DNA from: Paenisporosarcina sp. FSL H8-0542
Lineage (GTDB): Bacteria > Bacillota > Bacilli > Bacillales_A > Planococcaceae
Length of the DNA stretch: 64,000 bases
Reading direction: 5' to 3'
Assembly: GCF_038632915.1 (NCBI RefSeq)
Contig: NZ_CP152050.1
Span: forward strand, 1,147,001 to 1,211,000
Positions 1 through 64,000 of the stretch are shown here, one piece after another; the first letter of the stretch is position 1; every line of letters starts with the position of its first letter. The notes under the pieces were generated by a model, which saw only the letters and a program-made list of their open reading frames with translations, searched no databases and was not told the DNA's origin. The position numbers and the translations under genes were made by a program.

Positions 1-1596
1 CTTAATTCTGATAAGGCAAAATATCAGCAAGCCACAACACGAACAAATATGATACCTACTATAATGCCAAAACAAGAGATTCCTAGTAAACCAATCGAAC
101 AACAGCCAGTGGATGCTCCTGTTGAAAGGTCGACTGGTCAGGACCAACAACTTGATCATGCAGTTGTGGAAGATAGTCAGCCTGGCTATATTTTCCCGAG
201 AGAGAGATATTTAGTACCACCTGAGCAAAAGACGCAAGATAACGAGTGGATGAGCATGCAAGCTGCTCGATTAATCGAATCCTTGTCTTATTTCCAAGTT
301 AAAGCGGAAATTGTAAGCATGGTTCAAGGTCCTGCTGTCACACAATTTGAAATGACAGTCGGTCAAGGGACGAAAGTAAGCAAAATTCGTAATCTGGCGG
401 ATGATTTGAAATTGGCACTTGCTGCGAAAGACATTCGGATACAGGCACCGATTCCTGGGAAAAGTTCGATTGGAATTGAAATTCCAAACCAAACGTCCCG
501 TCCTGTCCGTCTATCGGAAGTTGTCGGGAGTTCAAACTTCACGGATTCTGACTCACCGCTAGAAGCAGCTCTCGGATTAGATTTGACTGGGACACCTATT
601 ACCATTGATTTGCGTAAAATGCCACATGGCTTAATTGCGGGAGCAACGGGATCAGGTAAGTCAGTTTGTATTAATTCTTTATTAATCAGCTTATTATATA
701 AAGCCACGCCGAAAGAATTAAATTTACTCCTGATTGATCCGAAAATGGTAGAACTGGCACCCTTCAATCATATCCCTCATCTCGTCAGTCCCGTCATTAC
801 TGACGTTAAGGCTGCAACTGCTGCACTAAAATGGGCAGTAGAAGAAATGGAACGCCGTTATCAGCTGTTTGCTCATACAGGGGTAAGGGATATCACGCGT
901 TATAATGCAATGGCAGAAGAGAAAAGACAATTTGCACAAAAAATGCCTTATTTGTTGATTGTTATTGATGAATTGGCAGACTTAATGATGATGGCACCTA
1001 CGGAAGTGGAAGAATCCATTTGTCGGATTGCCCAAAAAGCACGTGCTTGCGGGATTCATTTAGTGGTCGCTACACAACGTCCGTCTGTAGATGTCATAAC
1101 AGGACTGATTAAAGCAAATATCCCGACTCGTATCGCATTTTCAGTATCCTCACAAATAGATTCGCGCACGATTTTGGATGTCCAAGGTGCTGAAAGGTTA
1201 CTCGGACGAGGCGACATGCTCTACCTCGGCAATGGTATGTCTGCGCCAATCCGTATACAAGGGACCTATGTAACGGATGAAGAGATGGAAGAAATTATTG
1301 AACACGCACGTAGTCAAGGAGAACCATCATATTTATTTGAGCAAGAGGAATTGGTACGTCGTCTGGAAGTGGCAGAAGATCAGGATGAGTTATTTGAAGA
1401 AGCGTGCCGATTTATTTTGGAACAAGGTTCTGCTTCAACTTCACTGCTTCAACGTAAGTTTCATATAGGCTACAACCGTGCAGCAAGACTTGTTGACTTA
1501 ATGGAACAGCATGGATATGTTTCGGAATCAAGAGGAAGTAAAGCACGGGAAGTTTTCATTACAGAAAATGATTTACAGCTTCTCTTCAATGATTGA
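1..1596 (+). CDS. sftA: DNA translocase SftA (FtsK/SpoIIIE family), 3' part only
   Basis: FtsK-type ATPase that moves trapped chromosomal DNA away from the closing septum. The reading frame is open to the first base of the window, so this is the C-terminal ~531 residues of a protein that is about 950 residues in B. subtilis (YtpS/SftA); the ATG at 49 is internal. Visible parts are a linker, the beta/alpha motor domain with Walker A GATGSGKS (bases 640-663) and Walker B LLIVIDELAD (about 952-981), the motif VVATQRPSVDVITGLIK, and a C-terminal winged-helix gamma domain that reads DNA orientation (about the last 65 residues). It lies directly upstream of murC, as in B. subtilis. No membrane segment is visible in this part, which fits the soluble SftA rather than SpoIIIE, though SpoIIIE cannot be formally excluded without the N-terminus. 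Confidence 0.93.
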   Translation, partial: LNSDKAKYQQATTRTNMIPTIMPKQEIPSKPIEQQPVDAPVERSTGQDQQLDHAVVEDSQPGYIFPRERYLVPPEQKTQDNEWMSMQAARLIESLSYFQVKAEIVSMVQGPAVTQFEMTVGQGTKVSKIRNLADDLKLALAAKDIRIQAPIPGKSSIGIEIPNQTSRPVRLSEVVGSSNFTDSDSPLEAALGLDLTGTPITIDLRKMPHGLIAGATGSGKSVCINSLLISLLYKATPKELNLLLIDPKMVELAPFNHIPHLVSPVITDVKAATAALKWAVEEMERRYQLFAHTGVRDITRYNAMAEEKRQFAQKMPYLLIVIDELADLMMMAPTEVEESICRIAQKARACGIHLVVATQRPSVDVITGLIKANIPTRIAFSVSSQIDSRTILDVQGAERLLGRGDMLYLGNGMSAPIRIQGTYVTDEEMEEIIEHARSQGEPSYLFEQEELVRRLEVAEDQDELFEEACRFILEQGSASTSLLQRKFHIGYNRAARLVDLMEQHGYVSESRGSKAREVFITENDLQLLFND

Positions 1597-1740
1597 CAAT
1601 GGAATTGAGAATAACCCCAGCCAGGTCTATATAATTGTGGGAAAAATCGTTCATTTCTAGGCAAGATTAAATGATGATATAATGGGGTAAGGAATTATTG
1701 ATAATAAAGTACGGGCACCTTTCCCAGGAGGTTTATACAA

Positions 1741-3036
1741 ATGACAGTGTTTCATTTTACAGGAATTAAAGGGTCTGGCATGAGTTCACTTGCACAAATT
1801 TTGCACGATGCAGGGAACCAGGTTCAGGGCTCTGATATAGAGAAACATTTCTTCACTGAAGATCCACTACGAGAACGTGACATCAAAATCTTGCCATTTA
1901 ACGCAGATAATATTGAAAAAGGCATGACCGTAATTGCGGGGAATGCATTTAAAGACAATCATGAAGAACTGATTCGTGCTAACGAATTAGGAATCGATGT
2001 AATCCGTTATCACAAGTTTTTAGGGAACTTAATGGGCCAGTACATCTCGGTAGGTATTACAGGATCACATGGCAAAACTTCTACAACGGGTTTGATGTCA
2101 CATGTATTAAGTGGCTTTGCACCGACTTCATATTTAATTGGAGATGGAACGGGTCATGGTGAATCGCAAGCACAATACTTTGCTTTTGAAGCATGTGAAT
2201 ACCGTCGTCATTTCTTAGCATACCATCCTGATTACATGATCATGACTAATATCGATTTTGATCATCCGGATTATTTTGGTGGCATCGACGATGTGGTTGA
2301 GGCATTCCAATCAATGGCGCTTCAAGTGAATAAGGCCATTATTGCATGTGGTGATGATGAACATCTACAAAAAATCCATGCCAATGTTCCCGTTGTGTTT
2401 TATGGATTTGGCTCAGAAAATGACTTTGAAGCTCGTAATGTGGTGAAAACGACTTCTGGGTCTACATTCGATGTTTTCGTTCGAAATGAATTTTATCGTA
2501 CATTTGAAATCCCTTCATTCGGAGACCATGCCGTACTAAATGCATTGGCTGTCATTTCTTTGTGTAATTACGAAGGAATCCCTGCTGATATTATTCAGCA
2601 GCAGTTGCATACATTCGGTGGCGTCAAACGCCGTTTTGCTGAAAGCAGAAAAGGAAATCGAATCTTAATTGACGATTATGCACACCATCCGACTGAAATC
2701 AAAGTAACCATCCAGTCGGCTCGTCAGAAGTATCCAAATCGTGAAGTCATTGCAATATTCCAACCTCATACGTTTTCACGCACGCGCACATTCCTTAAGG
2801 AGTTTGCAGAGAGCTTGGAAACGGCTGATAACGTATATTTGTGTGATATATTCGGATCAGCACGTGAAAATGCAGGAGACTTAACCATCGATGATTTATG
2901 TGATCTGATTGACAACTGTGTTGTCCTGAAAACCGAAGAAATTGATGTGTTACTGAAGCATCAAAATGCTGTATACTTATTCATGGGTGCAGGGGATGTT
3001 CAAAAGTTCCAAGCTGCCTTCGAACAAAAAATATAA
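1741..3036 (+). CDS. murC: UDP-N-acetylmuramate--L-alanine ligase MurC
   Basis: Cytoplasmic ATP-dependent ligase that adds L-alanine to UDP-MurNAc, the first amino acid of the peptidoglycan stem peptide. The 431-residue length is normal for Bacillales MurC. The N-terminal UDP-binding part starts with [18 protein letters not shown], the ATP loop is GSHGKTSTT at about residues 108-116, and the C-terminal ligase domain carries [10 protein letters not shown]. The ATG is chosen because AGGAGG lies 8-9 bases upstream. It follows sftA by 144 bp and ends in its own hairpin terminator. Identification is secure from the motif set and the sftA-murC gene order. Confidence 0.97.
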
Positions 3037-3042
3037 TTTCAC

Positions 3043-3079
3043 AAAACTCTGGTCTTTTTTGACTGGAGTTTTATTTTTA
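3043..3079 (+). terminator. Rho-independent terminator after murC
   Basis: A 12-bp stem (AAAACTCTGGTC with GACTGGAGTTTT, two G-U pairs) around a T6 loop is followed by ATTTTTAT. Confidence 0.75.
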
Positions 3080-3122
3080 TGGAGGAAATAAAATGTTTTT
3101 GTGGAATAAAGATAACATAGAT

Positions 3123-3148
3123 GTTTATTTACCGCTATGTGTGGGAAG
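3123..3148 (+). promoter_or_regulatory. Putative sigma-B promoter for ytxGH
   Basis: GTTTAT at 3123-3128, a 14-base spacer, then GGGAAG at 3143-3148. The sigma-B consensus is GTTTNN, a 12-15 base spacer, and GGGWAW. The B. subtilis ytxGHJ operon is a known general-stress operon, so the position directly before ytxG fits. The -10 has one mismatch. A TACAAT box at about 3160 could serve a sigma-A promoter instead. Confidence 0.45.
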
Positions 3149-3183
3149 ATAGGTAGTATGTACAATCTAGAGGAGGAACTCGA

Positions 3184-3669
3184 ATGGAAATAATATTATA
3201 CATAGCAGCGTTGGTTGCAGCTATAGGCTTTCTCGTTCTTTGCGTTAGTCTTGCGATGACATTTACATCGCTGAAGAAGACGCTTAATGAATTTTCAGAC
3301 ACAATGTCTGGATTAGAAGGTCAATTACAAGGAGTAACAAGAGAGACAACAGAATTATTGCATAAGACAAATGGTTTGGCTTCAGATATTCAAAATAAAT
3401 CTGAAAAACTTAACAGTGTTGTAGATGCCGTGAAAAATGTAGGGGAGTCAGTAAATGGCTTAAATACATCAATCCGACGCATTACATCGTCAATTACGAC
3501 AGAGGTAGAACGCAATGAAGATAAGATTGCGCAAGTTGTGCAATGGAGCAATGTTGCTCTAGGCATTCGCGACAAGTGGAAAGAAAGAAAAGCAATTGAA
3601 GAAGCTAGAGCAGGCTACACGATTTATGCAAGCGAACCAGATAAATCAAATAGAGATACAAAAAAATAA
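3184..3669 (+). CDS. ytxG: YtxG-like general stress protein (DUF948)
   Basis: A 161-residue protein of the DUF948 family, first in the ytxG-ytxH pair. Residues 4-24 form one hydrophobic membrane segment (IILYIAALVAAIGFLVLCVS). The rest is a hydrophilic helix rich in T, S, N and heptad-like leucines (about residues 30-115), followed by a charged tail. This is typical of these membrane-anchored coiled-coil proteins, whose molecular role is unknown. The ATG follows AGAGGAGG by 8 bases. ytxH begins 12 bases after its stop, so the two are probably cotranscribed from the sigma-B-like promoter upstream, as general stress genes are in B. subtilis. Confidence 0.88.
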   Translation: MEIILYIAALVAAIGFLVLCVSLAMTFTSLKKTLNEFSDTMSGLEGQLQGVTRETTELLHKTNGLASDIQNKSEKLNSVVDAVKNVGESVNGLNTSIRRITSSITTEVERNEDKIAQVVQWSNVALGIRDKWKERKAIEEARAGYTIYASEPDKSNRDTKK

Positions 3670-3681
3670 GGGGGAACCAAC

Positions 3682-4248
3682 ATGACACAATTTAAACCAA
3701 ATTATAACGAAGCGAAGTACAACCACGAGTTTTATTCGAATAAATCCAATCAGACGGAAGCCTATCTTCCACAAGCGTATGAGTATTCCAATGGACAGCA
3801 CCGAGATCCAATTTATTCAAAATCAAGTGATGATATGAATTCTAAGGATTTCTTAATCGGTGCATTGGTAGGCGGAATTATTGGAGCAGCTACTGCTTTA
3901 TTCCTTGCTCCAAAATCGGGTGCTGAGCTTCGTGGAGATGTGACAACTCAAGCTTCTTATCTAAAAGAAAAAACGGTTGATTTATCATCAACTGCCAAAG
4001 TAAAAACGTCTCAATTATCAACTCAATTAAAAGAAAAATCAGGTCCTTTGGTAGATAAGGTCAAGTCAATTAAATCAAAAACGCCAACATTAATGGATGA
4101 TGGTACAGTTTCATCAGAAGGGGAAGAGCCAATTGACTTCATGGAAACTGTAACGAATACAGCGTCTGAAGTTGTTGGGGAAAGCTCAAACGAAACTTCA
4201 ACCGCACAAGCATTAAAAGAAGCTGTAGAAGTCAAGAAAAGTCTATAA
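3682..4248 (+). CDS. ytxH: YtxH domain general stress protein
   Basis: A 188-residue protein with the YtxH signature: a short glycine/alanine-rich membrane segment at about residues 54-73 (FLIGALVGGIIGAATALFLA) followed at once by PKSGAELR. The ~50-residue N-terminal part is hydrophilic and rich in Y and N, unusually long for the family. The C-terminal part is an amphipathic, serine/lysine-rich stretch. It is preceded by GGGGGAACC-type ribosome binding sequence, sits 12 bp after ytxG and is followed by a clear terminator, so it closes the operon. The B. subtilis third gene ytxJ is absent here. Function of the family is not known beyond stress induction. Confidence 0.88.
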   Translation: MTQFKPNYNEAKYNHEFYSNKSNQTEAYLPQAYEYSNGQHRDPIYSKSSDDMNSKDFLIGALVGGIIGAATALFLAPKSGAELRGDVTTQASYLKEKTVDLSSTAKVKTSQLSTQLKEKSGPLVDKVKSIKSKTPTLMDDGTVSSEGEEPIDFMETVTNTASEVVGESSNETSTAQALKEAVEVKKSL

Positions 4249-4260
4249 TATTAAGTTTTA

Positions 4261-4296
4261 AAAAGCCCGCATAGTTAATATGTGGGCTTTATCTTG
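4261..4296 (+). terminator. Rho-independent terminator after ytxH
   Basis: AAAGCCCGCATA and TATGTGGGCTTT form the stem, followed by a short T-rich tail (ATCTT). Confidence 0.7.
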
Positions 4297-4360
4297 TATA
4301 AAACAATGATTACAATTAGCATTGAAACTTTCGCGCGTTGAAGCGTTAAAGATGTTTTGC

Positions 4361-4389
4361 GTGACTTTTAGAAATGTACATACTATAAT
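4361..4389 (+). promoter_or_regulatory. Probable sigma-A promoter of aroA
   Basis: GTGACT (4/6 to TTGACA) at 4361-4366, a 17-base spacer, and a perfect TATAAT at 4384-4389. It lies about 80 bases before the aroA start. Confidence 0.55.
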
Positions 4390-4470
4390 GGTTCTATTAT
4401 CAAAAAAAGCATCATACATCTTCCGATTGAATTTCGTGGATTTTGTATGGGTAAGAGAGGAGATCAAGGT

Positions 4471-5556
4471 ATGAGCCATCAAGAATTAGATAGCTTACGC
4501 ACAAATGTTGACGAATTAAACTTAGAAATTCTTCGTTTAATCAATGAGCGTGCTGCAGTCGTAAAAGAAATTGGAAAAGTAAAAGAAAAGCAAGGTGTCA
4601 ACCGATATGATCCTCTTCGCGAACGTCATATGTTGAACTTACTAAAAGAAAACAATGCGGGTCCACTACCGCAATCAACTGTAGATCATATTTTCAAGGA
4701 AATCTTTAAAACTGCATTGGAGCTTCAGGAAGATGATCACCGTAAAGCACTTCTTGTTTCTCGTAAAAAGAAAGCAGAAGATACAATTGTTGTAATCAAT
4801 GGGGAACGCATTGGAGAAGGCAAGCCATCATTTGTATTCGGTCCATGTGCTGTAGAATCATTTGATCAAGTTGCAGCTGTAGCAAATGCAATCCAACATA
4901 AAGGCTTGAGAATGATCCGAGGAGGAGCTTACAAACCTCGTACATCACCTTATGATTTCCAAGGTCTTGGACTTGAAGGTTTGAAAATCCTTAAGCGTGT
5001 TTCAGAGCAATACAATCTTGCAGTTGTTTCTGAAATTGTGACACCTCATCATCTAGAAGAGGCATTAGATTACATTGATGTTGTTCAAATCGGCGCACGT
5101 AACATGCAAAACTTCGAGTTATTGAAAGCAGCAGGTGCCATTAACAAACCGGTGTTATTGAAACGCGGAATGGCTGCAACGATTGATGAATTTATACATG
5201 CTGCCGAGTACATCATCTCCCAAGGAAATGATCAAATTATTTTATGTGAACGTGGAATTCGAACATACGAAAAAGCGACACGTAATACACTCGATATTTC
5301 AGCAGTTCCAATATTAAAACAAGAAACACATTTACCTGTGTTTGTGGATGTAACCCATTCAACAGGACGTCGTGATTTACTATTGCCTACAGCGAAAGCG
5401 GCAATTGCCATTGGTGCAGATGGTGTTATGGCTGAAGTACATCCAGACCCAGCTGTTGCTTTATCTGATGCAGCACAACAAATGAACTTACAGCAATTTG
5501 ACGAGTTTTACGATTCTCTTCAAAAGTTCATGAAATCATACGAATTTCAATCATAA
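4471..5556 (+). CDS. aroA: Bifunctional chorismate mutase / DAHP synthase AroA(G)
   Basis: A 361-residue bifunctional enzyme at the entrance of the shikimate pathway. Residues 1-90 are an AroQ-class chorismate mutase ([20 protein letters not shown], then the R-x-x-M-L motif). Residues about 110-355 are a type I beta DAHP synthase barrel that condenses PEP and erythrose-4-phosphate, with [26 protein letters not shown] and [11 protein letters not shown]. In Bacillus the mutase domain gives feedback control by chorismate/prephenate. An ATG at 4447 is in frame, but the ATG at 4471 is preferred: GAGAGGAG lies just upstream and the protein then aligns with the B. subtilis N-terminus (MS...ELDSLR). 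It lies before ccpA as in B. subtilis. Confidence 0.96.
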
Positions 5557-5563
5557 GCATCTT

Positions 5564-5597
5564 ACCGGTTCAATTTCTGAACCGGTATTTTTCTTTC
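5564..5597 (+). terminator. Rho-independent terminator after aroA
   Basis: ACCGGTTCA and TGAACCGGT form a perfect 9-bp stem, followed by ATTTTTCTTTC. Confidence 0.85.
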
Positions 5598-5610
5598 GTT
5601 TGACGTAACG

Positions 5611-5640
5611 TTGGAAAACGTCAGAAAACTATTATATGAT
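5611..5640 (+). promoter_or_regulatory. Possible ccpA promoter
   Basis: TTGGAA, an 18-base spacer, then TATGAT at 5635-5640, 36 bp before the ccpA start. It overlaps an inverted repeat TGACGT / ACGTCA (5601-5623) whose role is unknown; that repeat does not match a cre. Confidence 0.4.
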
Positions 5641-5676
5641 GGTATGAGATAGGGACCGAGCAGGGAGTGTAAGCAC

Positions 5677-6675
5677 ATGACAATTACAATTTATGACGTA
5701 GCACGTGAAGCTAGCGTTTCGATGGCAACGGTTTCACGAGTTGTTAACGGCAATCCGAATGTAAAACCGGCTACTCGGAAAAAAGTGCTGGACGTTATTG
5801 AACGATTGGAGTATCGTCCAAACGCGGTTGCCAGAGGACTGGCAAGTAAGAAAACAACTACAGTTGGAGTTATTATTCCAGATATATCAAATATTTTTTA
5901 CGCAGAACTTGCACGAGGAATAGAAGATATTGCGACCATGTATCGCTATAATATTATATTATCAAACTCGGATCAGCGAGAAGATAAAGAGTTACAACTC
6001 CTGGAAACGATGTTTGGAAAACAAGTGGATGGAATTGTGTTCATGAGTGAACATGTATCGACAGAGTTGTTAAATATGATGGAGCGATCGCCCGTACCAA
6101 TCGTTTTAGCAGGTACAATTGATCCTTCAGGGAAAATGCCTTCTGTAAATATCGACTATCACCAGGCAGCTTATGAAGCGGTTAATCGCTTGCTTCAAAA
6201 TAATCACAAACGAATCGCGTACGTTTCTGGGTCATTATCGTCCACCATCAATCGTGCATTCAAATTCACAGGCTATGAAAAAGCTTTAGGGGATGCAGGT
6301 CTTGATATGAACGAAGAATTGGTAGTGGAAAGTGAAGCCACTTATGACGCAGGGCATGCAGCATTCAGTAATTTAAAGAGTATGCAAGATGCACCTACGG
6401 CTTTCTTTGCAGGAAACGATGAACTGGCCATTGGGCTAATTCATGGAGCTCAGGATTCCGGTTTCCATGTTCCTAACGACATTGAAGTCATTAGTTTTGA
6501 AAACTCGAAGCTAGCACGAATGGTACGTCCAGAATTAACGAGTATCGTGTTACCTCTATACGATATTGGAGCGGTATCCATGCGTCTGCTGACAAAATAT
6601 ATGAACAAAGAGCAAATTGATGAGAAAACAGTAATATTGCCACACCGAATTGAAGAAAGAGATTCCGTGAAATAA
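5677..6675 (+). CDS. ccpA: Catabolite control protein CcpA
   Basis: LacI/GalR-family master regulator of carbon catabolite control. With HPr-Ser46-P as co-repressor it binds cre operators. The 332-residue length is normal. Residues 1-60 hold the helix-turn-helix and hinge ([20 protein letters not shown], then [13 protein letters not shown]). The remainder is the periplasmic-binding-like effector domain ([20 protein letters not shown]). Its place next to aroA and acuC-acsA is the standard Bacillus context. Two cre-like sites in this window (9225-9238 and 35541-35556) are likely targets. The ATG follows GGGAGTG at a normal distance. Confidence 0.97.
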
Positions 6676-6679
6676 TGGA

Positions 6680-6716
6680 AGGAGTGGACTATGCATAGCG
6701 TAGTCCACTCCTTTTT
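6680..6716 (+). terminator. Rho-independent terminator after ccpA
   Basis: GGAGTGGACTA and TAGTCCACTCC form a perfect 11-bp stem followed by TTTTT. It lies between the converging ccpA and acuC genes and touches the acuC stop. Confidence 0.88.
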
Positions 6717-7897
6717 CAATGAGATCGAATTAAATAAAGTGCCTTGTTCAACACTTGTTTATTCTTTTCGGTAATTTCTTCTTTACGAGGTATGGGTTCA
6801 TATAAGTTATCTGGATCCAACCAGGTGGGAATTAATGGTACGGGTGATTCCGGTTGCCATTTCTCCAACCACTCTTTCGGTAGATTAACTTGAGGAAGTG
6901 GAATATTATTCATTTCCATCCACAATAACGACCAGGCTCTTGGCACCACTCTCCATATATCGTATCCTCCACCACCGACGGCAATCCATTTGCCGTCACA
7001 ATATTCGTGGGCAAGCTGATGGGCAAGCTTCGGAATCTCGTGGTAGATTTTCATGGTTCCATATAGATGAGTCAGTGGATCAAAATAGTGTGCATCTGCT
7101 CCATTTTGACTGATGATGACGTCTGGTTTGAAATAGGCAGCAATCTCTCGGAAAGCAGTCATATAAAGTTCCAAAAATGATTCATCTTCTGTAAAGGCGT
7201 CTATTGGTAAATTGAATGAAGTTCCATAACCCTGACCGGTACCACGTTCCGTTACATTACCGGTTCCAGGAAATAAGTATCTCCCAGTTTCATGAATGGA
7301 GATTGTACAAACATCAGGATCCTCATAAAAGCTCCATTGTACACCATCTCCATGATGAGCATCCGTGTCAATATATAGTACACGGGCTTTATACTTCTGC
7401 TGTATGTATTTAATAGCGACCGAACTGTCATTGTAGACACAAAATCCAGATGCGCGCCCATGAAAGCCATGATGCAGTCCGCCACCAAGATTTAGGGCAT
7501 GCGAAGCTTTATTTTCCATTACATAATCCACGGCAGTTAACGTGCCACCGACCAAACGAGCACTGGCTTCGTGCATATTCGGAAAAATAGGTGTGTCATC
7601 GGTTCCAATACCGTAACTCTCTGTTTCTGCAGAAGTGACAAGCCCTTTGCTCGCTTTTTTGACGATATCAATATATCGTGCATCATGCGCAAGCAATAGC
7701 TCGTCATCCGTTGCAATGCGGGGAGCGATGATGTCTTCATCTGTAAGCGCATTCATTTTTCGCAACAAATCGGTGGTCAAAGTCAGCCTTTTCTGATTGA
7801 ATGGATGGTTCTCAGAAAATTTGTAGCCCAATTGATCATCCGAATATATATAAACCGCATGTTTTTTTAGTTTGTCATTCCCGGCATGTTCGGCCAT
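6716..7897 (-). CDS. acuC: AcuC, acetoin-locus histone-deacetylase-family protein
   Basis: NAD-independent, metal-dependent lysine deacetylase of the arginase/HDAC fold. In B. subtilis AcuC removes the acetyl group that AcuA places on acetyl-CoA synthetase and so reactivates it. At 393 residues it is normal length, with the family signatures ALNLGGGLHHGF, YIDTDAHHGDGVQ (metal and charge-relay residues) and ISQNGADAHYFDPL. It is the third gene of acuABC. The only usable in-frame ATG (7897) lies inside the 3' end of acuB, giving a 31-bp overlap, with AAGAAGG 10 bases upstream. The overlap suggests translational coupling. Confidence 0.95.
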   Translation of the reverse strand: MAEHAGNDKLKKHAVYIYSDDQLGYKFSENHPFNQKRLTLTTDLLRKMNALTDEDIIAPRIATDDELLLAHDARYIDIVKKASKGLVTSAETESYGIGTDDTPIFPNMHEASARLVGGTLTAVDYVMENKASHALNLGGGLHHGFHGRASGFCVYNDSSVAIKYIQQKYKARVLYIDTDAHHGDGVQWSFYEDPDVCTISIHETGRYLFPGTGNVTERGTGQGYGTSFNLPIDAFTEDESFLELYMTAFREIAAYFKPDVIISQNGADAHYFDPLTHLYGTMKIYHEIPKLAHQLAHEYCDGKWIAVGGGGYDIWRVVPRAWSLLWMEMNNIPLPQVNLPKEWLEKWQPESPVPLIPTWLDPDNLYEPIPRKEEITEKNKQVLNKALYLIRSH

Positions 7898-8514
7898 AGC
7901 ACATCGAAACCTTCTTTACGTATATCTTCAATAATTCCGAGAGGGTTCATCGTCATTACACGGAATACCAAGATCTTGTTGTTGTCATTTTGGATATCTG
8001 GATACACAAGAACACTTAATACATTTGAATTATGATCATGAAAAACTTTGGAAACTTCAAATAATATACCAGGTTTATTCGGTACACGAACCTCAATTTG
8101 AGAACCTGGTTGGTGGGCGCCTGTTAATTCAATATATTTATATAATAAATCTGTTTCTGTAACGATACCAACTAATTTCCCACCACTGACGATGGGCAGA
8201 CACCCAATTTGTTGATCATAGAAAATCGTGGCAACTTCTTCAACAAAGTCCAGCGGATGTCCGGTTATAGGATTTTTCGTCATAATTTCTTCAAGAGGTG
8301 TTGAGTATATATCCTGATTATGTCCTACTATCCGATTGGAAGGTGTGGCATCTTTGATATCTCTATCTGATACAACCCCTACTACTTTGCCTTCATTATC
8401 GGTAATCGGCAAGTGTCTGATCTTACTTTCACGAAGGAGACTGATTGCATCTTTAATCGAATGTGAAGGCTGTAAGGTCAGGACATTTGTTTTCATCATT
8501 TGTTCCACAATCAT
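7867..8514 (-). CDS. acuB: AcuB, CBS-pair and ACT domain protein
   Basis: A 215-residue protein with two CBS motifs (about residues 5-60 and 70-130) followed by an ACT domain (about 140-215, from IEVRVPNKPGILFEVSKVF). This is the AcuB architecture. CBS pairs usually bind adenine nucleotides. The exact role of AcuB in acetoin/acetate use is not established, but it is always part of acuABC. It begins 22 bp after acuA and overlaps acuC by 31 bp. The start ATG is preceded by a ribosome binding sequence within the acuA-acuB gap (AAAGGAG-type). Confidence 0.94.
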   Translation of the reverse strand: MIVEQMMKTNVLTLQPSHSIKDAISLLRESKIRHLPITDNEGKVVGVVSDRDIKDATPSNRIVGHNQDIYSTPLEEIMTKNPITGHPLDFVEEVATIFYDQQIGCLPIVSGGKLVGIVTETDLLYKYIELTGAHQPGSQIEVRVPNKPGILFEVSKVFHDHNSNVLSVLVYPDIQNDNNKILVFRVMTMNPLGIIEDIRKEGFDVLWPNMPGMTN

Positions 8515-8536
8515 ATGTCAAAAACTCCTTTGCGGA

Positions 8537-9169
8537 TTAATACATAAATCGATTCATAAAACGTAACTGATCAAAGCGTTGAATGGATTCATTGTCAATA
8601 CGAGCACCAATTTTAGCCATTAAACAATTGGCCGGATGGGAGCTGATTTCTGGATCATCGGTTGCAAAGTATTCCAATCCACCTGCATTCATCATTTTTT
8701 CCATCACTTTTCGGTACTCCCATACATTCAGTCCAGTACCTTTTAAATCCCAATGCCAATAATACTCAGTAGTAATGGTGATATAATCTTCCATTGCATC
8801 ATCCATCATCGAAACGTGAAGCAAGCTCTTTCCGACACCGGTTCCACGAAACTTTGGAATGACTTCAATGGCCCCCAGTTCAATTAAGTTGCTCATTTGC
8901 CCTTTCGACCAACGTTCCAAAGGGTCAGGATACAAGAATGTTACATAGCCCACAATGGTCATGTTGTCACGAGCTATCAGAATTCTGCCTTCTGGCAACT
9001 TAGCAATTTCGATGATTGCCTTATGTTGCTGGGCAGGAGGTCGGAATGCCACCAAATCATCATGAAAGTCGTAACGTGCAAGATCTGCTGATGATATAGG
9101 TCCTTCGATAATTAAATGGCCATGTTTAGTCTTCAATTCCATGGCATTATAGGTTTTTTTATGATCCAT
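8537..9169 (-). CDS. acuA: AcuA, protein N-acetyltransferase for acetyl-CoA synthetase
   Basis: GNAT-family acetyltransferase, 210 residues, that in B. subtilis acetylates the active-site lysine of AcsA and so switches it off. The GNAT core is visible at residues 60-130: GRILIARDNMTIVGYVTFLY, then IELGAIEVIPKFRGTGVGKSLL with the acetyl-CoA pyrophosphate loop R-G-T-G-V-G. It is first in acuABC and transcribed away from acsA, its substrate gene, with 171 bp between. A cre-like box and a TATAAT lie in that interval, so catabolite control of both units together is likely. Confidence 0.95.
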   Translation of the reverse strand: MDHKKTYNAMELKTKHGHLIIEGPISSADLARYDFHDDLVAFRPPAQQHKAIIEIAKLPEGRILIARDNMTIVGYVTFLYPDPLERWSKGQMSNLIELGAIEVIPKFRGTGVGKSLLHVSMMDDAMEDYITITTEYYWHWDLKGTGLNVWEYRKVMEKMMNAGGLEYFATDDPEISSHPANCLMAKIGARIDNESIQRFDQLRFMNRFMY

Positions 9170-9202
9170 TTGTACACCACCTGAAAAGAATTACGTAGTT
9201 TC

Positions 9203-9238
9203 ATTATACATGAAAAAAACATAAGGAAAACGTTTTCA
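9203..9238 (-). promoter_or_regulatory. acuA promoter -10 overlapped upstream by a cre-like operator
   Basis: On the minus strand TATAAT (9203-9208) is a good -10 for acuABC. The -35 position, 16-17 bases upstream, falls in GGAAAACGTTTTCA (9225-9238), which differs from the cre consensus TGWAANCGNTNWCA at one base and contains the perfect palindrome GAAAACGTTTTC. CcpA bound there would block acuA and could also hinder acsA, 100 bp downstream on the other strand. CcpA control of acuABC and acsA is known in B. subtilis. Confidence 0.7.
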
Positions 9239-9340
9239 ATTTGATTAGAAGAGTCATAGTCGAAAAAGTAAAATTATTCGCCATTTACTTTCAATTTAAT
9301 GTAAACTAGTATTTGTATCGTAATTGAGAGGGTGGTAGAA

Positions 9341-11059
9341 ATGAAACTTGAAGTACTTCCGGTCGTTCAAGGAGATTATTTACTCCAAAACTACGACGAA
9401 ACTGCAGCCAATTTCGATTGGAAAGAGGCAGAAAAGGCGTTTAGTTGGCATGTGACAGGTCGTATGAACGTGGCGCACGAAGCCATTGACCGTCATGCAA
9501 ATTCAGACAGAAAAAACAAAATCGCTCTTTATTACAAAGATGCAATTCGCAAAGAATCTTATACGTTCAATGAAATGAAAAAATGGACAAACAAAGCAGC
9601 GAATGCCTTGAAAGCCCATACAAATCTTGAAAAAGGTGACCGTTTATTTATCTTCATGCCGCGCTCGCCTGAATTGTATTTTGCGTTAATCGGTGCTCTT
9701 AAAATGGGTGTAATTGTTGGACCATTGTTCGAGGCATTTATGGAAGGTGCAGTCTATGATCGTTTAGCGGATAGTGAAGCAAAAGCGATTGTGACGACCC
9801 CAGAGTTGTTAAATCGTATTCCGGTAGATAAATTACCTCACCTGGAAACAATACTATTAGTCGGCGAAAACGTGGAAGAAGATAATAAAACAGTAGATTT
9901 TATGAAACATTTGAAAGCTGCGTCTCAGTATTTCCAAGTGGAGTGGCTCGATAAAGAAGATGGATTGGTTCTTCATTATACGTCTGGTTCAACTGGCAAG
10001 CCTAAAGGTGTATTACACGTACAGGAAGCCATGGTACAACATTATCAGACTGCAAAATGGGTGTTGGATTTAAAAGAGCAGGATATTTATTGGTGCACAG
10101 CAGATCCAGGTTGGGTAACAGGGACCTCTTATGGAATTTTTGGTCCATGGTTAACTGGAACAACAATGGTTGTGTTAGGAGGACGTTTTTCTCCTGATGC
10201 ATGGTACCAAGCGATTGAAGACTTCGGTGTAACGATTTGGTATAGTGCGCCAACCGCTTTCCGTATGTTGATGGGAGCTGGCGATGCTTTAGTGAAGGAA
10301 TATGATTTATCTTCGCTGCGTCACGTTTTATCTGTCGGTGAACCATTGAATCCAGAAGTAATCAGATGGGGAGCAGAAGTATTCCGCCATCGCATACATG
10401 ATACATGGTGGATGACAGAAACAGGCGCTCAGATGATTTGTAACTATGCGTGCTTGCCAATTCGCCCTGGATCAATGGGCAAACCAATTCCAGGTGTGAA
10501 AGCAGCTATCGTGGACGATCGTGGGGTTGAGTTGCCTCCATATCAAATGGGGAACTTGGCACTTAAAAAAGGCTGGCCATCAATGATGCGTCAAATCTGG
10601 AATAATCCTGAAAAATATCAATCGTATTTCCTTAACGATGAATGGTACGTTTCAGGAGATTCTGCTTATATGGACGAAGACGGGTATTTCTGGTTCCAAG
10701 GGCGTATTGACGATGTCATCATGACTTCTGGCGAACGCGTAGGACCATTTGAAGTGGAAAGCAAACTTCTCGAGCATCCATCAATTGTCGAAGCGGGTGT
10801 AATCGGAAAACCGGATCCAGTTCGTGGAGAAATCATTAAAGCCTTCGTAGCATTGAAAGAAGGTGTTGAACCTTCGGACGAATTGATTGCTGATATACAA
10901 CAATTCGTGAAAAAAGGATTAGCTGCACACGCTGCTCCGCGTGAAATTGAATTTAAAGACAAGCTACCGAAAACACGCAGTGGGAAAATCATGAGACGTG
11001 TGTTAAAAGCGTGGGAACTTGATTTACCAACAGGCGATTTATCTACAATGGAAGATTAA
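9341..11059 (+). CDS. acsA: Acetyl-CoA synthetase AcsA
   Basis: AMP-forming acetate:CoA ligase, 572 residues, which activates acetate through acetyl-AMP. The ANL-superfamily motifs are present: the phosphate loop HYTSGSTGKPKG, the adenine-binding DTWWMTETG, the hinge GRIDDVIMTSGERVGP, and PKTRSGKIMRR with the catalytic lysine that AcuA acetylates. The frame opens at a GTG (9332), but the ATG at 9341 is chosen because GAGAGGGTGG lies 5-13 bases upstream. It is divergent from acuABC and followed by a strong terminator. Its length is that of Bacillus AcsA rather than the 650-residue enterobacterial Acs. Confidence 0.96.
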   Translation: MKLEVLPVVQGDYLLQNYDETAANFDWKEAEKAFSWHVTGRMNVAHEAIDRHANSDRKNKIALYYKDAIRKESYTFNEMKKWTNKAANALKAHTNLEKGDRLFIFMPRSPELYFALIGALKMGVIVGPLFEAFMEGAVYDRLADSEAKAIVTTPELLNRIPVDKLPHLETILLVGENVEEDNKTVDFMKHLKAASQYFQVEWLDKEDGLVLHYTSGSTGKPKGVLHVQEAMVQHYQTAKWVLDLKEQDIYWCTADPGWVTGTSYGIFGPWLTGTTMVVLGGRFSPDAWYQAIEDFGVTIWYSAPTAFRMLMGAGDALVKEYDLSSLRHVLSVGEPLNPEVIRWGAEVFRHRIHDTWWMTETGAQMICNYACLPIRPGSMGKPIPGVKAAIVDDRGVELPPYQMGNLALKKGWPSMMRQIWNNPEKYQSYFLNDEWYVSGDSAYMDEDGYFWFQGRIDDVIMTSGERVGPFEVESKLLEHPSIVEAGVIGKPDPVRGEIIKAFVALKEGVEPSDELIADIQQFVKKGLAAHAAPREIEFKDKLPKTRSGKIMRRVLKAWELDLPTGDLSTMED

Positions 11060-11063
11060 TGAA

Positions 11064-11113
11064 AATGCCAACAGTTTGCACTACTGCAGTGCTAGCTGTT
11101 GGCATTTCTTTAT
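11064..11113 (+). terminator. Rho-independent terminator after acsA
   Basis: AATGCCAACAG and CTGTTGGCATT form an 11-bp stem with a 21-base loop, followed by TCTTTATT. Confidence 0.75.
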
Positions 11114-11137
11114 TGAAAAGCGTATCACGTCATTTTA

Positions 11138-11226
11138 TCTAGACACTTTGAAATGTGAAGCTGGCCACGCTACCTGACTCCAACCGAGTGAAGCGGAGGC
11201 GTGGGCTGGCGCTTGAAGCTGGATAA
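11138..11226 (+). repeat. Dispersed intergenic repeat, copy A
   Basis: This copy begins TCTAGAC and ends GCGGAGGCGTGGGCTGG then CGCTTGAAGCTGGA. The last ~35 bases match the reverse complement of copy B (14526-14634) and the end of copy C (55127-55252), so it belongs to one family of non-coding repeats found three times in the window. Confidence 0.6.
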
Positions 11227-11230
11227 ATAG

Positions 11231-11277
11231 AAAAGCAGTAAAACTTATCGATGCTGATAAGTTTCACTGCTTTTTAA
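11231..11277 (-). terminator. Terminator of the PBP gene
   Basis: AAAAGCAGT...AAACTTATC and GATAAGTTT...ACTGCTTTTT form a long, nearly complete stem just after the PBP stop. It has T-rich tails on both strands, so it may also catch readthrough from acsA. Confidence 0.7.
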
Positions 11278-11279
11278 TT

Positions 11280-14183
11280 TTATGCTCCTTCACCATCTCC
11301 AGGAGGTGGTTCTACTGGAGGTGGCTCTACTGGAGGCGGCTTAGGTTTCGGATCCGGTTTAGGTTTTGGATCTGGCTTCGGCTTTGGTTCTGTACCAGGT
11401 TTAGGTTCTGGTTCAGGTGCTTCTACGTTTACCATATTGGATGCGGGAGATTGGTTCCCTGTAATATCCACAGCAACCACGAAGTATGTGCCTGGGCTGC
11501 TCAATTGATACGAGTTGCCACTTGCTTCTTTGACGGAAGTTAACAAAGCATTGCCACCAGTACTTTTGAACACTCGGTATCCAACGACATCTTTGGAAGC
11601 GGAATTCGACCAAGTTAGAGTTCTTCCTGAAATGGAAGCAGAAACTGATCCCGGTGAAGCCCCATCAGCATCGAATGTATCTTCAGATACTACCCGGTCT
11701 GCAAAACTAGAATTTTGAGGAAAAAGCTTACTTGCATCACCGTTGATATTGCCAAACATACGATTAATAAAGTCTTTGTTCACACCAACTCCACCACTGA
11801 CTACAAATTCGCTAGGTGTTGACGAAAGTGCGCGATAACGTTTGCCATCGATCATGACGTAAGATGATGAGACGAAGCTATCATCTGCTTTCCTTGGTAC
11901 GTAAGTGTTGGCATTGAATAAATCAGATCTAACAAGACCTGCACGAGAACATTCTTCTGATGGAGACATTCCTGAAATTGCACAGAATGAACGAGAGACA
12001 ACGCCTTTAGGCTGCTTGAATCCGGCAGCTGGGTCCACCAGTTCAGGATTCACATCATATGAACTATTCATCAATCTAGCCCATAACATATTGACGCGAG
12101 TTCCTGGTTGTTGATAAGTACCATTCGAAATATTTAAATTGGTTGGAGTATCGTAACCTAGCCATACACCAAGTGTGATAGAAGGGTTATATCCCATGAA
12201 CCAAACATCGTGTGCATTATTTGTTGTTCCCGTTTTAGCTGCAAAATCAGAATTGAATTTCAATTCCGATTGCGCCCGTCTACCAGTACCTTCAGATAAA
12301 ACATCTCTTAACATATCAGTTACGATATATGATGTTTGTGGAGAGTAGACAGGTACAGCTTTTGATTGATGCTTGAAAATAATATTGCCATCAGCATCTT
12401 CAATTTTCTCAATCATATATGAATCGATAAATTGACCACCATTCGCCAAAGTGGCATATGCATTTGTGTTTTCTTCAATTGTGACACCATTTCTAATACC
12501 ACCAATTGAAGCGGAAAGGTTTACATAATCCTCATCTATTAAACGAGAGAATCCGAGTTTTTTTAAAAATTCGGCTGGACGTTTTTCGACAATTTGATTA
12601 TACAATCTTAAAGCTGCCAAGTTTTGTGAAGTTGCCAGTGCCTGTCGGGCAGGAATGATACCAAGTTCTTGCTCTTTATTGAAGTTTCCAGGTGAGTATG
12701 GATTTCCACTGCCGTCTACATAGTCTTTGAATGCAACATCGACGACCGGACTTCCAGCACCGATCACACCATACTCAATGGCAGGAGCATAAATTAATAA
12801 AGGCTTCATGGTTGAACCATTTTGACGATATCTTTGTGTTGCATGATTTGATGCTTCAATTTCATAACTACGTCCACCGATAAAACTTAAGATTCTGCCC
12901 GTACTATTTTCCATCAGCACACTGCCTACCTGAACAGGTTCTTCAACCCATTCATTTTTTTGTGATTCAGCATTGTATTTTTCAACCTTGATAGATGGGC
13001 CATAGTTTTTAAATTCATCTTTAACTTTTTGATGAGCGTCATACATTTCTTTGTCTATGGTTGAATGTATTCGGTAGCCGTTATTACGCATTGCACGGTC
13101 GGCCATAATTGTATATTTTTCATTTAATTTTTCTTCATCTTTTAAACGAGAAGGGTCAATGCCGTCTTTTTCAGCTAACAATTCCGCTATAATCTGTTTT
13201 GCTTGGCGTTCCAATTCATATGTTAAGAAAGGGTATCTTTCCTGAGGTAATAATTCAGGAGAACGGAAATCTTTTTTAATATCGTAAGCAATCGCTCCGT
13301 TATATTCTTGTTCCGTTATGTAGCCGGTTTCTTTCATACGATACAGAACTGTCAGCATCCGATCGATTCCTGGTTTCAGACCATCATCATCTTTCAATAA
13401 ACCTCCAGAAGTGAATGGTGTATGAGCGAAAGGTGCTTGCGGAATGCCCGCTATAAAAGCAGCCTGAGGTAAATTTAAATCTTTTGCTTTGACATTGAAA
13501 ATTCCTTCTGCGGCGGTTTCAATCCCTGCAATATTGGCTCCAGAAGCGTTGCGGCCATAGGGGATGATATTTAAATAAGCTTCCAGAATTTCATCTTTTT
13601 CCATGAATTTTTCAAGGCGCATGGCAAGAAGAATTTCTTTTGCTTTGCGTTCATAGGAAACTTCATTTGTGAGAATCTGATTTTTGATTAATTGTTGTGT
13701 AAGTGTGGATCCACCTGTCTGGCTATCAGAATTCGTTACATCCTGCAGTAGCCCACGGAAAATAGCTTTTGGCACGATTCCATCATGTACTGGGAAATAT
13801 TCATCTTCCGTTGCATACACTGCATCAAGGACATAAGGAGAGACTTCCTCAAGCTTCGTTTCACGACGCTGTAAATCTGTTCTTATTTTCCCTAAGTACA
13901 CATTGTTCGCAAAATATACTTCTGAGGTCTCTTCATAACTGAAGATGGATGCGCGCATATCCGCTTCTTCACGAAGTGGTTCCTGATCGACTAGTGAAGC
14001 GAAATATCCAGCTGCCACCGATCCTGCAAATGCGCCGCCTACCAAAAGGACAATAAGCAAAATTAATGCGAGATTCCAGATGACCCCTGAGGTAATGCGC
14101 AAGCCTTTAGCCCACTGTGCATTCGTCCACCTATCCCATGTTTCGTTTATTTTTTTCAACCAGTTTTTTACTTGATCATTCAA
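11280..14183 (-). CDS. Class A penicillin-binding protein (transglycosylase/transpeptidase) with FN3 domain
   Basis: Bifunctional murein synthase of the PBP1A family, 967 residues. In order it has a short cytosolic tail, one membrane segment at about residues 30-52 (LALILLIVLLVGGAFAG), a GT51 glycosyltransferase domain (ATEDEYF with the catalytic Glu; GGSTLTQQLIKN), a transpeptidase domain with SxxK in NGSTMKPLL, SxN in TSQN and KTGTTN, a fibronectin type III domain (about residues 855-930), and an extracellular tail of P-E/K-P repeats. The TTG at 14183 is preferred to the ATG at 14261, because AGGAGG lies 9 bases before the TTG and nothing like it precedes the ATG. It sits between acsA and tyrS, where B. 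subtilis has no PBP gene. Confidence 0.93.
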   Translation of the reverse strand: MNDQVKNWLKKINETWDRWTNAQWAKGLRITSGVIWNLALILLIVLLVGGAFAGSVAAGYFASLVDQEPLREEADMRASIFSYEETSEVYFANNVYLGKIRTDLQRRETKLEEVSPYVLDAVYATEDEYFPVHDGIVPKAIFRGLLQDVTNSDSQTGGSTLTQQLIKNQILTNEVSYERKAKEILLAMRLEKFMEKDEILEAYLNIIPYGRNASGANIAGIETAAEGIFNVKAKDLNLPQAAFIAGIPQAPFAHTPFTSGGLLKDDDGLKPGIDRMLTVLYRMKETGYITEQEYNGAIAYDIKKDFRSPELLPQERYPFLTYELERQAKQIIAELLAEKDGIDPSRLKDEEKLNEKYTIMADRAMRNNGYRIHSTIDKEMYDAHQKVKDEFKNYGPSIKVEKYNAESQKNEWVEEPVQVGSVLMENSTGRILSFIGGRSYEIEASNHATQRYRQNGSTMKPLLIYAPAIEYGVIGAGSPVVDVAFKDYVDGSGNPYSPGNFNKEQELGIIPARQALATSQNLAALRLYNQIVEKRPAEFLKKLGFSRLIDEDYVNLSASIGGIRNGVTIEENTNAYATLANGGQFIDSYMIEKIEDADGNIIFKHQSKAVPVYSPQTSYIVTDMLRDVLSEGTGRRAQSELKFNSDFAAKTGTTNNAHDVWFMGYNPSITLGVWLGYDTPTNLNISNGTYQQPGTRVNMLWARLMNSSYDVNPELVDPAAGFKQPKGVVSRSFCAISGMSPSEECSRAGLVRSDLFNANTYVPRKADDSFVSSSYVMIDGKRYRALSSTPSEFVVSGGVGVNKDFINRMFGNINGDASKLFPQNSSFADRVVSEDTFDADGASPGSVSASISGRTLTWSNSASKDVVGYRVFKSTGGNALLTSVKEASGNSYQLSSPGTYFVVAVDITGNQSPASNMVNVEAPEPEPKPGTEPKPKPDPKPKPDPKPKPPPVEPPPVEPPPGDGEGA

Positions 14184-14247
14184 CCGAATCGACCTCCTAA
14201 AATCTTGTCCTATTATATCATAAAATGGTAGATGCCTAATATATTTA

Positions 14248-14275
14248 TTGACAACGAACAATAAAAGCGTACAAT
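14248..14275 (+). promoter_or_regulatory. Sigma-A promoter of tyrS
   Basis: TTGACA (14248-14253), a 16-base spacer, and TACAAT (14270-14275), directly upstream of the T-box leader. Confidence 0.8.
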
Positions 14276-14281
14276 GAAAAA

Positions 14282-14523
14282 ATATATATTATTTTGAGTG
14301 ATGAAAAGTCCGAAGTAATGAATGCAAGTGCTGTTTAGAGAGCCAGCGGGTGGTGAAAGCTGGTCAGTGTGCATACATGAATTACAGGCTGGGAGCTTAA
14401 ACGTCAACACAACGATACTGTGTCTGATGAGCGGAAGGACTGGTTCCTTCAAGCTGGGTGGTACCGCGCAAATTGTATTTAGCGTCCCTGCATGATTTTT
14501 ATTAATCGTGCAGGGACTTTTTT
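14282..14523 (+). promoter_or_regulatory. T-box riboswitch, tyrosine specific
   Basis: Transcription-antitermination leader that reads uncharged tRNA-Tyr. Stem I runs from about 14305 to 14400, with GTAAT paired to ATTAC around the specifier loop; the specifier codon UAC (Tyr) is at 14374-14376. The AGAGAG...GGTGGTGAAAGCTGG elements follow. The T-box sequence AAGCTGGGTGGTACCGCG is at 14451-14468, with UGGU matching the ACCA end of tRNA-Tyr. The terminator stem is GTCCCTGCA / TGCAGGGAC (14484-14517) plus T6. It controls tyrS. Confidence 0.95.
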
Positions 14524-14525
14524 AT

Positions 14526-15928
<1,403 letters not shown>

Positions 15929-15937
15929 CACAAGAGG

Positions 15938-15970
15938 AAAGACCGTTTTTTTATAAAAACGGTCTTTTTT
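15938..15970 (+). terminator. Rho-independent terminator after tyrS
   Basis: AAAGACCGTTTTT and AAAAACGGTCTTT form a perfect stem with a TAT loop and T6 tail. Confidence 0.9.
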
Positions 15971-16041
15971 ATTGAAAAAAAGACATGTTTCCAACTAACC
16001 ACCACCCACCGTTAAACTGTGATGATTTTTGCCTTAAAAGT

Positions 16042-16085
16042 AAAGCTGCCTTGATGACTAATATCGTCATCAAGGCAGCTTTTTT
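16042..16085 (-). terminator. Bidirectional terminator between tyrS and the binding-protein gene
   Basis: AAAGCTGCCTTGATGAC and GTCATCAAGGCAGCTTT form a perfect 17-bp stem with T runs on the plus side. It lies just beyond the stop of the minus-strand gene at 16091. Confidence 0.8.
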
Positions 16086-16090
16086 CGTAA

Positions 16091-16906
16091 TCACTTATTT
16101 TCAGTAATCCATGTAGGTAATTCTAAATCGGCATAAATATCTGGATGTAGGATATTGGCGAGCTTAAACGCACCTTCCAAAAGGCGCGGGGAGGGACGGC
16201 AATACAATTCTTCTTCCATTATATGTACATTGTTCTTTTGTAAATCTGTTAGATTCTCATAACCAGACCGTTTTTCAACAACTTTTTTATTCACTTTAGA
16301 TAGCTGAACGCCAACCCAAGCAAGGAAAATATAGTCCGGATTGCGACGCATTACATCATCCCAATCTGTCTGAACACTTGCCAATTCAACGTCACGAAAG
16401 ACATTGCGCCCACCAGAAACTTCACTGACTTCAGTTAACCAATTTACCTGTCCTGGTGTAAAGATTGGTTTCGGCCACCACTCCCAATATAATTCGGGAT
16501 AAGTGGAAACAAGGGTAGCGCGAATCTTCATTTCATCAACAAATTTTCTGTATTCCAAGACGATCTTTTCAGCCTCAACAGAAATACCACATGCGTGACC
16601 AACAATCAGTAAATCCTCTGCAATATCGTTTAAACTTTGAGGATTCAACACAAGATGGGGAATACCACGATCTACTAATTCGTTCACATTTTTCTCCATA
16701 CCAGGAACACTGAGTGAAGCCAATACAAGATCAGGCTCTAATGCCTCTAGTGCATCGATATCAATTGACAAATCTGGACCTAATCGAGGTAAATGTTGAA
16801 CTGAAGAAGGCCAATCAGAAAAGTCGTCGAGTCCGACAAGCTGATCCGTTAAGCCTAAATAGGCAAGAACTTCAGTATTGCTAGGGCATATAGAAATGAG
16901 TCTCAT
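16091..16906 (-). CDS. Cobalamin/iron-type substrate-binding protein without signal peptide
   Basis: A 271-residue protein of the helical-backbone binding-protein superfamily (BtuF/FhuD/TroA type). It opens with RLISICPSNTEVLAYLGL, then DDFSDWP, and contains LEPDLVLASLS, PKPIFTPGQVNW and the C-terminal CRPSPRLLEGA. This pattern resembles proteins annotated as cobalamin-binding in Bacillales. It has no signal peptide and no lipobox cysteine, so it appears to be cytosolic, and no permease or ATPase genes lie nearby. A role in transport is therefore doubtful; sensing or storing a corrinoid is only a guess. AAAGGAG lies 8 bases before the ATG. Confidence 0.8.
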   Translation of the reverse strand: MRLISICPSNTEVLAYLGLTDQLVGLDDFSDWPSSVQHLPRLGPDLSIDIDALEALEPDLVLASLSVPGMEKNVNELVDRGIPHLVLNPQSLNDIAEDLLIVGHACGISVEAEKIVLEYRKFVDEMKIRATLVSTYPELYWEWWPKPIFTPGQVNWLTEVSEVSGGRNVFRDVELASVQTDWDDVMRRNPDYIFLAWVGVQLSKVNKKVVEKRSGYENLTDLQKNNVHIMEEELYCRPSPRLLEGAFKLANILHPDIYADLELPTWITENK

Positions 16907-16948
16907 ACAAAAACTCCTTTTAATTTTTATATAAGTGTATCATAGGCA

Positions 16949-16975
16949 CAAAAAAAGAGCCCCAACTGGGACTCT
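16949..16975 (-). terminator. Rho-independent terminator (minus strand)
   Basis: On the minus strand AGAGTCCC AGTT GGGGCTCT (one G-U pair) is followed by seven T. It probably stops readthrough from the collagen-like gene before the binding-protein gene. Confidence 0.75.
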
Positions 16976-17007
16976 ATTGAAACTAACAAGAGTAGTACTC
17001 AATAGTC

Positions 17008-17046
17008 AAAATGCCTGGGCATCGAAAGTGCACAGGCATTTTTTAT
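17008..17046 (-). terminator. Hairpin after the collagen-like gene
   Basis: AAAATGCCTG and CAGGCATTTTTT pair around a 15-base loop, adjacent to the stop codon at 17048. T runs are present on both strands, stronger on the plus strand. Confidence 0.6.
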
Positions 17047-17047
17047 T

Positions 17048-17767
17048 TCACCCTACCTGGATAATTTGCAGGGTGGCCAATTTGTAGCTAAAATGCTCCT
17101 GTAATTCTGCTTGGATTTTAACAATATCTCCTTCTAGCAATGAAACTAAATCAGAAGAGGACAGGGAGGTAGCAGTGGTGGATTCGGTGAACGACGATAC
17201 TACCGTAATGGCGTCATTTATCTTTACGTGAAATGTCGATGGCGAACAAGTTATTGTATTTGATGCCAATATGATTTTATAGCTAATTTGATAAATCCCT
17301 GATTTCAATACTTTCAGGCCGTCTTGCATTAACTCTACATCTTGGAGTGGTCCAGGCATGATAAATCTAACAGCCCCAGACGCTTTGCTCATTACATTGC
17401 AAATGCCGAAACCATGAGCTGCTTGCAATATACCTGGTGGTCCAGGAGGGCCTTGATCCCCTTTAGGTCCTTGTATTCCTTGTAGACCTCTAATACCTTG
17501 ATCACCACTGGGACCTGGGGGACCTTGATCCCCTTTTGGACCTTGTATTCCTTGTGGACCTCTAATGCCTTGATCACCACTGGGACCTGGAGGACCTTGA
17601 TTACCTTTAGGTCCTTTTAATCCTTGTGGGCCCTGCTGGCCTTTTGGTCCAGGGGGGCCTTGTTCTCCTCTAAAACCAACGGGACCTTGATAGCCTCTAG
17701 GACCTCTAGGCCCACGTGCGCAATTACAATTATTCGATGATCCATTACATTTTGGACAGCGATCCAA
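17048..17767 (-). CDS. Collagen-like exosporium/spore surface protein (BclA type)
   Basis: A 239-residue protein built like Bacillus BclA-family exosporium filaments. It has a short Cys-rich head ([13 protein letters not shown]), 31 uninterrupted G-X-Y triplets (about residues 19-111, rich in GPP, GPK, GDQ), and a ~125-residue C-terminal head of TNF/C1q-like beta type ([17 protein letters not shown] ... [12 protein letters not shown]). The TTG at 17767 is chosen because GGAAGGAAGG lies 6 bases upstream; the in-frame ATG at 17827 lacks such a site. It follows the PKD gene on the same strand and probably shares its transcript. Surface location is inferred from the family and from its neighbours. 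Confidence 0.85.
17451..17594 (-). repeat. Two 72-bp tandem repeats in the collagen-like domain
   Basis: Copies at 17451-17522 and 17523-17594, with a partial third starting at 17595, each encode 24 residues (eight G-X-Y triplets ending in GIQGPKGDQ). The copies are nearly identical at base level, so copy number is likely to vary between strains. Confidence 0.85.
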
Positions 17768-17844
17768 TTTAATCCTTCCTTCCTTAATAAAGATGGCAAT
17801 TGATTTGATGCGTTCGTACTTTTGCATCCCTGACCAATTGTTTT

Positions 17845-19884
17845 TTAATTGCGAATATTAAGTGGTATATTTTGGAGTGTCCCGCCCGAGCTGGATTGAA
17901 TGGAAATAGCTCTCGTTTGATCTGGCAGCTGAGAGGAGCCTTCAACCCGATATCCCCATTCCCCTAATGTATCCACAGGCACTTGGACTAGGAGAGTGCC
18001 GTTAAGACTACTGCCGATATAGATAGAGATTGATGCCCCTGCTTGAAGCACATTTGATGTCCCGGAAATACGCCATTCTGCATCCCCAGTACGATACTCC
18101 GCCCGAGTAACTGTCAAGGTTTCCGGAACCGATGTCACTTGGACAGTGTCTGAAGAAATGCCTCCAGGACCTTGGACTGTAAGTTGGAAAGTTAGTGTTG
18201 CTGGCTGTGCGGGAAATCTATATGTGGCTGTGGAGGTATTGGGATTGGTTAATTGTACGGGAACTCCCGAGATTTGAGCCCATTGGTAAGATGTTGCAAG
18301 CCCTGTTGCGCTTCCTGCCAGCGTCACTATTGCTCCTTGCTGGACGACTTGATCTGGCCCTGCATCAGCAATTGGAGGTGGTGTGGAGTCAAGAACCGTA
18401 ATACTTACGGAGTCGGTGGAAGGTCCGCCTTCGCCATCAACTGTCAACTCAAATACTAGAGTCGCTTGAGAAGCTGGTGCAACAAAGGTAGGAGTTGCTG
18501 TAGTGCCACCGGTCAATGCAACAGTAGGGCCGGATAACTGAATCCAATTATATGAGGTGATAGCACCGCTTGAATTCGTTCCGTTCAGAAACACGGTTGA
18601 ATTAACGACAACTGTTTGGTCGGGCCCGGCATTAGCTTCTACAGGTATAGGACCATCTGGAGAACCGGTCACTGATACATCTATAACCCTCTTGCCTCCC
18701 GCTGTCGATTTAATAGTTACCTGGGACGGTGCAAATGGGAGGCTTGTAGTGCTTAATCCGTTAGGCGGAATGATGATCTCGCCAACCCCAAAATCCTCTA
18801 TGGATAAAGCCGGTGCTCCAATCAAATCACTGGATGAGGCAATGACGTCCAAAGTTTGGGAATTCGTGTCATAGTTCGCCGTTGCCGTAATGAAATCAAC
18901 TGGCCCGGCTTCTTTTATACTGTTCGGAACATCACTCAAGTTTGTAACAGTAACGGAAGCAGGGGGGCGGTCACCTGTATAAGCGACTCGGGCAAAGTAC
19001 CGTCCGTTTATTCCTTGAAGCAGGGTGGTGTCAATTCCGTTTCCAGAAGCGCTTATCGTCTGTGCAGTGTCATCTGAAACCGCAAAGACATCTAGCAGTC
19101 CGCGTGCGCTATCGGTTTGTGTATAGTTGGCTCTAGTCACATCGACTCCCGAAACGGTAGAGATTTTTCCTAGAACCGTAAAAAGTCTGGTTTCAATACA
19201 GTTATCGGGGTCAAGGCCAGGAGTTGTTGAACGATCCGGGGATCCGATGCCAATTCCTGGCCCTTCAATCCGAAAAATGTTTTGAGGCTGTCCGAATGAA
19301 TCAACAAACACACTGCCTGTAATTGGATGGGGCACATTTGGATCGCCAATATATCCTTCTGGGGCAAGTGGTGCAACATTTGGATCCCATTTTAAAAATG
19401 GATGGACGCGGCTGTTAAGCGCAAGCTCGAATTCCCCGCCGTTGAATCCGCCAATATCCTCTGTAAAATTAATTTCCCCGGCTCCCTCTCCATCAGGTTC
19501 AGCGATGAATGTGTCAGTTCCATATGGGTGTGTAACCGTATATTCGGCATTTGGCTGTAATCCAAAGATACGAATCCGCACTCTGCCAAATACAATTTGG
19601 TCTCCATCCCTAGGAACTTCGCTTACAAAAGCAGCTTCCAATGCTAAGACAAGCCTAGCTCTTTCGCCAGTACCAGTAGTCATTTCAGCTTCCGCCAGAA
19701 AATAAAATGCTTCCGATGGATAATTATCCGGGAATGACACGGGCAGCGTTGGGTTAGGCAAATCTGCAGGAGTAATCCCTGAGTAAGGATCAGTAGGATC
19801 GACATTCAATTGAAGACGCAATCTATTTTCATCTTTATACCATACAGGAAAACCATCAAACGCATTAATTGGTCCGACTGTCAT
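17845..19884 (-). CDS. Large PKD-domain protein, probable spore surface/matrix protein
   Basis: A 679-residue protein without signal peptide or membrane segment. The N-terminal ~400 residues are beta-rich and of unknown family (begins [20 protein letters not shown]). Two PKD/REJ-type Ig-like domains follow, starting at [13 protein letters not shown] (about residue 415) and [13 protein letters not shown] (about residue 504). A third beta-rich domain (about 590-679) has an Ig or CBM-like pattern. AAAGGAGG lies 7 bases before the ATG. Lack of a signal peptide fits a mother-cell protein assembled onto the spore from inside. It is divergent from the mnx operon and upstream of the collagen-like gene. 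Function is unknown; adhesion or matrix is an inference. Confidence 0.75.
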
Positions 19885-19982
19885 GTATAGCCTCCTTTTT
19901 TTTGCAGAAAAAGTGATTCTACCAAATTTAACTGGAGATCAGGCGATTTCCTAATTTCTGCATATTTTTTCAAACTGTTATC

Positions 19983-20071
19983 AGTGTATGCAGAAAGGAA
20001 TCCCATAGAGTAGGTAAATATACAACATTTTACAGTGGACAAAGTTCGTTCATATTTGCTGGTACATATGT
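19983..20071. promoter_or_regulatory. Divergent mnx / PKD promoter region with sporulation-sigma-like boxes
   Basis: On the minus strand CATACACT (19983-19990) equals the sigma-E -10 consensus CATACANT, facing the PKD gene. On the plus strand CATAGAGTA (about 20008) and CATATGTTA (about 20066) both fit the sigma-K -10 CATANNNTA, facing mnxA. The -35 halves (an AC about 16 bases upstream) are not convincing. Mother-cell expression is known for mnx in Bacillus sp. SG-1. Confidence 0.35.
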
Positions 20072-20088
20072 TATGTAGAGGTGGGGCT

Positions 20089-20508
20089 ATGGATAAAATT
20101 GCACATTTAATCATCTTTTATGTAGATGGCTGGATAGCTCTTTGTTTTTATTTTTATTTGCGAAGCTTTAAAAAGTTAATCGGGTTTCAGTTGGGGATGA
20201 ACATTAGTGTGGCAATGGGTGGGATGGTAGCTCTGCTTTCTGGTGTTTTGCTTCAGCAGCAATATCCATTCCATTTTACGTTGATTACGCTGATATCAAC
20301 GGCCGTGGGGCTATTGGTTGGTGCGTTATTTGGGCTCCTGTTCGATTACCAGACGTTTGTAACCGGATTGACCAATGGTGCGTTCATTGGGCTGATGTCC
20401 CCGATGATTGGAACTGTTGTAGAAATGCCTACCCTGTTCAGTCTGTTCGTGCATGGCGTCTTTGCATTATGTTTACTCACCATTCTCATTTCTATTAAAA
20501 GGTCGTGA
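20089..20508 (+). CDS. mnxA: MnxA-like membrane protein, first gene of the Mn oxidase operon
   Basis: A 139-residue integral membrane protein with four hydrophobic segments (about residues 5-25, 33-53, 60-83 and 105-130) and glycine-rich motifs VGLLVGALFGLLF and NGAFIGLMSPMIG. I assign MnxA from operon position and gene size; the family has no known biochemical role. The ATG at 20089 is chosen over 20035 because AGAGGTGGGG lies just before it. The second gene repeats the same pattern, including a G-x-x-x-G rich third segment, so mnxA and mnxB look like related membrane partners, perhaps of the SCO-like MnxC. Confidence 0.7.
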   Translation: MDKIAHLIIFYVDGWIALCFYFYLRSFKKLIGFQLGMNISVAMGGMVALLSGVLLQQQYPFHFTLITLISTAVGLLVGALFGLLFDYQTFVTGLTNGAFIGLMSPMIGTVVEMPTLFSLFVHGVFALCLLTILISIKRS

Positions 20509-20516
20509 TGTAAACC

Positions 20517-20978
20517 TTGTGGCCCATTATATTTTTATTGATGTGGTGCTTTTGCGAAGCTTTTTTTGTTTACCGGATATTTATTAAGAAGCATTTCCTG
20601 TTTGATGATCGATTTACAAAGTCGATGTGTATGGCTATATCCATGATGTCTTCATTTGCCATGGCGTTTTACACTCGTTTGCTTCTTCCTGTCAATCAGC
20701 CTATTTTTTATTTGATTCCCTTGGTAATAGGACTTTGCATTGGCTGGAAGTTCGGGGCTATGATTAAAGCTCCTGCTTCCTTAAATGGAATTTATAATGG
20801 TGCAATTGGTGGAATCATGGGAATGATGTTTGGTGCAGTCCTGCAAAATCCAGCCCTGTGCAAGATCCCAATTGAAACGGAAGCCATGATTGCTGAAAAC
20901 ATGTATATTCTGGCCGTTTTCATTGCCTGCCTTCATGCACTCGTATGCCAGCTCGTTCGCTATTCATTTAGGGTGTAA
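20517..20978 (+). CDS. mnxB: MnxB-like membrane protein
   Basis: A 153-residue membrane protein with four to five hydrophobic segments. It contains the stretch IPLVIGLCIGWKFGAMIKAP followed by YNGAIGGIMGMMFGAVLQNP, which parallels the GALFGLLFDYQT / NGAFIGLMSPMIGTV pattern of the preceding gene. The frame begins with a TTG (20517), 8 bases after the mnxA stop, with AAAAGG 14 bases upstream. The next in-frame ATG, at 20541, has no ribosome binding site, so the true start is uncertain. Function unknown. The name is by operon position in the mnxA-G set, as in marine Bacillus spores. Confidence 0.68.
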   Translation: MWPIIFLLMWCFCEAFFVYRIFIKKHFLFDDRFTKSMCMAISMMSSFAMAFYTRLLLPVNQPIFYLIPLVIGLCIGWKFGAMIKAPASLNGIYNGAIGGIMGMMFGAVLQNPALCKIPIETEAMIAENMYILAVFIACLHALVCQLVRYSFRV

Positions 20979-21016
20979 TGGAGCTCGTTCTCATGAAAAA
21001 ACCAAGGAGGAGTTAA

Positions 21017-21604
21017 ATGAAATTTTTTGCATGCACCATTTTATTGATTGGGGGAATTTTGGCCATCTACTTCTTTTGGCCCGAATCAACCAGCTTGCCT
21101 AAGATGGGTACCGTAACTGATTGGGAACTGACAGAAGTGGGAACAGAGGAAGTGCCTGCCCATGATAAGCCAAAACTTATCACATTTTTCTATACAAACT
21201 GTCCAGATATTTGCCCTACCACTATGATTGATCTGCAAAATCTGCAGCAATCGATGGAGGACGAAGGGATAACTGAAGATCAATATCTTATTGTATCGGT
21301 GACGCTGGACCCGGCCTACGATACAGAAGAAAGAATTCTCCAATATAAAGAAGCTTTTGGAATCTCAAGTGACAATTGGCTGTTTTTAAGAGGCTCTGAA
21401 AAAGAAATCAGAGGGTTTACCAAGTCCTTCAACTTTGTGTATGAAAAGAATAAGGATGGGTTCCTAACCCACTCCACATCGATGTATATTGTGGACTCAA
21501 AGAACCAAATCAGATCCATCCACGACATGGCGGTGGGAGACAAAAAAGTGAATACCGAGGAAATTCTCCACCATTTCATGCAATTGATAAAAGAAGCAGA
21601 ATAG
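21017..21604 (+). CDS. mnxC: MnxC, SCO1/SenC-type copper-delivery protein
   Basis: A 195-residue thioredoxin-fold protein of the SCO1/SenC family, anchored by an N-terminal membrane segment (residues 4-21, ACTILLIGGILAIYFFW). The copper-binding CxxxC is present as CPDICP (about residues 62-67), and the distal histidine lies in LTHSTSMYIVD. Family members load copper into cuproenzymes or act as thiol reductases, so the obvious client is the multicopper oxidase MnxG encoded three genes downstream. AAGGAGG lies 8 bases before the ATG. Bacillus sp. SG-1 MnxC is likewise a redoxin/SCO-like protein, which supports the operon call. Confidence 0.88.
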   Translation: MKFFACTILLIGGILAIYFFWPESTSLPKMGTVTDWELTEVGTEEVPAHDKPKLITFFYTNCPDICPTTMIDLQNLQQSMEDEGITEDQYLIVSVTLDPAYDTEERILQYKEAFGISSDNWLFLRGSEKEIRGFTKSFNFVYEKNKDGFLTHSTSMYIVDSKNQIRSIHDMAVGDKKVNTEEILHHFMQLIKEAE

Positions 21605-21691
21605 TTTGGCTGGTCTAGTCTTTTTATAGTTCATAAAATTATGGGCTCAACATAAATTATGGAAGAGATTTCAAAATGAAGGAGCCTGCAT

Positions 21692-22423
21692 ATGAAGGAT
21701 CATTTTGAGGAAACGGGATCGTTAGGCCAGACAACGGACGATTTGAACAAAAATCCTTCATTTTCTTCACCAACCAGTGCGGTTTCCGAAGAAGAGACGA
21801 GAATTCTTTCCGAGTATATCGCCCAGAAAAACCTGTTTAAAGTGACGAGCCAAGACGAATCCCGCAGGAAAGTCCTTTTCTTGAAGCAGTTTTTTAAAAT
21901 GAAGCGGAACCAGCAAGTTGTCGTTTCTTCTGTCATCGAAAAGGATATCCCTTTGACGACTGAGGGAAAAGTTGCAACGATTGGAAGAGATTTTGTCATG
22001 CTGACAGATCTGAAAAAAAGATTATGGATTCCCTACAGAGCGATTCAATCTGCAACCATCCCCTTTGGATTTCCCACTTACTCCAATACTCACCAACATT
22101 TTATTTATGATAATAACCTCCAGCAAAAGCTCGTTCTTCAATTCGGTGAAACAGTAGCTAAAAAAGACGTCCTAATCCGCCAGTTTTTTGAAGAATCTCT
22201 TCAAACAAACCTTCACTCCTGGAAAGGAATCTGGGTTGAAACCAGAACAGCTGACAACATCTTTTTCGGGAAAATCGCGTCAGCCACAAAAGCAGATTTA
22301 ATTCTTCAGCTGTCAAAGAAAAAAGAAAGCGTGATTCCATTAAATGAGATTCGCTTTGTTTCAACTATCGGGATAATCTCACTGTGGAAAAAGGTCCTGA
22401 AGTTATGGCTGGAAAAAGATTGA
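21692..22423 (+). CDS. mnxD: MnxD-like protein with two small beta-barrel-like domains
   Basis: A 243-residue soluble protein. The first ~65 residues are hydrophilic and disordered-looking. Two similar units follow: about 70-125 (VVVSSVIEKDIPLTTEGKVA, ending IPYRAIQSA) and about 170-230 (GIWVETRTADNIFFGKIASA, ending IPLNEIRFVST). Each has the pattern G-K-hydrophobic, D-hydrophobic-x-L, I-P-x-x-x-I. This resembles a short five-strand barrel such as Sm/LSm, but that is inference. The same unit occurs in MnxE, MnxF and the genes at 26778 and 27586. GAAGGAG lies 8 bases before the ATG. Function of MnxD is unknown. Confidence 0.7.
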   Translation: MKDHFEETGSLGQTTDDLNKNPSFSSPTSAVSEEETRILSEYIAQKNLFKVTSQDESRRKVLFLKQFFKMKRNQQVVVSSVIEKDIPLTTEGKVATIGRDFVMLTDLKKRLWIPYRAIQSATIPFGFPTYSNTHQHFIYDNNLQQKLVLQFGETVAKKDVLIRQFFEESLQTNLHSWKGIWVETRTADNIFFGKIASATKADLILQLSKKKESVIPLNEIRFVSTIGIISLWKKVLKLWLEKD

Positions 22424-22443
22424 AATAATAAGGGGGCAAATTG

Positions 22444-22734
22444 ATGGAACAAACAGAGGATAATTTATATGAAGAGCTGAAAAAGCTTATTGGGGATGAC
22501 CTAATTGTCATAACTCGGGCCGTCCAGCTGAACTTACTCGGCCAAGTATTCCGCCCCATTTTCTCTGGAACGGTTTCTGACGTTCAGCATGGTCATATGA
22601 CGTTGTCACCAGTCATCATTAAAATGGTGAATGCTCCATTTTATAATTTCCCTTTCCCGATAAGCATTCCATTTGAGCAAATTGTATCTTACTCGACCGA
22701 AGTGCCTGTTGATGAAGTGTTCCCATTAGCATAA
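22444..22734 (+). CDS. mnxE: MnxE, small subunit of the Mn oxidase complex
   Basis: A 96-residue protein with ELKKLIGDDLIVITRAVQLN, GQVFRPIFSGTV and a C-terminal SIPFEQIVSYSTEV, i.e. the same barrel-like pattern as MnxF. In the characterised marine Bacillus complex MnxE and MnxF form a ring-like heterohexamer that holds one MnxG. The ATG at 22444 is preferred to the TTG at 22441, as AAGGGGG lies 7 bases before it. It starts 20 bp after mnxD and 18 bp before mnxF, clearly in the same operon. Confidence 0.8.
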   Translation: MEQTEDNLYEELKKLIGDDLIVITRAVQLNLLGQVFRPIFSGTVSDVQHGHMTLSPVIIKMVNAPFYNFPFPISIPFEQIVSYSTEVPVDEVFPLA

Positions 22735-22752
22735 TTGAGGAGAGATTATTAA

Positions 22753-23064
22753 ATGACTAACGAAAAAAGTGAATGCAGGCCGGTTAATGATACAAGAGAG
22801 GAAGCTCTTGTATTTTATTTCAAAAAAAATATAGGACGGCGGGCATTCATATTGACTGAAGCTTTTCCATTTATGTTCATAGGCAAGATCAAAGGAATAT
22901 TGGGAGATATCGTGACATTGGATGTACAAACCACATCCGTACCTGCCTTGGAAGGAAAGGTATGGAACATTCATATCGATTCCATTGAAGTGTTCTACAT
23001 TGAAACAGGCACCGGGGCAAAAATTCCTCATTTAAAAGATTATTCAGATGAGGAACTTGCATGA
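22753..23064 (+). CDS. mnxF: MnxF, small subunit of the Mn oxidase complex
   Basis: A 103-residue protein carrying the pattern FIGKIKGILGDIVTLDV and, after an insert, WNIHIDSIEVFYIET, matching the small barrel-like domain of MnxD and MnxE. Known MnxF binds copper and packs with MnxE around MnxG; candidate ligands here are few (Cys at residue 8, His at about residue 79). TGAGGAGAG lies 9 bases before the ATG. Its stop overlaps the mnxG start as ATGA, so translation of the small subunit and of the large oxidase is coupled. Confidence 0.82.
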   Translation: MTNEKSECRPVNDTREEALVFYFKKNIGRRAFILTEAFPFMFIGKIKGILGDIVTLDVQTTSVPALEGKVWNIHIDSIEVFYIETGTGAKIPHLKDYSDEELA

Positions 23065-26000
23065 CTAGAAGGTATCATGTAGCAGCAATTCCGATTCGCA
23101 TTGTTCTGAATTCATTTGGGGACCACAACCCTAATGGGATGATGTACGTCCTGAAAGAAAATGAGCATAAAGTTAAAGACTTGGTCAAAAAGAATCCTTT
23201 CTCTCCTATAGACCTCGTCCAGCCTCTCGTAATCCGGGCAAATGAAGGCGAAACAATTGAACTGCTTTTTGAAAATAAATTGGATTTCAATACAGGCATG
23301 CATTTTCAGCAAGCCGAATATGATGTATGCCAATCGGACGGAGCGAATGTAGGGTTCAATAAAGATACGACGGCTGCCCCAGGTGAATCCATTCTATATC
23401 GATTGCATGCGGTTAAAGAAGGAACGTATATCTTTTCTGATCTGGGCAATCCGGCAAGCGGTGAAAATGGTTCCAATTCCAATGGGTTGTTTGGGGCTTT
23501 ATTGATTCAGCCCCGCTTTTCCTGGTGGACGGACCCAGAGACGGGCAAAACCATGAATAGCGGTGTGTATGCTGATGTACATCATCCTTTGCTTCCTTCG
23601 TATCGGGAATACGCCTGGATATTCCATGATGAAATGGAGGTCGATGATTTAACGGGAAACCGGCCAATCAATCATCTTACTAATCAGGAGGAGGAATCCT
23701 TTCATGGGGCTAACTACCGGTATGAACCGATCAACAGACGCCAGCAGCTCATTGAAGAAGGGGTTGTAGGACCTAATACGGAAGGTGAAGAAGTCCATCA
23801 TGACTCATGGGTATTTGGAGATCCATCAACCCCGATTTTGAGGGGATATGTAGGGGATCCTGCAAAATTCCGTGTGATACATGGCGGGGTGAAAGAGACG
23901 CACGTCTTTCATTATCATGTACATCAATGGCTAAGTGACCCGCAAGACCTCAACTCGGAAATGCTTGATTCCCAAGCGATCAGTCCTCAATCCCACTACA
24001 CAGTTGAGCCTCTTTACGGGTTGGGAAGCCTACAAGGCTCCTTTGGTGACGCCATTGTCCATTGCCATCTGTATCCGCATTTCGCAGCCGGAATGTGGGG
24101 CATGAACCGGATATTTGATACGCTTCAGGACGGTAGCCAGTGTTATCCGAATGGTGTCCCGATAAAATCTTTACAGCCATTGCCTGACCGTAAAGCCCCG
24201 CCGAAGCCTACAAAATTGAAACCGGGGTTCCCGAATTTCATCCCAGGGAAGGTCGGTTACAAGGCGCCTCGTCCACCGCTGGGAATCAAGGGAGGACGGG
24301 GATTGACGGAACTGGAACGCAACGCAGCAGTGAAAAATCCAAGACCAGGGGCTGTATTTGTAAATCCATCACCTGAAGATGCAATCGTGAAGGAATTTAA
24401 CGTCTCGGTAATCGAACTGCCCGTAACCTATAACAAACAGGGCTGGCATGATCCGAAAGCCAGGATTTATGTGCTGGATGAAGACCTGGATGATGTATGT
24501 TCAGGCAAGAAAGAGCCTGAACCGCTCGTTTTCCATGCATCGGCACATACCAGCATCCGCATTAATTTTACAAACCGATTGCCCCATATTCTTGATGGCG
24601 ATGCATTCCAGCTGGTGACGAGAGCGTACGAAACCGGTTTCCATATTCACTTTGTGAAATTTGATGTTCTGGTGAACGATGGGGCAAACGTCGGCTGGAA
24701 CTATGATTCTTCAGTACTGCCGGATGAAACCATCCAGTATGAATATTATGCTGATATCGAGTTGAAAGCCTGGTTCGTCCACGATCACTTATTTCCAGCC
24801 GCCCATCAGCAGCATGGAGTATTCGGATCTGGCGTTGTCCACCCGCGATTTACGAAGATTCTCGATTCGGCTACAGGGGAAGAGGTTGCCCGGGGCGCCC
24901 AGGTCACTACCCGGCATCCTTTGATTCCTGATTATCGGGATTTTGTGCTATTCGCACAGGATTTCGCCTTGCTGTTCGATAAAGACGGCAAACCCCTTCA
25001 GCCCCCTGGGTTCCCAGGCTCTTTTGATGACCCGGGTTTGTTCGGGGTGAACTACAAAAATGAACCGCTTCAATTCCGATTAGGACCTGATTGCGATCCT
25101 GCCTATACATTCAGTTCTTATGTGAATGGTGATCCGATTACCCCGATATTGAAAGCCTACGAAGGAGACAGCATTCGGATCCGGCTTCTCCAAGGGGCTC
25201 AGGAAGAATCCCATAGTTTCAATGTCCATGGGTTGAGGTGGCTAAAGCAACGAAGGAATTTGAATTCCAATGTCGAAGAGCAGCAGCATATTGGAATATC
25301 CGAATCTTTTACCATGGAAACTTTTATTCCCCGAGCGGGAGATTATTTCTGGGCATTTGAAACGGAAGAAGATCTATGGAATGGGCTTTGGGGATTGATT
25401 AGGGCATTTGATGAAAGAGTGCCGGATCTTATCCCTTTATCTGACCGTCCAGCCCCTTTAAAGCGTTCAAGGCCACTCCCTGAATGTACGGGGAAAAAGC
25501 CTCCTAAAGCAGATGACCCTACTAAAGTTCCAGTCAAAAAAGGTCCAATCCGCTATTTCGATATCGTAGCTTTCCAAGTGCCACTTATCTATAACAGTTT
25601 TGAAGATCACGATCCTCATGGGATCATTTTTGCACTGAGGAAAGATATGGATGCTATTTTAAAAGGAAAGAAAAATCCGGAACCGCTGGTCATTCGTGGA
25701 AACGTTGGAGATACAATTGAAATTGCTCTCACTAGCCTTTTGAAACTGGATCTATTCCCATTCAAGGATGGCATCTACCCTTATCCGGAAGTAAAGGAGC
25801 AGGCTTTCTATCCGCCATCTTTGAGAATCTCCATGCACCCTCAATTGATCCAGTATGATGTGAAAACATCTGCAGGGGAAACAGTTGGTTTCAATGGAGA
25901 CCAAACGGTAGGGCCAGGTGAAAGCAGGAAATATCGCTGGTATGTTGATGCCCCAATGGGTGCATGCGGCATGTGGGATATGGCGGATATCCGCAACCAT

Positions 26001-26705
26001 AAGTCCCACGGCGCATTCGGCGCATTTATTGCCGAACCAAGGGGAACAGAGCATTTAGATCCCTATACGCTGAAGCCGGTCAAAACCGGAGCGAATGTGG
26101 TTCTACGTAACCCATTCCTTCCAAGCATAAGGGAATTCGTCATCATCATGCATGACGGCGTAAGACTGCTTGATAAAAAAGAACAGGTAATAGTCGATCC
26201 TCTTGCGGGGATGATTTTGCCACCTCCGGACATTGATGAAGACGAAGTCGATACGTATGACCAAGGGTCCAGAGGATTCAACTATCGAAGTGAACGTTTG
26301 GTCAACCGCTACCGCAAACATCCAGTGCTGAAAGACTTATTCAGTTCGTGTGTTTTCGGGGACCCGGCTACGCCATTGTTTGAAAGCTACTTAGGAGACC
26401 CGGTTACAATTCGATTGGTGACGCCAGCGGAAAGGCGCAGGACGCATCCGTTCCATATTCATGGACATCGCTTTCGATTTGAAGTGAAAAATTTGAATTC
26501 GCGTACGGAATCATTTGCAGGATTGAACGTAGCGGGAGCAGCGCGCAATTTGGAATTGCTCGGCGGCGCTGGTGCTTATATGGGATTCCCAGGGGATTAT
26601 ATGTACCGTGCAGGAAATATACTCTGGGACATAGAGCAGGGTATGTGGGGGATAATGAGAATTCACAAAGGGATTCAAGAACACTTGCCTCCATTAGAGA
26701 AATAG
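23061..26705 (+). CDS. mnxG: MnxG, six-domain multicopper Mn(II) oxidase
   Basis: A 1,214-residue multicopper oxidase, close to the ~1,217 residues I recall for MnxG of Bacillus sp. SG-1. Three internal repeats, starting at about residues 5, 445 and 832 (e.g. AIPIRIVLNSFGDHNPNG and AFQVPLIYNSFEDHDPHG), each equal two cupredoxin domains. Copper motifs are HVFHYHVHQW (281-290), HCHLYPHFAAGM (334-345, the HCHxxxHxxxxM type 1/3 element), HDHLFPAAHQQH (574-585), HSFNVHG (718) and HPFHIHGH (1129-1136). MnxG oxidises Mn(II) to Mn(IV) oxide on the spore surface. No signal peptide, as expected for a mother-cell product. GC and codon use resemble the rest of the operon rather than the AT-rich region downstream. 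Confidence 0.93.
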   Translation: MTRRYHVAAIPIRIVLNSFGDHNPNGMMYVLKENEHKVKDLVKKNPFSPIDLVQPLVIRANEGETIELLFENKLDFNTGMHFQQAEYDVCQSDGANVGFNKDTTAAPGESILYRLHAVKEGTYIFSDLGNPASGENGSNSNGLFGALLIQPRFSWWTDPETGKTMNSGVYADVHHPLLPSYREYAWIFHDEMEVDDLTGNRPINHLTNQEEESFHGANYRYEPINRRQQLIEEGVVGPNTEGEEVHHDSWVFGDPSTPILRGYVGDPAKFRVIHGGVKETHVFHYHVHQWLSDPQDLNSEMLDSQAISPQSHYTVEPLYGLGSLQGSFGDAIVHCHLYPHFAAGMWGMNRIFDTLQDGSQCYPNGVPIKSLQPLPDRKAPPKPTKLKPGFPNFIPGKVGYKAPRPPLGIKGGRGLTELERNAAVKNPRPGAVFVNPSPEDAIVKEFNVSVIELPVTYNKQGWHDPKARIYVLDEDLDDVCSGKKEPEPLVFHASAHTSIRINFTNRLPHILDGDAFQLVTRAYETGFHIHFVKFDVLVNDGANVGWNYDSSVLPDETIQYEYYADIELKAWFVHDHLFPAAHQQHGVFGSGVVHPRFTKILDSATGEEVARGAQVTTRHPLIPDYRDFVLFAQDFALLFDKDGKPLQPPGFPGSFDDPGLFGVNYKNEPLQFRLGPDCDPAYTFSSYVNGDPITPILKAYEGDSIRIRLLQGAQEESHSFNVHGLRWLKQRRNLNSNVEEQQHIGISESFTMETFIPRAGDYFWAFETEEDLWNGLWGLIRAFDERVPDLIPLSDRPAPLKRSRPLPECTGKKPPKADDPTKVPVKKGPIRYFDIVAFQVPLIYNSFEDHDPHGIIFALRKDMDAILKGKKNPEPLVIRGNVGDTIEIALTSLLKLDLFPFKDGIYPYPEVKEQAFYPPSLRISMHPQLIQYDVKTSAGETVGFNGDQTVGPGESRKYRWYVDAPMGACGMWDMADIRNHKSHGAFGAFIAEPRGTEHLDPYTLKPVKTGANVVLRNPFLPSIREFVIIMHDGVRLLDKKEQVIVDPLAGMILPPPDIDEDEVDTYDQGSRGFNYRSERLVNRYRKHPVLKDLFSSCVFGDPATPLFESYLGDPVTIRLVTPAERRRTHPFHIHGHRFRFEVKNLNSRTESFAGLNVAGAARNLELLGGAGAYMGFPGDYMYRAGNILWDIEQGMWGIMRIHKGIQEHLPPLEK

Positions 26706-26777
26706 AGCGAACATAAGAGAAGAATAATTTCTTCTCTTTTTTCTACATAGAATTACTTTCGGGAAGGGGGTGAGAAA

Positions 26778-27500
26778 ATGAAAAAAGAAAACCATAAGGA
26801 AATATCTTCTGATGAAAAGGTACAAAAAAAGTTTGATAAAGAAAGTTATTTCTATATACCCGTACAATGCTGTCCCGATCGGTACCCATCCCCAAATCTT
26901 CCTTCCCCTACGAGCTGCCTTCCGCAAGAAGATTTGGAAAGAGTACTTGAAAAGATAAGGGCTGCAAATGAATTGCTTCTTGATCTGGCTCTGGGCGAGG
27001 AGCGGCTGCCAGATGAAACTTATCAGAAAGTTTTTGACGGTTTAATTGGACTGCGAGTTGAGATTACCGCCCTATCAGGTGAAACCTGCGAGGGGAAAGT
27101 CTCCCTATCAGGCTATGATTTTGTTGTGCTTCGCAATGAAGAAAAGGTATTCATCTACCCATATAGTCAAATCGATATAGTTAAGCCTTTTGGGCGTTTT
27201 GCGGATCCTTACGATGACCCTGAACTAAGGGAAATCGATCCTTGCTTTCGCCGGGAATTGACCTTTAACTTCGGGGATGTCGTTTCTTCTTCGCCAGAAT
27301 TAATCCATCTGTTTTTCAAGATGAGGCTGAACATTTATTTACTTGTATATGAAGAAAAACATATACAAGTCCAAATTGATGGCCAAACAATTGAAGGACA
27401 AATGAAAAAAGTAGATAAAGAATCAATCAGTCTAGAAGTGGCTGAACAACTGACAACCATTTCAATAGATAAAATCAAATTGTTTACCTTAAACAATTAA
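26778..27500 (+). CDS. Two-domain protein related to MnxD/E/F barrel units
   Basis: A 240-residue soluble protein. After a ~75-residue N-terminal part it has two copies of the small unit: residues about 88-140 (GLRVEITALSGETCEGKVSL, then YPYSQIDIVKP) and about 180-240 (NIYLLVYEEKHIQVQIDGQT, then ISIDKIKLFTL). The layout copies MnxD. It starts 72 bp after mnxG with AAGGGGGTG before the ATG and ends in a terminator, so it may be an eighth gene of the mnx transcript or have its own promoter. I do not know a named homologue; a role in assembling or placing the Mnx complex is inference. Confidence 0.7.
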   Translation: MKKENHKEISSDEKVQKKFDKESYFYIPVQCCPDRYPSPNLPSPTSCLPQEDLERVLEKIRAANELLLDLALGEERLPDETYQKVFDGLIGLRVEITALSGETCEGKVSLSGYDFVVLRNEEKVFIYPYSQIDIVKPFGRFADPYDDPELREIDPCFRRELTFNFGDVVSSSPELIHLFFKMRLNIYLLVYEEKHIQVQIDGQTIEGQMKKVDKESISLEVAEQLTTISIDKIKLFTLNN

Positions 27501-27507
27501 ACAAAAA

Positions 27508-27553
27508 AAGTCAGCTTTTTGAAGGAAACCTTCATAATAGCTGACTTATTTTT
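27508..27553 (+). terminator. Rho-independent terminator closing the mnx region
   Basis: AAGTCAGCT and AGCTGACTT form the outer stem, GAAGG and CCTTC an inner stem, followed by ATTTTTT. Confidence 0.8.
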
Positions 27554-27585
27554 TAACTGGTGAGGTACTTGATAGAACTCTTTAT

Positions 27586-28077
27586 TCAATCTTTAGATAT
27601 AGCTGTTTCAACGGTTACGATCCTATCAATGGAAAAAATCAGTGTTCTGCCTTTAATATGCTCCCTATCTCCATGAAGCTCCGATTTTTCCTCAAAATCT
27701 TCTTGAGTTAATTCTTCCTCTTCCATTTCTTCTTCAACTGGTTCTCCGTCAACTAACGGCAGAAGCAATTCAACAAAATTGGACCCCACATAAATGATTT
27801 TTCCAAACGCTGAATGGCCATTCTCCAGTTCTATATTGACGTTGAACCAAAGAAGTTGATACAAGCGGTAATTTAGACCCTCCGTCAATCCTGCTAATCG
27901 AATACTGAAATCATCATCACACAAATTCCTGCGGCAACGATTTCGACAGCAATTGCATCCATTTCCATACCCACATCCACAACTTGAAGCACAACATGCC
28001 CAATAGGAGCAATTTCTGAAGTCTAAATCAAAATCGCGGGTATGGCACCCGCAGTCCTTGTCTTTATGCTTTTCCAA
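27586..28077 (-). CDS. Cys-rich protein with one Mnx-type barrel unit, probable spore coat/exosporium protein
   Basis: A 163-residue protein. The N-terminal ~50 residues hold about 14 cysteines in clusters (CGCHTRDF, CCASSCGCGYGNGCNCC), suited to metal binding or cross-linking. The remainder has the barrel-like unit (WFNVNIELENGHSAFGKIIY, VGSNFVELLLP, then IFSIDRIVTVETA) interrupted by an acidic insert (EEEMEEEELTQEDFEEK). The TTG at 28077 is preferred: AAAGGAGG lies 10 bases upstream, whereas the ATG at 28098 lies before that site. It converges on the preceding gene. No named family recognised; Cys-rich coat morphogenetic proteins (CotZ-like) are a possible comparison. Confidence 0.65.
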   Translation of the reverse strand: MEKHKDKDCGCHTRDFDLDFRNCSYWACCASSCGCGYGNGCNCCRNRCRRNLCDDDFSIRLAGLTEGLNYRLYQLLWFNVNIELENGHSAFGKIIYVGSNFVELLLPLVDGEPVEEEMEEEELTQEDFEEKSELHGDREHIKGRTLIFSIDRIVTVETAISKD

Positions 28078-28447
28078 AATAACACAACCTCCTTTCATTT
28101 TATTATTGATATATGAAATTTTTTACATTAGTTTTGGTCTGGAACCTATAAAGATAGAAAGTAAATTCTTAAACCAATAGATTTTACTATTAGTGTTTTG
28201 GGTAATGAACGAATTTATGGATAGGGGAGGTAGAAGATTCGAGTTTATTACAGAATTAAATAAGGGGAAATTAGAGGAATTGAGATGAAAAATCTTAATC
28301 CCTCTTTTTTAAATTGTCTGATTTATGAAGAATTGCTACGGATGTTCCTTAAAGAGATTTCAAAGCATCTGCAAATGCGGTCTGTTTCCAAGGCACTATG
28401 AAAACCCAATTCTATTTAATGATTATAAAAAACAGATACAAAGCAAA
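28078..28447. other. Intergenic region, no gene seen
   Basis: This AT-rich stretch lies between two minus-strand genes. A 27-codon plus-strand frame at about 28207-28287 has no ribosome binding site and looks accidental. It marks the border between the higher-GC mnx island and the AT-rich region that follows. Confidence 0.4.
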
Positions 28448-29659
28448 TTATAAATCTGATTTTGCGTTCCTAAATCTGTTTGGGGTTATGCCGGTATATT
28501 TTTTAAATACTGTTTGAAAATGACTTTGCGAGGAAAAAGCCAGATGTAATGCAATTTCAGCATTACTTTTGTTAGTAAACTGCAGTAAGCGCTGAGATTC
28601 TAAAATTTTTTCTTGCAAAATATATTGTGTTAAGGTAATACCGGTTTGCTTATGAAACTGACTACTCAAACGGGAGCGTGATATTCCGAATTCGGCAGCT
28701 ATTTCTTCAATCTTGATATTGTTAAACAAATTTATGGAAACATAATTTGCACATTTTAAAAATAATTTAGAAGAGCTATTGCAATTATATTTTACCTGTT
28801 TTGTACGTTCGGCAAACTCTAATAACATTTGCTTGATTAATGGGTATATGGATGCAGCATTGCGAAGCATTTCCAACTTTTGAATATACAAATCAGATAA
28901 TTGGAATGCAGTCTGGACATTTAATCCCCCTTCGATTGAGGACCGAGAAGCTACGGTAGCGCAGGAAATTCCCATGTTCTTAAGTTGGCGCAAGGTATCA
29001 TTGGCCATTGTTCCAGCCTTTATTTTTGGAAAGGCACTGAATAATTCTTTTAAAGCGTCAGGCTGACCATTTTTTATATAGAACAATAGCATTTTTTCAT
29101 TTTGATAGTTATCGATAAAAAGAGTACCGGATTCTTTTTCACCAGAAAAAAATAATGTATTCTGCGTACTGCTATTCATAATATCCTCTTGATGATTTTC
29201 TGATTTTGTTTCTACAAATACGTCTTCTACAAAAAGTGGATTCTTATTGATAGTGGAAGCAATAAAGGAAAGGAGCCATCCTATACGTTCGGCAGAAATA
29301 GAGGGGGCGCACTTCAGTTTACCAATATATTCTTCATGATATTTTTCTTTTACATCCAATAAAAATAAAAGGTTATCTAATTTATTTTTGTCTTTCGTTA
29401 AAATGGAAGATGGACCTATCACAATTCGATAATCATCATCCAATGAAACATAACCATAAAATTGAAACAAGTCGGTAGTAATGATACCGGCAATATGCTC
29501 AGACTGTAGCATGTTTTTCTCATAAAGCAGAAAAGGATCCGGATTCATGGGGTATATCGAGTAGTAGTAGACTTGATTTTCTCTTTGGTAGAGTCTGACA
29601 GAAGCACTTGTGGATTTGGCAAGTGCTTTACTTAAATATCTTAATTCATTTAAATTCAT
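28448..29659 (-). CDS. AraC-family transcriptional regulator
   Basis: A 403-residue regulator. The C-terminal ~100 residues are an AraC double helix-turn-helix (IKIEEIAAEFGISRSRLSSQ, then AEIALHLAFSSQSHFQTVFK and the closing KKYTGITPNRFR). The N-terminal ~290 residues are a sensing region of a kind common in Clostridia/Lachnospiraceae regulators of sugar genes (PMNPDPFLLYEKNMLQSEHI). It is divergent from the GH3 beta-glucosidase gene with 134 bp between, so it most likely controls that gene in response to a glucoside. AT-rich and Clostridia-like in flavour, which suggests transfer; this is an inference without a tree. Confidence 0.88.
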   Translation of the reverse strand: MNLNELRYLSKALAKSTSASVRLYQRENQVYYYSIYPMNPDPFLLYEKNMLQSEHIAGIITTDLFQFYGYVSLDDDYRIVIGPSSILTKDKNKLDNLLFLLDVKEKYHEEYIGKLKCAPSISAERIGWLLSFIASTINKNPLFVEDVFVETKSENHQEDIMNSSTQNTLFFSGEKESGTLFIDNYQNEKMLLFYIKNGQPDALKELFSAFPKIKAGTMANDTLRQLKNMGISCATVASRSSIEGGLNVQTAFQLSDLYIQKLEMLRNAASIYPLIKQMLLEFAERTKQVKYNCNSSSKLFLKCANYVSINLFNNIKIEEIAAEFGISRSRLSSQFHKQTGITLTQYILQEKILESQRLLQFTNKSNAEIALHLAFSSQSHFQTVFKKYTGITPNRFRNAKSDL

Positions 29660-29793
29660 GTATATTACCCACTTTCTAAAGGGGCGTGCCTTTTATATAA
29701 TTTTTAAAACAAATTTGAAATACAAGTATTACTTTATCGTATAAAATTTAATTATTCAAAAAATATATCGCGCGCATAAGGGAAGGAGTTAGC

Positions 29794-32232
29794 ATGGAAA
29801 AAGTCAATCATACGTTAAAAAGTGTTTTACCAAGAGCAAAGGAACTTGTAAAGAAGATGTCTCTTGAGGAAAAAGCCAGTCTTTGCTCGGGAAAGAATTT
29901 CTGGAATACAAAAGAAATAGAACGTCTTGGAATAAAATCAATGATGGTAACGGATGGTCCCCACGGTTTACGTAAACAGGCAGGAGATTCCGATCACTTG
30001 GGTATTAATAATTCGGTATCAACTACTTGTTTCCCTACGGCTGTAGCAACAGCCTGCAGCTTTGACCGTGATTTATTATATGAAATGGGTATTGCACTTG
30101 GAGAGGAATGTGTACAAGAGGAGGTTGCTGTGATTCTGGGACCGGGAGCCAATATAAAGCGCAGTCCGCTTTGTGGCCGTAACTTTGAATACTTTTCAGA
30201 AGATCCGCTTCTGACTGGAGAAATGGCTGCTGCACTCATTGGTGGGATACAGAGTAAAAACATAGGTACCAGCCTGAAGCATTATCTTGCGAACAATCAG
30301 GAAAAAGCGCGTCTTATCTCAAATTCGGTAATTGATGAGCGGGCATTGAGAGAAATATATCTTACCGGATTTGAAATAGCGATAAAGAAAGCGCAACCTT
30401 GGACATTGATGTGTTCATATAATAAGATAAACGACATTTATGCTTCTGGACACAAACTTCTTATGACAGACATTCCTCGCGGTGAATGGGGATTTGAGGG
30501 AGCCATAGTAACGGACTGGGGAGCTATGAATGACAGGGTTGAAGGTATCCAGGCGGGACTTGATTTGGAGATGCCAGCTTTTGATGGAGCTTCGGACCGA
30601 TTGATTGTTGATGCGGTTCGAGCAGGGAAATTGGACGAAAAACTTGTTGATCTTAGTGCTATGCGAATGACGGCTATCGCACTACAGGCAGAGGAAACAC
30701 AGGCAACACATTATGATGCAGAAGCACATAATGAATTGGCACGACGTGTTGCACGTGAAAGTGCAGTGTTGTTGAAGTTAGGAAATGTACTGCCGGTAGA
30801 TAAACATAAGAAGATTGCTTTAATAGGTGAATTTGCCAAGGTTCCCCGTTACCAAGGGGCAGGAAGCTCAAAGATATCTCCAACCCGGATCACTTCCGTA
30901 AGTGATGCCTTTGATGCGGAAAATATAAGCTATTCTTTTGCACCAGGTTATTCGGCCACAAGTGATGAACCGAATGAAGCTTTGATTACCGAAGCAATTG
31001 GAGTAGCAAAAGAAGCGGATGTGATATTTGCTTTTGTTGGATTACCGGATAGCTATGAAAGCGAGGGATTTGACCGTACTCATTTAAATATGCCAAAGGC
31101 ACACACTAGATTGATAGATGAACTGGTTGCTACCGGAAAAAAGATAGTGGTTGTCATAAGTGCAGGGGGAGTTGTAAATATTCCGTGGCGTGACAAAGTT
31201 GATTCAATACTTTTGATGAATCTTTCGGGACAAAACAATGGTTACGCCGCATATGATTTGCTTTTTGGGGATTATTCTCCAAGTGGTAAACTAGCAGAAA
31301 CCTATCCGTTAACACTTACTGAAACCCCTAGTATTGCTCATTTTGGTACAGGAGGCAATATTGAATACCGGGAAAGTATCTATGTGGGATATCGTTACTA
31401 TGATAAAGCGCAAAAACAGGTGATGTATCCGTTTGGACACGGGCTTTCCTATACAACATTTACCTATTCGGGATTAAAGCTTAGTGCAATGAAGATTGGA
31501 GACAGAGATACACTTCAAGTAGAGGTGGTCGTTACCAATATCGGAAAGCAGGCTGGAAAGGAAATTGTTCAGTTGTATATTTCAGCACCCGAAAGTACTA
31601 TATATAAACCTATGCGTGAACTTAGAGATTTTGCAAAAGTGGAATTGCAGATGAATGAAAGTAAGACGGTTACATTTACATTAGAAAGGCGTGCATTTGC
31701 TTACTATAATATTAATGTGAAAGACTGGTTTGTGGAAAGCGGCGATTATAAGATTGAAATTGGTGCATCGTCAAGAGATATACGATTGAATGATACGGTT
31801 ACTGTTGATAGCAGTCAAGAGGGAGCGATACCTGATTATCGTACAGTAGCACCGGGCTATTACAATCTTTTACAACCAGGAACTTATGATGTCCCAAAGG
31901 AACAATTTGAGGAAGTTTTAGGAAGAAAAGTACCGGAAGAGCGTATCCTAAGACCCTTTACGCCCAATTCTACGCTAGGAGATATCAGAGTTCACTGGAT
32001 TGGACGTATGATGAATAAGCAAGTAGAAAAGTCGACAATGAAAATATTCGCAGGGGACGAGGGTGATTCAAGTGACATTGTGAAGATGATACAGGAAATG
32101 GCAGTAGATATGCCACTGCGTCAGCTGGGTATGTTGTCACAAGGCACGTTATCAGTTAAACGGATAGAGGGACTCATAGATATAATGAATGGACATATTC
32201 TAAAGGGAATCCGTGGATTGATGAAAAAATAG
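29794..32232 (+). CDS. Glycoside hydrolase family 3 beta-glucosidase
   Basis: An 812-residue intracellular enzyme without signal peptide, releasing terminal beta-linked glucose or xylose from oligosaccharides or glycosides. GH3 landmarks: substrate-loop TDGPHGLRKQ (about residue 50), GRNFEYFSEDPLLTG, KHYLANNQE, and the nucleophile Asp in FEGAIVTDWGAM (about residue 230). The second alpha/beta domain and a C-terminal FN3-like domain follow (HGLSYTTFTYSGLKL). The last ~100 residues (after about 710) are an extra helical tail seen in BglB-type enzymes. GGAAGGAG lies 7 bases before the ATG. Substrate cannot be told from sequence. Likely regulated by the divergent AraC gene. Confidence 0.92.
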   Translation: MEKVNHTLKSVLPRAKELVKKMSLEEKASLCSGKNFWNTKEIERLGIKSMMVTDGPHGLRKQAGDSDHLGINNSVSTTCFPTAVATACSFDRDLLYEMGIALGEECVQEEVAVILGPGANIKRSPLCGRNFEYFSEDPLLTGEMAAALIGGIQSKNIGTSLKHYLANNQEKARLISNSVIDERALREIYLTGFEIAIKKAQPWTLMCSYNKINDIYASGHKLLMTDIPRGEWGFEGAIVTDWGAMNDRVEGIQAGLDLEMPAFDGASDRLIVDAVRAGKLDEKLVDLSAMRMTAIALQAEETQATHYDAEAHNELARRVARESAVLLKLGNVLPVDKHKKIALIGEFAKVPRYQGAGSSKISPTRITSVSDAFDAENISYSFAPGYSATSDEPNEALITEAIGVAKEADVIFAFVGLPDSYESEGFDRTHLNMPKAHTRLIDELVATGKKIVVVISAGGVVNIPWRDKVDSILLMNLSGQNNGYAAYDLLFGDYSPSGKLAETYPLTLTETPSIAHFGTGGNIEYRESIYVGYRYYDKAQKQVMYPFGHGLSYTTFTYSGLKLSAMKIGDRDTLQVEVVVTNIGKQAGKEIVQLYISAPESTIYKPMRELRDFAKVELQMNESKTVTFTLERRAFAYYNINVKDWFVESGDYKIEIGASSRDIRLNDTVTVDSSQEGAIPDYRTVAPGYYNLLQPGTYDVPKEQFEEVLGRKVPEERILRPFTPNSTLGDIRVHWIGRMMNKQVEKSTMKIFAGDEGDSSDIVKMIQEMAVDMPLRQLGMLSQGTLSVKRIEGLIDIMNGHILKGIRGLMKK

Positions 32233-32521
32233 GTGAAAAAGCGTCAAAACTTGACTTGAAAAGTGTGGAAAGTGGGATTTTTAGCATGCTTCATTATAAC
32301 GGGCAATGAGGCAATGCAGGTTTGAGGGGTGAAAATAATTAAGTAATCAGAATAGTGATTAATGACGATAGATAGTGCAACTGCATTGGTAGTTGGGGTA
32401 GATTACCCTTTAAGGGTTTCGATGAGAAAAAGACTCCAAAACTGAGTGGTTAAAACTCAGGGCGACTTATTTTCTTCTTTTATAATATATAAAAGATGAT
32501 CTAAAAAAAGGGTGTATAGTT

Positions 32522-33625
32522 ATGGAAAGAAGGTACTCAAAAGAATTATTAGATAAGCTTGTTGAACGTGAAGAAACCATTATGCTGAAGGGTGTAGAGG
32601 TTCTAGTTAAAAACTTGCCAGACAGTGATGAAAAAGGTGCAATGGATCCACGTCTGTATAAAGATATGAAAAATCAGCTTTTTTTAATGAAATATATGCC
32701 GAAATTTTTAATGAAGATGGACATTTCACCAAAAGGAATTAAAAGGCTTCGGAAAATGTTTAATGGGATAAAAAGTAATCCTATCGTTCAAAAGAATATT
32801 GAAATAGAACATAGACATGTGACAGGAGAAGACGGGAATCAGATTCCGATAAGAATTTATACATCAGAAACAATGAGAAAAAATGCCCCGGTTTTATATT
32901 TCATCCATGGTGGAGGATTCTTTGGAGGTTCTCCTGATGTTGTAGAGGAGTTTGTTAAGTTAATAGTAGAGAATACAGATATCCTTGCAGTGTCAGTTGA
33001 TTATAGGCTTGCGCCAGAGAATCCATACCCAGCAGGTCATAAAGATTGTTATTCTACTTTACAATGGATTTATAATAATGCAGAAAGTTTAGGTGGGGTT
33101 AGGGGTAATATTTTTGTTGCAGGGGATAGTGCAGGAGGTAATTTAACACAATATTGTACAACTAGGGATATGGAAGATGGATTAGGAATGGTAAAGGGAC
33201 AACTGTTACTTTATCCGACAGTAAACATGGCTGGAATTGAAGATGAGTATTACAAATGGAGTATTGATGAATATGAGATGTCGCCTAAACATAGATCAGG
33301 TATTAAAACGATGTTAGACATGTTTGGCTCACTAGAATCATTAGGGAATATATTAGGGACTACAGAAATAGATAATGAATATTTAACGCCATATAAGAGA
33401 AATCCTAAGGGCTTACCGCCAACCTTTATTACAGTAGGTGAACATGATTATCTCAAGGTAGAAAGCCTAGCCTATGCAGTAAAGTTGGCTAAGGCAGGGG
33501 TAGAAACGAAAACGGTTTTATATAAAGGTCTTGGACATGCGTATGCTGATAATGTAGGAGTCTATCCTCAAAGTGAGGATTGTGCAATCGAAATGGGTAA
33601 ATTTATTTTAGAAAATTCAAAGTAA
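32522..33625 (+). CDS. Alpha/beta hydrolase, HSL-type esterase
   Basis: A 367-residue cytosolic esterase/lipase of the hormone-sensitive-lipase group. The oxyanion motif is FIHGGGFFGG, the nucleophile elbow GDSAGGN, the acid in TVGEHDYLKVE, and the histidine in GLGHAYADN. The ~120-residue N-terminal cap is helical and lysine-rich. It lies 289 bp after the GH3 gene on the same strand and has the same AT-rich composition, so the two may have come in together. AAAGGGTG precedes the ATG. It could deacylate esterified sugars released with the glucosidase, but this is speculation. Confidence 0.85.
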   Translation: MERRYSKELLDKLVEREETIMLKGVEVLVKNLPDSDEKGAMDPRLYKDMKNQLFLMKYMPKFLMKMDISPKGIKRLRKMFNGIKSNPIVQKNIEIEHRHVTGEDGNQIPIRIYTSETMRKNAPVLYFIHGGGFFGGSPDVVEEFVKLIVENTDILAVSVDYRLAPENPYPAGHKDCYSTLQWIYNNAESLGGVRGNIFVAGDSAGGNLTQYCTTRDMEDGLGMVKGQLLLYPTVNMAGIEDEYYKWSIDEYEMSPKHRSGIKTMLDMFGSLESLGNILGTTEIDNEYLTPYKRNPKGLPPTFITVGEHDYLKVESLAYAVKLAKAGVETKTVLYKGLGHAYADNVGVYPQSEDCAIEMGKFILENSK

Positions 33626-34317
33626 TAGGACAGGGATATTCGGCGGAAGAAATAAAGAATTGCTAATTAAATTTATTCTTTTAAAGTATCCATATTATTG
33701 AGAACTTTGTTATGAACTTCAATTTTTTTTTATTAACCCTAAATGCTAACATTTTGCTAACCCAATCCAGTGAACAATAGTAAATTCTCGTTAAAGACGT
33801 TACACCTCAGATTTCTCAAAATATTGATATACCGCAATTTTCGCACACATCGTTAAAGATATTACACACTCTTACCTTACGGGCGGCATGATGTAATAAA
33901 AACACCACCAAATCATATGAATTGAACTTAATCAGGTGTTAATTAAAAAAGTATCATCTCCGAAGAGACGTATTGTGGAGAAGAAAATGATGTAAAATTG
34001 ATGTGAAAATTGGTGTGAACCATTATAGATAACAATAGATGATTTGATGGATGTTTACTAAAAACTTATAAAAAGCTATCATACAGTGTTTTGTATAAAG
34101 TTGTGATTAAATGACGATCATACTGGCAGTGTGAAGGTCATTAAAGAAAAGAAGAGATGGAAACAATATAAAATCACACTCATTTGAGTGTGATTTTTTT
34201 TGATATTAAAAATCGCAACCCATATCTTTATTAATAGAAAAAGCACCATCTCGTAAGAGATGATGCTTATTCGGGAACACCCTTGTTCCTAAAGGTTTCC
34301 TGCGTGTTTGGCCCCAA
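33626..34317. other. Long AT-rich region without intact gene
   Basis: About 0.7 kb with no credible reading frame. It holds two similar stretches, CGTTAAAGACGTTACAC and CGTTAAAGATATTACAC, 60-70 bp apart, and a minus-strand hairpin near 34236-34269 (AGCATCATCTC / GAGATGGTGCT plus T5). It looks like decayed mobile or prophage DNA next to the tRNA-like remnant, but no recognisable integrase is left. Confidence 0.4.
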
Positions 34318-34372
34318 TGATCCCAACTGGGCTCGAACCAGTGACCTCCACCCTGTAAAGGTGAGAGTCATC
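34318..34372 (-). pseudogene. tRNA-like 3' half (remnant)
   Basis: On the minus strand a good anticodon arm (UCACC, loop UUUACAG, GGUGG; anticodon UAC, i.e. valine-like) is followed by a perfect T-arm (ACTGG TTCGAGC CCAGT) and an acceptor-like TGGGATCA. The 5' half is not tRNA-like: no D-arm and no matching acceptor strand. A 3' tRNA fragment of this kind is what an integrative element leaves at its attachment site. Confidence 0.5.
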
Positions 34373-34556
34373 TAAGGCCAGAATCGTACCGTGTCTATTA
34401 AAACCAAAAGAAAAACAGAAAACACTTGAGTTGCTTTAAATTACTTACACATTCCTGTACATATGCCGCCATTTATATTAATAATTAGCCCCATTTAGCC
34501 CCAAACTAACCCCAATAACCTGCTTTATCTTGCTTTATATTGCATTTTAGAAAAAA

Positions 34557-34602
34557 GAAAAAAGCCCCAAAACCCTGTATTAACAAGGTCTTGAAGGCTT
34601 TT
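34557..34602 (-). terminator. Terminator of rpsD
   Basis: On the minus strand AAAAGCC ... ACCTTG pairs with CAGGGT ... GGCTTTT and is followed by a T run. It lies 28 bp after the rpsD stop. Confidence 0.6.
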
Positions 34603-34629
34603 AATACTACTATTTGCAGAGTATCACGA

Positions 34630-35232
34630 TTAACGAGAGTAGAACTCAACGATTAATGATTCGTTGATTTCAGCTGATAATTCGCTACGCTCTGGAAGAC
34701 GAACAAATTGACCAACTTTTTTGTCTGCATCGAAAGATAAGTATTCTGGAACGAAGTTGTTTACTTCCATAGACTCATTAACGATATCAAGGTTTTGAGA
34801 TTTTTCACGAAGTGAAATCTCTTGACCTGCTTTAAGACGGAATGAAGGAATATCAACGCGTTTTCCATCAACCATTACGTGGCCATGGTTAACTAATTGA
34901 CGAGCTCCACGACGAGTGCGTGCAAGACCTAAACGGTAAACTACGTTATCAAGGCGAGTTTCAAGAAGAATCATGAAGTTTTCACCAGATTTACCAGGCA
35001 TTTTAGCAGCTTTATCAAAAAGTGTACGGAATTGACGTTCGTTTACACCATACATGTGACGAAGCTTTTGCTTCTCTTGTAATTGTAAACCGTATTCCGA
35101 GATTTTTTTGCGTTGGTTAGGACCGTGTTGTCCTGGTGCGTAAGGGCGTTTTTCTAATTCTTTACCTGTGCCGCTTAGTGATAAACCAAGACGACGAGAC
35201 AGTTTCCATGCTGGACCTGTATAACGAGCCAT
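34630..35232 (-). CDS. rpsD: 30S ribosomal protein S4
   Basis: Primary rRNA-binding protein of the small subunit, 200 residues. It starts [20 protein letters not shown], with the S4 RNA-binding domain at about residues 90-155 ([20 protein letters not shown]). It has no zinc-ribbon cysteines, so it is the zinc-independent form. AAAGGAGG lies 10 bases before the ATG. It is transcribed alone from a strong promoter at 35427-35455 through a ~190-nt structured leader, as in B. subtilis, where S4 represses its own synthesis. It normally neighbours tyrS; here ~18 kb of accessory DNA separates them. Confidence 0.98.
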
Positions 35233-35420
35233 GAGAGACTCCTCCTTTAAGTGGTTTTATTTTGTTGTAAAATAAGACCAGATGTATCAATCAAACTGTC
35301 ATTTTATTTTCATGTATCCTCGCCCTCGCAGCCAAGGGTTACACGATACCCCATCCAAAAAGTTTGGAGGAATAAAATGAAACGAATAAGACCATACAAC
35401 TGCTGCTTTTATTTTACACA
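35233..35420 (-). promoter_or_regulatory. Probable S4 autoregulatory leader RNA
   Basis: The ~190-nt rpsD leader carries a compact structure at about 35313-35365: on the minus strand GGTATCGTG ... CCCTTGGCTGCGAGGG ... GAGGATAC, with GTATC/GATAC and CCCT/AGGG pairings that can form a pseudoknot-like fold. This resembles the Firmicutes rpsD leader bound by S4. Identification is from memory of that leader, not from a covariance search. Confidence 0.5.
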
Positions 35421-35426
35421 TCCTCC

Positions 35427-35455
35427 ATTGTATCGATTTCCTATACTTATGTCAA
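35427..35455 (-). promoter_or_regulatory. Sigma-A promoter of rpsD
   Basis: On the minus strand a perfect TTGACA (35455-35450), a 17-base spacer and TACAAT (35432-35427). Confidence 0.85.
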
Positions 35456-35540
35456 GACGTTACCTTGACAATTTAATGATTCGATTGGGTAGTTGACCTT
35501 TTCAAAAAAGATGGAATCGAGTAGGATAGGTATGAATGGG

Positions 35541-35556
35541 ATGAAAGCGTTTACAT
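35541..35556 (+). promoter_or_regulatory. cre operator in front of megL
   Basis: ATGAAAGCGTTTACAT matches the cre consensus WTGNAANCGNWNNCW at every fixed base. It sits 16 bp before the megL ATG, i.e. probably downstream of the promoter, where bound CcpA would block elongation. Confidence 0.8.
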
Positions 35557-35572
35557 AAAAGGGGTGCTTATT

Positions 35573-36790
35573 ATGGAAAATAAAAAGATGAAAAAAGAAA
35601 CGGCAGTCGTTCATAAAGGATTTGACACTTCAATTCATCACGACAGTTTGTCCGTACCTTTATATCAAACATCTACATTTGCTTTTTCAACGGCGGAACA
35701 AGGAGAAAAACGTTTTGCTGGTGAAGAAGTGGGCAATATCTATTCACGGTTAGGAAATCCAACTGTAAGAGTTTTGGAAGAGCGCATGGCTGAACTTGAG
35801 AATGGACAAAGCGCATTGGCATTTGGGTCCGGGATGGCCGCTGTCAGTGCAGTGTTGATTCATGTTACGAAAACAGAGGATCATATCCTTTGTTCGAGAG
35901 GGATATATGGTTGTACGTTTGGGTTACTTGAAATGATGAATGAAAAATACAATATTTCACATAGTTTCAGTTCGATGTCGAGTGAACAGGAAATTGAAGC
36001 GGCGATTCGTCCTGAAACGGTTTGTTTATATGTTGAGACACCAATCAATCCAACAATGGAAATTGTGGATTTGGAACTGGTTGGGAGAGTCGCTCGAAAA
36101 CATGGATTGAAAGTAATTGTGGATAATACATTTTCATCGCCTTATTTACAAAATCCTATCGATTTCGGTGCGGACTATGTGTTGCATAGTGCAACCAAAT
36201 ACATCAATGGCCACGGGGATGTGATTGCAGGATTGTTGGTAGGAAAAGATGCAGAGGATATGATGAATCTTCGTATGACGGTCCAAAAAGACGTTGGTGG
36301 AATTATCTCACCGTTTGATGCTTGGCTGATCATCAGAGGATTAAAAACGCTTCATGTTCGAATGGATCGCCATTCAGACAATGCATCGAAACTGTTGTCA
36401 TTCTTTAAATCTTCACCAATTGTGAATGAGATTTATTATCCGTTTGATCCAGACCACCCACAATACGAAATTGCTAAGAAGCAAATGAAAGCCGGTAGTG
36501 GGTTGATTTCATTTACAATTCACGGTGGGAAAGAAGTTGCTCAATATTTAATGAATTCTCTTAAGCTTATCAAGATTGCTGTAAGTTTGGGAGACGCGGA
36601 AACATTGATTCAGCACCCGGCAACCATGACTCACTCAGTCATTCCTGAAATGGAACGTGAAAAGATGGGAATCACTCATTCCTTACTACGTTTGTCTGTT
36701 GGACTTGAGCATTCAGATGATTTAATAGAAGATTTACAACAGGCATTTGCAAAAGTGGAGACCCACTTTACGCAATCGCTTCAAAAATGA
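35573..36790 (+). CDS. megL: Methionine gamma-lyase (PLP-dependent Cys/Met metabolism family)
   Basis: A 405-residue PLP enzyme of the cystathionine gamma-synthase/lyase family. Landmarks are IYSRLGNPTVRVLEERMAEL, the cofactor aspartate in VIVDNTFSSPYLQ, and the PLP lysine in HSATKYINGHGDV. The motif GIYGCTFGLLEMM contains the active-site cysteine that marks methionine gamma-lyases, which split methionine into methanethiol, ammonia and 2-oxobutyrate. Start at the ATG 35573 (AAAGGGG upstream) rather than the in-frame GTG at 35564. A consensus cre just upstream predicts repression by CcpA. Exact substrate preference is inferred from that cysteine. Confidence 0.87.
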   Translation: MENKKMKKETAVVHKGFDTSIHHDSLSVPLYQTSTFAFSTAEQGEKRFAGEEVGNIYSRLGNPTVRVLEERMAELENGQSALAFGSGMAAVSAVLIHVTKTEDHILCSRGIYGCTFGLLEMMNEKYNISHSFSSMSSEQEIEAAIRPETVCLYVETPINPTMEIVDLELVGRVARKHGLKVIVDNTFSSPYLQNPIDFGADYVLHSATKYINGHGDVIAGLLVGKDAEDMMNLRMTVQKDVGGIISPFDAWLIIRGLKTLHVRMDRHSDNASKLLSFFKSSPIVNEIYYPFDPDHPQYEIAKKQMKAGSGLISFTIHGGKEVAQYLMNSLKLIKIAVSLGDAETLIQHPATMTHSVIPEMEREKMGITHSLLRLSVGLEHSDDLIEDLQQAFAKVETHFTQSLQK

Positions 36791-36950
36791 ATGCTCCGTT
36801 AAACTTGCTGTTGTATATCGTACCTTTGCGCTAGCCACATGTTCGCATGAGCCAACAGAAAGGGCGAGGTGATTTATCATTATCCCGTTCAGTTTACTGG
36901 TACAAAAGTTTAAATAACTCGGCAAATAGCTTCATATTAACATACAAATT

Positions 36951-36977
36951 AGCATTGCTTTTAGCAGTGCTTTTTTC
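36951..36977 (+). terminator. Rho-independent terminator downstream of megL
   Basis: AGCATTGC and GCAGTGCT pair (one G-U) and are followed by T6. Its form resembles the terminator hairpin inside the repeat element that begins to appear 90 bp further on. The 160 bp between megL and here holds no gene. Confidence 0.65.
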
Positions 36978-37060
36978 TTGCTCAATTTTAATAATAAAAA
37001 GATTTATATCAAATATATGGTAATGTGTTAAATAGATAAATTGATTAAGTTGGTTCTTTT

Positions 37061-37094
37061 GTTATTCAACTTACGGGGCAGTTAATTGAATAAC
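37061..37094 (+). repeat. Cassette repeat, hairpin C type (diverged)
   Basis: GTTATTCAA and TTGAATAAC arms flank TTACGGGGCAGTTAA. This is the first copy of the element at the left edge of the array. Confidence 0.65.
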
Positions 37095-37119
37095 TTTAAA
37101 AAGTGAATGGAGGGTCACT

Positions 37120-37317
37120 ATGAATAGAAATACCAAATTCGCACTATTTGTTTCATTAATAATTTTAATAGGATTTCCAGTTCTTTTTTCCTTCATATCA
37201 TTGTTTACAGGGAATTGGAACTATCTTATGTGGAGCATTCCTCCTTCATTTACAGCAGGGTTTACTGGTTTGATAATAACTCTTCGACAATTAAAAAAGG
37301 AGGGAAAAAGTGTGTAA
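37120..37317 (+). CDS. Small two-segment membrane protein
   Basis: A 65-residue protein with two hydrophobic segments (about residues 8-28 and 36-55), joined by a short loop containing TGNWNYLMWS, and a basic C-terminus. GGAGGG lies 7 bases before the ATG. It is the first gene of the repeat-bordered array, just after a copy of the hairpin element. I do not recognise the family; small immunity-like or cell-envelope proteins look like this, but nothing specific supports a function. Confidence 0.6.
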   Translation: MNRNTKFALFVSLIILIGFPVLFSFISLFTGNWNYLMWSIPPSFTAGFTGLIITLRQLKKEGKSV

Positions 37318-37347
37318 CGTTGCACTTTTCAAAAAACGGTGAGTGGT

Positions 37348-37370
37348 TCTTATTGAACTAACGGGGAAGA
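37348..37370 (+). repeat. Cassette repeat, left half only
   Basis: TTCTTATTGAACTAACGGGG is intact, but the right arm is lost. The copy lies between the genes at 37120 and 37413. Confidence 0.55.
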
Positions 37371-37412
37371 TTTCCTTAAGAAGCTAAAGAGATAATTGAT
37401 GGAGGTTATTAC

Positions 37413-37661
37413 TTGGAAGGAATTATGGGCGTCTTGTTGGGTACATTAGGTCTGTTTTATCCATTACTTCTAGCATCAGTCATTACTTTTGTCTATGCAC
37501 TTATAAAACGTTCTTGGATTTGGATGTTGATAAGTGCAATTTTACTGTATCCCGATGCTTGGTTTTTTAGTGGTTATCCGCCATTTCCTTGGGCAAAATT
37601 TGTTCCCTTAATTCAGGTAATATTGGCTATAATTTTTTATCTTTTGAAAAGAAAGAGATAG
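37413..37661 (+). CDS. Small membrane protein
   Basis: An 82-residue protein with three hydrophobic segments (about residues 5-27, 31-47 and 62-77) and a C-terminal KRKR. The TTG at 37413 is chosen because GGAGG lies 7 bases upstream; the ATG at 37425 would be too far from it. It is bordered by repeat copies at 37348 and 37690. Family not recognised. Confidence 0.55.
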   Translation: MEGIMGVLLGTLGLFYPLLLASVITFVYALIKRSWIWMLISAILLYPDAWFFSGYPPFPWAKFVPLIQVILAIIFYLLKRKR

Positions 37662-37689
37662 TCACAAGTGCTTTACGGGTTAAGTTTTT

Positions 37690-37725
37690 CTTCTTGAACT
37701 AACGGGACAGATTAGTTTAATAAGA
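37690..37725 (+). repeat. Cassette repeat, hairpin C type
   Basis: CTTCTTGAACTAAC, loop GGGACAG, ATTAGTTTAATAAG. Confidence 0.7.
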
Positions 37726-37768
37726 CTTCTAAATTCAGAGATAAACGTAAACTAATAGGGGGGGGAAT

Positions 37769-38119
37769 ATGAAACATTTAATTAAAATGTTCGTAGTTAT
37801 AATTTTTATTTTACTATTGGCAGGTTGTACTGGTGTTCCAGGTGAAGAAACACCAGGTCATTTAACTAAAAAACAAGTGCTGAAGGAAAATCCTGAAGCA
37901 GACTATTTTGAACTCAATGATAAAGTTTATGTAAGGGAAATTGGATGGATAGAGGAAGTAGAATTGACAAAAGATGAGATAATTGGGGAAATTGAAGAAG
38001 GTATGGCAAGTGATTTACCTCTGGGAACTAAAATTTTCGCACCAAAAGAAAGAAGAGATATTCTCATAGTAGAAAATAACGGAATAGAAATAAGATATTT
38101 ACTTCAACTGGGAGAGTAA
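37769..38119 (+). CDS. Small lipoprotein
   Basis: A 116-residue protein with a lipoprotein signal peptide: KHLIKMFVVIIFILLLAGC, with the lipobox LAGC at residues 17-20, so the mature protein would be tethered outside the membrane. The mature part is acidic, with EADYFELNDKVYVREIGWIE followed by TKDEIIGEI. It matches no family I can name. GGGGGGAAT precedes the ATG. It is bordered by a repeat copy upstream (37690) and a partial copy downstream (38130). Confidence 0.65.
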   Translation: MKHLIKMFVVIIFILLLAGCTGVPGEETPGHLTKKQVLKENPEADYFELNDKVYVREIGWIEEVELTKDEIIGEIEEGMASDLPLGTKIFAPKERRDILIVENNGIEIRYLLQLGE

Positions 38120-38129
38120 TCCAAAAGTA

Positions 38130-38150
38130 CTTCAACCAACGGGACAGGTG
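38130..38150 (+). repeat. Cassette repeat, truncated, supplying a ribosome binding site
   Basis: CTTCAACCAACGGGACAGGT is the left half of the element. Its ACAGGTG end lies 6 bases before the ATG of the next gene and is the only ribosome-binding-like sequence there. Confidence 0.5.
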
Positions 38151-38156
38151 ATGAAA

Positions 38157-38468
38157 ATGGACAATTTTGAACGAATGTTAGAAGAAATGCAACAAAGAAC
38201 CGTGGATGAAATGAAAAAATCAAGCATTCAAATAGACAAAGATAAATTAAACTCCTTCAAAGATATAATTTCAGATTTAGTAAGCTTTGGAAATGAGTAT
38301 GCCGATAAAATGTCTCAATCACATGCTTCAATAAATCAGGAAATTATTAAAGTTGAATATACAAAGGGTGGAGAGACCATACACAGAGGATTTTATTGTC
38401 CAAGTCTAGTAAAAGATTTAATCGTTGGAAATCTTAAAAGAGGTAAACTCCTTAAGAAAAAACCTTAG
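38157..38468 (+). CDS. Hypothetical protein
   Basis: A 103-residue hydrophilic, lysine-rich protein with a helical N-terminal half (DNFERMLEEMQQRTVDEMKK) and a C-terminal GGETIHRGFYCPSLVKDLIV. There are no membrane segments. Three starts are in frame (GTG 38148, ATG 38151, ATG 38157); the last has the best spacing to ACAGGTG. The family is unknown to me. It is directly followed by a broken gene. Confidence 0.5.
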   Translation: MDNFERMLEEMQQRTVDEMKKSSIQIDKDKLNSFKDIISDLVSFGNEYADKMSQSHASINQEIIKVEYTKGGETIHRGFYCPSLVKDLIVGNLKRGKLLKKKP

Positions 38469-38764
38469 TTTGGAAAGTTTTCTTATGAATACGGGTTTGA
38501 TAAAGATAACCGGCTGGTAAGGGTTAAAGGCGTAAATGAGTTTACTACCCAGAGAGCCAGTTTGAGGAAGAATATTTAGTTTATAACAATGAGTTTGTTT
38601 ATGGTGTAGAGTTTGATCATACGGGTGAAATAAATGGGGTATCTCGGAGTACTTATGAAAACGGGAATATCATTACATATGCAGATTGTTCTTGTTTTTT
38701 GAGATTACAAGAGCACTCTAAGGAGATAGCTGAAAAATTATGTGAACGAGATAAACAAAAGTAA
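38469..38764 (+). pseudogene. Frameshifted gene remnant
   Basis: Two overlapping frames continue one protein. The first reads YEYGFDKDNRLVRVKGVNE and stops (TAG) after KNI. A shift near 38540 opens a second frame reading YYPESQFEEEYLVYNNEFVY and on to CFLRLQEHSKEIAEKLCERD with a TAA at 38762-38764. No start codon or ribosome binding site is left at the 5' end. The dipeptide-rich YEN-G / YxY pattern resembles RHS/YD or MORN-like repeats only weakly. Confidence 0.55.
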
Positions 38765-38770
38765 GCGATA

Positions 38771-38860
38771 TTATTCAACTAACGGGTGCTTTAGTAAAAA
38801 TCATCGGGCTGCTTAGGCAGCTTTTTTTCTTATTGAACTAACTGGGCAGGTTAGTTGAAG
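38771..38860 (+). repeat. Cassette repeat, complete copy
   Basis: Hairpin A (TTCAACTAACGGGTGCTTTAG), hairpin B (GGGCTGCTTAGGCAGC plus T8, a terminator) and hairpin C (TTGAACTAACTGGGCAGG, TTAGTTGAA) in series. Confidence 0.8.
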
Positions 38861-38878
38861 AGTGTTGTTAAACTTGTG

Positions 38879-38906
38879 TTCAACAATCGGACCATATAGT
38901 TGAATA
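38879..38906 (+). repeat. Cassette repeat, diverged hairpin
   Basis: GTTCAAC ... GTTGAATAA arms flank AATCGGACCATATA. It is a decayed C-type hairpin next to a complete copy. Confidence 0.45.
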
Positions 38907-38954
38907 ATTTGATAATGTATTAGTTAAATAAATTAAGGGGAATGATTTTAAATT

Positions 38955-39562
38955 ATGATGTCTACTATGCCAAAAATTGTATTTAAAAGAGCTATTAATT
39001 TTTTTATATTTGCAGCAGCCATAACAATTATTGCAACGATAATAACATACATTATCAATCCGGATTTAAAAGAAGTAATGGGAGGGCTAGAAAATAGGTT
39101 ACCGGACCAAACAAAAGAATCTACAGGCTTAGATAAAGTATGGTCATATGTTGTTAATAACGGCTTTACGGTACCTTTGCAAATGTTTATTTTAGCCTTG
39201 ATTCCAATACAATTTTTATATGTCATAAATATAATTTTTACCGTCGCTTTGCCTGGAGTTGCTTATGGACTTGCTTTACAAGTCGATTTTAGAAAAGGTT
39301 TTGATATTATAGTTTCTTCTATCCCTCACTTTAACTTTGAAGTTTTTGCTCTATGCTTACTTGCAGCGGTTCTTTTTGAATTAAACCAAGTTGTTAGAGT
39401 AAGGTTAAGAAATTTATTTAAGAAAGATAAAGAAGGTATATCTTTTATTAAAAAATTCTTAGAACAATAAGAACTTACGCTATTTTTGTTTTACCGATAA
39501 TCATTGCAGCCGCATTTTTGGAAACTTACATAGCTGATATCATATTTAATTTATTTCAATAG
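38955..39562 (+). pseudogene. SpoIIM-like membrane protein, frameshifted near the 3' end
   Basis: The first 171 codons encode an N-terminal membrane segment (INFFIFAAAITIIATIITYI), an extracytoplasmic loop and two more segments with PGVAYGLALQVDFRKGF and FEVFALCLLAAVLFELN, the pattern of the SpoIIM/DUF95 family. The frame stops at 39468-39470, but the expected last segment is intact in the next frame (YAIFVLPIIIAAAFLETYIA, stop at 39560-39562). One extra base near 39467 would explain it. AAGGGG lies 12-13 bases before the ATG. Either a recent pseudogene or a sequencing error; bordered by repeat copies. Confidence 0.65.
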
Positions 39563-39630
39563 CAGATGTCAATGGATGGATTGGTAAATGCTTTGGATTA
39601 AGCGCAAGAGACACAATGAAATAGTTTTCC

Positions 39631-39702
39631 ATAAACGGTGCTTTAGTTGAAGATCATTGAGATGCTTTTCTTATTCAACTAACGTGGCAGGTTAGCTAAA
39701 TA
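39631..39702 (+). repeat. Cassette repeat, complete but shortened copy
   Basis: A partial hairpin A (ACGGTGCTTTAGTTGAAG), a degenerate hairpin B, and hairpin C (CTTATTCAACTAAC, GTGGCAG, GTTAGCTAAATAGG). Confidence 0.65.
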
Positions 39703-39822
39703 GGAAATTATGTGAAATAAGGTGTAATTATACCTCACCAAATTCCATTTTATAAAACTGTTAATGTAACTTTTTGGTTTAAATGTCGTTATATTTATTA
39801 ATTACATATATTATCAAGGAGA

Positions 39823-40174
39823 TTGACGTTTATTATTTCTGAGGTGCTTTGGCGTTTACATCATATATTAATGTTAATGCTTTTTTTATTGGCAATCTAT
39901 CGAATTATATTTTCACATAAAATGGTAAAAGAATCTTTACTATTAGTTGTTATCCTACCCCCTTACAATTATTATTTTCTTCGCAAATTTAATAAATAGA
40001 AGAACAATAAATACTAACGAACTGGAATGGTTGTGGATGGAATTAACAAAAGGGTCTTTATGGTCAGTGATTGTTATATTGGGATATTTTTATATTTTTT
40101 ACTTTACTATTAAACTATTTACAACGAAAGTCCTTAATAAAAATAATAATAAAAGAGAAACAAGCAAAAATTAA
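39823..40174 (+). pseudogene. Small membrane protein gene split by a frameshift
   Basis: A frame from TTG 39823 (AAGGAGA upstream) reads ISEVLWRLHHILMLMLFLLA and then runs out. The continuation ITIIFFANLI-type segment and NTNELEWLWMELTKGSLWSV are in another frame, entered at the C5 run at 39958-39962. Joined, this would be a ~115-residue protein with three membrane segments. The homopolymer makes either a slippage mutation or a sequencing error likely. Confidence 0.5.
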
Positions 40175-40180
40175 TTAATT

Positions 40181-40216
40181 TCTTATTGAACTAACGGGGC
40201 AGGTTAATGAGTAAGA
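40181..40216 (+). repeat. Cassette repeat, hairpin C type
   Basis: TCTTATTGAACTAACGGGGC then AGGTTAATGAGTAAGA; the right arm is partly diverged. Confidence 0.6.
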
Positions 40217-40602
40217 ATAAGGATAGGCGTAGCTTTTAAATAAAGTTAAGATGTTTTGCATAAAGTCGCGACGTTTGTAAAAAAGACGCATCGTTTTGAA
40301 AAAACTTTAACCGATAATTTATAAAATTTTGATCAAAACCCTGAGTTGATATGCAGGATTTTTCTTTCAGCAATCGGGCCAGATTCTTGAATAAATAGAA
40401 TTCGTTTAAGATTAAGGACGAAGAACCGTATCATAAGTAAATGAGGTTTTTAAAATCAAAGTGAACGGAATACATTAGACGTTCACTTTGACAATTAAGA
40501 ATTGTGCTTCATGAAATTATGCTATGTTGGTAAGTAAACTGTAATACCAAGTTTATGAACTCATGAACAACAGCTAATTTTGTTCTAAAGTATATTTATC
40601 CA
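40217..40602. other. Intergenic region with decayed repeats
   Basis: No gene seen. It holds a diverged element copy at 40361-40396 (TTCAGCAATCGGGCCAGATT). A stretch at about 40425 (GAACCGTATCATAAGTAAAT) recurs at about 43755 (GAACCGTACCATAAGTAAGT). AAAGTCGCGACGTTTG at about 40262 recurs in variant form at about 45620. Confidence 0.4.
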
Positions 40603-40654
40603 TAAAAAACTACACCTCCAATTGATAGATGTGTCTAAAAATTGGGGTGCAGTT
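40603..40654 (-). terminator. Terminator of the ytbDE transcript
   Basis: On the minus strand AACTGCACCCCAATT and AATTGGAGGTGTAGTT pair (with G-U pairs), followed by T6. Confidence 0.75.
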
Positions 40655-40709
40655 CATTTATTAGAGGAAAAGTGTCTGTTTTTTAATGTTATCCTATGCC
40701 CTTTTTTAT

Positions 40710-41552
40710 TTAAAAATCAAAGTTGTCAGGGTCTGGTCCTACTCGATGATTTTGATTTAGCTCATCAATTCGCTGCATCTCTTCTTTTGTTAGTTCGAAG
40801 TCAAATACAGTTGAGTTCTCAACAATTCGATATTCCTTCGTGGATTTTGGAATGGTTACAACACCATTTTGTAAATCCCATCGTAAAATAATTTGGGCAA
40901 TGGTCTTGTTATACTTATTTGCAATTTCTTGTAATACTAGATTATCTAATAATTGACCTTGCATTAAAGGTGACCAAGCTTCTAACTGAATTCCATGTTC
41001 TTGACAAAAGGCTTGAATTTCTTTCTGAGTTAAACGTGGATGGTATTCTACCTGGTTAACCATCGGTTTAATTTCAGCATCGTTCATTAAGTCCTCCAGA
41101 TGGTGGACTTGGAAGTTACTTACTCCAATAGCCTTTACTCTTCCTTCTTTATAAAGAGTCTCTAATGCACGCCAAGCTTCCTTATATTTACCTTCTACTG
41201 GCCAGTGAATAAGGTATAAATCTAAATACTCAAGATTAAGTTTCTTTAGGCTTGTTTCATAAGCTACTATAGTTGATTCGTAACCTAAGTCAGAATTCCA
41301 AACTTTCGATGTTATAAATAGTTCTTCTCTTGGGATACCTGCTTCATTTATCCCTTCTCGAATAGCTTGTCCAACTCCTTCTTCATTTTCATAAATAGCT
41401 GCTGTATCAATACTACGATACCCATGTTTGATTGCAAATTTAACGGCATTAACCAGTTCAGGGCCTTCTTCTACTTTAAACACCCCAATTCCAAACCAAG
41501 GCATTTTTACACCATTATGCAAAGTAGTTGTATCTTGTATGTTTTTAATCAT
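40710..41552 (-). CDS. ytbE: Aldo/keto reductase, YtbE-like
   Basis: A 280-residue NADPH-dependent aldo/keto reductase with the catalytic tetrad in SIDTAAIYENEEGVGQAI (Asp, Tyr), ITSKVWN (Lys) and YLIHWPVEG (His), and the cofactor-binding IPKSTKEYRIVEN. It reduces small aldehydes and ketones; natural substrate unknown. It follows the MFS gene by 74 bp on the same strand, with the HxlR gene divergent. That is the ytbE-ytbD / ytcD arrangement of B. subtilis, which lies in the same general neighbourhood there. This unit is therefore probably ancestral to the locus and not part of the cassette array around it. Confidence 0.9.
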   Translation of the reverse strand: MIKNIQDTTTLHNGVKMPWFGIGVFKVEEGPELVNAVKFAIKHGYRSIDTAAIYENEEGVGQAIREGINEAGIPREELFITSKVWNSDLGYESTIVAYETSLKKLNLEYLDLYLIHWPVEGKYKEAWRALETLYKEGRVKAIGVSNFQVHHLEDLMNDAEIKPMVNQVEYHPRLTQKEIQAFCQEHGIQLEAWSPLMQGQLLDNLVLQEIANKYNKTIAQIILRWDLQNGVVTIPKSTKEYRIVENSTVFDFELTKEEMQRIDELNQNHRVGPDPDNFDF

Positions 41553-41626
41553 TATAAATAAACCTCCAAATTTTTATTATGAGAAATGAGATCGTTCTAT
41601 ATTTGGTGATTTCACACATTTATTAC

Positions 41627-42838
41627 TTAGGAAACCACCTCCTTCAATTTATCCCCTTTTTGGTCTTTTCTTTCAAGGAATGCACTCCAACCTGCAAGGA
41701 TGGCAGCTATCAGTACCATAAGTGCTCCTACCCAAGAGGTGTGAATCAGTCCAATAGAGTCTGTGATAATACCACCTAAGTAGGATCCAATTGCAATTCC
41801 AGCGTTAAACGCAGCAATATTGATGGCCGACGCCATATCTACTCCAGTAGGTACAAATCGTTCTGCTAACATGACCACATACACTTGTAATCCCGGCACA
41901 TTCATAAAAGCTAGAACCCCCATTAAGAAAATGGTAATCAATCCTGCTATTTTAAATGGTGCCGTAAACATCAGGATAAATAGTATCACCGCTTGTACAA
42001 TAAACATGTAAAATAATGCTCTAATCGGATTGTGATTAGACAGCTTTCCACCCACCATGTTGCCAATAGCGATCGCAATACCATAAACAAGAAGAATCAC
42101 AGCAACTGTTCCTTCTTTATATCCTGTTATTTCCTGTAGTATCGGTGATAGATAAGTAAAGACAACGAATGTTCCTCCATAACCTAAGGCAGTAATCATA
42201 AATAAAAGTAATAAGCGACCATTTGTTACTAATTTGAACTGATCACGAAACGTTGTACGAGTACCTTTTCGTAAACTAGATGGAATCAGGATACTATTCG
42301 CGATTAAGGCTATAACTCCGATGACAATGATGATGATAAAGGCCATTCTCCAACCAAATTGTTGTCCAATTAATGTTCCCAATGGTACACCTGTTACAGT
42401 TGCTACCGTGAGTCCTGAAAACATAATGGATATGGCACTAGCTCTTCGATTTTCCGGTACTAAATCTGCAGCGATGGTAGAGCCAATGGACATAAAAACT
42501 CCATGTGAAAAGGCAGAAATAACACGAGCAACAAGTAACACACCAATGCTTGTCGCACTAGCAGCAATACTATTGCCTATAATAAAAATAACCATAATCC
42601 AAAGTAGTAATGATTTTCGTGACATACTAGAGGTAATGGATGTTAGAATAGGTGCCCCAAATGTTACTCCTAATGCATATAAGGAAACTGTTAAGCCTGC
42701 TGTCGTAACAGATATTTGTAAATCATTCGCTATTAATGGTAATAGGCCTACACTGATAAATTCTGTTGTTCCTATTGCAAATGCACTAATAGCTAAGGCT
42801 AACAGTGCTAATGTACTTTGTTTTTTATCTAAAGGCAT
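41627..42838 (-). CDS. ytbD: MFS efflux transporter, YtbD-like
   Basis: A 403-residue major facilitator of the drug:H+ antiporter/AraJ type with 12 hydrophobic segments. The first segment contains LALAISAFAIGTTEFISVGL, the loop 2-3 motif is present (GAPILTSITSSMSRK), and motif C is in segment 5 (AVTGVPLGTLIGQQFGWR). Substrate unknown; relatives export sugars or drugs. It is cotranscribed with the aldo/keto reductase. A perfect 12-bp palindrome between it and ytcD is the likely HxlR operator. AAGGAGGAG lies just before the ATG. Confidence 0.9.
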   Translation of the reverse strand: MPLDKKQSTLALLALAISAFAIGTTEFISVGLLPLIANDLQISVTTAGLTVSLYALGVTFGAPILTSITSSMSRKSLLLWIMVIFIIGNSIAASATSIGVLLVARVISAFSHGVFMSIGSTIAADLVPENRRASAISIMFSGLTVATVTGVPLGTLIGQQFGWRMAFIIIIVIGVIALIANSILIPSSLRKGTRTTFRDQFKLVTNGRLLLLFMITALGYGGTFVVFTYLSPILQEITGYKEGTVAVILLVYGIAIAIGNMVGGKLSNHNPIRALFYMFIVQAVILFILMFTAPFKIAGLITIFLMGVLAFMNVPGLQVYVVMLAERFVPTGVDMASAINIAAFNAGIAIGSYLGGIITDSIGLIHTSWVGALMVLIAAILAGWSAFLERKDQKGDKLKEVVS

Positions 42839-42965
42839 TTTTCTCCTCCTTAATAATTTGGTAATGTATGAACGATCTTGTTTTAAGTAAACTAAATAAT
42901 AATTACATTAAAACTCAACCGATAAATGCTATTATGGTACATATGAATTAAATAGAGAAGTACGC

Positions 42966-42994
42966 ACTTAAAAGTACTATAGGTACTTTTAAGT
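42966..42994. promoter_or_regulatory. Perfect palindrome, probable HxlR (YtcD) operator
   Basis: ACTTAAAAGTAC, spacer TATAG, GTACTTTTAAGT: a perfect 12-bp inverted repeat 25 bp before ytcD and 127 bp before ytbD. It fits a dimeric winged-helix regulator controlling both directions. Confidence 0.75.
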
Positions 42995-43019
42995 TCCTAT
43001 GCATGAGGAGAAATTATAT

Positions 43020-43391
43020 ATGAAGAAAAAGAAATACAATATTTCAGTAGAAGCGACGCTAGAAGTGATAGGAGGAAAGTGGAAATGTGTGATTCTATGC
43101 CATTTAACACACGGTAAGAAACGAACAAGTGAATTGAAACGTCTTATGCCAGATATTACACAGAAGATGTTAACCCAACAATTACGCGAATTAGAGGTAG
43201 ATGGAGTCATTAATAGAATTGTTTATAATCAAATTCCTCCAAAAGTGGAGTATGAGCTAAGTGAATATGGATGGAGCTTACAAGGTATCTTAAATTCACT
43301 ATGTACATGGGGAGAAAAGCATATTATCAAAGTGTATGGCGATACATTTGATGTCCTGGAAGAGAACGTTCTAAATGAACATCTAAAATAA
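43020..43391 (+). CDS. ytcD: HxlR-family transcriptional regulator, YtcD-like
   Basis: A 123-residue MarR-like winged-helix regulator of the HxlR family: VIGGKWKCVILCHLTHGKKR, TQKMLTQQLRELEVDG and the wing QIPPKVEYELSEYG. The N-terminal cysteine of redox-sensing members (CPxE...) is replaced by Ser-Val-Glu-Ala here, but two cysteines remain in the KWKCVILC stretch. Start at ATG 43020, because GAGGAG lies 9 bases upstream; the in-frame ATG at 42999 lies before that site. Divergent from ytbD-ytbE, with a perfect palindrome between; it probably represses that pair. Confidence 0.9.
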   Translation: MKKKKYNISVEATLEVIGGKWKCVILCHLTHGKKRTSELKRLMPDITQKMLTQQLRELEVDGVINRIVYNQIPPKVEYELSEYGWSLQGILNSLCTWGEKHIIKVYGDTFDVLEENVLNEHLK

Positions 43392-43906
43392 TGAACTAGG
43401 GAATTTGAAAATATTTCTTTCCTATTCTGTATATAACAACCTATCAGAGGCTGCTGTATCAGAATTGTTACTTGCTTTGCTATCCTTCTATGGTTCAGAA
43501 GCGATCCTGATAAACATATGATTCGGAAAAATTTTGCTACCAATAGGAAAAACGTTTAGGGTTTTTAAAAAAGGCTGTTTTCTAAATGATTGTTGTTTTT
43601 GGATGGGGTAGAAGCCTGAATTAAGGAAAAAGAGCAAAAGCGGCAACTTTAATGGGTTTAAGTGACCGAAATCTGAAATGGAGACGAACCGGTCACTGTT
43701 ACTTTATACTATATTTCTTAAATGAATAAGAAAAACCTCAATTAGATATATCACGGAGAACCGTACCATAAGTAAGTGCGGTTAGAGGAAAGGGACTTTT
43801 AGCAGCCTAACATAATAAGGTCGGCTTTTTATGAACTTAAAGGGATTGGACACATCCAATCCCTTTAAATGTATGCCACAGTAATACATCGCTATTAGTC
43901 ACTAGA
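43392..43906. other. Intergenic region, no gene; perfect hairpin at 43837-43868
   Basis: The only strong structure is TTAAAGGGATTGGA with TCCAATCCCTTTAA (14-bp stem, CACA loop), 39 bp beyond the stop of the minus-strand VanZ-like gene. It may act as its terminator, although the T run is short. A weaker GTGACCG / CGGTCAC hairpin lies near 43660-43700. Confidence 0.5.
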
Positions 43907-44827
43907 TTACTCCCACCAATGCTTTAGTTCTGTGAAGTCTACATCCCATAGTTTTATGTTACCAGTAATAACTATGGTCATTTCTTTCGTCTCGTAAAAT
44001 AGTGGGATTTCTAATGGCATTTCCAATGTTCCTGGTTCTGTTAAGTATTCCTCATCTATTTGAATTCTTACACCATCATCCGTATATATGGTTACTTTAC
44101 CCTTAAATTCCTCAGTATCTGGAATGCCAAGGTTTAGATAAAAAATTAGCTCTTCTTTCCCTTCAACATTATAAGTATAGGTTTGGCTAGTATTCCCTTC
44201 ATTACTGTACAAGTTGAATTGGGGTTCTATTGTATCGCCAGCTATAGTGAAGTGTGGAATATCTTTCATTAGTGGCTTCTTCCCCTTCGTTTCCTCGATA
44301 TGCTGTAAAGGTTGTTTAGAACTTACGCGCTTATCTAAAATCTCAGAGACGCACATTACACAAACTAACAGTAGAATAGCAGCTGAGCAAGAGGCAATGA
44401 GCTTCCTACAAGTCAATTTTGATGTGAAACCAACTTTGTAGACAACATAGCCTATTATTGCACCTATTGTATTTGAAATAATATCGTCAGCATCAAAGGT
44501 TCCGAGATACATTAAAGGTTGTAGTATTTCTAATCCAAGAATTACGATAATAAACCAGCCTATAAATTTTCCAAAGTTAACTTGTTTTAATAAAGGAAAC
44601 AGGATACCAAAGGGGATGAATGCCGCTATATTTCCAAAGTCGTACAACCAAGAAAACCGGAAACTAGGGAAATTTAAAGGGACGCTTGATGGAATAATTA
44701 GAAATTCATAACCTGCATCCATGTAATTACTTCTATGATCTAGGCGATTAAAATAGAAAAACATAAAATATAAAGTAAGAGCCGTATACATAATTGTAAT
44801 CGTGGTAATTAAATGTTGCTTTTTCAT
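43907..44827 (-). CDS. VanZ-like membrane protein with extracellular C-terminal domain
   Basis: A 306-residue protein. The first ~170 residues have five hydrophobic segments with the VanZ pattern: NIAAFIPFGILFPLLKQVNF, LEILQPLMYLGTFDADDIIS and NTIGAIIGYVVY. After a last segment (CSAAILLLVCVMCVSEIL, about residues 148-166) comes a ~140-residue beta-rich extracytoplasmic domain. VanZ proteins are linked to glycopeptide (teicoplanin) tolerance, but most family members have no known role. It is one of two VanZ-like genes in the window (the other at 51089). No repeat element flanks it directly. Confidence 0.82.
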   Translation of the reverse strand: MKKQHLITTITIMYTALTLYFMFFYFNRLDHRSNYMDAGYEFLIIPSSVPLNFPSFRFSWLYDFGNIAAFIPFGILFPLLKQVNFGKFIGWFIIVILGLEILQPLMYLGTFDADDIISNTIGAIIGYVVYKVGFTSKLTCRKLIASCSAAILLLVCVMCVSEILDKRVSSKQPLQHIEETKGKKPLMKDIPHFTIAGDTIEPQFNLYSNEGNTSQTYTYNVEGKEELIFYLNLGIPDTEEFKGKVTIYTDDGVRIQIDEEYLTEPGTLEMPLEIPLFYETKEMTIVITGNIKLWDVDFTELKHWWE

Positions 44828-45296
44828 TTACTTTCCTCCGCGTAAAATAGAATAATAAATATCATTGTAGCTGTTTAAAATGACTTTTGAGTGACAATTT
44901 AAGGTGTTCAGTGGATAACTATAAATATATTAACACTGTCTAAAGACAAAAATTGAGCTTAAAGAGGAGTTTGTCATCTCCATTATTCAGATAACAAACT
45001 CCTTTTTGATTACTTTATTTAGTGATTAGCGTAACTTAATTAAAGCTAGCAATCAGTTTTCCAGTGACCTCTCTATAGTATGGAATATATAAAAATTAAA
45101 GGTTTTGATTAAACTTTTTTCAAAAGACAAAAATTAGTCGTACTGATATATCAACGTTCTTACCATATTTTTAATCAAACTTTTTTATAAAGCTACATAA
45201 TGAGATAGAAAAAGCACCCACAATTTGTGAGCGACTAAATGTTTCATTCTCCTGTTTTCATGAACGTTCGTATTTCTTCAATTCATTTTTCAAGAC
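44828..45296. other. Intergenic region, no gene seen
   Basis: This AT-rich stretch holds a hairpin at 44961-45007 (GGAGTTTGT / ACAAACTCC plus T5) that could end transcripts in either direction. Otherwise only short A/T-rich direct repeats such as GACAAAAATT are visible. Confidence 0.45.
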
Positions 45297-45322
45297 AATA
45301 AAAAGCACCTCCGAAGAGATGC
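45297..45322 (-). terminator. Terminator with UUCG loop
   Basis: On the minus strand GCATCTC TTCG GAGGTGC is followed by T5. It lies 19 bp after the decayed peptide gene. Confidence 0.8.
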
Positions 45323-45340
45323 ATTAGTTCAAATAAGTAT

Positions 45341-45492
45341 TCACGGATAGTAGCAATGTCCATTATTAGTACATTCAGGTCTAGGACCATTACTTCGTGT
45401 TCGTCTTGAGCACTTGCTCCCGTAGCAAAAGATAAACTCAATAGTAATAGAGTTCCTGTAGCTACTTACAATAATCTCTTTTTCTTTTTCAT
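45341..45492 (-). pseudogene. Decayed small secreted peptide gene
   Basis: GGAGGATGGAA is followed by an ATG and MKKKKRLL, then an in-frame TAA, then a continuing hydrophobic signal-peptide core and cleavage site (TGTLLLLSLSFATGASA). In the adjacent frame the remainder reads RRTRSNGPRPECTNNGHCYY, then Pro and stop at 45341. Joined, it would be a ~50-residue secreted peptide with two cysteines. An internal stop plus a frame change mark it as broken, but its ribosome binding site and terminator survive. Confidence 0.55.
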
Positions 45493-45865
45493 AATTTCCA
45501 TCCTCCGTTTTTAGAAATTATTGTGTTACATTATACAATATTTTCTAAATACCTTTTTATTTATTAGAATTTTTAAACTTTTATAAAGGAAACTTAGAAA
45601 GTAGTCTGTAGTTTTGAAACAAAGTTGCGATGTTTTGTTAACAGGCAGACGTAATCTAGCAAAGGGGTAGCGTCAGGGAAATGCGGATTTACAACGTTAA
45701 GGAAATCCTCATATTAAAAAACCTAATTTCTCAATAAATGCTGGGAAATTAGGCTTTTTTCGTTACTACATTAAAGCGCCCTTTTATTGAATAAGAATTT
45801 TCTTCAAATATTTTTACTTCAGTAATGTATATTTCAGCAAAGGCTTTTTATAAAACGTCACTTAC
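45493..45865. other. Intergenic region with a plus-strand terminator
   Basis: There is no gene. CCTAATTTC and GAAATTAGG pair at 45722-45752 with T6 after it, but no plus-strand gene precedes it, so the gene it served is probably lost. Confidence 0.45.
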
Positions 45866-46318
45866 TTATTTGTTACCGAGTTGTTCCGCCAAACCGATTA
45901 GAAGTCCTTCGATTCCACGAATGTAGCAGAGCCGATACGAGTCCTCGTACTGAACCACTTCGCCAACGAGCTGAGCACCATACTTAGTGAGTCTGGATAC
46001 CATTTCGTCAATGTCTTCAACGGTGAACATGACGCGTAGATAACCGAGGGCGTTTACAGGAGCAGTCCGGTGATCTGATATAGTAGCTGGGGTGAGAAAT
46101 CGCGAAAGTTCAAGTCGGCTGTGGCCATCTGGGGTAACCATCATAGCAATCTCTACGCACTGAGAACCCAATCCGGTTACGCGACCAGCCCATTCACCTT
46201 CGACAGTGGCTCGCCCTTCGAGGTTCAAGCCAATCTCCTCGAAGAAAGAGATTGCGTCATCAAGGGATTCTACAACGATGCCGACATTGTCCATTCTTAG
46301 TAATTTGTTTTTTGCCAT
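45866..46318 (-). CDS. VOC-family (glyoxalase/bleomycin resistance) protein
   Basis: A 150-residue vicinal-oxygen-chelate protein with two beta-alpha-beta units: MDNVGIVVESLDDAISFFEE near the start and LGYLRVMFTVEDIDEMVSRL in the second half, ending YIRGIEGLLIGLAEQLG. VOC enzymes use a metal held by His/Glu to isomerise, open or conjugate small molecules; which one cannot be told. The coding sequence is clearly richer in G and C than the surrounding intergenic DNA and neighbouring cassettes, a sign of separate origin. The ATG has GGAGATAAG about 6 bases upstream. Confidence 0.85.
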   Translation of the reverse strand: MAKNKLLRMDNVGIVVESLDDAISFFEEIGLNLEGRATVEGEWAGRVTGLGSQCVEIAMMVTPDGHSRLELSRFLTPATISDHRTAPVNALGYLRVMFTVEDIDEMVSRLTKYGAQLVGEVVQYEDSYRLCYIRGIEGLLIGLAEQLGNK

Positions 46319-46610
46319 AGTCTTATCTCCTTATGTGTAAAAATTTATTATCTGATCATCTTCATAATTATTCTATTAAAAAGTTACAAATTCCTTCCAA
46401 ACAAAAAACACCTTGTCACAGTATAGGAAAATGTGAAATTGGGTTTTGGTGTATGTCATATAACATCTTGTTAACGAACAACACTTCGTAAACCCTCTAC
46501 TATTGGAATAATCGCGAACCTTATTTCGTGAATGCCATCATATTCGATACCGTAGTTGCTATTCGATAAAACAACTTCGACTTCCCCACAAAATATTCCT
46601 ACCCTGTACT

Positions 46611-46719
46611 CCATTAAATGGCCCTTTAATGGAATAAGGAACGATTATTGTTTCTCTTTGGGGTTGCTTAGGCAACTCTTTTTTCTAATTAAACTAACGG
46701 GGCAGGTTACTGCAATAAG
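46611..46719 (+). repeat. Cassette repeat, complete copy with variant hairpin A
   Basis: The A hairpin here is CCATTAAATGGCCCTTTAATGG (paired CCATTAAA / TTTAATGG): different bases, same structure. B is GGTTGCTTAGGCAACTC plus T6. C is AAACTAACGGGGCAGGTTAC. The compensating changes in A suggest that the fold matters. Confidence 0.7.
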
Positions 46720-46781
46720 AAGGAGTAACCTATTCACATCTCGAATTAATTAAATGGATAAAAAAGAAAGAGGGGAAATAT

Positions 46782-47159
46782 GTGATTATTATTCTTGTAA
46801 AGTTTCTATTACCTGCTATTTTATTGTTTTACCTTCTTCTTAGAATTTTAGATAAAAAAGATAGTAAATCAAAATCGACACTTGTTTTATTAATAACATC
46901 ATTGGTCTTTAATACAGCATTAGCACAAAACTATAATCACAGCTTAATTCCATACCCAGAAAGGGATGGCTATTCTGCTTCCAACTCGTTGGCATATTAT
47001 GTTTTTGGTGAAGACCATTTTGGACACTGGAACTCCGATTTATTTAGGACTGGATATGAAATTTCAATCAACGTTTCGATGATATTGTTGGTTATATATA
47101 TTGGTTGTTTAATATTTGAACGTAGAAAAAAAGGCAAAGAGTACATCCTTAACAATTGA
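46782..47159 (+). CDS. Membrane protein of a repeat-bordered cassette
   Basis: A 125-residue protein with three hydrophobic segments: residues 2-20 (IIILVKFLLPAILLFYLLL), about 31-50 and about 93-113. An extracytoplasmic loop between the second and third contains NYNHSLIPYPERDGYSASNS and FGEDHFGHWNSDLFRTGYE. GTG start with AGGGG 7 bases upstream. It is framed by complete repeat copies at 46611 and 47171. Family not recognised. Confidence 0.6.
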   Translation: MIIILVKFLLPAILLFYLLLRILDKKDSKSKSTLVLLITSLVFNTALAQNYNHSLIPYPERDGYSASNSLAYYVFGEDHFGHWNSDLFRTGYEISINVSMILLVIYIGCLIFERRKKGKEYILNN

Positions 47160-47170
47160 ATTGAAATTCC

Positions 47171-47260
47171 TTATTCAACTAACGGACGCTTTAGTTAAAG
47201 ATCGTGGAGTTGCTTGGGCAGCTCTTTTTTCTTATTAAACTAACGGGGCAGGTTAGCAGA
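47171..47260 (+). repeat. Cassette repeat, complete copy
   Basis: A: TTCAACTAACGGACGCTTTAG; B: GTTGCTTGGGCAGCTC plus T6; C: TTAAACTAACGGGGCAGGTT. It starts 11 bp after the stop of the gene at 46782. Confidence 0.8.
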
Positions 47261-47319
47261 AGAACCGATTCATGATTATAAAAAACGTAGTTAGGTTTTA
47301 TCTTAGAAAGGAATTTTAA

Positions 47320-47541
47320 ATGGAAAGTATTTTATTATTAATTTTCGGTGTAGGATTTATTGCTTTTGGGATTAGACACAATAAAAATATTCACAAAGAA
47401 GAAGGTTTTGGTCATAGTGGTTCAATTATTCTTGAATTTATTACAAGTTGGACAGATAAATTACCATATTGGTTTACAAAAACAATTTATTTATTAATTG
47501 GGCTTGGGTGTCTGATTGGCAGTTCTCTTACATATTATTAA
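47320..47541 (+). CDS. Small membrane protein of a cassette
   Basis: A 73-residue protein with two hydrophobic segments (SILLLIFGVGFIAFGI near the N-terminus; TIYLLIGLGCLIGSSLTYY at the C-terminus) and a soluble middle rich in H, N, K and E. AAAGGAA lies 8 bases before the ATG. It is framed on both sides by complete repeat copies. No family recognised. The two-segment hairpin resembles other members of this array (37120, 37413), which may be functionally alike. Confidence 0.58.
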   Translation: MESILLLIFGVGFIAFGIRHNKNIHKEEGFGHSGSIILEFITSWTDKLPYWFTKTIYLLIGLGCLIGSSLTYY

Positions 47542-47560
47542 GGAGATTGTGAAGGATTCT

Positions 47561-47650
47561 ACTTAAACTAACGGGTGCTTTAGTTAAAGATCATCGGGTT
47601 GCTATGCAGCCCTTTTTCTTATTAAACTAACGAGGCAGGTTAGTTGAAGA
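47561..47650 (+). repeat. Cassette repeat, complete copy
   Basis: A: TTAAACTAACGGGTGCTTTAG; B: GGTTGCTATGCAGCCC plus T5; C: AAACTAACGAGGCAGGTTAG. It starts 19 bp after the preceding stop. Confidence 0.8.
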
Positions 47651-47712
47651 AGAATCAAGATGTAATTTAATTAAAAGGAAAAAATACACGTCAATAGGAA
47701 AGTGGTGTTCAG

Positions 47713-48119
47713 ATGTCTCGTGCAGGGTTAGATAAGCTGAGGATTTTAGAGATATCCAAAGATAAAATAGGTAGATATGTGAAATTCAGGGCAACTCTTG
47801 CTGATGGCACATTAGATTTTCGATGCGAATTAGATGCTTTAACATATAAACACTTAAGAGAATCAGTTTCAAAAAAGTATTTTGACTCACTGCTTCAGGT
47901 TACCAATACGATTTAATTCTTAATATTCAACAAAATCTAAATGATAATCCTGATTTACCCTTTAAAGGAAAAATAAGATGTACACAAGGCAATCGAGCAA
48001 TTCAAGTAGAATTTCCTTGCTCCGAAAGATTTGCCGGAAATATAAATTGGTTTACAATGGAAGTTAAAACTACAAAAGACATTCAACATTTAGAATGGAC
48101 AAGGTTTTCTTTAGATTAA
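47713..48119 (+). pseudogene. Cassette gene with a frameshift in the middle
   Basis: The first frame encodes 67 residues (MSRAGLDKLRILEISKDKIG ... SVSKKYFDSLLQVTNTI). A second frame continues from about 47900 (YDLILNIQQNLNDNPDLPFK, then TTKDIQHLEWTRFSLD, stop at 48117-48119). A single base change near 47905 would join them into ~135 residues. The start is sound (AAAGTGGTG before the ATG). Family unknown. Pseudogene or sequencing error. Confidence 0.55.
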
Positions 48120-48202
48120 AAGGACCAGTAAGAGTGTCAAATAAAGCGAAGTATTTTTGGATGATCTAGCTTTTTACAATAACCGTTAAAGAGGTGAATT
48201 TA

Positions 48203-48631
48203 ATGAGTGAGTGTATTTATATTAATAATATTGATTCTACTCCGGAATGGAAGAAGATTTTAACTACAGTTATCGAATATAGTGATGAATTTGCAATTGT
48301 GTTTCCGAATGGTGAATATGATGCAGATAACCCTTTATTAGCAGGAATGCTTGATTTTAAAAATCTTCCTAATATCAGCGTTTCTCCTTGGCCTAATATG
48401 AAAGACAGTAGTGTCTATAGAGCGGAACTTAATGATACTTCAAGGAACTTAATTCTTAATTACACACTAAATGATACGTTTGATTCAATTTGGAATTTCA
48501 GCTTATACAAAGGAGATTTAGAAGTCTTAAACGTAGCAGATTTCAGTGAATGCTTCATATACCCTGATCCTGAAGTGATAATGTTGGTAACCCAAAATGG
48601 TATAGATTTGAGCCGATTTGACAAATGGTAA
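48203..48631 (+). CDS. Hypothetical cassette protein
   Basis: A 142-residue acidic, soluble protein without signal or membrane segment, with SECIYINNIDSTPEWKKILT near the start and DGAD-poor, aspartate-rich ends (YPDPEVIMLVTQNGIDLSRF). ATG 48203 is chosen over the GTG at 48194 because AAAGAGGTG lies 6-7 bases before the ATG. It shares one repeat interval (47561-48742) with the broken gene before it, so this cassette holds two genes. Small acidic soluble proteins next to toxins are often immunity proteins, but no toxin is seen; function unknown. Confidence 0.6.
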   Translation: MSECIYINNIDSTPEWKKILTTVIEYSDEFAIVFPNGEYDADNPLLAGMLDFKNLPNISVSPWPNMKDSSVYRAELNDTSRNLILNYTLNDTFDSIWNFSLYKGDLEVLNVADFSECFIYPDPEVIMLVTQNGIDLSRFDKW

Positions 48632-48652
48632 TCAGGGATTATGATTATTTTT

Positions 48653-48742
48653 TCTTCTTCAACTAACGGGTGCTTTAGTTGAAGAACATCGGGCTGCGTA
48701 AGCAGCTTTTTCTTATTGAACTAACGGGGCAGGTTAGTTGAA
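48653..48742 (+). repeat. Cassette repeat, complete copy
   Basis: A is perfect here: CTTCAACTAA, CGGGTGCT, TTAGTTGAAG. B: GGGCTGCGTAAGCAGC plus T5. C: TTGAACTAACGGGGCAGGTT then AGTTGAA. It starts 22 bp after the preceding stop. Confidence 0.85.
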
Positions 48743-48816
48743 CAAAAAGGTGAGAATTCATCTCTCTATTATGTCGAATTTGATTCATATTGTGAAAGAA
48801 TGAGGAGGGGTTATAA

Positions 48817-49029
48817 TTGGCTAATAAATATTGTCCTATATGTGGAGAGGAAAACGAATGTATGACAGGAAGAGTAGAACACGGTAACTGCTGGTGTGAT
48901 ACAGAAGGCGTATTTCCTATTGGAATCTTTGAGTTAGTTCCTACAGAGAGTATAAGGAAGAATTGTATATGTGAAAAATGTGTAAATAAATATAGGGACG
49001 AAGCGAAAATAAAGAAAGATATGTTGTGA
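48817..49029 (+). CDS. Cysteine-rich CWC-type small protein
   Basis: A 70-residue protein with CPICGEENEC near the N-terminus, GNCWCDTEG in the middle and CICEKCVNKYR near the C-terminus, i.e. the cysteine-rich CWC family pattern, probably a zinc-binding knuckle. TTG start with GAGGAGGGG 6 bases upstream; no nearer ATG. The role of the family is not known. It is framed by repeats at 48653 and 49068. Confidence 0.65.
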   Translation: MANKYCPICGEENECMTGRVEHGNCWCDTEGVFPIGIFELVPTESIRKNCICEKCVNKYRDEAKIKKDML

Positions 49030-49067
49030 ACAATACGAAGAATTTATGCAATATAAGAAAATGTGCT

Positions 49068-49130
49068 TGTTTAACTAAACGGTAGCTTTAGTTGAAGAAC
49101 CGGCTGCCTTTTACAGGGCAGTCTTTTTTT
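49068..49130 (+). repeat. Cassette repeat, hairpins A and B
   Basis: TTTAACTAAACGGTAGCTTT then AGTTGAAG (A), and CTGCCTTTTACAGGGCAG plus T7 (B). The C hairpin lies ~110 bp further on (49243), so the copy is split by inserted sequence that has no gene. Confidence 0.7.
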
Positions 49131-49242
49131 ATGAACCTAGTTAGATACTTCCCAATCGGGATGTATGTCAACCTAGGATGTATACGTGATACAATCCAGT
49201 TGAGTAAGTGAATCGAGCTTTAACGGACGGATCATCTAGTTT

Positions 49243-49276
49243 CTTGTTCTACTAACGGGGCAGGTTAGTTGAATAA
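49243..49276 (+). repeat. Cassette repeat, hairpin C
   Basis: CTTGTTCTACTAACGGGGCA then GGTTAGTTGAATAAG. This is the detached right part of the copy at 49068. Confidence 0.7.
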
Positions 49277-49323
49277 GGATTCTTTATTGAATAAATAAAT
49301 AACATTTAGGAGGATTAAATAGA

Positions 49324-49863
49324 GTGAAAAAAACAGCAGTGTTATTATACCCTCAATATAGTGAGTATGAGCTAAGTGTTGCATTATCCATTCTTATGCA
49401 GGGAGAGAAACCTGTCATAACTATCGGTCTAAATAATTTGCCTATTAGAGGCGAATCTGGACTAACTTGTTTAACTGATACTACAATTGATGAAGTAAAC
49501 CTTGAGGAGATAGATAGTCTTTTATTAACAGGTTGTATGGATATATTAGCATTAGAAGGTAAGAAAGAAATATTTGAGTTTATAAGTCGAATAGAGAGTA
49601 AAGCAACTGTAATTGGAAGCATTTCAAGTTCTCCGTATCTTTTAGCAAATGCAGGGCTTTTAAACGGCAAAAAATATACTATTGGTATGACAGAAGAAAA
49701 CCGAGAGAAGTCTGGTGTTTTTGAAAAGGAAAACTATAGTGAAGAACTTGTAGTCCAAGATGGAAAGCTGATAACTGCAAGGGGCAGAGGGTTTATAAGA
49801 TTTGGGGTATGTTTTGGAAAAGCATTAAACCTGAAATTTGATGAAAATTGGTATAAGGAATAG
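49324..49863 (+). CDS. DJ-1/PfpI-like protein lacking the usual nucleophilic cysteine
   Basis: A 179-residue class I glutamine-amidotransferase-like protein (KKTAVLLYPQYSEYELSVAL, LLLTGCMDIL, LLANAGLLNGKKYT). In most DJ-1/PfpI proteins the elbow before LANAGLL carries a catalytic Cys; here it reads IGSISSSPYLL, with Ser in its place, so hydrolase or chaperone activity of the usual type may be lost. GTG start (49324) with AGGAGG 10 bases upstream. It is framed by repeats at 49243 and 49868. It could act as a binding or regulatory protein. Confidence 0.78.
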   Translation: MKKTAVLLYPQYSEYELSVALSILMQGEKPVITIGLNNLPIRGESGLTCLTDTTIDEVNLEEIDSLLLTGCMDILALEGKKEIFEFISRIESKATVIGSISSSPYLLANAGLLNGKKYTIGMTEENREKSGVFEKENYSEELVVQDGKLITARGRGFIRFGVCFGKALNLKFDENWYKE

Positions 49864-49867
49864 GGTC

Positions 49868-49990
49868 TTCTTCAAGTAACTGGGGGCTTTATTTAAAGTA
49901 CATTGGGCTTGCTTTGGTAGCTCTTTTTTCTTATTGAACTCCCATGAAAATTAATCTTATCCAACTAACGGGGCAGGTTAGTTCAATAAG
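49868..49990 (+). repeat. Cassette repeat, complete copy with a second right end
   Basis: A: CTTCAAGTAACTGGGGGCTT; B: degenerate (GGGCTTGCTTTGGTAGCTC) plus T6; a first C left arm CTTATTGAACT is abandoned, then a full C follows (CCAACTAACGGGGCAGGTTA, GTTCAATAAG). This looks like two element ends fused. Confidence 0.7.
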
Positions 49991-50052
49991 CAAAATTTTT
50001 CGAAACTAATATGTCATCAAATACGTATAGTTGATGGAGGAGGAATCCCATC

Positions 50053-50760
50053 ATGTTGTATTTATTCATTTTATTTCTAGCTACTCAATTAGGTATTTGG
50101 ATTAGGTACTTTGTAAAAGGGTTTATTGAACTTTCACAATTGGGTCTTAGCTGTTTGTTTTTAGTAGCTGCGGTAGTATTTTTTATTATTGAAATTCTTC
50201 AAAGTAAAAAAGATGCACAGTTTAAACCAAAATCAGAAGATCTTTGGCAAACAAGATTAACAGAACGTTCTAAAACGACGGAAAAGAAACTTACAAAAGG
50301 CAATCAACGTATTTTTCGCTATAGGCGGTATTATCCTACTTTTTGGCAACGTTTATTTGTTGAGTTGGTAAATGCCTCCGATAAATATATCCATCTGGCT
50401 TTTTTTAATGAAACCAAGCGAGTAGAGTGGCAAGAGTATAGTAAATTTACTTCTAACAAAGTTGTTTGGAAAGTAATAGAGAATGGCATAGAAATCGCGG
50501 AAGCTCGTTATACCCCGAAGATAAAAGATAAACTAAATTTTGAGGATAAGTTAGCCATCCATATTCAAGACGAAACCTATCAATTACTATCCTATAAAGT
50601 GAGTAATCAAGTTTTGGTTTATAAAGATTCACAAAAGATTAGCGAAGCCGATTTGTCAAAATTAGTGATGGGAAATTTAGAGTTTCGCATACATGATACG
50701 AATGAAGAACTATTAGCCATGGCAATTGTGCTATTTCAATATTTACATAAAAGTGGCTGA
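50053..50760 (+). CDS. Membrane-anchored hypothetical protein of a cassette
   Basis: A 235-residue protein with two N-terminal hydrophobic segments (LYLFILFLATQLGIWIRYF; LGLSCLFLVAAVVFFIIEIL) and a ~180-residue basic cytosolic part with RYRRYYPTFWQRLFVELVNA and NLEFRIHDTNEELLAMAIVL. GGAGGAGG lies 10 bases before the ATG. No family recognised. It is the longest intact gene in the array, framed by repeats at 49868 and 50892. It resembles the general form of small signalling or competence-type membrane proteins, without specific evidence. Confidence 0.65.
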   Translation: MLYLFILFLATQLGIWIRYFVKGFIELSQLGLSCLFLVAAVVFFIIEILQSKKDAQFKPKSEDLWQTRLTERSKTTEKKLTKGNQRIFRYRRYYPTFWQRLFVELVNASDKYIHLAFFNETKRVEWQEYSKFTSNKVVWKVIENGIEIAEARYTPKIKDKLNFEDKLAIHIQDETYQLLSYKVSNQVLVYKDSQKISEADLSKLVMGNLEFRIHDTNEELLAMAIVLFQYLHKSG

Positions 50761-50891
50761 ATAGTTGAAGGTGCACATAGAAAGTACATAATAAATAGTT
50801 TTATCTGAAGCCACTACTTTACTTGATTTATGGAATTTCCGAAATGTTGGAGATTCCCTGATAGTGATAAATAATTAAAGGTAAAAGATTC

Positions 50892-50985
50892 TTCTTCAAA
50901 TAACGGGTGCGTTAGTTAAAGATCATGGATTGCTTAGGCGGCTCTTTTTTCTTATTGAACTAACGGGGCAGGTTAGTTCAATAAG
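50892..50985 (+). repeat. Cassette repeat, complete copy with perfect hairpin C
   Basis: C is a perfect 14-bp inverted repeat: CTTATTGAACTAAC, loop GGGGCAG, GTTAGTTCAATAAG (50951-50985). B: ATTGCTTAGGCGGCTC plus T6. A: CTTCAAATAACGGGTGCGTT then AGTTAAAG. This is the best reference copy. Confidence 0.88.
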
Positions 50986-51088
50986 AAAAGGTAATTACCA
51001 TATATCTTGACCTAACACGTTATCAGATTAGTTAATGGTATAATTTGTTCGTTATGTAATTTTATATATAAAAAAGGATGTGTGATTT

Positions 51089-51634
51089 ATTAGAATTCAT
51101 TTTCTCTACCCCGCAATAGCAATTACGATTATATGGATAATTTTTAAGGCTTTTAACCTTACAATTATTAATAAGAAATTTGATTTTAAACGAGAAGTGG
51201 TAAATCTTCTTTACTTCATAAGTGTGATGGGAATCATAGGACTAACAATTTTCCCACTTGAAATAGCTTTTGGTCCTGAATACGATTCACCTAATAATTT
51301 TGTGCCGTTTGCAAGTATTAATGAATTATTAAATCACTTTTATTATATGGTTCCCTTAAGAAATATTTTAGGAAATATCATATTATTTATACCATTGGGT
51401 TGCATTCTTGTTTTGAAATTTAAGAGAATAAATAATCTTTCGAGTGTTGTGTTAGTAGGTGTATTAAGTTCAATGTTAATTGAGTTTATTCAATTATTAT
51501 TGCCTAACAGGGCGTTCGATGTTGATGATATTATATTAAATGCTATAGGGAGTATGATAGGTTTCCTAATACTTAAAGCATCCAAACTTGAAAAAATTGT
51601 TGTATTTAGTTCGGTTCAAAAACAAATAAATTAA
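51089..51634 (+). CDS. VanZ-like membrane protein, start codon unusual
   Basis: VanZ-family protein: FIPLGCILVLKFKRINNLSS, IEFIQLLLPNRAFDVDDIIL and NAIGSMIGFLIL. The first usual start in frame is a GTG at 51197 with no ribosome binding site. The frame is open back to a stop at 51083-51085 and encodes the expected first membrane segment (IRIHFLYPAIAITIIWIIF), beginning with an ATT at 51089 preceded by AAAAAGGATG. I therefore extend the gene to 51089 (181 residues); either ATT is used or the ATG has mutated. It is the last gene of the array, followed 6 bp after its stop by a repeat hairpin. Confidence 0.65.
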   Translation: MRIHFLYPAIAITIIWIIFKAFNLTIINKKFDFKREVVNLLYFISVMGIIGLTIFPLEIAFGPEYDSPNNFVPFASINELLNHFYYMVPLRNILGNIILFIPLGCILVLKFKRINNLSSVVLVGVLSSMLIEFIQLLLPNRAFDVDDIILNAIGSMIGFLILKASKLEKIVVFSSVQKQIN

Positions 51635-51640
51635 GGTTAG

Positions 51641-51674
51641 CTTATTGAACTAACGGGTGCTTTAGTTTAATAAG
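51641..51674 (+). repeat. Cassette repeat, hybrid hairpin at the right edge of the array
   Basis: CTTATTGAACTAA, CGGGTGCT, TTAGTTTAATAAG: the outer bases are of C type, the loop of A type. No further copy follows. Confidence 0.75.
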
Positions 51675-51964
51675 ACTTATAAATATTAGGTACGAACACT
51701 CAGCCTTTTTGACTGGATGTTTAAACGTTCGGTATTTACATTTACTATCTTTTTTTATATTTCCATTCAAGCAATTAGCAGACATTTAGCAACACTTTTA
51801 GCGTACATATTAACAAATAACAATTAATATAGTAAGTATTAATCAATAACAAAGCCTGAATTTAGGCATTTTAAAAGAGCCCAATTCATATGCGAATTTG
51901 GGCTCTTTTTGTATGTTTAATTTAGATTTTGTACCAGATAACTGAACGGATTAACCTCGTCCTT
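51675..51964 (-). terminator. Intergenic region with bidirectional terminator at 51873-51912
   Basis: AAAAGAGCCCAAATTC-type arms (AAAAGAGCCCAATTC / GAATTTGGGCTCTTTTT) form a strong hairpin with T runs on both sides, between the VanZ-like gene and the converging sulfoxide reductase gene. A smaller GCCTGAATTTAGGC hairpin lies just before it at 51853-51866. No gene is seen. Confidence 0.7.
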
Positions 51965-52444
51965 TTAAATGTGTTTCATTAATATAGAAACAAACTGTTC
52001 AAGTCCTTGTCGATCTTCCTCATGGAATCGATCTTTTTCCGGACTGTCGATGTCTAAAACACCAATCACTTCACCATTTTTAAAAATTGGTATTACAATT
52101 TCTGATTGGGAAGCCGCATCACAAGCAATATGTCCTGGAAAAGCGTGTACGTCAGGTACAACCATCGTTTCTTTCTTTGCAACTGTCGTTCCACAAACTC
52201 CTCGACCCACAGGAATTCTGACACAAGCAGGTAAACCTTGGAAAGGTCCTAAAACAAGCTCTCCTTCATCCATCATATAAAACCCAACCCAATTGATTCG
52301 ATCGAAAAATTGGTTCAGTAATGCAGAAGCATTGCTTAAATTAGCCATGACATTCGACTCTCCGCTTAGTAAAGCGTCCAGTTGTTTTCCTAACATGTTG
52401 TATTGTTGTTCTGTATTCCCTGCATATGCTGCTTTTTCAAACAT
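51965..52444 (-). CDS. msrC: Free methionine-(R)-sulfoxide reductase, GAF domain (YtsP-like)
   Basis: A 159-residue GAF-domain enzyme that reduces free Met-R-sulfoxide. The three conserved cysteines of fRMsr are present in GLPACVRIPVGRGVCGTTVA (two) and PGHIACDAASQSEI (one), as are the substrate-pocket D-x-D residues in GVLDIDSPEKDRF. The start is ATG 52444 with AGAGGTG 5-6 bases upstream; the frame is open further back but without initiation signals. It lies 25 bp after hisJ on the same strand. B. subtilis YtsP occupies the same place. Confidence 0.92.
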   Translation of the reverse strand: MFEKAAYAGNTEQQYNMLGKQLDALLSGESNVMANLSNASALLNQFFDRINWVGFYMMDEGELVLGPFQGLPACVRIPVGRGVCGTTVAKKETMVVPDVHAFPGHIACDAASQSEIVIPIFKNGEVIGVLDIDSPEKDRFHEEDRQGLEQFVSILMKHI

Positions 52445-52469
52445 GAAATCACCTCTTAAAATTAGAAAC

Positions 52470-53267
52470 TTACGAATCAGTATAAACTTTCTCATAATAT
52501 TGATGCAAATCTTGGACCCTGTGTGCATCGGACCCGAACACAAGAGGAATTCCCATATCTTTTGCAGTTGTTACGTAACGTTGTGGGGGATAGGGTTCCA
52601 AACAATATTCTTTAGCCAGTCCTGCACTGTTGAGGTCCATTTCATAACGATGTTCTTTCATTAATTGTAATGTCGACATAATGAAATCATGGTCATCGAC
52701 TTTGAATCCATGAGCATGTTGGAACTTATGAATTAATGTCGGATGTCCAATTCGTTTCGGTTTATATTTTCCTAAATCAGCTAGTATGGAGGCCTGGAGA
52801 GTTTTGTAATAAAGCTCATAGACATTTTCAATAGAACCTACTTGCCCTGAAAACTCAATAAACGATTCTGCCGAGAAATCTATACAAGTATATTTATTTT
52901 CAAAAAGCAGGAAATGGACAGATAAAATAGAATCATCTAAGGTAGGACCAATTTCATTGAGCATCCGAGCAGTTGCTTTTTCATATCCTTCAATATAATC
53001 GAACTCCAGACCAATGTTGATCGAGATATCGGAAGCGTATTGTTTTTTTAATTGGCGCAGTTTGTTTATATAAGGTTCAAGTGAGTTTACATCTAGGAAA
53101 CTATCCCTAGTAGGGACAGTATCAATAAATCCTTCAGGAGCAGGTGCATGTTCTGTGAATGAGATATCGGTAAAGCCGTTCTTTATCGCTTTTTCTATAT
53201 ATAATTCAAATTCATCTTTCGTTCCATGGGGGCAAAAAGGACTGTGAATATGCGCATCTCTTTTCAT
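52470..53267 (-). CDS. hisJ: Histidinol-phosphatase HisJ (PHP family)
   Basis: A 265-residue PHP-domain phosphatase for histidinol phosphate in histidine synthesis. Metal-binding motifs: RDAHIHSPFCPHGT, ISFTEHAPAPEGF, NIGLEFDYIEGYE and VFGSDAHRVQDL. Start at ATG 53267, giving the family N-terminus MKRDAHIHS, with GGAGGTG 10-11 bases upstream; the upstream in-frame ATG at 53384 would add a 39-residue leader without family match. It is cotranscribed with the Met-sulfoxide reductase and divergent from ezrA, as in B. subtilis (ytvP/hisJ). Confidence 0.92.
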   Translation of the reverse strand: MKRDAHIHSPFCPHGTKDEFELYIEKAIKNGFTDISFTEHAPAPEGFIDTVPTRDSFLDVNSLEPYINKLRQLKKQYASDISINIGLEFDYIEGYEKATARMLNEIGPTLDDSILSVHFLLFENKYTCIDFSAESFIEFSGQVGSIENVYELYYKTLQASILADLGKYKPKRIGHPTLIHKFQHAHGFKVDDHDFIMSTLQLMKEHRYEMDLNSAGLAKEYCLEPYPPQRYVTTAKDMGIPLVFGSDAHRVQDLHQYYEKVYTDS

Positions 53268-53414
53268 TAATATAGGCACCTCCAACGTGTAAATCGGACA
53301 TTTTACATAATTTCGGCAAAATTCTTCGATTTTCGGCAACATTATCGATTGTTTCATGGTAGTATTACATATATAAACTGGCATAGACCGTGATTTTGGA
53401 ACAGGGGGCTTACG

Positions 53415-55118
53415 ATGACTAAGTATATCATCATTGCAATCATCGTACTAATTGCATTAATTGTAGTCGGATTTATGATCCGTCGTAAACATAACAGTGA
53501 AATTGAAAGACTTGAACATGAAAAACATCAAATTCAAAACAAACCAATATTAGAAGAAATGACGAAAGTTAAGCAGCTAAATATGAATGGTCAAACGGAA
53601 GAACTGTTTGAAAGCTGGCGAAACAGTTGGACGCAAGTTATGGATGTTCATATGCCGAAAATCGATTCATTGCTGTTTGATGCTGAAGATAGTATTGATA
53701 AATTCCGTTTCAAACGTGCTACAGCGATAGAAAAAGAAATTCAAGAACGTATTCAGCATAGTGATGAACAAATGTCCCGAATTTTAAAAGAGCTTGAGCA
53801 ACTGATTGGAAGCGAAGAGAAAAACCGAGTGGAAATGGATAGCTTGAAAGAGCAGTATCGTGCAGCACGTAAAACTTTACTCGCGCATCAACATTCTTTC
53901 GGAGCAGCGGCTGTACCACTTGAGAAGAAATTGGAGCAATTCGGTCCTCAATTTGAAGAATATGATCGATTAACCGAAAATGGCAATTATTTACAAGCGC
54001 GTGAAATTGTCATTGGACTGGATCAGGAAGCCCAGCATGTATTTAACTTATTGCAAGATATTCCTTCGCTGTTAACAGACGTACAAAACAAGATTCCCTC
54101 AAGTATTCATGATCTCCGTAGTGGACAACGTGAAATGGAAGAACAATCCTATTATTTAGAGCATCTTGAAATGACGGATCAATTGGACAAATTGGATGAC
54201 GAATTGGTACTAATGAAAGAATCAATCATTCAGCTTGAGATTGAAGACGCGAAAATTCGTATTGAGCAAATGAAGGATGAAATTGAAGCGTTCTATGACA
54301 TGCTGGAAAAAGAAGTAATGGCAAAACGTTATGTTGATAAACATCGTCACCCTACTGAGCGTCGATTGGCTGAAGTTACAACTATCACACGTCAAACAAG
54401 TGATGAAGCTGCATATGTTCAACAAAGTTATCGTTTACCAGAGAAAGAAGCAGAAATTCCTCTTGTGTGTCTGAAGCAAATCGAAACCTTGCAAAAACGT
54501 TATGATTTACTCGCACAACGTGCAAGTGAAGATCAATTAGCTTATTCAAGCCTTCAGGATGAACTTACACTGATTTCGACTGATTTGGAAAGCTTATATG
54601 AAGAGCAAGATCGTTTCTCTAATAGCCTTAAAAATTTACGTATTGATGAAAACCGAGCTCGAACTAATTTAGATGAACTGAAGCGTTTGCTGCATGAAAC
54701 CGACCGTATGGTACATAAAGCGAATATGCCGGGGATTCCTGAAGAAATGGATGTTCGTTTGGAAGAAGCCGAAGAACATATTTACTTGGTGATGCAAAGC
54801 TTGCAAGAAGTACCACTGAATATGAAATTGGTAGACAATTATTTGGCAAAAGCGGATAAATGTATCCATGAAGTACATGCTAAATCAAAAGAAATGCTTG
54901 AAAATGTATTGTTGATTGAACGTATCATTCAATATGGCAACCGTTATCGTGCGAGTCATCCACGGATGAATCAGCGTTTATTGGAGGCTGAAGCGGCATT
55001 CCGTCAGCTTCGATATTCCAAAGCACTTGAAGAAGCAGCTACTGCTGTAGAAGAAGTGGAACCGGGTGCGATGAAGCGAATTGAAGTTCTTGTCAAAGAG
55101 GACGCGTGGCGTTCATAA
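53415..55118 (+). CDS. ezrA: Septation ring formation regulator EzrA
   Basis: A 567-residue membrane-anchored coiled-coil protein that binds FtsZ, prevents extra Z rings at the poles and links the ring to wall synthesis. Residues 4-21 are the N-terminal anchor (YIIIAIIVLIALIVVGFMI); the rest is spectrin-like helical repeats. The QNR-type patch is near YGNRYRASHPRMNQRL (about residues 505-520). The length is normal for EzrA. A plain ribosome binding site (ACAGGGGG) lies 8 bases before the ATG. hisJ is divergent; the cysteine desulfurase gene follows, as in B. subtilis. Confidence 0.95.
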   Translation: MTKYIIIAIIVLIALIVVGFMIRRKHNSEIERLEHEKHQIQNKPILEEMTKVKQLNMNGQTEELFESWRNSWTQVMDVHMPKIDSLLFDAEDSIDKFRFKRATAIEKEIQERIQHSDEQMSRILKELEQLIGSEEKNRVEMDSLKEQYRAARKTLLAHQHSFGAAAVPLEKKLEQFGPQFEEYDRLTENGNYLQAREIVIGLDQEAQHVFNLLQDIPSLLTDVQNKIPSSIHDLRSGQREMEEQSYYLEHLEMTDQLDKLDDELVLMKESIIQLEIEDAKIRIEQMKDEIEAFYDMLEKEVMAKRYVDKHRHPTERRLAEVTTITRQTSDEAAYVQQSYRLPEKEAEIPLVCLKQIETLQKRYDLLAQRASEDQLAYSSLQDELTLISTDLESLYEEQDRFSNSLKNLRIDENRARTNLDELKRLLHETDRMVHKANMPGIPEEMDVRLEEAEEHIYLVMQSLQEVPLNMKLVDNYLAKADKCIHEVHAKSKEMLENVLLIERIIQYGNRYRASHPRMNQRLLEAEAAFRQLRYSKALEEAATAVEEVEPGAMKRIEVLVKEDAWRS

Positions 55119-55126
55119 CAAGAAAA

Positions 55127-55252
55127 GCGTAAAGCACTACTTTAGCCTGACATATGCGATGGAAGAACCTAAGAAAAAGCCTGCATTTGCTTAGGTAGGA
55201 AGGCATCCTGTGGGCACAAGCTGAGGTGCGGGATAGTGCTTGAAGCTAGACA
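55127..55252 (+). repeat. Dispersed intergenic repeat, copy C
   Basis: This copy begins GCGTAAAGCACTACTTTAGC, like the reverse complement of copy B, and ends GAGGTGCGGGATAGTGCTTG then AAGCTAGAC, like copies A and B. The middle differs. Confidence 0.6.
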
Positions 55253-55299
55253 TTAAAGAATATCAGTATGGTATACTTTTATGTAATAAGGGTAATTGA

Positions 55300-55330
55300 A
55301 ACCACCGCACACCACGTGCTGGTGGTTTTC
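55300..55330 (+). terminator. Terminator or attenuator hairpin before the cysteine desulfurase gene
   Basis: AACCACC and GGTGGTT pair, with an inner CAC...GTG, followed by TTTC. It is only ~20 bp before the start of the next gene, so it may end ezrA readthrough or regulate the next transcript. Confidence 0.55.
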
Positions 55331-55351
55331 TAATGAAAAGGAGTACGACCC

Positions 55352-56485
55352 ATGTATTATTTCGATCATAGTGCAACGACGAAACCACATAAAGAAGTAT
55401 TGGATACTTTTGTAAAGGTAAATGAGGCGTATTATGCAAACCCTGCATCTTTGCATGAAATGGGCGTGGATTCACATATGCTTCTTTCCCGTGCCCGAAA
55501 GCAAATTGCAGATATGTTAAAGACAGAAGAAAACAAAGTGGTTTTCACTTCAGGCGGAACAGAATCCAATCATTTTGCCATCCATGGTCTTGCTAGAAGT
55601 CTGCAGTCTCGCGGAAGACATATCATCACTTCAAATATTGAACATCCCTCCGTGTTGGAATCGATGAAACAATTGGAGAAACAAGGCTTTGAAGTCGATA
55701 TTATACCAGTGAATGATAAAGGCATTATTTCATTTGAAGATGTAAAAGAGCGATTGCGTAAAGATACGATTTTGGTAAGTGTGATGCATATTAATAACGA
55801 GATTGGAAGCATTCAATCAATTGAACAATTAGCAAAAGTCATTCATCAACATAGTCGAGCATTATTTCACGTAGATGCAGTTCAAAGTTTTGGTAAATAT
55901 CCAGTGTCGTTTCCCATTCTTGGAGCAGATGTACTGACACTGTCAGGGCATAAATTCAATGGCTTAAAAGGAACCGGGATTGTCGCTTGGACAGGTCATG
56001 TTTCATTTGAACCGACCATTGTGGGTGGTGGACAAGAGTTTGGGTTAAGAAGTGGGACGGTACCTGTTCCTCAGGCAGTTGCTTTCGCTAAAGCCATGAG
56101 AATGGCATTCGAAAATCAAGCATCCATGCATACGACATATAAAATGTGGAACGAAAAGTTGAGAAACTTTATTAGTGGTTTCAAGGATATACGTATATTA
56201 TCCCCAGATGATGCTGCGGCACACATCCTGACAATCAGTGTCCGGAATATTAAAGGAGAAGTGCTGGTCAATGCCTTGCAAGCAAGGGACATCATTGTAA
56301 CAACATCGAGTGCTTGTTCTTCTAAACAAACGAAAATCAGCCATGTAATAAAAGCAATCGGTTTACCCGATGACTATACAAAAGGTGTGATTCGCATAAG
56401 TATGGGAACCAGCAATAGCAATGAACAAATTGATCATTTTATAGAAAATTTCACGGCAATCATCAAGCAAGTTAAAGGAGATTAA
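55352..56485 (+). CDS. nifZ: Cysteine desulfurase (NifS/IscS-like, NifZ)
   Basis: A 377-residue class V PLP enzyme that takes sulfur from cysteine. It has the PLP lysine in LSGHKFNGLKGTG, the mobile active-site cysteine in TTSSACSSKQTK and the start YFDHSATTKPHKEV. It is immediately followed (4 bp) by thiI, so its persulfide most likely serves 4-thiouridine formation in tRNA through ThiI, as shown for B. subtilis NifZ-ThiI, rather than general Fe-S assembly. AAAAGGAG lies 10 bases before the ATG. Confidence 0.93.
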   Translation: MYYFDHSATTKPHKEVLDTFVKVNEAYYANPASLHEMGVDSHMLLSRARKQIADMLKTEENKVVFTSGGTESNHFAIHGLARSLQSRGRHIITSNIEHPSVLESMKQLEKQGFEVDIIPVNDKGIISFEDVKERLRKDTILVSVMHINNEIGSIQSIEQLAKVIHQHSRALFHVDAVQSFGKYPVSFPILGADVLTLSGHKFNGLKGTGIVAWTGHVSFEPTIVGGGQEFGLRSGTVPVPQAVAFAKAMRMAFENQASMHTTYKMWNEKLRNFISGFKDIRILSPDDAAAHILTISVRNIKGEVLVNALQARDIIVTTSSACSSKQTKISHVIKAIGLPDDYTKGVIRISMGTSNSNEQIDHFIENFTAIIKQVKGD

Positions 56486-56489
56486 AAAC

Positions 56490-57695
56490 ATGTTGGAATG
56501 GAAAGAAATATTAATCAGATATGGTGAGTTATCTACAAAAGGAAGAAACCGAAGCTCGTTTACAGGTCGATTACGAGACAATATTCGTTACGCGTTTGCT
56601 GATTTACCCAAATTTCAAATTGAAACAGAACGGGATCGTATGTTCATTCGACCAAATGAACAGGAAACCATGAACCAGTTAATAGAGCGACTGCCACAAA
56701 TTTTTGGCATTCAGTCTTTCAGTCCAGTTGCATCTTGCAGTCACGACCTGGAAGATATCAAACAAACAGCCATTAAAGTAGTGGAGTCAATTGATCGCAA
56801 AGATAAAACGTTTAAAGTAACTGTTAAACGCTCATATAAGCCATTTGAGATGGAAACAAATGAACTGCAACAGTTCGTTGGAGCCAATGTGCTTCGTACA
56901 TTCCCTGAAATTCAGGTTCAAATGAAGAAACCGGATATTGAACTACGTGTAGAAGTACGAAGAGATGCTGTTTATATGATGGCAGAAGTCATTCCTGGTG
57001 CAGGCGGTTTACCGATTGGATCTAACGGAAAATCACTCTTGATGCTTTCGGGTGGTATTGACAGTCCTGTTGCTGGTTACCAAATGTTAAAGCGTGGCGT
57101 ACGCCTGGATGCTATTCATTTTCACAGTCCTCCATTCACTAGTGAACGTTCGAAGGAAAAAGTTATGGATTTAGCTGATAAATTAAGTCGCTTTGGTGCT
57201 TCTGTGAAGTTGCATATCATTCCATTCACTGCGATACAGCAAGAAATTCAAAAACAAATTCCAGACAATGTATCAATGACGACAACTCGGAGAATGATGT
57301 TAAAGATTGCAGATTTAGTACGTGAAGAAACGCAAGCTTTGGCAATTATCACTGGTGAAAGTCTTGGACAAGTGGCAAGTCAAACTTTAGAAAGCTTGAC
57401 AGCTATAAATGCCGTGACGAATACGCCTGTATTACGTCCACTTATTTCATATGACAAGCAAGATATTATTGAGATTGCCCAACAAATCGATACTTATGAA
57501 GTCTCGATCAGACCGTATGAAGATTGTTGTACAATTTTCACTCCTGCAAGCCCAAAAACAAAACCAAAGCTTGAAAAAGTGGAGTATTATGAAAGCTTCA
57601 AAACATTCGATGATATGATAACTGAAGCAGTCAATGAACGTGAAATTATCATGTTCCCTAAAAAGAAACAAGATAAATTCTCCGACCTATTATAA
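56490..57695 (+). CDS. thiI: tRNA 4-thiouridine synthase ThiI
   Basis: A 401-residue enzyme that adenylates and thiolates U8 of tRNA. It has an N-terminal ferredoxin-like and THUMP region (to about residue 165) and a PP-loop ATPase with LMLSGGIDSPVAGYQMLKRG (about residue 190). There is no C-terminal rhodanese domain, the short form usual in Firmicutes, which relies on the partner desulfurase encoded just upstream. Its ribosome binding site (AAAGGAGA) overlaps the nifZ end, so the two are translated together. Confidence 0.95.
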   Translation: MLEWKEILIRYGELSTKGRNRSSFTGRLRDNIRYAFADLPKFQIETERDRMFIRPNEQETMNQLIERLPQIFGIQSFSPVASCSHDLEDIKQTAIKVVESIDRKDKTFKVTVKRSYKPFEMETNELQQFVGANVLRTFPEIQVQMKKPDIELRVEVRRDAVYMMAEVIPGAGGLPIGSNGKSLLMLSGGIDSPVAGYQMLKRGVRLDAIHFHSPPFTSERSKEKVMDLADKLSRFGASVKLHIIPFTAIQQEIQKQIPDNVSMTTTRRMMLKIADLVREETQALAIITGESLGQVASQTLESLTAINAVTNTPVLRPLISYDKQDIIEIAQQIDTYEVSIRPYEDCCTIFTPASPKTKPKLEKVEYYESFKTFDDMITEAVNEREIIMFPKKKQDKFSDLL

Positions 57696-57771
57696 AAATT
57701 AACGTATGGATTATATACGCACAGCTGTTTTTGAATAAAGATAATCCCATATATTACTACTTCTTGTGAAT

Positions 57772-57800
57772 GCATGAATTTGTCCATCCGGCACATTCTA
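57772..57800 (+). promoter_or_regulatory. Probable sigma-G promoter of the SASP gene
   Basis: GCATG, 17 bases, CATTCTA fits the sigma-G pattern (GHATR, ~18 bases, CATWHTA). It predicts forespore expression and a short leader before the SASP ribosome binding site. Confidence 0.6.
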
Positions 57801-57825
57801 TATTCAACAAGGAGGTGACACAGAC

Positions 57826-58029
57826 ATGGCAAATCAAAGTTCAAATCAACTAGTCGTTCCAGGTGTTAAACAAGCTTTAGACCAAATGAAATATGAAATT
57901 GCACAAGAGTTCGGTGTACAGCTTGGACCAGATGCTACAGCGCGTGCTAACGGTTCCGTTGGCGGAGAAATCACTAAGCGTTTAGTGCAAATGGCAGAGC
58001 AACAATTAAACGGCGGTTACCAAAAATAA
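57826..58029 (+). CDS. sspA: Alpha/beta-type small acid-soluble spore protein
   Basis: A 67-residue DNA-coating protein of dormant spores that protects against UV and heat. Family signatures are both present: [20 protein letters not shown] with the germination-protease site E-F-G-V, and [29 protein letters not shown] lies 8-9 bases before the ATG. The position after thiI matches B. subtilis sspA. A sigma-G type promoter is upstream and a GAAA-loop terminator downstream. It shows that the organism makes endospores. Confidence 0.96.
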
Positions 58030-58043
58030 TTTAAAATAAAACG

Positions 58044-58073
58044 AACCGGTAGCGAAAGCTGCCGGTTTTTTTG
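58044..58073 (+). terminator. Rho-independent terminator after the SASP gene
   Basis: AACCGGTAGC GAAA GCTGCCGGTT followed by T7. Confidence 0.9.
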
Positions 58074-58212
58074 TGTTATGAAGAGCGATAAGATTTCACT
58101 CAGTCTGAGTTTTTGTCGTGACGTCTGAAAAAATGGGACTTCACGACTGAACAGAAAACAGAGGGATAAAAGTCATCAGAGACTAATTAATTGACTGAAT
58201 AAAAACTTCTTT

Positions 58213-58241
58213 TTGAAAAATCAGTATTATGTAGCTATAAT
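58213..58241 (+). promoter_or_regulatory. Sigma-A promoter of ytcI
   Basis: TTGAAA, 17 bases, perfect TATAAT. It lies inside the longest possible reading frame, which supports the later TTG start of the gene. Confidence 0.8.
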
Positions 58242-58278
58242 AAAGAGGGGTGGCTCACTGAACAAAGGGGGAACTAAA

Positions 58279-59850
58279 TTGAATCGTGAAAATTTATTGG
58301 CACCGTCAACGTATAATTTGGTCCAGGAATTCGAAAAATATGCAACCGATGAAAATCGTTTAGCATTGATTTGGAAAAGTGAAAAGGACGAGACGAAAAA
58401 AATTACATACAAAGAATTGATGCAACTGGCAAATCAGGCAGCAAATGTTTTTACAAATAGTGGATTGAGACAAGGTGATGTTGTTTTGGTCATGGTACCG
58501 AGATTAATTGAAGCTTATGTCACTTACATAGGTGCCTTAAAAGCTGGGCTGGTCGTTATTCCAAGCTCGGAAATGCTGCGAGCAAAAGATATTGATTACC
58601 GTTTAGTTCATAGTGAAGCGAAAGCGATAGTGGCATATGAACCATTCATCAGCCAATTTGATCAAGTTGAAAAATTGGATGGTCTGACTCAATTCGTTAT
58701 CGGAGAAGGAAAAGGAAAATGGGTTTCATTGTCTGAAGAACTTACCAAAGCTTCTACTGAATTTACTGGCGCAGACACAAATAACACGGACATCGCTTTT
58801 TTGTCATACACGAGTGGTACGACAGGCAATCCTAAAGGTGTAGTTCATACACATGGTTGGGCATACGCGCATTTACGTACATCAGCTGAACATTGGTTAG
58901 GCATTCATGAAGGTGATGTTGTATGGGCAACTGCAAGCCCAGGTTGGCAAAAATGGATTTGGAGTCCATTCGTTGCAACTCTCGGAAGTGGGGCGACCGG
59001 TTTTGTCTATCACGGAAAATTTGATCCGAAAACGTATTTATCACTGCTTGAGGAATATCAAGTAAACGTTCTTTGTTGTACACCAACCGAGTATCGGATA
59101 ATGGCGAAAGTAGAGGGACTATCAGCGTATAATCTTACTTCACTGCATAGTGCGGTGTCTGCTGGAGAACCGTTAAACCGTGAAGTTATCGATACATTCA
59201 AGCGGGAATTCGGTTTGGAAGTGCGTGACGGATATGGACAGACCGAGAATACATTGTTGGTAGGAACAATGAAGGGCATGGAAGCACGTCCGGGATCAAT
59301 GGGTAAACCTACGCCTGGCAACCAAGTGGACATCATTAATGAATTCGGCGAAGTTTGTGCACCAGGAGAAGTTGGTGATATTGCCGTTCATACCGATACA
59401 CCTGCTTTATTTAAGTCATACCTAAAAGACCCGGAACGAACAAAAATGCAATTTAGAGGAACTTACTATATTACCGGAGATAAGGCTTCAAAAGATGAGG
59501 ACGGCTACTTCTGGTTTGAAGGCCGTGGTGATGATATTATCATTAGTTCTGGATACACAATAGGACCGTTCGAAGTAGAAGACGCTTTGGTCAAACATCC
59601 AATGGTTAAAGAATGTGCTGTAGTGGGCAGTCCGGATGAAATTCGTGGGCATATCGTCAAAGCATATGTTGTATTGGTTGATTCAGCGGTGGGATCACCA
59701 GAGATTGTAAAAGAACTACAGGACCATGTGAAAACTTTAACAGCACCGTACAAATATCCTCGTGATATAACGTTTATCGAAGAACTGCCAAAAACAGCTT
59801 CTGGTAAAATACGAAGAATTGAACTAAGAAATCAGGAAATTTCTAAATAA
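58279..59850 (+). CDS. ytcI: AMP-binding acyl-CoA synthetase (YtcI-like)
   Basis: A 523-residue ANL-superfamily ligase of the medium-chain acyl/acetyl-CoA synthetase group: SYTSGTTGNPKGVVHTHGWA, GYGQTENTLLVG, GRGDDIIISSGYTIGPFEVE and ELPKTASGKIRRIELR with the catalytic lysine. Substrate not determinable; B. subtilis YtcI is likewise uncharacterised. The TTG at 58279 is chosen: GGGGG lies 7 bases upstream, and the earlier TTG at 58213 is the -35 box of the promoter. It is ~24% similar in layout to AcsA of this window but lacks its N-terminal part. Confidence 0.9.
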   Translation: MNRENLLAPSTYNLVQEFEKYATDENRLALIWKSEKDETKKITYKELMQLANQAANVFTNSGLRQGDVVLVMVPRLIEAYVTYIGALKAGLVVIPSSEMLRAKDIDYRLVHSEAKAIVAYEPFISQFDQVEKLDGLTQFVIGEGKGKWVSLSEELTKASTEFTGADTNNTDIAFLSYTSGTTGNPKGVVHTHGWAYAHLRTSAEHWLGIHEGDVVWATASPGWQKWIWSPFVATLGSGATGFVYHGKFDPKTYLSLLEEYQVNVLCCTPTEYRIMAKVEGLSAYNLTSLHSAVSAGEPLNREVIDTFKREFGLEVRDGYGQTENTLLVGTMKGMEARPGSMGKPTPGNQVDIINEFGEVCAPGEVGDIAVHTDTPALFKSYLKDPERTKMQFRGTYYITGDKASKDEDGYFWFEGRGDDIIISSGYTIGPFEVEDALVKHPMVKECAVVGSPDEIRGHIVKAYVVLVDSAVGSPEIVKELQDHVKTLTAPYKYPRDITFIEELPKTASGKIRRIELRNQEISK

Positions 59851-59856
59851 AAACTC

Positions 59857-59909
59857 AAAAAACTATTCTTATAGCCTTTGATAAAAAGGTTTATAAGAAT
59901 AGTTTTTTG
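59857..59909 (+). terminator. Rho-independent terminator after ytcI
   Basis: AACTATTCTTATA and TATAAGAATAGTT form a 13-bp stem, with T6 after it. Confidence 0.85.
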
Positions 59910-59979
59910 TCGTTTACTTTCTCTCAAAAGGATTCTATAATGAGATATATTTCGAGAGTCAAACTAATGAGGTGAAGCT

Positions 59980-60894
59980 ATGCTAGAAAAAGAACGTCAA
60001 GGTGTTATTTGGGCAATCGGTGCGTATCTTGTTTGGGGAGTTCTCCCAATCTATTGGAAGTGGTTACATAATGTTCCGAGTGATGAAATCATAACAAGCC
60101 GAGTCCTATGGGCATTTATATTTACATTACTATTCGTGCTGATTACACGAAAAACCAAGCTTCTCATTGAAGATTTAATGTCATTGTGGCAAAATCAAAA
60201 AGCTTTCTGGAGCTTATTTTTTGCTTCGGCATTAATCTCAGGAAACTGGTTCTTGTATATCTGGGCAGTAAATAATAACCATTTAGTGGAAACCAGTTTA
60301 GGATACTATATCAACCCACTGATTTCTGTTTTGCTGGGCATCTTTTTCTTAAAGGAACGTTTGACGACGGCTCAAAAAATCGCCTTTGTCATTGCGACCA
60401 TCGGTGTTATCATCTTAACCATTTCATATGGCCGTTTCCCGTGGCTTGCTTTTTCACTTGCCATCAGTTTTGCCATATATGGATTAATGAAAAAAACAAT
60501 ACCGTTAGATGCAGTTCGCGGATTGACAATCGAAACATTGTTTATTGTGCCGTTTGCGTTTATTTATTACATTTATTTATTTCTATCCGACCGTGCTGTC
60601 CTTTTTCATGATTCATTCCAGACGGATGTATTGTTGATTCTTACAGGTGCTGCAACCGCTGTACCTCTCGTGTTATTCGCAAAAGGAGCACAACAAATGC
60701 CGTTATACATGATTGGGTTTTTACAATACATTGCTCCGACTTGTATGTTGTTCCTAGGTGTTATTATTTATGGCGAAACGTTCAATCCCATTGATTTACT
60801 GTCATTTTCCTTAATCTGGCTGGCGCTGATTCTCTTTACTGTCTCCAAGGTTATGGAAGCACGCACAAGAAAACTTAAATTGGCGAAATTATAA
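59980..60894 (+). CDS. rarD: RarD-type EamA permease
   Basis: A 304-residue, ten-segment transporter of the drug/metabolite superfamily. The RarD signature is clear: GAYLVWGVLPIYWKWLHNVP near the N-terminus, NWFLYIWAVNNNHLVETSLG YYINPL in two parts in the middle, and QYIAPTCMLFLGVIIYGETF near the end. The substrate is unknown; the E. coli gene was found through chloramphenicol sensitivity. TGAGGTG lies 6 bases before the ATG. It stands alone between two terminators, with no obvious functional link to its neighbours. Confidence 0.92.
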   Translation: MLEKERQGVIWAIGAYLVWGVLPIYWKWLHNVPSDEIITSRVLWAFIFTLLFVLITRKTKLLIEDLMSLWQNQKAFWSLFFASALISGNWFLYIWAVNNNHLVETSLGYYINPLISVLLGIFFLKERLTTAQKIAFVIATIGVIILTISYGRFPWLAFSLAISFAIYGLMKKTIPLDAVRGLTIETLFIVPFAFIYYIYLFLSDRAVLFHDSFQTDVLLILTGAATAVPLVLFAKGAQQMPLYMIGFLQYIAPTCMLFLGVIIYGETFNPIDLLSFSLIWLALILFTVSKVMEARTRKLKLAKL

Positions 60895-60929
60895 AAAGCA
60901 GACGAGAAGAATATCTCGTCTGCTTTTAT
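60894..60929 (+). terminator. Bidirectional terminator between rarD and nadK
   Basis: AAAAGCAGACGAGA and TCTCGTCTGCTTTT form a perfect 14-bp stem with an AGAATA loop. Confidence 0.88.
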
Positions 60930-60986
60930 TGAATTGAATGGGTTGATTTTTGTTATTGTCCAGTTGAAGGTTCTAACGAGTCCAAA

Positions 60987-61787
60987 TTAAAGATACGTGC
61001 GTTTCACTTTTTCCCAGAAAGAATTGTTTTTCAACTTAACGGTCTTCACGATGCGGTTACTCAACTCGATATTAACTGATTGTACATGTTGAATACTTAG
61101 CGATTCATTGTCCATGCCCATTGTCGGGAAGTCATTTCCGTCTTGCTGCAGGCGTAATGTTAATTGACGCTGACCGCCTAAAATGAATGAAGAGCCAAGA
61201 GTGCGGTATTTGTTGCTGTTCACAGATGCCAGTTCAGATACTTGGAAACAAGGGAGGAGAGGATCCACCACTGCACCATTGACCGACTTATTGTAAGCCG
61301 TGCTACCAGTTGGGGTAGCGATGATCATGCCATCTCCCCGGAATGTTTCAAAATGCAATCCATCAATTTCTACATCAAGAACAAATGTCTTAATAATATT
61401 TGAACGGATACTAAATTCATTCAAGCAATAAAAAGGTGGATTGTCATCCACTATAACTTGTAAAATAGGATAACGACGTACTTCAATTTCCGCATGTTGA
61501 ACAGCCTGAATCACTGTATCCATGTCATTGAAATGAAAATCACAATACATACCCAGCGAACCAGTGGTAGAAATTCCGGCATACAAACAATCTTGACGAA
61601 AACCGGTTTTGCGAACGGCTTGAAGGAAAGATCCATCTCCGCCCAAGCTTACGATAATGTTTGCATTTTTCGCATCATCTACCGTAGTGAATCCATGTTG
61701 TGCAATCATTTCCGTAAGAATTGATTTTTGTTGCAAGGAGCTTTTATCGTGTTTGGAATAAATAAAAATGTGTGTACGCTCGGACAA
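60987..61787 (-). CDS. nadK: NAD kinase
   Basis: A 266-residue ATP-NAD kinase making NADP. Motifs: IVSLGGDGSFLQAVR (catalytic GGDGS), FCLNEFSIRSN-type region seen as FYCLNEFSIR, and GDGMIIATPTGSTAYNKSVN. The frame opens with a GTG at 61796, but that lies 2 bases after GGAAAGG. The TTG at 61787, 11 bases from the same site, is a better start; which is used is unsure. It corresponds to B. subtilis YtdI (NadK2/PpnKB), which has the same neighbours (ytcI, yteI). Confidence 0.92.
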   Translation of the reverse strand: MSERTHIFIYSKHDKSSLQQKSILTEMIAQHGFTTVDDAKNANIIVSLGGDGSFLQAVRKTGFRQDCLYAGISTTGSLGMYCDFHFNDMDTVIQAVQHAEIEVRRYPILQVIVDDNPPFYCLNEFSIRSNIIKTFVLDVEIDGLHFETFRGDGMIIATPTGSTAYNKSVNGAVVDPLLPCFQVSELASVNSNKYRTLGSSFILGGQRQLTLRLQQDGNDFPTMGMDNESLSIQHVQSVNIELSNRIVKTVKLKNNSFWEKVKRTYL

Positions 61788-61895
61788 TACTGTCACGACC
61801 TTTCCGTTAATACTTGTCGTTATTTTAGCATGTTCTGAAACATTACGGCATGTTATTCGTATTACGTTAAGAGTAGAAAAAGGAGGAACATCAAA

Positions 61896-62909
61896 TTGAA
61901 TGCAAAACGTTGGATTGCTTTAGGTGCTGCAGCACTATTATTGGGTTTGTCTACCATCATTAATATGGCATTTTTTGCTTTTAGCAATGATTGGACATCT
62001 AATTTTGAAAACATGCTGGCTTTGCCAGAAAGTGAATATTCCGAGAGCGTACTGGAAGTTGGGGATACATCTAAACGTATCGCTGTATTAACAGTGGACG
62101 GAGTCATTCAGGATACTGGCGAGGCTACTTCACTTTTTGGAACAGCCGGTTACGATCACCAGTTTTTCATGGACCAACTGGAAATGATTAAAGAAGACGA
62201 TACAATCAAAGCCGTGGTCTTGCAAGTGAATTCGCCAGGTGGCGGGGTTGTCGAGTCTGCGCAAATTTATGATAAAATTAAAGAAGTGCAAGAAGAAGTT
62301 GGCATACCTTTTTACGTGTCGATGGGTAGCATGGCTGCATCAGGCGGATACTATATCTCTGCGCCTGCAGATAAAATTTTCTTGAATAAAGAAACACTGA
62401 CAGGTTCCATCGGCGTCATTATGGAAAGTGTCAACTACGGCAAACTGGCTGAAAAATATGGTGTTGATTTTGTTACGATTAAAACAGGACCGTATAAAGA
62501 TATTATGAGCCCAACCCGTGATATGACGGAAGATGAGCGTGCGATGCTACAGGACATGATTAATGAATCGTATGAATCATTTGTAGATATTATTGAAGAA
62601 GGCCGTGGCATGACAGAAGCTGAAGTGAAGAAAGTGGCAGACGGACGCATTATGAATGGGCGTCAGGCAATTGAAGCCGGTCTTGCGGATGAATATGGAT
62701 ATTTGGAAGACGTAATTGAAGCTGTTCGTAAAGACTTTGATTTAGAAGATGCAGAAGTGATTCAATATGAATACCCTCAAGGCTTCTCCAGTCTATTTTC
62801 TATGAAAGCTCAATCGTTGTTAGGTGGAGACGCGGAGTCACAATTGATTGGCCGTTTACTTTCGGATTATAACGCACCTCGTATGATGTATTTATACGGT
62901 GAGAAGTGA
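61896..62909 (+). CDS. sppA: Signal peptide peptidase SppA
   Basis: A 337-residue membrane-anchored serine peptidase of the ClpP/crotonase fold (S49) that degrades leftover signal peptides. One membrane segment lies at residues 7-28 (IALGAAALLLGLSTIINMAF). The catalytic Ser is in SMGSMAASGGYYIS (about residue 147) and the Lys in VNYGKLAEKYGV (about residue 199). The short Gram-positive form has one S49 domain. TTG start with AGGAGG 9 bases upstream. The yteJ homologue follows 13 bp later, and in B. subtilis these two form an operon linked to lantibiotic tolerance. Confidence 0.94.
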   Translation: MNAKRWIALGAAALLLGLSTIINMAFFAFSNDWTSNFENMLALPESEYSESVLEVGDTSKRIAVLTVDGVIQDTGEATSLFGTAGYDHQFFMDQLEMIKEDDTIKAVVLQVNSPGGGVVESAQIYDKIKEVQEEVGIPFYVSMGSMAASGGYYISAPADKIFLNKETLTGSIGVIMESVNYGKLAEKYGVDFVTIKTGPYKDIMSPTRDMTEDERAMLQDMINESYESFVDIIEEGRGMTEAEVKKVADGRIMNGRQAIEAGLADEYGYLEDVIEAVRKDFDLEDAEVIQYEYPQGFSSLFSMKAQSLLGGDAESQLIGRLLSDYNAPRMMYLYGEK

Positions 62910-62922
62910 GGAGGAATAGTAA

Positions 62923-63516
62923 ATGACTGATCGATATGATCCGAATGAACATGAATCATCAATTAAGGAAGCAGTGAATCCTGTTTCACCGAATCCAAAA
63001 TATACAGTTCAGAATAGTGAAGAGTTTATCCTGAAACCTGCTGGCTTTTGGATTCGATTCTGGGCATATTTAATAGATTTACTTGTCATTTCATCCGTTA
63101 CTTCAATTGTCATTTATCCGTTGTTCCATATATTCGGATGGGATGTTCAAGGGGCAACATGGTATGCACCGATAGGGTTCATCACAGGGTTTATTTTCTA
63201 TTTATATTTCGTACTAATGATGAAGTTTTTCAAGCAAACTGTAGGCAAAATGATTTTTGGGTTGCGTGTCATCGCATTGCAAAGCGAATCACTGTCTTTA
63301 AGCACCATTTTGTTCAGGGAATGGATTGGCCGCTTTTTCTCGGCAACAATCTTGCCATTGTACTGGTTAGTTGGTTTTACACCTAAAAAACAGGGGTTGC
63401 ATGACTTCATAGCAGATACGATGGTTATCCACGAGCAAACGTATGAAAAGAAGGTTATCACTACTTATCAACCTGTTTCCGAATCAAGTCAGTTGCAACC
63501 GCCAAATGCATTCTAG
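62923..63516 (+). CDS. yteJ: RDD-family membrane protein, YteJ-like
   Basis: A 197-residue protein with an RDD domain: AGFWIRFWAYLIDLLVISSV at about residues 39-58, a second segment (GFITGFIFYLYFVLMMKFF), then TVGKMIFGLRVI and a third segment. The first ~35 residues are hydrophilic. RDD proteins are poorly understood; some act as cation antiporters. In B. subtilis YteJ inhibits SppA and both affect lantibiotic resistance, so the tight pairing here (13 bp, GAGGAGG before the ATG) suggests the same partnership. Confidence 0.9.
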   Translation: MTDRYDPNEHESSIKEAVNPVSPNPKYTVQNSEEFILKPAGFWIRFWAYLIDLLVISSVTSIVIYPLFHIFGWDVQGATWYAPIGFITGFIFYLYFVLMMKFFKQTVGKMIFGLRVIALQSESLSLSTILFREWIGRFFSATILPLYWLVGFTPKKQGLHDFIADTMVIHEQTYEKKVITTYQPVSESSQLQPPNAF

Positions 63517-63553
63517 TAAGATGTAGGAGTATGAAGGAAAGGGAGGCGTTATC

Positions 63554-64000
63554 ATGGCACAAATTACATTTAAGCAAAACCCAGTAACATTACTTGGCAA
63601 AGAAGTAACAGTAGGTGACACGGCGCCAAATTTCACAGTATTAGCTAACGATCTTAGCCCGGTTACATTGGCAGATTCAAAAGGGAAAACAAGATTAATC
63701 AGTGTGGTACCATCTTTGGACACAGGTACATGTGATACACAGACGCGTAAATTCAACGAAAGCGCTGCTGAACTTGGAGACGATGTTGTCATTCTGACGA
63801 TCTCGAATGATTTGCCATTCGCTCAAAAACGCTGGTGTGCAGCTGCTGGAATTGATTCAGTACAAACACTTTCCGATCACCGAGATTTATCGTTTGGTGA
63901 AGCATATGGAGTGGCAATAAAAGAATTAAGATTGTTGGCTCGTTCAATCTTTGTAGTAGATAGCAATGACAAAGTAACATATGTTGAGTATGTTTCTGAA
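63554..64000 (+). CDS. tpx: Thiol peroxidase Tpx, 5' part (cut by the window end)
   Basis: Atypical 2-Cys peroxiredoxin that reduces peroxides with thioredoxin. The first 149 of about 167 residues are present and the frame is open at the window edge. The peroxidatic Cys is in [14 protein letters not shown] (about residue 60), the resolving Cys in RWCAAAGI (about residue 94), with [11 protein letters not shown] near the N-terminus. AAAGGGAGG lies 8-9 bases before the ATG. The order sppA-yteJ-tpx is that of B. subtilis. Confidence 0.95.

Follow-up and report, generated by a model that had tools for sequence, protein, structure and literature searches.

The array and its features

Between positions 37068 and 51667 of the window, the whole 64-kb stretch of DNA that was analysed, small genes are interspersed with short palindromic sites of two types, A and B. 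A search with the core AACTAACGGGGCAGGTTAGTT, allowing at most three mismatches, finds 11 plus-strand matches in the window, from 37697 to 50978, and none in 100 shuffled sequences. When both site types are searched with at most five mismatches, 13 B sites and 8 A sites are found in 37068–51667. The features, all on the plus strand, are as follows.

37068–37088, +, B-type site, the array's first, degenerate (5 mismatches; site scan)
37356–37376, +, B-type site, degenerate (5 mismatches; site scan)
37697–37717, +, B-type site, left end of 2.76 kb missing from sister genome (core search, sister alignment)
37769–38119, +, cassette ORF, 116 aa, lipoprotein-like by eye, no Pfam match (ORF list, Pfam)
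38777–38796, +, A-type site, opens terminator mini-unit, terminator 38806–38823 (site and terminator scans)
38836–38856, +, B-type site (core search, site scan)
38955–39470, +, cassette ORF, 171 aa, SpoIIM family, 35.6 bits, cut-off 26.9 (Pfam)
39629–39648, +, A-type site (5 mismatches; site scan)
39677–39697, +, B-type site (core search, site scan)
40189–40209, +, B-type site (core search, site scan)
46692–46712, +, B-type site, terminator 46660–46679 upstream (core search, terminator scan)
46782–47159, +, cassette ORF, 125 aa, no Pfam match, 88% identical paralogue in 2.47 Mb array (paralogue comparison, Pfam)
47177–47196, +, A-type site, terminator 47206–47225 (site and terminator scans)
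47238–47258, +, B-type site (core search)
47320–47541, +, cassette ORF, 73 aa, no Pfam family above cut-off (ORF list, Pfam)
47566–47585, +, A-type site, terminator 47596–47612 (site and terminator scans)
47625–47645, +, B-type site (core search)
47713–48631, +, two-ORF unit, 67 aa (47713–47916) and 145 aa (48194–48631; no Pfam match) (ORF list; Pfam for the 145-aa ORF only)
48661–48680, +, A-type site, terminator 48691–48708 (site and terminator scans)
48719–48739, +, B-type site, exact consensus (core search)
48817–49029, +, cassette ORF, 70 aa, Cys_rich_CWC family (Pfam)
49074–49093, +, A-type site, 5 mismatches, terminator 49102–49123 (site and terminator scans)
49250–49270, +, B-type site (core search)
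49324–49863, +, cassette ORF, 179 aa, DJ-1/PfpI family (Pfam)
49963–49983, +, B-type site, exact consensus (core search)
50053–50760, +, cassette ORF, 235 aa, Tubby_C_like domain (Pfam)
50898–50917, +, A-type site (site scan)
50958–50978, +, B-type site, exact consensus, left border of unit replaced in sister (core search, sister alignment)
51197–51634, +, cassette ORF, 145 aa, VanZ-like, two other gene units instead in same-species genome (Pfam, sister alignment)
51648–51667, +, A-type site, the array's last, right border of replaced unit (site scan, sister alignment)

A preliminary description of this locus had copies of one element lying among small genes that all point the same way, with a strict order of element and gene from 46.6 kb. 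The repeat is real, but it comprises two site types rather than one. From 46.6 kb the alternation of site and gene on the plus strand is as described; the one-way layout, however, does not extend to 40.2–46.6 kb, where the genes are mostly on the minus strand (aldo/keto reductase-like, MFS, VanZ-like and glyoxalase-like, named by eye). An A-like stretch also lies on the minus strand in this region, at 45772–45802. Every full copy was further said to contain its own terminator, and this is true of only some. A terminator scan of 36900–51800 gives 13 candidates as against 7.3 in shuffled sequences (sd 3.1), and six plus-strand terminators (38806, 46660, 47206, 47596, 48691 and 49102) are found directly after an A site or directly before a B site, but for several other sites, such as those at 39629–39677, 40189 and 50898–50958, the scan gave no terminator. 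Promoter-like sites number 52, fewer than the 66.1 of shuffled sequences, and the scan is therefore uninformative on cassette promoters. The sole Rfam match over the window is a T-box at 14292–14492; the array has none.

The repeat had also been described as absent from core regions of the window. Sites of the window are indeed confined to 37068–51667, but beyond it they recur, with 147 B cores genome-wide and none for a reversed-pattern control. These are clustered in arrays of small genes, which contradicts an even spread over the chromosome.

Site architecture and the exchange point

The full site is about 35 bp in length and consists of two inverted 14-bp arms with a 6–7 bp spacer between them; arms and spacer halves are conserved in the two site types. 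The right half-site, GCAG + KTTAGTTnAAnAAG, stands at the start of each unit, and the left half-site, CTTnTTnAACTAAC + GGG, at its end. As every unit carries a right half at its start and a left half at its end, any two neighbours make one full site. The sites are directly repeated and their orientation matches replication, 214 of 223 having the same orientation by replichore. Some A-start units, of about 60 bp, contain a terminator only, and A-terminator-B copies have about 95 bp in common.

Comparison of 1167 distinct junctions, from which redundant places had first been removed, gives 118 BB, 23 AA and 21 AB pairs where the left unit is shared, and 44 BB, 85 AA and no AB pairs where the right unit is shared. 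Thus the right spacer half stays with the right unit (AB in 0/129 right-shared vs 21/162 left-shared pairs). Core positions 6–9 show no clear match to either neighbour unit. Paralogous units of different arrays drop in identity at the core, and for two paralogue pairs the unit that follows the shared gene end begins as type A in one array but as type B in the other. These comparisons show units retaining their own half-sites in new contexts, and they place the exchange point to the left of the GCAG/TGC half, in the common stretch AACTAACGGG.

Folding into a hairpin, considered as the form that is recognised, finds no support. Variable arm positions in the junctions are complementary in 67 of 223 cases, as against 66.4 when shuffled, and in 75 as against 70.1 in genome G000; neither genome has covariation at these positions, and thus there is no sign of selection for pairing, although a folded single strand may still be what recombines. 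In genome G115, the own-unit −1 position is complementary in 75 of 194 cases, which is above the 58.9 (sd 5.9) of shuffled pairs.

Gene units in strains, genera and plasmids

The window is collinear with a same-species genome, at 99.1–99.8% identity, over 34001–37717, 40475–50992 and 51641–53745. The 2.76 kb at 37718–40474 are missing from this sister and have a site at one end only. In place of the last unit of the window, the sister has two others between the same sites. In a comparison of the same-species pair by 68 HSPs (at least 95% identity and at least 150 bp), 185 HSP ends fall in array spans, and 97 of these are no more than 25 bp from a site, where random placement gives a mean of 16.3 and a maximum of 30 in 500 runs; the remaining 88 ends are away from sites. 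Near-identical sister units exist for 41 of 127 gene units, 26 of them with a matching neighbour, and 78 units are absent, in the sense that they are missing from the 19 sister stretches fetched and not necessarily from the whole sister genome. The 15 shared units that have no matching neighbour were assigned by reading to another array (6), to a reordered position in the same array (2) or to the same locus (7); just 6 of the 41 shared units therefore sit in another array.

According to these alignments, strains of one species gain, lose and replace units and sometimes move them from one array to another; the sister does not merely keep the same order with point changes. Whole units differ and many breaks are at sites, which supports the cassette-array reading of the preliminary description. 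Alternatively, a MITE/REP-like or terminator repeat might have spread beside small genes that were there already and are immobile. Such a repeat would be expected in many palindromic copies, some with a terminator, as is seen, but the element would move and its neighbour genes would stay. Here genes as well as elements differ at one locus of same-species genomes, the copies are clustered, and the unit borders are inside the palindrome. The idea is already contradicted and is scarcely credible.

Homologous recombination by RecA between short repeats, with the repeats passive and the recombinase described below a hitch-hiker, would likewise place exchange borders at repeats. The 88 HSP ends away from sites and the 95 bp common to A-terminator-B copies would be in keeping with it. 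However, homologous exchange would be spread over the whole repeat, whereas the right spacer half is always found with the right unit. The shortness of the arms and the co-occurrence of a dedicated recombinase unit with the arrays also count against it. Shuffling by RecA is thus considered quite unlikely.

Units are also common to different genera, as is evident from one shared by Viridibacillus arvi and Solibacillus palustris at 99.4% over 681 bp. In plasmids, the site query matches 26 records at 122 places; phage records gave no match to the 95-nt site query at E 0.001. Of 160 selected ORFs, 148 were scanned against Pfam (two IS110 copies are among the twelve omitted), and among the families listed (25 of 101) are acetyltransferases, glyoxalase and DinB, as well as unknowns.

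The array-borne recombinase

The arrays encode, as a unit of its own, a XerA-like tyrosine recombinase, termed Int. It was found at 36 places, duplicate fetches of six places being skipped here and in the 5′-side counts below. Sites are present within 1.3 kb at 35 of these, and all 99 are on the strand opposite to int, with none on the same strand. Among the 33 family genomes that have 30 sites or more, 29 carry clade-1 Int (E ≤ 1e-48), as compared with 15 of 228 others (Fisher p 2.7e-23; site counts and clade labels were transcribed by hand). Four high-site genomes (G000, G174, G181 and G209) are without clade-1 Int at this threshold, and 15 genomes have Int yet fewer than 30 sites. Int is thus a unit carried in arrays, antisense to its neighbour sites, and it co-occurs with arrays.

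That no integrase is visible at the locus, as noted at the outset, holds for the whole window genome, which has two remnants and no intact Int. The search for a co-occurring recombinase that was then proposed has nevertheless been fruitful, as relatives have an intact tyrosine recombinase within their arrays; with this enzyme in hand, the Y1/HUH transposase suggested as an alternative was set aside. The sister strain has two open copies, and many Int copies are broken.

Int has the catalytic motifs R, HxxR, H and Y by residue check. It resembles XerA-type recombinases, scoring 225.3 bits with NF040815 (cut-off 220), but differs from others of this type in being carried as a unit in cassette arrays. 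It fails both integron-integrase models, TIGR02249 (93 bits, cut-off 265) and NF011946 (56.3 bits, cut-off 435). Its best solved relative is 4a8e, and the solved IntI4, 2a3v, aligns to residues 201–269 only. In a tree with other PF00589 recombinases from the same genomes, Int is a separate clade (100/98). Structure prediction of Int from three sequences gave a mean pLDDT of 54.5, too poor for use.

A site is found at the 5′ side of int at 28 of 36 places, and in none of these 28 is its left half a match (at least 7/9) to the usual CTTATTGAA arm. Most of these half-sites share a TTTTA-CTAACG half; at the other end of int is an A site. The distinct half-site may be an analogue of attI, or perhaps merely the shared end of related int units.

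Some IS110/IS1111-type elements target attC sites of integrons. Similarly, a 425-aa IS110-family element has entered the B spacer here, at one and the same point in all 7 copies examined, although its target is the array B site and not attC. This raises the question of whether units are moved site-specifically by another enzyme than Int, i.e. the IS110-family transposase or a host XerC/XerD-like recombinase. Recombinases about 30% identical to Int, which we take to be XerC/XerD-like, are present in 37/37 genomes, and the window genome retains big arrays with no intact Int. However, the XerC/XerD-like proteins are equally present in array-free genomes, while Int tracks the arrays. The IS110 copies interrupt B sites; the element was rejected as the cassette enzyme and is read instead as a parasite of the site. 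Movement by another enzyme is therefore unlikely.

Relation to known systems

The textbook example of a gene-cassette system is the integron, which is most familiar from Gram-negative bacteria. The present arrays share with integrons and superintegrons (e.g. the Vibrio chromosomal arrays) the co-oriented single-gene units between palindromic sites, the tyrosine recombinase whose gene runs antisense to the cassettes and is flanked 5′ by a distinct half-site, the genes that are mostly unknown or of acetyltransferase type, the presence of arrays on both chromosome and plasmid and, here, sites co-oriented with replication. By sequence comparison, cassettes are gained, lost and shuffled as units. 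On the other hand, the enzyme is XerA-like rather than IntI, the site is about 35 bp with a 6–7 bp spacer, the recombinase is itself an array unit, there are many arrays per genome, and there are terminator-only mini-units. PMC3053210 gives attC as a palindrome of 57–141 bp between RYYYAAC and GTTRRRY; AACTAAC...GTTAGTT is off by one base in each box. With an enzyme other than IntI and a site other than attC, the array system is no integron by definition; profile scores and structure alignment set the enzyme apart from IntI. It nevertheless appears, from sequence, to work like an integron built from different parts.

True integrons or CALIN (attC clusters lacking integrase) that annotation has missed would have the same layout and cassette-like content, a recombinase antisense to the cassettes and, where integrons have attI, a distinct conserved half-site 5′ of int. 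The 93 bits of Int against an integron-integrase cut-off of 265, and a site that breaks the strict RYYYAAC/GTTRRRY rule, leave this a very slim chance.

Acinetobacter plasmid dif (pdif) modules are comparable as small adaptive units with short tyrosine-recombinase sites that are shuffled between contexts. According to PMC13141974, the host XerCD acts on them, and a 6-bp spacer lies between the XerC and the XerD binding site. Their sites are inversely oriented (C and D modules) with distinct XerC and XerD arms, whereas here the sites are direct, the arms are symmetric and a dedicated recombinase co-occurs; the arrays are thus not dif modules.

Proposed mechanism and significance

The arrays are best explained as successions of mobile gene cassettes, with Int as their array-borne recombinase (probability about 0.86). 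Int would bind the site arms and recombine two direct sites, which would release a unit as a circle; the circle would then be inserted at another site in the same orientation. The terminator-only A-start units might insulate neighbour genes. The arrays of the window strain may now be idle, as there is no intact Int in this strain.

There is a slightly better than even chance that this is a second, independently evolved integron of Bacilli, whereby a XerA-like recombinase, itself a spreadable array unit, exchanges units at a short symmetric site, perhaps with its own attI-like half-site. It would form arrays of >100 units in one genome and would have moved genes across genera and families, including a chloramphenicol acetyltransferase unit. 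Among the matches listed in open-licence PubMed Central literature, which holds no preprints and few subscription journals, there is no description of the system. If it is a separate system in common soil Bacilli, the acquisition of genes as cassettes has arisen at least twice in evolution. Such a system would make a large pool of unknown small genes accessible and provide a compact recombinase for study, together with its site of about 35 bp. It also becomes possible to test if a unit-borne recombinase is able to maintain arrays and spread them.

A class-wide scan found Int relatives in other families, in 26/398 genomes, near which strict site patterns gave few matches. Relatives at about 62–65% in L321, L323 and L324 have no sites nearby with the pattern used, and a stretch near an Int relative in L358 yielded little. 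In the L355 stretch, a relaxed pattern gives 14 minus- and 9 plus-strand candidates (palindromes can match both strands), and these repeats resemble drifted sites.

Cassette sites and their arrangement

A consensus drawn from 109 B and 94 A sites shows that the two types of palindromic cassette site begin alike, with the left arm CTTnTTnAACTAAC followed by GGG. The B site continues with GCAG and the right arm KTTAGTTnAAnAAG, and the A site with TGC and TTTAGTTnAAnA. Left and right arms are mutual inverted repeats with a spacer of 6-7 bp between them; inverted arms around a short spacer are the usual layout of a tyrosine-recombinase core site. Variable arm positions show no paired-base covariation (67 of 223 complementary vs. 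66.4 when shuffled; in a second count, in genome G000, 75 vs. 70.1). In the window genome, the gap from A to B, where the terminator has its place, is mostly close to 60 bp (80 bp or less in 52 of 70 cases); gaps from B to A have a median of 615 bp (n = 71) and hold the gene.

The B core, allowing up to three mismatches, occurs 11 times in the window, always on the plus strand and between 37.7 and 51.0 kb, and never in 100 shuffles. The whole genome (3.63 Mb) has 147 B cores, 72 on the plus and 75 on the minus strand, and the backwards pattern used as a control gives none; the places listed fall into about a dozen clusters. The window and 20 stretches fetched around B cores together contain 246 sites at up to five mismatches (129 B and 117 A) and 223 at up to four. 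The orientation of 214 of these 223 matches the direction of replication with the origin placed near base 1, a weak test, since background genes there lean the same way. Base 1 adjoins dnaA, dnaN, recF, gyrB and gyrA (genes named by eye), and in the sampled stretches the sign of the GC skew flips in the interval 1.79-1.85 Mb.

Three further features of the window were observed, the first of which interrupts the plus-strand array:
40000-46700, mostly minus strand: genes that by eye are aldo/keto reductase-like, MFS, VanZ-like and glyoxalase-like
45772-45802, minus strand: A-like stretch
14292-14492: T-box leader (Rfam RF00230, 95.2 bits vs. 93)

Cassette content

A Pfam scan of 148 array ORFs, out of 160 selected, matched 101 families. 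Sigma-70 factors (five members) and acetyltransferases (four) lead the 25 families listed, which also include glyoxalase, DinB, metallo-beta-lactamase-fold and DUF families. Such a gene mixture is familiar from integron cassettes. Five of the ten window ORFs scanned have a family (SpoIIM, Cys_rich_CWC, DJ-1/PfpI, Tubby_C_like and VanZ); the other five match no Pfam family over its cut-off.

Movement of units

Several sequence comparisons give good support to the view that whole units, i.e. the gene stretches between sites, are mobile at this site. Paralogous units within the window genome occupy different arrays. For most of the 15 pairs shown, identity runs out at the core or close to it; some pairs end elsewhere. 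The sister genome G115 is of the same species, and many of its loci are identical in sequence to those of Paenisporosarcina sp. HGH0030, which assigns the window to that species. The window locus is collinear with that of G115 at 99.1-99.8% identity; where the window has its last unit (VanZ-like, 51197-51634), G115 has two different units (ORFs of 95 and 111 aa), and the bordering B and A sites are the same in both. Another 2757 bp of the window are missing from G115, with a site at one end only. Alignments between the fetched arrays of the two genomes (68 HSPs) have 185 ends in array spans, of which 97 are no more than 25 bp from a site core; uniform placement in these spans put 16.3 there (sd 3.8; the highest of 500 trials was 30).

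Near-identical counterparts in G115 were found for 41 of 127 gene-size units, and 78 were not found in the G115 stretches compared. A matching neighbour accompanies 26 of the 41; the other 15 were read as lying in a different array (six), reordered (two) or at the same locus (seven). In the array pair L031 and L314 both flanks are kept and the shared units are reordered.

Position of exchange within the site

Comparison of 1167 distinct junctions (668 B and 499 A) yields pairs that have a common left unit and differ on the right (118 BB, 23 AA and 21 AB), and pairs that have a common right unit and differ on the left (44 BB, 85 AA and 0 AB). Because AB pairs are found only where the left unit is shared, the left arm stays with the left unit, and the GCAG/TGC half, from core position 10 onward, goes along with the right unit. 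Among B pairs, agreement at position -1 is 0.88 when the left unit is shared, 0.34 when the right is shared and 0.33 in the background; at position 14 the values are 0.56, 0.91 and 0.53. Core positions 0-5 are nearly invariant, tending toward the left unit, and positions 6-9 track neither neighbour clearly. This per-position agreement places the exchange close to the spacer's left edge, somewhere in the interval from about position 5 to position 10.

The array-encoded recombinase

A PF00589 search of 17 genomes (seven site-rich, ten without sites) revealed tyrosine recombinases inside arrays in several of the site-rich genomes. This enzyme, Int, exceeds the NCBIfam XerA_Arch cut-off (225.3 vs. 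220 bits) and falls under that for integron integrase (93 vs. 265 bits). It has R, HxxR, H and Y motifs, with the IYAQ form missing in one of 15 loci, and in most of the loci displayed its likely start is a conserved TTG preceded by AGGGGGA. A tree of 59 recombinases separates Int (100/98) from the rest of the PF00589 proteins in those genomes, presumably XerC and XerD.

Among the 37 nearest genomes, matches that clearly exceed the XerC/XerD-like level (52% identity or more, vs. 35% or less elsewhere) are confined to the seven genomes with 34 or more sites. Matches of any clade occur in 84 of 261 family genomes (E<=1e-48) and in 26 of 398 Bacilli genomes (E<=1e-70). The site-accompanying clade, defined by at least 66% identity and found in 44 genomes, is present in 29 of the 33 genomes that have 30 or more sites vs. 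15 of the other 228 (Fisher p 2.7e-23). Sites lie within 1.3 kb of 35 of 36 Int places, 99 opposite to int and none on the same strand; at the remaining place, L278, the nearest sites are further out and also opposite. From linkage, orientation and co-occurrence we infer that Int drives unit movement.

The window genome has two Int remnants and no open copy, vs. two open copies in G115. Many recombinase copies are broken by a frameshift or stop, several near residues 85-97 (G006, G012, G029 and G030), and the enzyme has been lost repeatedly in array-bearing genomes.

The Int unit, of about 1 kb, has an A-type start followed by a terminator-like hairpin; next come the antisense gene and, last, a left half-site. 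A site was detected at the 5′ side of int in 28 of 36 places. The left half there has the usual arm in none of the 28, and most have a conserved form of their own:
L284, L289 and L234, 5′ side of int: examples of the site with left half TTTTA-CTAACG

In integrons, attI occupies the place where Int units bear this distinct half-site. TTTTA-CTAACG may be a functional attI analogue or just the common end of related int units. Firmicutes are named among integron-bearing phyla in PMC8618304; the integron comparison also draws on PMC3053210, and that with dif modules on PMC6449649 and PMC13141974.

Spread across genera and plasmids

Scanning one genome per species for the exact pattern gave at least 120 site-bearing stretches. 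The genera among the matches listed are Paenisporosarcina, Viridibacillus, Sporosarcina, Solibacillus, Psychrobacillus, Lysinibacillus, Ureibacillus, Peribacillus, Neobacillus, Mesobacillus, Paucisalibacillus and Bacillus, all of which, by name, we take to be Bacillales. Some units are common to different genera:

Units shared between genera, with differing flanks
Viridibacillus arvi and Solibacillus palustris: 99.4% over 681 bp, NUDIX-like
Sporosarcina limicola and Paenisporosarcina OV554: 96.2% over 371 bp
Viridibacillus arenosi and Peribacillus simplex: 88.4% over 862 bp, type A chloramphenicol acetyltransferase (316 bits vs. cut-off 270); locus L112 652-1579 and L113 4968-5885

With a 95-nt site query, 26 plasmid records gave matches, at 122 places in all, and phage records gave none. 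One Sporosarcina psychrophila plasmid has an array with the recombinase gene (92.9% identity) in antisense orientation to it. The same layout is found with an Int relative of ~65% on a plasmid filed under Arthrobacter citreus, where core bases are altered (AACTAACTGA|TGC and AACAAAATG|GCAG); this would fit enzyme and site changing together. The Klebsiella grimontii plasmid pNY3A has a 37-bp site-like match (94.6%; L346 4001-4037), flanked by an SMI1/KNR4 gene on one side and a hypothetical gene on the other. Chance, transfer or mis-assembly are possible explanations for its presence in a Gram-negative plasmid.

Elements associated with the sites

A 425-aa IS110-family element is present in seven copies that are 99.5-100% identical. 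All seven interrupt the B spacer, with GGGGCAG on one side and GTTAGTT on the other; this transposon has the cassette site as its target. Group II intron maturase genes lie within or next to plasmid-borne arrays, and it is possible that these introns target sites or terminators.

Elements in or near arrays
L031, L032, L035, L040, L042, L043, L047: IS110-family element (e.g. genome 1034232-1036020)
L298 1805-3610 and 27515-29317; L319 21418-22746; L347 1-1251 and 8229-9557: group II intron maturase genes
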